DNA of 20,118 bases from Euperipatoides rowelli (Eukaryota > Onychophora > Udeonychophora > Euonychophora > Peripatopsidae), in NCBI GenBank assembly GCA_003024985.2, contig PXIH01S0014151.1, one strand, 5' to 3'. This document shows, one piece after another, positions 1-20,118 of the stretch. The notes beneath the pieces are model-generated. The model had not been told where the DNA came from. It worked only from the letters and a program-made list of their open reading frames with translations, and searched no databases. Every line of letters begins with the position of its first letter. Within the stretch, counting starts at the first letter, position 1. The translations under genes were made by a program, and so were the position numbers.

Positions 1-209
1 AAAACAACACCACACCTCAGTACATTAGAGGGGGGTTGGAAAAGGCTTAGAACTAGAAAAAAATCAAAAAGTTAGTTAAAATGGTGGAAAAAACTTACTT
101 GGATATGTTAAGCTTAACATAGTCAGCTAGGCTTAGGTAAGGCTTAGGCATAAGCTTAGGTTAAAGAATAGGATGTTACCTCTTCTGACTCCTGAGCTGG
201 AATGAGGAT
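1..209. other. Left flank, no gene seen
   Basis: No coding region is seen. The stretch is A+T-rich and holds a perfect 16-bp palindrome, ATGTTAAGCTTAACAT (105-120), whose half contains the ATGTTAA word found in the leaders of both LINEs. Positions 127-165 hold degenerate telomere-like words (AGGCTTAGG, AAGGCTTAGGC, AAGCTTAGG). By position it would be the 5' end of a further element to the left, but the 5' terminal hairpin of elements A and B is not recognisable here, so this is only a suggestion. A second family or unrelated subtelomeric DNA are alternatives. Confidence 0.4.
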
Positions 210-240
210 GGTTAGGGTTAGGGTTTGGGTTAGGGTTAGG
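210..240 (+). repeat. Telomeric TTAGGG tract 1
   Basis: About five TTAGGG units on the plus strand, one of them altered to TTTGGG. The tract joins the left flank to the antisense 3' end of element A. The last telomeric base and the first element base are in the same phase as at the two other joints: GGGTTAGG followed by [A/T]GTAG[A/C]TCATCC. The altered unit suggests an older tract than tract 2, whose units are perfect. Confidence 0.95.
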
Positions 241-268
241 AGTAGATCATCCTGCCTCTTCATCCGGG

Positions 269-300
269 ATACTCCCACCTTGGTAGAGGGGTGAGAGTAT
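269..300 (-). other. 3'-terminal hairpin of element A RNA
   Basis: The arms ATACTC and GAGTAT, extended by CACC with GGGTG, close on the loop TTGGTAGAG (plus-strand view). In B the arms are ATACTTC and GAAGTAT, so a C-G pair has become T-A with pairing kept. In C (about 19977-20018) CCACC still pairs with GGGTGG around a nearly identical loop. Position, about 30 nt from the element end, suggests recognition by the reverse transcriptase, as for other LINE 3' ends; that role is inferred. Confidence 0.7.
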
Positions 301-337
301 TGGGCCCCGAGAATCAGAGTGCAAGGAATCAAAATTT

Positions 338-343
338 TTTATT
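338..343 (-). promoter_or_regulatory. AATAAA word, element A 3' end
   Basis: AATAAA on the transcript strand, 97 nt before the element 3' end. The same word is at the same distance in B and C. Cleavage 10-30 nt downstream would remove the terminal hairpin and the telomeric repeats, so it may not act as the poly(A) signal of the RNA that is copied. No poly(A) tail is seen at any element end. Confidence 0.45.
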
Positions 344-373
344 GATAGTCAAAGAAACAGTGAGAGATGAAGG

Positions 374-399
374 GTTCTGCAAATAGATATTTGCAGAGC
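374..399 (-). other. Conserved second hairpin, element A 3' end
   Basis: Arms GTTCTGCA and TGCAGAGC, lengthened by AATA/TATT pairing nearer the loop. The matching sites in B and C have different arm sequences that still pair, which is direct evidence for a selected RNA stem. Confidence 0.7.
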
Positions 400-495
400 G
401 AAACAAGACATATGATAGTTCTATTGTGTCAGAGTGCACAGTGCCCGCTTAGTTCTTCCGAGATTATGGAACAGTGAGGAGAAACCAAACACGGG

Positions 496-613
496 GTAGG
501 CCAACCCTAAGCCTGGTCCTGAATGGGGCCCCACAGCGCCACCCAGTAAGGATAGATGCCGTGTAGCACATCCTAAGCCACTGCATCCACTACAGGCTAG
601 GGCCACTAAGGAT
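496..613 (-). other. Three-way-junction RNA motif, copy a
   Basis: First of three copies of a 114-118-nt motif. Plus-strand view: an outer stem GCCTG (511-515) with CAGGC (593-597); an inner hairpin CTG..TGG (519-526) with CCA..CAG (539-546) around the 12-nt loop GGCCCCACAGCG; a second inner stem AGGAT (549-553) with ATCCT (570-574). The flanks GTAGGCCAACCC and GGGCCACTAAGGAT match the other copies. It has no counterpart at this place in B, where about 280 bp are absent, so it is an extra, more decayed copy. Confidence 0.6.
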
Positions 614-844
614 TCACCTTTAGGAAATAGACTTTCCCTTTATCAGGCCCCCATCACTTATTCCACCATCAAACAGGTCACTGCATAGGCATATGCCCCC
701 GACACATTTTCTTTTAATCATGATAATATGGATGTACTTCTTGTAATTCTGAAATAAAAGAAAAATAAAACATTAGATTCCCTAATAATAAAAAGTAATA
801 AGATATATGTTTGTGTCAATGAAATTCGAAAGGAACCCCAATCA

Positions 845-866
845 ATGGTCGGCTACCCCCGACCAT
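845..866 (-). other. CTACCC-loop hairpin, element A
   Basis: A perfect 8-bp stem, ATGGTCGG with CCGACCAT, around the loop CTACCC (plus view; GGGTAG on the transcript). The B counterpart at 10118-10137 keeps loop and stem but swaps a G-C pair for T-A. On the transcript the loop GGGTAG resembles a telomeric G-strand word, which may be chance. Confidence 0.65.
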
Positions 867-1346
867 GGGTTGGGGAGGGGGAAAGGTGGGATACAAGTTC
901 CTCTGCAGTTGGGTAAATTAATACCTTTCTGCAGGAAAGGGAAAAGGTGAGTCCCGGAGAATTTGCTAAAGAGCAAGCCAAAGAATCACATCCCTTTCAA
1001 AGGAACAGGAGGTAAGGTATTCTCAGTGCAAGACTTGTAACTTAATACCAAGCCGAGGAAGACACTATTCAATATCCAAGGGCGGGGATTTAACCCTCAT
1101 TAAGGTAGACCACCCAAATATATTGATGAGAGGGGAAGGAGGAAGGGAGTGTGAAGTGATTGGAACAATGGTATAAGGATTAATGAGGTGATATGTACAC
1201 ATTAGAAAAATCAAAATCCTAACAGTATACAAACAGAGACATAACATCAGTGACAACACAGTGAGACATGAATAACAAATATATCGAAAAGAAGGGTCGA
1301 TGCAAGAACCACCACAAGTGGTAAGGGGGACCACAAAAGGTGCGAT

Positions 1347-1463
1347 GTAGGACAACCCAGACACCAGTACTTTGTGGGGCCCCGCAGCGCCACAAAGCTA
1401 AAGAGTGCAATTACGCAAATCCTCAGCGATACACTCTTTACTGGTTAGGGCACACTGAGGATA
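1347..1463 (-). other. Three-way-junction RNA motif, copy b
   Basis: The clearest copy. Plus-strand view: outer stem CCAGT (1364-1368) with ACTGG (1440-1444); hairpin 1 CTTTGTGG (1370-1377) with CCACAAAG (1390-1397), loop GGCCCCGCAGCG; hairpin 2 TAAAGAGTG (1399-1407) with CACTCTTTA (1432-1440). All three stems are perfect. Loop 1 and the flanks are conserved between copies while stem sequences differ. No match to hammerhead core sequences is seen. The function is unknown. Confidence 0.75.
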
Positions 1464-1738
1464 ACCTTTAGTAATTAAACATTTTACCATCTGTGGCCCC
1501 CCCCCCCCACCAATGCGATGAGTTCCTACTATAGGAAAAAGAGGATTAAATAATGGTGTTAATCATAAGAAAAAGTGATAACAGAATCACAGATAAGAGT
1601 GTCGAACAATCTAATGAAGACTATGAATTACATATTACAATTAAGTCTTATCTCAGGTTGTGCAGAGTGATGAATTATTCTTCGCCCCACCAGATTCTCA
1701 TTGATTAATGAAAATCAAATGTACCACATCAATTCCCA

Positions 1739-1759
1739 TCACCGCGGTGACCAGTACAT
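1739..1759 (-). other. Hairpin plus GACCAGTACAT block, element A
   Basis: The palindrome TCACCGCGGTGA follows TCAATTCC and precedes GACCAGTACAT, then GTCCCCGCCGGGATAAGG and AAACACTATTCGTA. In B (10704-10775) the same flanks surround a different stem, TCCAGA-CGA-TCTGGA. A related GGGAAACACTGTTACTAG occurs again near 2097 in A, so the block is repeated irregularly along the 3' UTR. Confidence 0.5.
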
Positions 1760-2768
1760 AGGAGTCCCCGCCGGGATAAGGAAACACTATTCGTAGTCAT
1801 TATCTGAGATAAGCTATGTGTGATTTGGTTATTGTATCCGAATCAGGTTCACCATATGTTATTAAACCACCCTGAATCACCACACAAGATTGTCTCTCAC
1901 ACCTCCTTTGGCATCATAACAATCAGTAGCTGTGTGTCAATGCAATTGCAATTGTCACATCTCAACTTAACATCACAACAGACTCTTTAAACCAAGCGGG
2001 ATCCACCAGCACAATAAATACACATCAGGGAGAGAAAAAGCCATCACACAACTCAAATAACCTCCTAACCCAGGTGTCCCACCGAAACAAGCGGGAGGGA
2101 AACACTGTTACTAGCATTGTCATAAAGATCCAACGCCAAGGCAGGTTATGTCAAACCTCCCCTGAGAGATCGCAGAATTGTCATATCGAGAACCCCGGGG
2201 CAGGCCATTGGTAGTTTATAGACATACCTACCCCAATGTGCACGACAGAGCAAATCCCATCACATAGTTACTGGGAGTGAGGGATATTATTTTAATCTCC
2301 AGGGCGTCCTTCAATTCCTCAAGTGGGTATTTCTTCCCATCAATGTGTACCCATTAAGCACTCAAATCAGGTGGTCATACTAATATTTCTATTGAAATAT
2401 ATTTCCTTGTTAATAAGATTGACAACCAGAAGCTGCAACACCGCCACTTAGTTGATTACCCAATCATAGCAGAGAGGCCACCCAGTAGTGACCCAAAATA
2501 TCCTTTCAAGGCATTAGGCAACACCAACAGATACATTTATTCAAAATCACTAATTAAAAATCAAATATCTATTTAATTCTCTAAAAGTGAGGTCACAAGT
2601 TGTATTGAATTTAATTAATTTATGATGTAATATATATGACAAGAGAGAACAGTGAATGATGAACAAGTGTAAAATGAAGTAAGAAAAAAGAAAAGAAAAA
2701 GAAAAAAAAAAAAGTAAAGAGAGAAGAGAGAGAAAAAAAAAAGTCCAGTCAAGGTTAGGCCCTGTGAA

Positions 2769-5510
2769 TCATGGTGGTTTAGCATTTTCCTTGTAATGGT
2801 GACATATAGCTTCAATATAGTATCTGAATATAGCTCTAAACCAGATATTGGGTTTTTTAAGTTTGTTCAATTTCTCATTTGCGGCAGCATTAAAAATTCT
2901 ATAACATGTATAGATATAGAGAAAGGAAAGTNCTCTCTTAATCCAAGTTTTTTTCTTCTTGAGGATCTGTTGGAGCAGGTCCTCATTTGAAGGTTTTATA
3001 ATTACAATGTTATTCTCAATAATGCTTCTTTCTTTATTAATTATCTCTGTAAAGTGACAGTCCTTAAAAATATGAAGATTGTCAGCATCTGGACTGTCAC
3101 ATAGGGGACAAAGGGGTGTATCAGAAATTTTCATTTTAAAGTTCCTGTTTGGCGATGACAACCTGTTGTGCATCGCCCTCCAGGTCGTGTCAGACCAAAA
3201 TCCGGGGATAGCCGCATTCCAAATCTGGTTCCATCTGAGTGATATTGGTCCAATTTTATGTGGTTTGATTCTCAATTTACCACCAATCTTAATTAATGTA
3301 ATATTTTTGTAAATCAGGTGAGGGGAGTAGTTAATCAGAGGTTTTTGTCCTTCAAATTTAGACAATGGGGCATTAGCTACTTCCAGAGGTACACATTTAT
3401 TGATGTAGACAGTTATGACCTTTTCAGCAGAGTTGATTTCTAGAAGAGAGTATCTTGACCCTAACCAGTCAGATATCTGTGAGGCTACTTCGCCGCTTCC
3501 TTTTAGGGCACAGAGTGATGTAGTCATTTCTCTGACAGTGTAATCAGTATTACTAGTGTTCCAGTTTGGGAACTTGATTCCTTCATTAACTAATACTCTG
3601 TTATTGTATGCCGGTTGAGCCAAAAATGAAGAAAGATCATGGACAATGGGACAAACGCTACTAATATCCATAGCACTCCACATCTCTTTAAACTCAGGGG
3701 GAAACATCCCCGAGGGAAAGCTACTGGCATTGCAAAAGAAATAATCAGTTGCAAGTGACCCGGATCCACACTCCCCCATCAACGCACGAGTGACCATCAC
3801 CTCCAAATTATTCTTCTCTGAATTTATTAGCCGGCGCACTCTACTCAATCTGCATGTGATCAGGCGAGTGTGTGGATCAGGGAAATCAAGTCCACCCTCA
3901 ATCTTTGGTAGAGTTAATACTTTCCTTGCGATCCATTTCCTTCTGCGGCTCTTCCAGAATGTCTCAATCAGGATTTGATTTATCACTCGTATCTCAGTTG
4001 CATTCGGCGCTATTATGTGTAATAAAAATGAAAGCTGGGACATTAGGTATGTTTTGATCAGATATACTCTGACAAGAAATGATGCATTCCTGAGAATTGG
4101 CCATAGTTTATTGGCGGTGGTTTTCATTTTCTCAATTAGGTTTTTATAGTTGAGTCTATCAGATTGGTGGTTGCCGAAGATAATTCCCAGGGTTTTAACG
4201 CTATTGCAGTTGTTTAAGTTGTTAGGATTAAGAGTTTTTATACATTCACTGTCACAGTGATTGGACAAGTAGATTTGTGTTTTATCCTCATTCAGAGCTG
4301 CACCGGATGATTTTCCAAATTCTTTGAAAATTTTATATGCCACCTTTAGTCCTTCCGGGGATGACAAGAACAAAGTAATGTCATCCGCGTACACCGAGAG
4401 GGGAAAGTGGTCAGGGCCAATTTTAAATGAGTAATTAAGTAGGGAGGACTTAAGTTCAATAATTAAAGGTTCAATGAAAATGGAATATAAAACGCCGGAG
4501 CTTTGATCTCCCTGCCGGACGCCTCTCCCAATGTTGATTTTAGGGGTTAATTCATTGTTAACTAATAGGTGTGTACATGAATTTTTATAAAGTAAGCTGA
4601 TTATCTTCCGGGCATGGGAGTTGAGACCAAGCGAAAGGAGCAGTTTATCAATAAATAAGTGTGAAACCGCATCAAAAGCCTTTGCTTGGTCCAGTGATGT
4701 AATGACAAGTTGTTTTCTCTTTTTGTTGGAAAACCAAACTATGTCTCTGGTTGCGGTAATATTCTGCAGCATACACCTTCCTCTTATTGAATAAGCCTGT
4801 TCTGGGGCAACTATTTGTTCTGCAATTTCATTTAGACGGTTGGACATGATTCTGGAAAATATTTTATAATCAAGATTTTGTAAAGTTATAGGGCGCCATT
4901 CTGAGAGTTTATTTAGATCCCCTTTTTTGGGTATGAAAACTGTGTATGCAGTATAACATGATGGAGGAAGTGTACCTGTAGAGAATATTTCTACCATAAG
5001 TAGGTGTATAAATTTAACTAGTTGGGGTCTGAACTGTTTGAAAAATTGGGAGGTAAGCCCATCAATTCCAGGGGCCTTACCATTTTTAAAATTTTTAATT
5101 ATATGATCAATTTCCTGAATTGATGGAGGAGTAGTAATATTTGTATTCGAGTTATTATCAGGTTTTGGAAGTTTATGAAACCATTTGTCATCGATCGGAT
5201 CCATAGGAAGAAATGGTTTTGATTGGTCAGTAACACAATCATAAATAGCCGTTCTTATGTCCTTACTGTTGTTATAGGTAATTCCATTAATCTCAATCTG
5301 TTCAAAATTAGTTTTAGTTTTTCTGTTCATTAGTAAGCGAGATTTGTTCCAAAACTTATTATCTATTCTATTAATGCCGTGTCCAATTTCAATGCTACTA
5401 TTTCTAACATTGACAGGAATCCATTTATTGTTGTCGGTTTGTTCAAGAATGTCCTCGGCTATGTTATTTGAGTTTTCATTAAAGTTATTAGTCATGTCAG
5501 TCTTAATCAT
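2769..5510 (-). CDS. Element A ORF2, reverse transcriptase part (ORF2b)
   Basis: The 913-residue reverse transcriptase half of the LINE ORF2 polyprotein, expected to copy the element RNA onto a DNA 3' end in the nucleus. Visible motifs: GKAPGIDGL (144-152), fingers IPKKG with SEWRPITL (193-210), motif A LDQAKAFD (273-280), motif B GVRQGDQSSG (330-339), catalytic YADD (374-377), motif D near 405, motif E LGIIFG (441-446). A C-terminal CX2CX8HX4C knuckle spans 801-818. All catalytic aspartates are present. The first ATG overlaps the endonuclease stop as ATGA; translation may begin there by reinitiation, or the two halves may be one protein in a copy with one more A. An N at 2932 makes residue 860 unknown. 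With the endonuclease the sum is 1215 residues, close to 1221 for element B. Confidence 0.93.
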   Translation of the reverse strand: MIKTDMTNNFNENSNNIAEDILEQTDNNKWIPVNVRNSSIEIGHGINRIDNKFWNKSRLLMNRKTKTNFEQIEINGITYNNSKDIRTAIYDCVTDQSKPFLPMDPIDDKWFHKLPKPDNNSNTNITTPPSIQEIDHIIKNFKNGKAPGIDGLTSQFFKQFRPQLVKFIHLLMVEIFSTGTLPPSCYTAYTVFIPKKGDLNKLSEWRPITLQNLDYKIFSRIMSNRLNEIAEQIVAPEQAYSIRGRCMLQNITATRDIVWFSNKKRKQLVITSLDQAKAFDAVSHLFIDKLLLSLGLNSHARKIISLLYKNSCTHLLVNNELTPKINIGRGVRQGDQSSGVLYSIFIEPLIIELKSSLLNYSFKIGPDHFPLSVYADDITLFLSSPEGLKVAYKIFKEFGKSSGAALNEDKTQIYLSNHCDSECIKTLNPNNLNNCNSVKTLGIIFGNHQSDRLNYKNLIEKMKTTANKLWPILRNASFLVRVYLIKTYLMSQLSFLLHIIAPNATEIRVINQILIETFWKSRRRKWIARKVLTLPKIEGGLDFPDPHTRLITCRLSRVRRLINSEKNNLEVMVTRALMGECGSGSLATDYFFCNASSFPSGMFPPEFKEMWSAMDISSVCPIVHDLSSFLAQPAYNNRVLVNEGIKFPNWNTSNTDYTVREMTTSLCALKGSGEVASQISDWLGSRYSLLEINSAEKVITVYINKCVPLEVANAPLSKFEGQKPLINYSPHLIYKNITLIKIGGKLRIKPHKIGPISLRWNQIWNAAIPGFWSDTTWRAMHNRLSSPNRNFKMKISDTPLCPLCDSPDADNLHIFKDCHFTEIINKERSIIENNIVIIKPSNEDLLQQILKKKKTWIKRXLSFLYIYTCYRIFNAAANEKLNKLKKPNIWFRAIFRYYIEAICHHYKENAKPP

Positions 5511-6415
5511 GTTTTTTTTTTAGGAGGTCGAACTTTATCTAGGTTTTTTACTATCTTCTTAATTTTAAATATCTCATCAGGCAAAGTCTCTTTAAACCGT
5601 TCCCATCTCCCAAATTTATCTATACATGGTTCGGATAAAAATTCCTGAATAAATTTGCGCAGTCTGTCAATGATTGGTGGAGACTCAAAAATGTCTGAGG
5701 GGCATCTCCAAATTGGACCACGCTTGAGGCAATCTTTCTTGCCAATTTCAATGCTAGCTAAGATCGCAAAGTGATCAGACAGACCACTATTAATTATATT
5801 GATTGACTTACCCATAACTAGTGAGGTGTTATTAGGAACAAATATTTTATCAATCCGGCTCTTACCTTTTAGTAAAGAATATCCAGGAGAGTTACCCCTT
5901 AATTTAGTCCAGAGATCTCCCATATCATGAGATTTAAATATGTCATACAGAGTCATTTGCATCTTTTTTGATGAGTCATTATTTACATCTCCAGCTATTA
6001 TGATATTTTGATTTTTAAATTCATTAAAGAGTTTCTGAAGTCTGTAAATTAGGGCAGTTCTAATTTTGGTTGGCTTTGAGGGTAAATAAATTGAAATAAG
6101 TACAAATTTAATGTCACAAATGAATACCTCCAAGACAAGAATATTGCCACCTCTAGTATTATAGTTATTGATTATTATAGCATCATGGATTAATTTATTC
6201 TTCCGTATAAAGATAGAGTTACCCCATCTTTTATTTTTACCAGTATTGGACATGAAATATTCCCACGTATCACTTTGGATTATAAGTTTAGGCGTTTTTG
6301 TTTCTTGTAGAAAAACAATATCACAATTATTATTTTCTAGGAAAGCCATCAGTTTACACTGTTTGTCTAGTGAACTGATACCAGCAGAATTTAGTGTAAT
6401 GATTTTGAGAGCCAT
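5507..6415 (-). CDS. Element A ORF2, APE-type endonuclease part (ORF2a)
   Basis: A 302-residue N-terminal exonuclease-endonuclease-phosphatase domain, the LINE nickase that exposes a DNA 3' end for priming. The active-site set looks complete: N9 in TLNSAG, E38 in LQETK, WG at 64-65, Y110 in ISIYLPS, D143 and N145 in AGDVNND, D189 in SRIDKIF, D214-H215 in SDHF. The frame ends PKKKT then TGA at a run of ten A (5512-5521), and the reverse transcriptase starts in the -1 frame with a 4-base overlap. In element B the two domains are continuous. The start is the first ATG after ORF1 and aligns with the start of B ORF2 (MALKIITLN versus MDLKIISLN). Confidence 0.92.
   Translation of the reverse strand: MALKIITLNSAGISSLDKQCKLMAFLENNNCDIVFLQETKTPKLIIQSDTWEYFMSNTGKNKRWGNSIFIRKNKLIHDAIIINNYNTRGGNILVLEVFICDIKFVLISIYLPSKPTKIRTALIYRLQKLFNEFKNQNIIIAGDVNNDSSKKMQMTLYDIFKSHDMGDLWTKLRGNSPGYSLLKGKSRIDKIFVPNNTSLVMGKSINIINSGLSDHFAILASIEIGKKDCLKRGPIWRCPSDIFESPPIIDRLRKFIQEFLSEPCIDKFGRWERFKETLPDEIFKIKKIVKNLDKVRPPKKKT
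5512..5521 (-). other. A10 run at the endonuclease/RT frame junction
   Basis: Ten A on the transcript strand, followed by CATGA, where the ATG and TGA overlap. A -1 slip on A AAA AAA would join the two domains. The upstream RT frame is closed by TAA at the start of the run, so the slip would have to take place within it. One missing A in a real fused ORF, or a homopolymer assembly error, explains it equally well. Confidence 0.6.
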
Positions 6416-6559
6416 AATTGAGAGATAATTTCTAGAAGTTTTTTTTCCTCTTTTTTCCTTAAAAGAATTAGTAGAAGTATATCCAATACTATAATTATTT
6501 ATGGACTAATTAAGTTATCAAGACCTTACTATTGATTTTAGATTACAATAAAATATTAA

Positions 6560-6656
6560 TTAGATTTTACCTTTTTTACTACTGAGACTAACTTTAAATT
6601 CATTTGCGGAAGTTGATGCAGAGGAGGAAAGGTCGTCCTCTGAGGGGGGAGGGGGG
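6560..6656 (-). pseudogene. Out-of-frame C-terminal end of element A ORF1
   Basis: From the two runs of six C (6644-6656, plus-strand G) the frame matching the C-terminus of element B ORF1 is +1 to the open frame and ends with TAA at 6560-6562, after SLSSKKGKI. It leaves a gap of about 145 bases to the ORF2 start, similar to the 121-base gap in B. This supports a single indel in a homopolymer. Confidence 0.65.
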
Positions 6657-8840
6657 TCTTTTATGAGAATTTTTACTTATTATTAAGTCCATTTGCTGGT
6701 AATCATATGCTGCATCAATAAATTCATGTATTAGTTTATATTTGCTATTTTGTGAGAAAAACTTTTTATTTTCATTTACAATACGCTTGGCTTTTTCAAC
6801 CTCGACTTCTAGCAACAGAGTAACAGGAAAAGATCCTTTAACCTCTTTAGCAGCAGTTGCGTCATCAAAAATATTACAAATGGCAAAGATTTCACCATCT
6901 TTAGTGACAGAGGTGTTATTCTCATGGTTTTTTTGAGATGACTCAGTCTCATTGATCCATTCATTGCCGTCTGAAGGCAATACATATCCTTCAGGATCAC
7001 GAATGTTAGTTGAAGTTATTTTTTTTTGATTAAGTGACTCTCTTCTTGAAGAATAGCCACCCAAGGTAGACCCGTTAAGAGATGAATCCTTCCCGACTAT
7101 ACTTGGATAGTCCCTAATTTGATCCACAATTAAAGATGAATCAGGAACGTGTTTTGGGGCATTGAGTTCCCAAACAGGAACACCTGGATCCCTAGCAGTC
7201 CCATCACTAAGGCTACCTTTAGCAAGTGTTGTACTATTAGCTCGATTTTCTAAATTCTTAAGCAAAGCACTTTTCCATGGTGCAGGTTGGCCATTGATAT
7301 CTGAGTTTTTACGAGTCTGAGAAACAAAGTTGGAAATTAACTCACTCTTCTTAAGAGACCTGCAATTTTGACGAATGTGGCCTTGCTTCCCACACTCGAA
7401 GCAGCGCGGAAACCCATCAGAAACGCTGATCTTAAATGATTGACCAGCAAAATCAATGGATATTTCATCAGGAAAGTCAACATCCTTATTGACCCGCACC
7501 CAAATCTTACGGCGGTGGGATTTAATATGTTTTAAAGATGCATTGACTCCCGGGGCAAATACAAACCTACAATCATCGGGTGAGCACTTACCAAAGGAGG
7601 TCAAAGCTGCACAAATAGATGCATGAGGTATGAAAGGTGGGACATTGTTAAGTAGTAGAAGAACGGGTTTTTCAGCCAGTCTGTATGCTTTAACCCAAGA
7701 GTTATTAATGCTAAGACCAGTTTGAATAATTTTATTTGCGTCAGATGGAATGCGGACTGTAATCTCAATACGTGTTCGATCGTCCCCCTTAAAATATAAG
7801 ACATTACCATCACCAACAATTTGTCCAGCGGCAGATAGGTAGTCTTGGAAAGTATAACCAAAAGAACGAGGCACCCAAATGGTTGATTGAAGGTATCCCT
7901 CAAGTACAATGGTCTCATCACGCTCCTTTGTTGCATTTGTATTATTATCTGGTAAGTTTGAGGGCTCACCACTAGGTGCTCTAGAAGATGATGTGCTTGG
8001 GACCCCGATATTCAGTTTGTTAAGGGGGTCTATTGATGGTTTATGAGCTTGAACCTCATTGTTAAGGTTCAATGAAGCAGAGGATGAGCATATTGCTAAT
8101 TCTGTATTATCAATAGGAGTCTGAGCGCTATTAATCCACTCGGCAACATTCAATGTATCAATCTTAGAGTTGTCCAGACTTTTGTTTAGGTTATGCTCAG
8201 AAATATTCCTATCAACAAAATGAAGTTTCTTATTAGGAGATTGTTTAACAGAGACCCGACTGGATACACGCTTGGTTATTTTTGTAAGACAAGTAGATAT
8301 TGGAGAAGTATCCTTTAAGAACTCCCTCTTCATGTTTTGAGTGGGAGATACTAACACTGTTTCTTCCTCAGTGTGTGTTACAAATTCACTTTCCCAAGTG
8401 ACATCTCCATCCTCTTCACTAGATTGATTCCTAAAAACTTGATCCAACTGTACTTGCAATTTAAGCTGTTCAAGTGGCAGACAGGCTTTATTCTGCACCA
8501 CTTCAAGAGGGCCTGAATTCCCTCGGTTAGGTATGTCAGAGAAGCATGGCTCGATGGAGTCCTCTGATACATATAAGTCATCATGCAGATTAACCCCTTC
8601 TGCCTGAAGTTCATCTGAAATATAACACTGATGGGTAGATTTCACGATTTCCCCATGTGTAGGAACAAGGGGACATCTGATTTCAGGGCCACCAGTACGG
8701 ATGTCGTGTTTAAAAAGACTCACCATAGATTCTTGTGAAGAATCTACATCAGGGTCCTCAAAGCCCACGTGAATTGAGTGAACCTCCTTATCCTTCACAT
8801 TGGTTGCAGAGGGGCCTATCAGTGGCGAGGCATCTGCCAT
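6600..8840 (-). CDS. Element A ORF1, Gag-like RNA-binding protein
   Basis: A 746-residue ORF1 expected to coat the LINE RNA. The N-terminal 300 residues are low in complexity and partly acidic. Residues about 310-475 form the part conserved with B (EKPVLLLL, PHASICAAL, SHRRKIWVRVN) and may be an RRM-like fold; this is tentative. One CCHC knuckle, CFECGKQGHIRQNC, spans 480-493. The start MAD is shared with B. The last 20 or so residues do not match B, but another frame does (PSEDDLSS-ASTS against PSYDDLSSVTSTNS) and runs to a TAA at 6560-6562. A one-base excess in the C-runs at 6644-6656 is the likely cause, so the true end is probably near 6560. Confidence 0.9.
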   Translation of the reverse strand: MADASPLIGPSATNVKDKEVHSIHVGFEDPDVDSSQESMVSLFKHDIRTGGPEIRCPLVPTHGEIVKSTHQCYISDELQAEGVNLHDDLYVSEDSIEPCFSDIPNRGNSGPLEVVQNKACLPLEQLKLQVQLDQVFRNQSSEEDGDVTWESEFVTHTEEETVLVSPTQNMKREFLKDTSPISTCLTKITKRVSSRVSVKQSPNKKLHFVDRNISEHNLNKSLDNSKIDTLNVAEWINSAQTPIDNTELAICSSSASLNLNNEVQAHKPSIDPLNKLNIGVPSTSSSRAPSGEPSNLPDNNTNATKERDETIVLEGYLQSTIWVPRSFGYTFQDYLSAAGQIVGDGNVLYFKGDDRTRIEITVRIPSDANKIIQTGLSINNSWVKAYRLAEKPVLLLLNNVPPFIPHASICAALTSFGKCSPDDCRFVFAPGVNASLKHIKSHRRKIWVRVNKDVDFPDEISIDFAGQSFKISVSDGFPRCFECGKQGHIRQNCRSLKKSELISNFVSQTRKNSDINGQPAPWKSALLKNLENRANSTTLAKGSLSDGTARDPGVPVWELNAPKHVPDSSLIVDQIRDYPSIVGKDSSLNGSTLGGYSSRRESLNQKKITSTNIRDPEGYVLPSDGNEWINETESSQKNHENNTSVTKDGEIFAICNIFDDATAAKEVKGSFPVTLLLEVEVEKAKRIVNENKKFFSQNSKYKLIHEFIDAAYDYQQMDLIISKNSHKRPPSPLRGRPFLLCINFRK

Positions 8841-9674
8841 TTCAGAGCAATAACGTAGTAGACTCAGAAGAATGAAAAATAGAAAACTACCTGTTTAGAA
8901 GTGGTCAGAGAATGCAAAGAAATACTAAAATATGGCAGCGATATTCAAAAAAACCAAAATTAGTATGTTACCTATGTTAAATTATCTTTAAGCTGTAAAA
9001 ATTTAGTAAAAACGAAAACAAAGCAAAAAATTAAAATTGTGCTTGTTCAGAAAGAATCAGGATATGTTATTTATATATGGCCAAAAAAAGTTGCTTAGTA
9101 AAATAATGAAAATTGACTGAGATATTAGAGAAAAACCAAAATTTGTATGTTTCCCATGTTAATTCTTTCTTAAGCTGTAAAAATTTTGAAAAATAAGGAA
9201 AATAGAAAAAATGAAAATTGTGCTTGCTCAAAAAGAATCGAAATATACTAATTATATAGGTAAACACTCAAGAAAATTTCGAAATTTTCAAATTTTAATT
9301 GAAGAAACACTAGGGGAAGATCATCAGCCTATGTTCTCCATGTTAAAACTTATCCCCATGTTAAATTCTCTAATCATGTAAATTTTTAAAAAAATCTTTA
9401 AAAAAGGACTTAGAGAAATTATTTTAATTGGACTGGTGCCGAATAGTAAAGTTTATATAGGCCCAAACAAAGAATTTTTCCAAAATCTTGAAAAACAAGA
9501 CCAGGAAAGGGCAGTAACTAAAAAGTCCTATGCTCCCTATGTTAAATAGAAACCCAAAAACGAAAGTAACTAAAAACGTGGATTTATGACAGAAATTTTT
9601 TTAAGAAATTTATAAAATTAGTCTCAACTTGTAGGTCTCTACCTAAGCTTTCCAAATATATATAATTTAACAGT

Positions 9675-9682
9675 CTTACCTC
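9675..9682 (-). promoter_or_regulatory. Possible splice donor in element A leader
   Basis: GAGGTAAG on the transcript strand, a strong match to the U2-type donor, about 85 nt from the element 5' end. The same eight bases lie at the same place in B (19487-19494), in surroundings that otherwise differ. A TATATATA block follows by about 15 nt in both. Removal of the repeated leader as an intron would be possible, but no acceptor is proved. Confidence 0.35.
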
Positions 9683-9740
9683 AAAAAATCACTGAGCAAA
9701 TGTCCAGAAACCAGGAGCACAGGTTTTGACCAACCTTACA

Positions 9741-9759
9741 GGCTGAATACCATTCAGCC
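9741..9759 (-). other. 5'-terminal hairpin of element A
   Basis: GGCTGAA pairs with TTCAGCC around TACCA, 4 nt from the element 5' end. In B the corresponding hairpin is GCTGACTT with AAGTCAGC (19555-19572), so several pairs differ but the stem is kept. Confidence 0.65.
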
Positions 9760-9763
9760 AATC

Positions 9764-9802
9764 AGGGTTAGGGTTAGGGTTAGGGTTAGGGTTAGGGTTA
9801 GG
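9764..9802 (+). repeat. Telomeric TTAGGG tract 2 between elements A and B
   Basis: Thirty-nine bases, 6.5 perfect TTAGGG units, filling the whole gap between the 5' end of A and the antisense 3' end of B. The right boundary has the same phase as at the other two joints. Perfect units suggest recent addition, for example by telomerase, before element B was added. Confidence 0.97.
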
Positions 9803-9830
9803 TGTAGATCATCCTACCTCCTCATTTGGG

Positions 9831-9862
9831 ATACTTCCACCTTGGTAGAGGGGTAGAAGTAT
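9831..9862 (-). other. 3'-terminal hairpin of element B RNA
   Basis: ATACTTC pairs with GAAGTAT, with ACC and GGT nearer the loop TTGGTAGAG. It matches the hairpin at 269-300 with a compensating pair change. Confidence 0.7.
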
Positions 9863-9900
9863 TGGGCCCCGAGAGTTGGAGTGTAAGGAATCGAAAATTC

Positions 9901-9906
9901 TTTATT
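9901..9906 (-). promoter_or_regulatory. AATAAA word, element B 3' end
   Basis: On the transcript strand, 98 nt before the element end, matching the position in A and C. Confidence 0.45.
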
Positions 9907-9936
9907 GATAGTCAAAGACAAAGCAATAGATGAAAA

Positions 9937-9962
9937 GTTCTACAAATAGATATCTGTAGAAC
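9937..9962 (-). other. Conserved second hairpin, element B 3' end
   Basis: A perfect 8-bp stem, GTTCTACA with TGTAGAAC. Compared with A, G-C in the stem has become A-T with pairing restored. Confidence 0.72.
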
Positions 9963-10117
9963 GAAAGAAGACATATGATAGTTCTAAATTTCCTTTTTAA
10001 TAATGTATATGTACTTCTGAGGAAAATCTGAAAGAAATAAAACGTGGTAATTCCTGATAATAAAAACGAAATTTAAATATGTTGATGTCAATGTAATCTG
10101 AAGGGATCCCCATCTCG

Positions 10118-10137
10118 TGTTCGGCTACCCCCGAACA
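10118..10137 (-). other. CTACCC-loop hairpin, element B
   Basis: TGTTCGG pairs with CCGAACA around CTACCC. It is the counterpart of 845-866 in A, with one fully compensated pair. Confidence 0.65.
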
Positions 10138-10703
10138 AAAAGATGGAGAGGGGGAAAAGGAGGGATACAAGTTCCTCTGCAAAAAGAACAACTTAATGTC
10201 AGTCTACAGGAGGAGGACAAGGTGACTCCCGGTGACTTTGCTAAAAAGCAAACCAAAGAGTCACATCCCCCTCACAGGAACAGGAGGTACTGGGAATCTC
10301 TGTGTACGGTGTNCAATAAATTGCACACCAAGAAAACACAATCCAACACTCATGGGCGGGGTTTTAATCCTCTTTAAGCAGAAATTCACCCAGGAGTATT
10401 GTTGAGAGGGGAGGGAGGAAAGGAAGGGAAGTGAAAGAATGAAGGTAAAAAGGATTAATGAGGTGATAATAAGAAGAATAAACCAAAGAAAACACTAAAT
10501 TCAATACAATTTATAATACATAAAAGACATTTACAGACAAAACTTTTCTCATTTTCAATCATTCATTCAAGGGAGGGAGGACTTAATTTTAACATCACAA
10601 AATAATTCAAGAGGTCTATCACCCTCAGTTAGTCACCAAATATATAAATTATTTTAGTGATTACAACATGAGCTCAAAAGAAAGCATGGAACTCATTATG
10701 AAA

Positions 10704-10775
10704 ATATACGTCAATTCCAGACGATCTGGAGACCAGTACATTAAAATCTCCAGCCTGCCAGGTAAACACTACTCG
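10704..10775 (-). other. Hairpin plus GACCAGTACAT block, element B
   Basis: ATATACGTCAATTC leads into the stem TCCAGA (10716-10721) with TCTGGA (10725-10730), then GACCAGTACAT and AAACACTACTCGTA. The A counterpart at 1739-1759 has another stem sequence in the same flanks. Confidence 0.5.
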
Positions 10776-10870
10776 TATTTTCCAAAACTGAGAGTTTTAG
10801 GTCCTCAAGTCGCAAAAAAGAAAATAATAAGGCCATGGCAAAGGGAAAGAGGAGCCAGCGCCAACGCGAG

Positions 10871-10984
10871 GTAGGCCAACCCAGACTGGAACTGTATGGG
10901 GCCCCGCTGCGCCACACAGTTAGAGAGAGCAGTGATGCACTTCCACAGCCTACTCTCTCTACCAGCCTGGGCACACTGAGGATA
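10871..10984 (-). other. Three-way-junction RNA motif, copy c
   Basis: Plus-strand view: outer stem CTGG (10886-10889) with CCAG (10962-10965); hairpin 1 AACTGT.TGG (10890-10899) with CCA.ACAGTT (10912-10921), loop GGCCCCGCTGCG; hairpin 2 TAGAGAGAG (10921-10929) with CTCTCTCTA (10953-10961). Flanks GTAGGCCAACCC and GGGCACACTGAGGATA match copy b. In the outer stem, C-G has become T-A and A-T has become G-C relative to copy b. Confidence 0.75.
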
Positions 10985-11995
10985 CGCCTTCAGAAATGAA
11001 TCATTTTATCGGCACTGCCACCCCTCTCCCGGTCATCGGCAAATAAAAAAAGACACTCATATCGAAGTTAAAAACCTAGTAAAACAACACAAGAATATGC
11101 ACAAACAAGTTAGTTTTGGGTACCCACTTTTCACAAAAGAAATCATCCTATTCCATTAGCAGCATGTGAGACTACGTCAAACAGAAGTGGCCCTGTAACA
11201 GGTTTGCTTGCCTTAAGAATCAACTTTCTTTCCATTTCACCTTTACTAAACTTACAGCTAACACTCCCCCTGTCCTTCATCCATACTTGGCGTTGGGTCG
11301 TGACCAACTCCCATTCCAGCATGCCCTCCACACCCCAGCTCACGATATACGTCAATTCTGAAAGACGAAGTCACCCACCAGCCATGACCTGGCATTTTAA
11401 CTTTCTGAGTGATTGTCCAGACCCTCCTTTCCCATTCCCTCATCCGGCCTGAAAGCAGGGTGAGGAGAATAATACATGTGCACTATCCCTGACAGAGCAC
11501 AAGGCAGGGTTGACTCGCACCTCAGCCAGCCCCCCACTTACTAACTCCTGCTGGTCCGTTGAAGCAGAGGTCGTTTATAGACATACCCCCCGGTCTCCAG
11601 CAGGTAAGTCGAGCATTTCCCAAGAAGCTTAGAAAAGTGCTCTGGAGGAAGCCTGTCAGTGCCAATTTTGAAAAACTTCACTACTATCCAATCCGGTCAC
11701 CCGACAAGTGGTGTGACTCCGCACATTTCCTTCAACAATTCCCGGGGCATGAGTAGCATGCAGAAATAAGACTCAAAGGCATGCAACCCATTTGCCCTCA
11801 TTCAGACAGCAGGACTAGGGTAATTAGCAACTTTCTATATCTTTACAGTGATATTCCAATGATTCCCCAGTACACTTATGCACCCCTCACTACCACAAGA
11901 AGACACAGTCCCAATGTACATTTTTTCCTTTGTTCATTTAAGCTACAACATAGAATTAACACATAACACATAATAATCAATACAATTTCACCAAT

Positions 11996-12391
11996 CTAGC
12001 ATTCACTCCAATATAGAGGCAACTGATTACGCTCCATTAACTTGGATTTCAAAGCTCCCAGGAAGTACATAAGCATTGCCCTATACCATAACCTGGGATC
12101 TCGAACTCTTCTTAGATCCTGTTTAGAGGATGTGATGAAGTATCTATATGATGTATAGATGAAAAGAAACAAGGGGATTCTTCTGAGTGAGGGACCCATT
12201 TTGACCATTTTCTCAGCATGAGTACCCTCACATTGTTTGACCTTGTCTTTTAGTAGCTGTTTAAGATTGGATCTTTCAGCTCTCATCATGTTTGTAAATG
12301 AGCAATCTTCAAAAATGTGTAAGTCTGTAGGTGTTACTGCCCCACAAATGATACAATCTGGGGAGTTTGTCCAATGCATGGCAAAATTACG
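11996..12391 (-). pseudogene. C-terminal part of element B ORF2 after the TGA
   Basis: The same frame as the main ORF2 continues for 131 codons after the TGA. It carries the zinc motif CX2CX8HX4C (CIIC, then H and C in HIFEDC) that ends ORF2 in element A, and ends at the TAG at 11996. With this part ORF2 is 1221 residues, as expected from A. The protein made from this copy would lack the zinc motif unless the stop is read through or is an error. Confidence 0.85.
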
Positions 12392-15300
12392 TCAGGGATT
12401 TGCAAGCCGATTGTGGAATGCACGCCAAGTGACATCCGCCCATTTCCCTGGAGTCAAATTATTCCAGATTTGACCCCACTTTACACCCTCACCATCTATC
12501 TTAACTATTGGTGACACACTTGGGGTAACATATAGAATACTCAAGTAGTTGTGATAAAAATCATGTGTTGTCAGTTCTAGTAGGGGTCTGTCATTCCTGA
12601 ATTTAAGGGCTTTGGCCCTTACCAAAATTCTTGGGATTAAATTAAGGTGTAGTTTCAGACTCCCTTCTTTGGTTCCTAAAATTTGCTTAGTAGGATACAT
12701 TGAGGCAAGAAAGTCTGTAATTCTGCTGGAGAATTCATCAGCATCCTTCAATTTACATATGGAGTTCACCACCTCACCTATCGAATAGTCGGTGCATCGA
12801 GCAGACCAGTCGGGAGGTCTAACTCCAAAGTGTGACAAAGTCCGGTTCCAATATGCTGGTTGAGCATACAGTTTGTCTAGCTTCCCAAGTTTGGGGCAAA
12901 TATCCACAATGTCTAAGGTCCTCCAGAGCTCTTTATATTCTGGAGGAAGGTTGCCTTTTGCAAAAGCATTGGCTCTTGCAAGGAATAGCCCTGGACCCAA
13001 TCCTCCGGGAACACATTCCCCAAGTAAAGCTTGCATGACCTGGGATTCTAGAGTAGGAACTTCCGCATGAGCAATGCGCCTGAGTCGGGAAAACCTACAT
13101 GTCGCAATGCGGGAAGCAAGGTCAGGAAAATGTAATCCTCCAACTTTCTTGGGGAGAATCATTGTTTTCCTAGCTATCCATTTACGATGGTTTGGCCCCC
13201 AAAATGCACTCACCAAAACACTGTTTAGTGACTTCACTTCATATGGGGTGGGCACAATAACATGAAACAGGAAAGTCATTTTTGACACTAGTAGGGCTTT
13301 TATAATGTTAATTCGTTGGGAATACGACAGGGTCGAGATGAAAGCACCGATTTTATTAGCAACCGATTTGACATCATTTATCAATTCCCGATAACACATC
13401 CTATCTGCAATGGGCAATCCAAATATGATCCCCAAGGACTTGAAGTGCGAATTAGAAGGCTTCAAATCCTTATATTTTAAGAAGTGATCCTGAGTCATTG
13501 TCCTTGAGGCTGAGAAAATCTGTGATTTTTCCACATTAAGACTCGCCCCTGCAACTTTTCCAAATTGGTTGAAGATCTCAATTGCTTTATCAAAGCCCTC
13601 CGCAGACTTCAAGAAAAGTGAGATGTCGTCTGCATAGACTGAGACCGGGAAGGTTTTCTTCCCAATCTCAAAGGCAACATCAGAGAGCTTATCCTTTAGC
13701 ATTCTGACTAATGGTTCCAGAAAAAATGAATACATAATCCCTGAACAGGGATCACCTTGCTTCACACCACGTCTAACTAAAATAGGACAAGTCAGAGAAC
13801 CGTTGATCACTAGATGTATAGACGAGCCTCTATACATCAGTGCCAACAGTCTCCTTGCATGATTGGAGGCTCCCATGACCTCGAAGATACTATCAAGGAA
13901 ATCATGGGACACCGAATCAAAGGCAGCCCTTTGATCCAGTGATGCCACCAGCAAAGGCTGGTTGAATTTACGGGCAAACCAGACGAGATCTCTGGTAGCC
14001 GTAATATTCCCCAACATGCATCTCCCAGCAATTGAGTATGTTTGTTCCGGTGATATCAGTATTTCAGCAATTCGATTCAGACGGAATGCCAAGACTTTTG
14101 AAAAAATCTTGTAGTCCTGGTTCTGGACACAGATGGGCCTCCAGGAACAGAACTCCTCAGGGTTACCCTTCTTAGGTATGAGAATTGTGAAAGCCTCCCT
14201 GAAGGAGTCTGGGACTTTGGCCTCTCTAAAGACTTCTTCTATAACTCTATATAAGGGGTTAATCAGCTGATCTCTAAATACTTTATAAAATTCATTTGGA
14301 AGCCCATCCAGTCCAGAACACTTACCATTTTTCAGGTTAGAGATTATCTGGTAGACTAGTTGTTTGGGGGGTACCTCAACCAGACTTTCTGATTGTTCCC
14401 TAGACATACATGGGAGTACCTTTAAAAACTCAGACTCCCCCCTACAGCTTTTAAACTCCGCAAGCTGAGCACTGGTAAATTTAATAATAGCCGCTCTAAC
14501 TTCTTCGGGACTTTCATACCATTTTCCATCAATCCTGAGCCTATTAAATTCAGCAGAAGCCTTCTTTTTAAATTTCCACTTGAAGTCCCCCCAAATAGAT
14601 GATTGGTCTTGTAGGAAGCTGTGACCCAGCTTAAAGCTTTCACGCATAATGCAGGCAGGACCACCAGAAGTTGGAACCCGAATGTCACCCATTACAGCAG
14701 CTTCATACTCATTATTCTTTGGGAAACCGCCCGTCCTGACATTACTCTTTTTTCCTGCCTGTGCTCTTCTCTCACATAATAGTTTCATTCTTCTACTCTC
14801 GCTTTCTACTTCATCAACGAACAAAGGAAGTGAAGATTTAAAGTTATCCCAGGACTCAAGAGGGGAGTTTTTATTGGTTTCAAAAAACTCCTTTATATAC
14901 TTAACAATGGCACTAACAGCTATCTGATCACTTAATATTCGAACGGGAAAGCGCCAAATGGGTAATCTATTTACACCCAAAATAATTTTGGGCCTAACCA
15001 CCACTTTGAGAGCACAATGGTCAGAATAGGCATATTTAACCAATGCGATTGTAGCATAGCTCTCACTGAGGAGTTTTGATGACATGAATACCTTATCAAG
15101 TCGTGAGTTACCCCTCAGAAACATTGCTCCTAGGGAATTACCTTTTAAACTTTCCCATATATCACTCATTTGGAAGTTCTCTAGTGAGCCATACATAGTA
15201 CATTCNATTATTGCCGAGGGGTCTCTGTTAAAGTCCCCGGCAAGGATTACATTCCTGCCCCTCAATCTCTCCACAACTGAACGCATTCTAAGGATGACAG

Positions 15301-15661
15301 ACAGCCGAGTCCTCATAGGCTTATTAGGGACATAGATAGAGATTAAAGTCACCCACCCCCCTTTAAATTTTATATCAACTGCTGCCATTGTCCCAGTGTC
15401 CCAATCAATATCCTGAAGGGGTTTGACCTCCGTGACTCCAGATTTTTCTTTTACAAGGATTGCTGAGCCCCACCTGCCATTAGCACCAGGGAGTGACATA
15501 AAAGCTCTCCATTTTGTATTGTTTACAATTAATTTGGCAGTTTTAGTTTCCTGGATACAGGCCATGTCGACCCCCTGCTCATCAAGAAAAGCAAGGAGTC
15601 GACATTGCCTGTCCAAAGAGGAAATTCCAAGAGTATTTAATGAGATGATTTTTAGATCCAT
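12392..15661 (-). CDS. Element B ORF2, endonuclease-reverse transcriptase
   Basis: A 1089-residue fused ORF2 protein. APE endonuclease: N9 in SLNTLG, E38 in IQETK, WG 64-65, Y110 in ISIYVPN, D143 and N145 in AGDFNRD, D189 in SRLDKVF, D214-H215 in SDHC. Reverse transcriptase: IPKKG near 495, SWRPICVQN, motif A LDQRAAFD (575-582), motif B GVKQGDPCSG (632-641), YADD (676-679), motif E LGIIFG near 743. All catalytic residues are present. The frame ends at a TGA where element A has Asn (PNRNFKM against P-stop-RNFAM), so it is a nonsense change, not the family's own stop. An N at 15206 falls in the endonuclease. The start is 121 bases after the ORF1 stop and aligns with that of A. Confidence 0.93.
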   Translation of the reverse strand: MDLKIISLNTLGISSLDRQCRLLAFLDEQGVDMACIQETKTAKLIVNNTKWRAFMSLPGANGRWGSAILVKEKSGVTEVKPLQDIDWDTGTMAAVDIKFKGGWVTLISIYVPNKPMRTRLSVILRMRSVVERLRGRNVILAGDFNRDPSAIXECTMYGSLENFQMSDIWESLKGNSLGAMFLRGNSRLDKVFMSSKLLSESYATIALVKYAYSDHCALKVVVRPKIILGVNRLPIWRFPVRILSDQIAVSAIVKYIKEFFETNKNSPLESWDNFKSSLPLFVDEVESESRRMKLLCERRAQAGKKSNVRTGGFPKNNEYEAAVMGDIRVPTSGGPACIMRESFKLGHSFLQDQSSIWGDFKWKFKKKASAEFNRLRIDGKWYESPEEVRAAIIKFTSAQLAEFKSCRGESEFLKVLPCMSREQSESLVEVPPKQLVYQIISNLKNGKCSGLDGLPNEFYKVFRDQLINPLYRVIEEVFREAKVPDSFREAFTILIPKKGNPEEFCSWRPICVQNQDYKIFSKVLAFRLNRIAEILISPEQTYSIAGRCMLGNITATRDLVWFARKFNQPLLVASLDQRAAFDSVSHDFLDSIFEVMGASNHARRLLALMYRGSSIHLVINGSLTCPILVRRGVKQGDPCSGIMYSFFLEPLVRMLKDKLSDVAFEIGKKTFPVSVYADDISLFLKSAEGFDKAIEIFNQFGKVAGASLNVEKSQIFSASRTMTQDHFLKYKDLKPSNSHFKSLGIIFGLPIADRMCYRELINDVKSVANKIGAFISTLSYSQRINIIKALLVSKMTFLFHVIVPTPYEVKSLNSVLVSAFWGPNHRKWIARKTMILPKKVGGLHFPDLASRIATCRFSRLRRIAHAEVPTLESQVMQALLGECVPGGLGPGLFLARANAFAKGNLPPEYKELWRTLDIVDICPKLGKLDKLYAQPAYWNRTLSHFGVRPPDWSARCTDYSIGEVVNSICKLKDADEFSSRITDFLASMYPTKQILGTKEGSLKLHLNLIPRILVRAKALKFRNDRPLLELTTHDFYHNYLSILYVTPSVSPIVKIDGEGVKWGQIWNNLTPGKWADVTWRAFHNRLANP

Positions 15662-15782
15662 AATTTATTTTAAGATATTAATTAGTTACTTATCAATATT
15701 GTTAATTCTTTAACTCGAATCAATTTATATTATGTATTTAGTAGTTTCCTTATCACTAATCATTCATTGTTGCTTGAGGGAA

Positions 15783-16688
15783 CTACTGAGATTTCCCTCT
15801 TTTTGCCCTTTGTTGATGCTCCCTTGAGTTTGTTGATGTCACTGAAGACAAGTCATCATATGAGGGAGCATCTCTCTTCTTGCTATTATTCACCTCCTCA
15901 ACCACCATTTGCTGGTGTTCAGCTGCTGAGGCTATAAATTCATTAATACCCTTGAATCTCTCATCAGTGGACAAAACTCCTAAATACTCAACGATCACCT
16001 GTTGTGCCATTTTGATGTCAACTGACTGCAGTAATGTTTGGGGGTATTCCCCCTTCTTTTCCAGCGTCATATTGGCCTCGTCTAACATCGATATTATTTG
16101 GAATGCATCAGCACTTAATTCTACATGCTTTTCCTGAGGCTTAGTATCCTGACAATTGCGGGACCGCCTCCGAGGGACCCTCTGTTGAAGGGGAGGGGAG
16201 TATGATCTATGCGTCCTCCGCTTATTAGCAACCACATCATTACTCCCAATGGGTGACCACCCATGCGACGGACCNGCCCGACCATCCTCTAAACCAATAG
16301 GATCTGGCTCCTGGACCCGATCCTGTGACAGCCACAACTGGTAGGAAGACTCATAATTTTTCCTTACCTCATCAGGTACTAGATTGTTATCCTCATGTGG
16401 GCCTGGTGTATTACCCCCCTTTAATTTCCTATTTCTTTCCTCACTGTTGATCTCAGTAGGTGTTTTATTCAAGTTCCTACCTTTATTGATGTTGGCAACA
16501 AGTTTGTCTTTATATGAGATGTAAGCCTCTGCTCCATCTCCTGAGCCTTGTTTGCCACTTTTAGGTCCAGATGCAACTCTTGCATTTACTCTCTCTTTAG
16601 GGGCAAGCCTGCAGTTCCGTTTCATGTGGCCAGTTTTGCCACAGTTGAAACATTTGGTTCCCCCACTTGTGACAGCGATATTCAGGAC
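15783..16688 (-). pseudogene. Element B ORF1, C-terminal part after the frame break
   Basis: In the -1 frame relative to the upstream part. It opens with the CCHC knuckle CFNCGKTGHMKRNC (16652-16611), followed by a basic, low-complexity stretch and a C-terminal segment matching A (INEFIASAAEHQQM against IHEFIDAAYDYQQM), ending DDLSSVTSTNS and a basic tail. An internal ATG inside the knuckle would give 280 residues, but starting there makes no sense for the motif. An N lies at 16275. Confidence 0.85.
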
Positions 16689-18100
16689 TTCCCCTGCAAA
16701 TTGAACCTGATATGTTCAGGTATCTGCTGTTCCCTGTTCATCCTTAACCAGACCCTGCGTCTGTGAGATTTCACATGACTCAGGGCCTTGTCCTCACAGG
16801 GTGCATAGATAAATTCAAAATCATCCGGACCCACCTTCCCATAGGGGGCAAGTGCACGTGCTAAGTTTGCATGAGGAATCACAGCGGGGACCCCATGCAA
16901 TAAGAGAAGTACTGGCTTCTCAGAAAGTCTATATGCCTTCTGCCACTTATCTCCAATCTTGAGGCCTTTCTTAACAATCTGATCAACCACATTCGGATCA
17001 CTCACAGTAATCTCCATACGAGTCCTGTCTTCACCATCAAATGAAATGACCCTCTGGGAGCCGATGACCTCAGCTGTGGCCCGGAGATATTGCTCGAACG
17101 TGACAAACATATCACGTCTTACCCAGAAGGTCGACTGTAAGTAATTTTCATAGTCGAAAGTTTCGACTATGAAAGCATTTGCCTTGGGTAGATAATTGAA
17201 ACAATCATCTTCATCCTTCGAAGACCCGTCAGTAACTATATCTCTTCCAACTATCTTAGAACATCCAGCCCTCTGGAGGGGCTTAGGTCTTAATGGCTGA
17301 TAGCTCGGGGTGGAGTCATCCTCCATTGCCTCACCTAAATTGGGATGATCCCCCTCATTAACCGTCGCAGGAGTCAAACACTTTTCATGCGTCAGGGCTC
17401 TAAGGGAACTCTTCTTAACCCCACTCTGAGCAATTTTGGCCAGAGAAGGGTCATGGAGTACTGGCCCATTACTGAGCACCTTACGAGTTGAAGACTTACC
17501 TTGACCCTTCAACTTAGGACTTCCAAGAGGGCTTTGCAACAGTTTCCTCCTAATGCTACATGAAACCTTCCAGGACCTTTTCAAGATTACTGGGGTGTCT
17601 CCTTTTAAAAAAGCCCTACGTTCCAACCCTGCACCAGGGGTGAGGGGCAGCTTGGGTGGGGATCCATTACAAAGAGCTGGGTTAGATATCTCCTCATCTA
17701 CCCATTCTTCTTCAACAATTACCTCTTCAACCAGGGCCTTTTCGAGCTGTCTGCCAAGATCTTCTAAGTTTTCCCCCTTTTCAGGTTCCACTGTAATTGT
17801 TTTTGTCATTGAACTCTCTTGGAGACCAAGACCTTCAGCCTCCTCTGAGGATTCATGGAACTCATCCTCAGATTCGTTGTTTTCATCTCCATCTCCAGGT
17901 TGGGATTCCCTTAAGCACAATGTACCCGGAACGGCTCCTAAAGCCTCCCCCAGTACAATCGAGGGCTCCAACGCAGATTGCTGAATGAAAGTTTCTTCCT
18001 TGTTCCTAGTATTATCCACAATTTCAGCATAAGGGACTGGGACAGAGATTTCAATAGTCTGACCCCCATCCCTTAATGGGTCAATCGGAATGTCTGCCAT
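16682..18100 (-). CDS. Element B ORF1, N-terminal part
   Basis: 472 residues of the Gag-like ORF1. The start MADIPIDPL matches the MAD start of A. It has an acidic, Glu/Ser-rich N-terminal half (about 75-170) and a conserved domain from about 330 (NYLQSTFWV, RTRMEITV, EKPVLLLLHG, SHRRRVWLRMN) that may be RRM-like. The frame stops at TGA just after NLQGKS, where A continues through ISVSDG into its zinc knuckle. The knuckle is found 10 codons on in the -1 frame. One missing base near 16685 therefore splits a protein of about 770 residues. The next-door leader has 171-bp monomers that may carry its promoter. Confidence 0.9.
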   Translation of the reverse strand: MADIPIDPLRDGGQTIEISVPVPYAEIVDNTRNKEETFIQQSALEPSIVLGEALGAVPGTLCLRESQPGDGDENNESEDEFHESSEEAEGLGLQESSMTKTITVEPEKGENLEDLGRQLEKALVEEVIVEEEWVDEEISNPALCNGSPPKLPLTPGAGLERRAFLKGDTPVILKRSWKVSCSIRRKLLQSPLGSPKLKGQGKSSTRKVLSNGPVLHDPSLAKIAQSGVKKSSLRALTHEKCLTPATVNEGDHPNLGEAMEDDSTPSYQPLRPKPLQRAGCSKIVGRDIVTDGSSKDEDDCFNYLPKANAFIVETFDYENYLQSTFWVRRDMFVTFEQYLRATAEVIGSQRVISFDGEDRTRMEITVSDPNVVDQIVKKGLKIGDKWQKAYRLSEKPVLLLLHGVPAVIPHANLARALAPYGKVGPDDFEFIYAPCEDKALSHVKSHRRRVWLRMNREQQIPEHIRFNLQGKS

Positions 18101-18149
18101 CTTTACCTATAAGGTGACAGATTATAATTTAAGTACTTAATCTACACAC

Positions 18150-19213
18150 ACAATGTTAACCTTGAAAATCCCTGCTACAACAGAAACCGTTGGTGAAAGT
18201 GTATCTTATTATTTAATAATTAGCTTCAGAAGGTACTATTAACATAGAAAGGGAATAGACAAAACCAAGAAAAATCAAAACCTCGAGCAGTTATTAACGA
18301 TTCAAGATTTCCCCATGTTAAATTTTGATAACCTTGAAAAACCTTATAAAATAAAACCTGTTGGTGAAAGTATAATTTTTTAATCGATAAATAGTTTCAG
18401 AAGGTACTATTAATATAGGGAGGAAGTTGACAAAACAAAAAAAACTCAAAAACTAAAACCGTTATTCACAATTTAGGATTTCTCCATGTTAAATTCTACT
18501 AACCTTGAAAAATTTACTAAAACAAAAATCGTTGGTGAAAGTATATTTTTTTATTCGATAAATGGGTTCAGAAGGCAGTGTTAATATAGGGTGGAGGTTA
18601 ACAGAATTAAAATATCTCAAAAACTAAAGCTGTTATTCACGATTTAAGATTTCTCCATGTTAAAATTTGATAGCCTTGAAAAAATTTTTAAAACAAAAAC
18701 CGTTGGTGAAAGTATAATTTTTTATTTGATAAATGGGTTCAGAATGTACCATTAACATAGGGTGGGAGTTAACAAAATTAAAAAATCTCAAAAACTAAAG
18801 CTGTTATTCACGATTTAAGATTTCCCCATGTTAAAATTTGATAGCCTTGAAAAATTTTTTAAAACAAAAACCGTTGGTGAAAGTATAGTTTTTTATTTGA
18901 TAAATGGGTTCAGAATGTACCATTAACATAGGGTGAGAGTTAACAAAATTAAAAAATCTAAAAAACTAGAGCTGTTATTTACAAATTAAGCTTTCTCCAT
19001 GTTAAAGTTTGATAGCCTTGAAAAAATTTTTAAAACAAGAACCGTTGGTGAAAGTATAATTTTTTATTTGATAAATGGGTTCATAGGGTACTATTAATAT
19101 AGGGTGGAAGTTAACAAAACTCAAATAACTCAAAAACTAAAGCTGTTATTCATTATTTAAGATTTCTCCATGTTAAAATTTGTTAACCTTGAAAAATTTC
19201 CTAAAATCAAAAC
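18150..19213 (-). repeat. 171-bp tandem monomers in element B leader
   Basis: The word [C/T]GTTGGTGAAAGT starts at 18188, 18359, 18530, 18701, 18872 and 19043, each exactly 171 bp from the last, with partial copies at both ends. Each monomer has CCATGTTAAA and a TTAA[T/C]ATAGGG-like word. Copies near the 5' end of the array resemble one another more than the one next to ORF1, as expected if copies are added or converted there. A promoter function is inferred from the L1 monomer analogy. Confidence 0.92.
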
Positions 19214-19486
19214 GGAAAATAATTTCAAAAAACTGCTTGTAAATTCAGATTCGGAATTGTTTATTTATATAGGCTAGAACTAAAAATTTAAAAGATTGGA
19301 CAATATTTTCAGTCAGAAAACTGTCACTGAAGATACAAAAATTGCCCCTATGTTAAATCAATATGGTTTTTAAAAACGCTACTAAAAAAGCAAATTTCTG
19401 ACAGAAAATTTCAAATTTTTCCTAAATAATTATAATCAGCATGTAGATCTTGTTCTTAACTTTCCGAAAATATATAGGTTGAAAAC

Positions 19487-19494
19487 CTTACCTC
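19487..19494 (-). promoter_or_regulatory. Possible splice donor in element B leader
   Basis: GAGGTAAG on the transcript strand, about 85 nt from the element 5' end, as in A. A TATATATT block follows at 19468-19476. Confidence 0.35.
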
Positions 19495-19554
19495 AAATTT
19501 TCCCAGAGTTATCCTCAAAAAAGCAGGAGCTGCAGTCCAAGCACACCTTCCAGG

Positions 19555-19572
19555 CTGACTTCTAAGTCAGCA
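19555..19572 (-). other. 5'-terminal hairpin of element B
   Basis: GCTGACTT pairs with AAGTCAGC; the following CAATC marks the element end, as CCAATC does in A. Confidence 0.6.
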
Positions 19573-19580
19573 ATCTTAAA

Positions 19581-19849
19581 TGTTTGGCTCTGAGGGGGTT
19601 GGAACCCCTCACCTCTGTATTACCAGCCTAGTGCTCTAGCAATACGGTATTCTAGTTATTCATAAAAAAAAAAATGTTTGGCTCTGAGGGATTTGGAACC
19701 CCTCACCTCTGTATTACCAGCCTAGTGCTCTAGCAATACGGTATTCTAGTTATTCATAGAAAAAAAAATGTTTGGCTCTGAGGGATTTGGAACCCCTCAC
19801 CTCTGTATTACCAGCCTAGTGCTCTAGCAATACGGTATTCTAGTTATTC
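19581..19849 (-). repeat. Three tandem tRNA-like units (94-bp period)
   Basis: Units start (plus strand) at 19581, 19675 and 19769. On the minus strand each has a D-arm-like GCTAGAGCAC, a loop CTGGTAA that would carry the anticodon GGT (Thr), a T-arm with GGTTCC, and CAGAGCC as a 3' acceptor strand. The 5' acceptor strand GGCTCTG and the 5' D-stem are missing; instead there is a CTAG-AATA-loop-TATT-CTAG hairpin. Two units end in runs of 11 and 9 T, fit for Pol III termination. They are not working tRNA genes; a tRNA-derived repeat or 5'-replaced tRNA pseudogene is likely. Confidence 0.6.
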
Positions 19850-19856
19850 TAAAAAA

Positions 19857-19936
19857 TCTGGTGGAATTTCCGGGGATTGAACCCTAAACAGCTTGGTTAT
19901 GAGATTATAACTAAGCCATTAGGCCACGCTGACTAC
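19857..19936 (-). repeat. Fourth, different tRNA-like unit
   Basis: On the minus strand TGGCCTAATGG fits the Pol III A box and GGGTTCAATCC fits the B box, 31 bases between them. The end reads TTCCACCA. A long stem CTTAGTTAT with ATAACCAAG takes the place of a normal anticodon arm, and acceptor strands do not pair, so a decayed tRNA or a SINE head is more likely than a tRNA gene. Confidence 0.5.
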
Positions 19937-19939
19937 ATT

Positions 19940-19947
19940 GGGTTAGG
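19940..19947 (+). repeat. Minimal telomeric joint 3
   Basis: Only GGGTTAGG remains before AGTAGCTCATCC, but the phase is the same as at joints 1 and 2. Confidence 0.75.
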
Positions 19948-20044
19948 AGTAGCTCATCCTACCTCCTTGTCTGGATATACTACCACCTTGGAAGAGGGGT
20001 GGCAGCACTGGGCACCAGAGTTAGAGTGTAAGGAATCGAATATT

Positions 20045-20050
20045 TTTATT
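20045..20050 (-). promoter_or_regulatory. AATAAA word, element C 3' end
   Basis: 97 nt from the element end, as in A and B. Confidence 0.45.
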
Positions 20051-20082
20051 GACAGTCAAAGGCAAAAGACATAGATCTAAGA

Positions 20083-20108
20083 GTCCCACAGACAGGTTTC
20101 TGCAGGAC
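20083..20108 (-). other. Conserved second hairpin, element C 3' end
   Basis: GTCC/GGAC and CAGA/TCTG pair, separated by a CA/CA internal loop. Most stem bases differ from A and B, yet pairing is kept. Confidence 0.65.
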
Positions 20109-20118
20109 GACAGAAGAC

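Follow-up and report, generated by a model that had tools for sequence, protein, structure and literature searches.

LINEs that target telomeric repeats are already known from silkworm, lizard and fungus, and the elements described here appear to be a further case. HeT-A, TART and TAHRE of Drosophila form oriented head-to-tail arrays and elongate chromosome ends without telomerase. Tx1 is part of the L1-like group, and its member Tx1-1_ACar reportedly targets the vertebrate telomere repeat TTAGGG; Zepp is also L1-like. MoTeR and FoTeR differ from L1-like elements in endonuclease and clade. According to the cited passages, Tx1-1_ACar is a telomere-specific Tx1 LINE of the green anole (Kojima and Jurka 2013, as cited in PMC10088271). 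TRAS and SART, R1-clade elements of silkworm and other insects, are described as inserting site-specifically into telomeric repeats, the TRAS1 endonuclease nicking the G-rich strand between T and A of (TTAGG)n (PMC7265360, PMC10088271). In the excerpts used here, tandem MoTeRs of Magnaporthe (MoTeR1/2) are arranged head to tail with (TTAGGG)n between them, from half a unit to >20 (PMC7367193), and truncated FoTeR copies of Fusarium keep telomeric repeats at their other end (PMC12857005). For Chlorella, accumulation of the LINE-like element Zepp in a telomeric region is described (PMC10088271).

We analysed a window of 20,118 nucleotides from the onychophoran Euperipatoides rowelli. Its base 1 adjoins 1606 N in the contig and its base 20118 is the final contig base. 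The window carries three elements, A, B and C, in one shared orientation, with all frames assigned to them on the minus strand (Table 1). The three 3' ends are fused to plus-strand TTAGG at the identical base: TTAGG/A-GTAGATCATCC at position 241 for A, TTAGG/T-GTAGATCATCC at 9803 for B and TTAGG/A-GTAGCTCATCC at 19948 for C. These junctions bear out the earlier note, which had seen three elements in a single orientation with same-phase fusion to plus-strand TTAGGG. As it also claimed, 6.5 perfect repeats are the sole DNA between the 5' end of A and the 3' end of B. The window holds 10 matches to TTAGGGTTAGGG (at most 1 mismatch) against 0.17 expected, a number that none of 100 shuffles reached.

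The B-C joint is unlike the A-B joint. Just GGGTTAGG precedes C, and other repeats fill the remainder, so that of the window's two joints only one is a TTAGGG tract. The proposed head-to-tail LINE array joined by TTAGGG thus stands, with its single orientation and its recurrence in other contigs, but no TTAGGG tract joins B to C. ARAGORN found 0 tRNA genes in the window despite the tRNA-like repeats between B and C, and Rfam gave nothing matching positions 19400-20118 up to E = 1.

Table 1 Features of the window (RT, reverse transcriptase)
Feature	Position	Strand	Remarks
TTAGGG tract at the A 3' end	210..240	+	5.2 copies, one variant
Element A, L1-like LINE	241..9763	-	3' end 241, 5' end near 9763; terminal motif GGCTGA...TCAGCC
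3'-terminal RNA structure of A	241..423	-	two hairpins and a long-range stem
A ORF2, RT part (YADD) and zf-RVT	2769..5519	-	
A ORF2, endonuclease part (QET, GDVN, SDH)	5507..6505	-	frame differs from RT part
A ORF1	6600..8894	-	CCHC knuckle by eye; no Pfam match
A/B joint, perfect (TTAGGG)6.5	9764..9802	+	39 bp, from A 5' end to B 3' end
Element B, second L1-like LINE	9803..19577	-	3' end 9803, 5' end near 19577
3'-terminal RNA structure of B	9803..9986	-	folding z-score -3.25
B ORF2, endonuclease and RT	11996..15664	-	one in-frame stop towards the C-terminal end
B ORF1, two overlapping frames	15783..18106	-	CCHC knuckle, Pfam PF00098
Six 171-bp tandem repeats, B 5' untranslated region	18179..19212		
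DNA between B and C, ~370 bp	19578..19947		three 94-bp tRNA-like repeats, another tRNA-like stretch, GGGTTAGG
Element C, 3' end	19948..20118	-	cut off by contig end

The 5' end of A was recognised by comparison with three other copies (L029, L011 and L016). ORF2 contains an N-terminal APE-type endonuclease (PF03372) and an RT (PF00078), the arrangement of L1-like (L1/Tx1) elements, and the catalytic motifs are present. Its best PDB match is human L1 ORF2p (7e-61), covering endonuclease and RT over residues 4-849; R2 scores 2e-26, and no R1/TRAS endonuclease appears among the 21 PDB matches, in which L1 ranks first. The 43 database matches, sea-cucumber proteins included, have identities of 20-30%, with no named Tx1 reference among the comparisons. 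The RTs of A and B are 39.5% identical. A candidate RT-ORF1 fusion in another contig, C110, was dropped, as N separates the two parts.

Four two-sided sites were read. Three are 5'-truncated copies in a dispersed host repeat, R, where they occupy the site GTTAGG^GTT with host DNA on both sides. At L015 (184 bp) and L019 (437 bp) the R sequence breaks off at GTTAGG and resumes with GTTCAGGG beyond the copy; at L053 (56 bp) it likewise breaks off at GTTAGG but resumes with GTTAGGG. The fourth copy, L013 (222 bp), is flanked on either side by repeats of the degenerate TTAGGG tract that contains it (TTAGG/copy/GTTAGGGTTAGG). All 33 other R copies, in 30 loci, are uninterrupted at the insertion point, 26 of them with GTTAGGGTT; as the search started from an uninterrupted copy, it is biased towards such copies. 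On comparison of empty and filled sites, the TTAGG at the junction belongs to the target, because TTAGG and the preceding GAG are present in the empty R sites. Since the single TTAGG in R is the target's own, the element RNA need not end in CCCUAA. No ordinary target-site duplication is evident at the four two-sided sites, a 9-bp duplication being an alternative reading of L053. The insertion position within the telomeric repeat is fixed and the orientation single, as in TRAS and SART.

The same phase recurs across the assembly. We located 30 copies through their 3' end. In the junction window (at most 27 bases) 26 of them have TTAGG and none has the reverse word CCTAA (0/30), whereas TTAGG occurs in 30 of 899 control windows taken 200-1200 bases away. 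Two of the four copies lacking TTAGG (L010, L023, L024 and L030), namely L010 and L023, adjoin degenerate TTAGTG/TTTGGG-like repeats. We read 36 3' junctions. In 17 a same-oriented element is joined, 10 times at a recurring 5' end, which is presumably the full-length one, and 7 times at a 5'-truncated end; in 15 the flanks were left unassigned. None of the junctions read showed a poly(A) tail. When element proteins were compared with 35 loci, 12 gave matches, all in the array orientation. Half of the assembly matches (15/30) lie in six contigs with 2-4 copies each, and every one of these contigs has a single orientation; no opposite orientation was seen within arrays. Of the features that the earlier note had set against a telomeric array, copies at internal sites do exist, while poly(A) tails, evident ordinary target-site duplications and mixed orientations were not seen at the junctions, two-sided sites and arrays read. 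Among the weaker matches to the 3'-end pattern, three were also examined: L053 is a real insertion, and no similarity to the elements was found for L054 and L055. Eight other matches with two mismatches are probably due to chance, because the reversed-pattern control gave 20 matches. Exact (TTAGGG)4 tracts occur at three loci in 100.9 Mb of assembly, none at a contig end. Searching the genome for COX1 gave no match, a GPCR had two remote hits (29% and 25% identity), and a single-exon HSP70 candidate proved to be a bacterial DnaK.

The last ~180 nt of the elements share a covarying RNA structure, common to copies as divergent as A and B. Compensatory changes are found in 13 of 29 pairs; 0 of 500 shuffles scored as high and slid versions scored far lower. 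This 3' element is likely used for template choice.

From the observed sites with their phase and orientation, the comparison of empty with filled sites, the domain content and the RNA covariation, we consider it highly probable (about 0.87) that A, B and C represent a group of L1-like LINEs whose specific insertion site is GTTAGG^GTT, the core of TTAGGG repeats. The ORF2 endonuclease would nick the G-rich strand after TTAGG, and the nicked 3' end would prime reverse transcription of an element RNA that the enzyme may recognise through its conserved 3'-terminal structure. The downstream GTTAGGG would then be joined to the 5' end of the copy, whether complete or truncated. As the target is directional, all copies within a tract would share one direction. 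Each insertion would be flanked by TTAGGG, so later copies could insert beside earlier ones and build head-to-tail arrays, the joints being what remains of the target repeats; one orientation and TTAGGG joints would thus both follow from site-specific insertion. The tRNA-like repeats found in place of GTTAGGG on the 5' side of B count against this model, and that joint would have to be explained by a later event or by template switching.

The origin of the TTAGGG could be sought elsewhere. The earlier note had favoured elongation as by HeT-A and TART, in which CCCUAA-ending RNAs become attached to the TTAGGG 3' ends of chromosomes and telomerase supplies repeats between one round and the next; the array would then be the telomere itself, with the chromosome end to the right. 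This would explain the oriented head-to-tail arrangement with 3' ends on the side from which the G-strand runs, as well as TTAGGG between units and after truncated ones, and real telomeres may be one class of insertion target. End attachment is nevertheless disfavoured by the insertions in R, which are internal, have host DNA on both sides and contain the target's own TTAGG as the sole one. An L1-type endonuclease with its catalytic motifs present and the passage from B into other repeats also argue against it. The lack of exact (TTAGGG)3 at contig ends in the assembly is silent on this point, as chromosome ends may not be assembled. We regard this elongation as most unlikely.

Alternatively, TTAGGG would be a microsatellite-like 3' tail of the element RNA, comparable to the short-repeat tails of certain LINEs, and the tails would serve as landing pads from which arrays grow. 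TTAGG is indeed present at 3' ends even beside unrelated flanks (L018, after a truncated element, and L026), in variable repeat number. Against such a tail, which we judge very unlikely, TTAGG with its GAG is already there in empty R sites, and GTT or GTTAGGG also follows 5' ends, where a 3' tail cannot supply it. Some TTAGGG could be partly carried by element RNA. False joining of separate copies through TTAGGG during assembly deserves mention, since the contigs are draft and contain N stretches (positions 1-1500 and 13000-14500 of contig C127 are all N), TTAGGG is repetitive and the A/B tract has 39 bp. Several joints (L011, L017, L018 and L032), however, comprise only two to three repeats or so, in part mutated, and would be too short to mislead most assemblers; the R insertions contain a single TTAGG. 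An artefact is extremely improbable. We therefore rejected end attachment as the main mechanism, the RNA-borne tail and misassembly alike.

Among described systems, Tx1-1_ACar shares with the site-specific elements described here the telomere-repeat target and the L1-like group, a comparison made by description only. The claim that no L1/Tx1-like array of this kind had been described thus needs correcting as regards the target, for which the telomere-specific Tx1 elements of green anole are a precedent in the cited text (PMC10088271). TRAS and SART share the site specificity for telomeric repeats, and in the passages cited above the strand nicked by TRAS1 is the one that would be nicked here. 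The inferred nick differs, lying after TTAGG instead of at TT^AGG; SART1 is described as using a poly(A) tail, which was not seen here, and TRAS and SART belong to the R1 clade whereas ORF2 here resembles L1. The fungal MoTeR and FoTeR resemble the array in head-to-tail units with TTAGGG joints and truncated copies with repeats, but in the cited accounts they are reported in telomeres, a location that is at most possible for the elements here. The host of Zepp is an alga, unlike the host here. HeT-A, TART and TAHRE share the oriented head-to-tail array; in contrast to them, the present elements are joined by TTAGGG and use targets at internal sites. No report of this element was found among the top-ranked literature search results, with most subscription journals outside their coverage.

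A broader scenario is tentative and, as a whole, rather doubtful: an old L1-like LINE group, in an animal other than the anole, would have gained TTAGG^GTT specificity, its divergent members sharing the 3' RNA structure and possibly machinery. Such elements would seed their own arrays in telomeric and interstitial TTAGGG, and may add length to chromosome ends by insertion into true telomeres. The 33 empty and three filled sites of R are a natural experiment on TTAGGG recognition by an L1-type endonuclease. With them and the covarying 3' RNA element, direct tests of how L1-like machinery chooses its target become possible. Provided that the clade assignment is right, L1-like elements acquired their specificity for telomeric repeats independently of the R1-type TRAS and SART.

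A and B are both decayed copies. A retains ORF1 and has ORF2 in two frames, and in B ORF1 extends over two overlapping frames and ORF2 has one in-frame stop. Pfam identifies endonuclease and reverse transcriptase (RT) domains in both; in addition, A has a zf-RVT domain and B a CCHC knuckle. ORF2 contains the endonuclease motifs QET, GD-N and SDH and the RT motif YADD. Against ORF2 of B, human L1 ORF2p reaches 7e-61 across endonuclease and RT, and R2 reaches 2e-26. No R1/TRAS endonuclease is found among the 21 matches of B ORF2 up to E = 0.1. The 43 database matches, sea-cucumber proteins among them, are 20-30% identical. On sequence comparison, we call the element L1-like. The 5' tandem repeats of A and B call to mind the monomers that make up mouse L1 promoters.

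Features of the window, flanks of the 3' junctions and LINE pieces in the host repeat R (L-numbers, fetched loci; G000, assembly; other C-numbers, contigs)
Feature	Position or loci	Strand	Remark
Window in assembly	G000:C2280:1607-21724		
Left flank of A	1-209		adjoins 1606-base N stretch in contig
Element A	241 to about 9763	minus	nearly complete L1-like LINE
81-bp repeats, two	8949-9211		region of A corresponding to 5' untranslated region of B
Element B	9803 to about 19577	minus	nearly complete L1-like LINE
171-bp tandem repeats, six	18179-19212		5' untranslated region of B
94-bp repeats	19578-19947		B-C spacer
Element C	19948-20118	minus	3' end only
Junctions at recurring 5' end, 10	A/B, L011, L013, L016, L022, L029, L032, L033, L034, L088		taken as full-length; L022, L033, L034 by motif common with L013 5' end, without protein hits; L016, L032 by 5'-region similarity
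Junctions at 5'-truncated element, 7	L017, L018, L020, L036, L037, L048, L050		L037, L048 by 5'-region similarity, by eye
Junctions in R, 4	L015, L019, L031, L053		
Junctions without assigned flank, 15	left flanks of A and C; L027; L047; L010, L014, L021, L023, L024, L025, L026, L028, L030, L035, L038		L027 at contig end; L047 beside N
LINE piece in R, 184 bp	L015		between GTTAGG and GTTCAGGG
LINE piece in R, 437 bp	L019		between GTTAGG and GTTCAGGG
LINE piece in R, 56 bp	L053		between GTTAGG and GTTAGGG

On the plus strand, each joint reads TTAGG followed by the complement of the element 3' end, in identical phase in A, B and C. The single orientation and common phase described in the earlier note are thus confirmed, as is its statement that only TTAGGG separates A from B: the spacer is 6.5 perfect copies and nothing else. 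Its description of the whole array as joined by TTAGGG holds for A-B but not for B-C, where there is no TTAGGG tract and C is preceded only by GGGTTAGG. The B-C spacer (about 370 bp) comprises three 94-bp repeats and a further tRNA-like stretch. By eye, the repeats resemble the 3' part of a tRNA followed by a T-run; neither ARAGORN nor Rfam calls them as tRNA. A 381-bp B-C query matches one other place in the assembly (L095, C4218:11600-12100), where two 94-bp units adjoin, by eye, sequence that recurs in L049.

A search of the assembly with the 3' 183 bp of A matched at least 30 places, a lower bound because all 30 first-look candidates were those scored. Six contigs with 2 to 4 matches each account for 15 of the 30, in one orientation per contig, a point on which the earlier note had asked for a check. 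TTAGG is present in 26 of 30 junction windows versus 30 of 899 control windows, and the reverse word CCTAA in none of the 30. Among 36 3' junctions read (the search matches, C, L047, L048, L050, L053 and L088), 17 adjoin another element in the same orientation. Two contigs were read whole, the window's own and C943. The latter carries four such elements in a row over 34 kb, of which 1360 bases are N; each joint consists of about two TTAGGG-like, partly mutated units. By eye, the conserved 5' terminus is separated from the repeat by up to about five extra bases, which differ from copy to copy. Sister groups (L048, L050, L038, L047, L088) have other 3' ends at the same TTAGG junction, reading TTAGG followed by AAGAGAG... 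or by AAACTAACC....

Exact (TTAGGG)3 or longer occurs at 10 loci in the assembly (24 overlapping matches). Seven are located at 3' ends of the LINE group, two lie in R and one elsewhere. Exact (TTAGGG)4 is present at three loci, each of them at such a 3' end. No chromosome end was recognised in the assembly. The host looks animal-like, with 24 matches to rhodopsin-type GPCRs. The assembly also holds, beside animal-like DNA, a bacterial, Borreliaceae-like (spirochaete-like) contig, whose DnaK (L094, G000:C85:9638-11416) is 83% identical to Borrelia proteins.

R is an abundant dispersed host repeat containing GTTAGGGTT (L052, L049, L056-L085). Its search gave 777 first-look candidates, 40 of them scored, and at least 44 matches. 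In 30 fetched loci, all 33 readable copies are uninterrupted (26 with GTTAGGGTT, 21 with GGAGTTAGGGTT); the query was itself one of these empty copies, which biases the search towards empty sites. A 5'-truncated LINE piece interrupts three R copies, with no target-site duplication evident by eye. L053 also allows a reading with a 9-bp duplication, but by eye R is matched better when none is assumed. L031 was read on its left side, which lies in R. L013, 222 bp long, is inserted within a degenerate TTAGGG tract and is flanked by repeats on either side. The filled and empty R sites and L013 show that the target supplies both the TTAGG of the 3' junction and the GTT of the 5' junction, and that the insertion site is GTTAGG^GTT.

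The best explanation, to which we give a probability of roughly 0.87 after allowing for the bias towards empty R sites, is therefore site-specific insertion of L1-like LINEs at GTTAGG^GTT. Copies would share one orientation because the target is directional, and head-to-tail arrays would form because new copies land beside earlier ones, the joints being remnants of the target. The earlier note had proposed RNAs ending in CCCUAA that prime at chromosome ends; neither is needed, since TTAGG and GTT come from the target.

The 3'-end alignment has 22 rows, made up of A, B, C and 19 further copies; nine of the 30 search matches (L023, L029, L030, L032, L033, L035, L036, L037, L038) are not in it, being shorter, more divergent or simply not selected. 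Mean column identity is 84%, although A and B share only 39.5% identity over aligned RT residues. The predicted fold consists of two hairpins and a long-range stem, with compensatory change in 13 of 29 pairs. None of 500 shuffles reached the observed values and pairing fell from 96.5% to 40-52% when partners were slid. Both controls are biased towards the structure, because the prediction used the very alignment on which it is tested and the aligned copies are related. Folding of the B 3' end gave z = -3.25. The natural reading is that a putative 3' recognition element is strongly constrained or has been exchanged.

Elements of this kind are already known. PMC7265360 describes TRAS1 as nicking (TTAGG)n between T and A, and SART as having the opposite direction. 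MoTeRs, according to PMC7367193, lie head to tail, separated by anything from half a TTAGGG unit to over 20, and FoTeR (PMC12857005) is another known case. Given these precedents, the LINE of the window is a further member of an already known kind.
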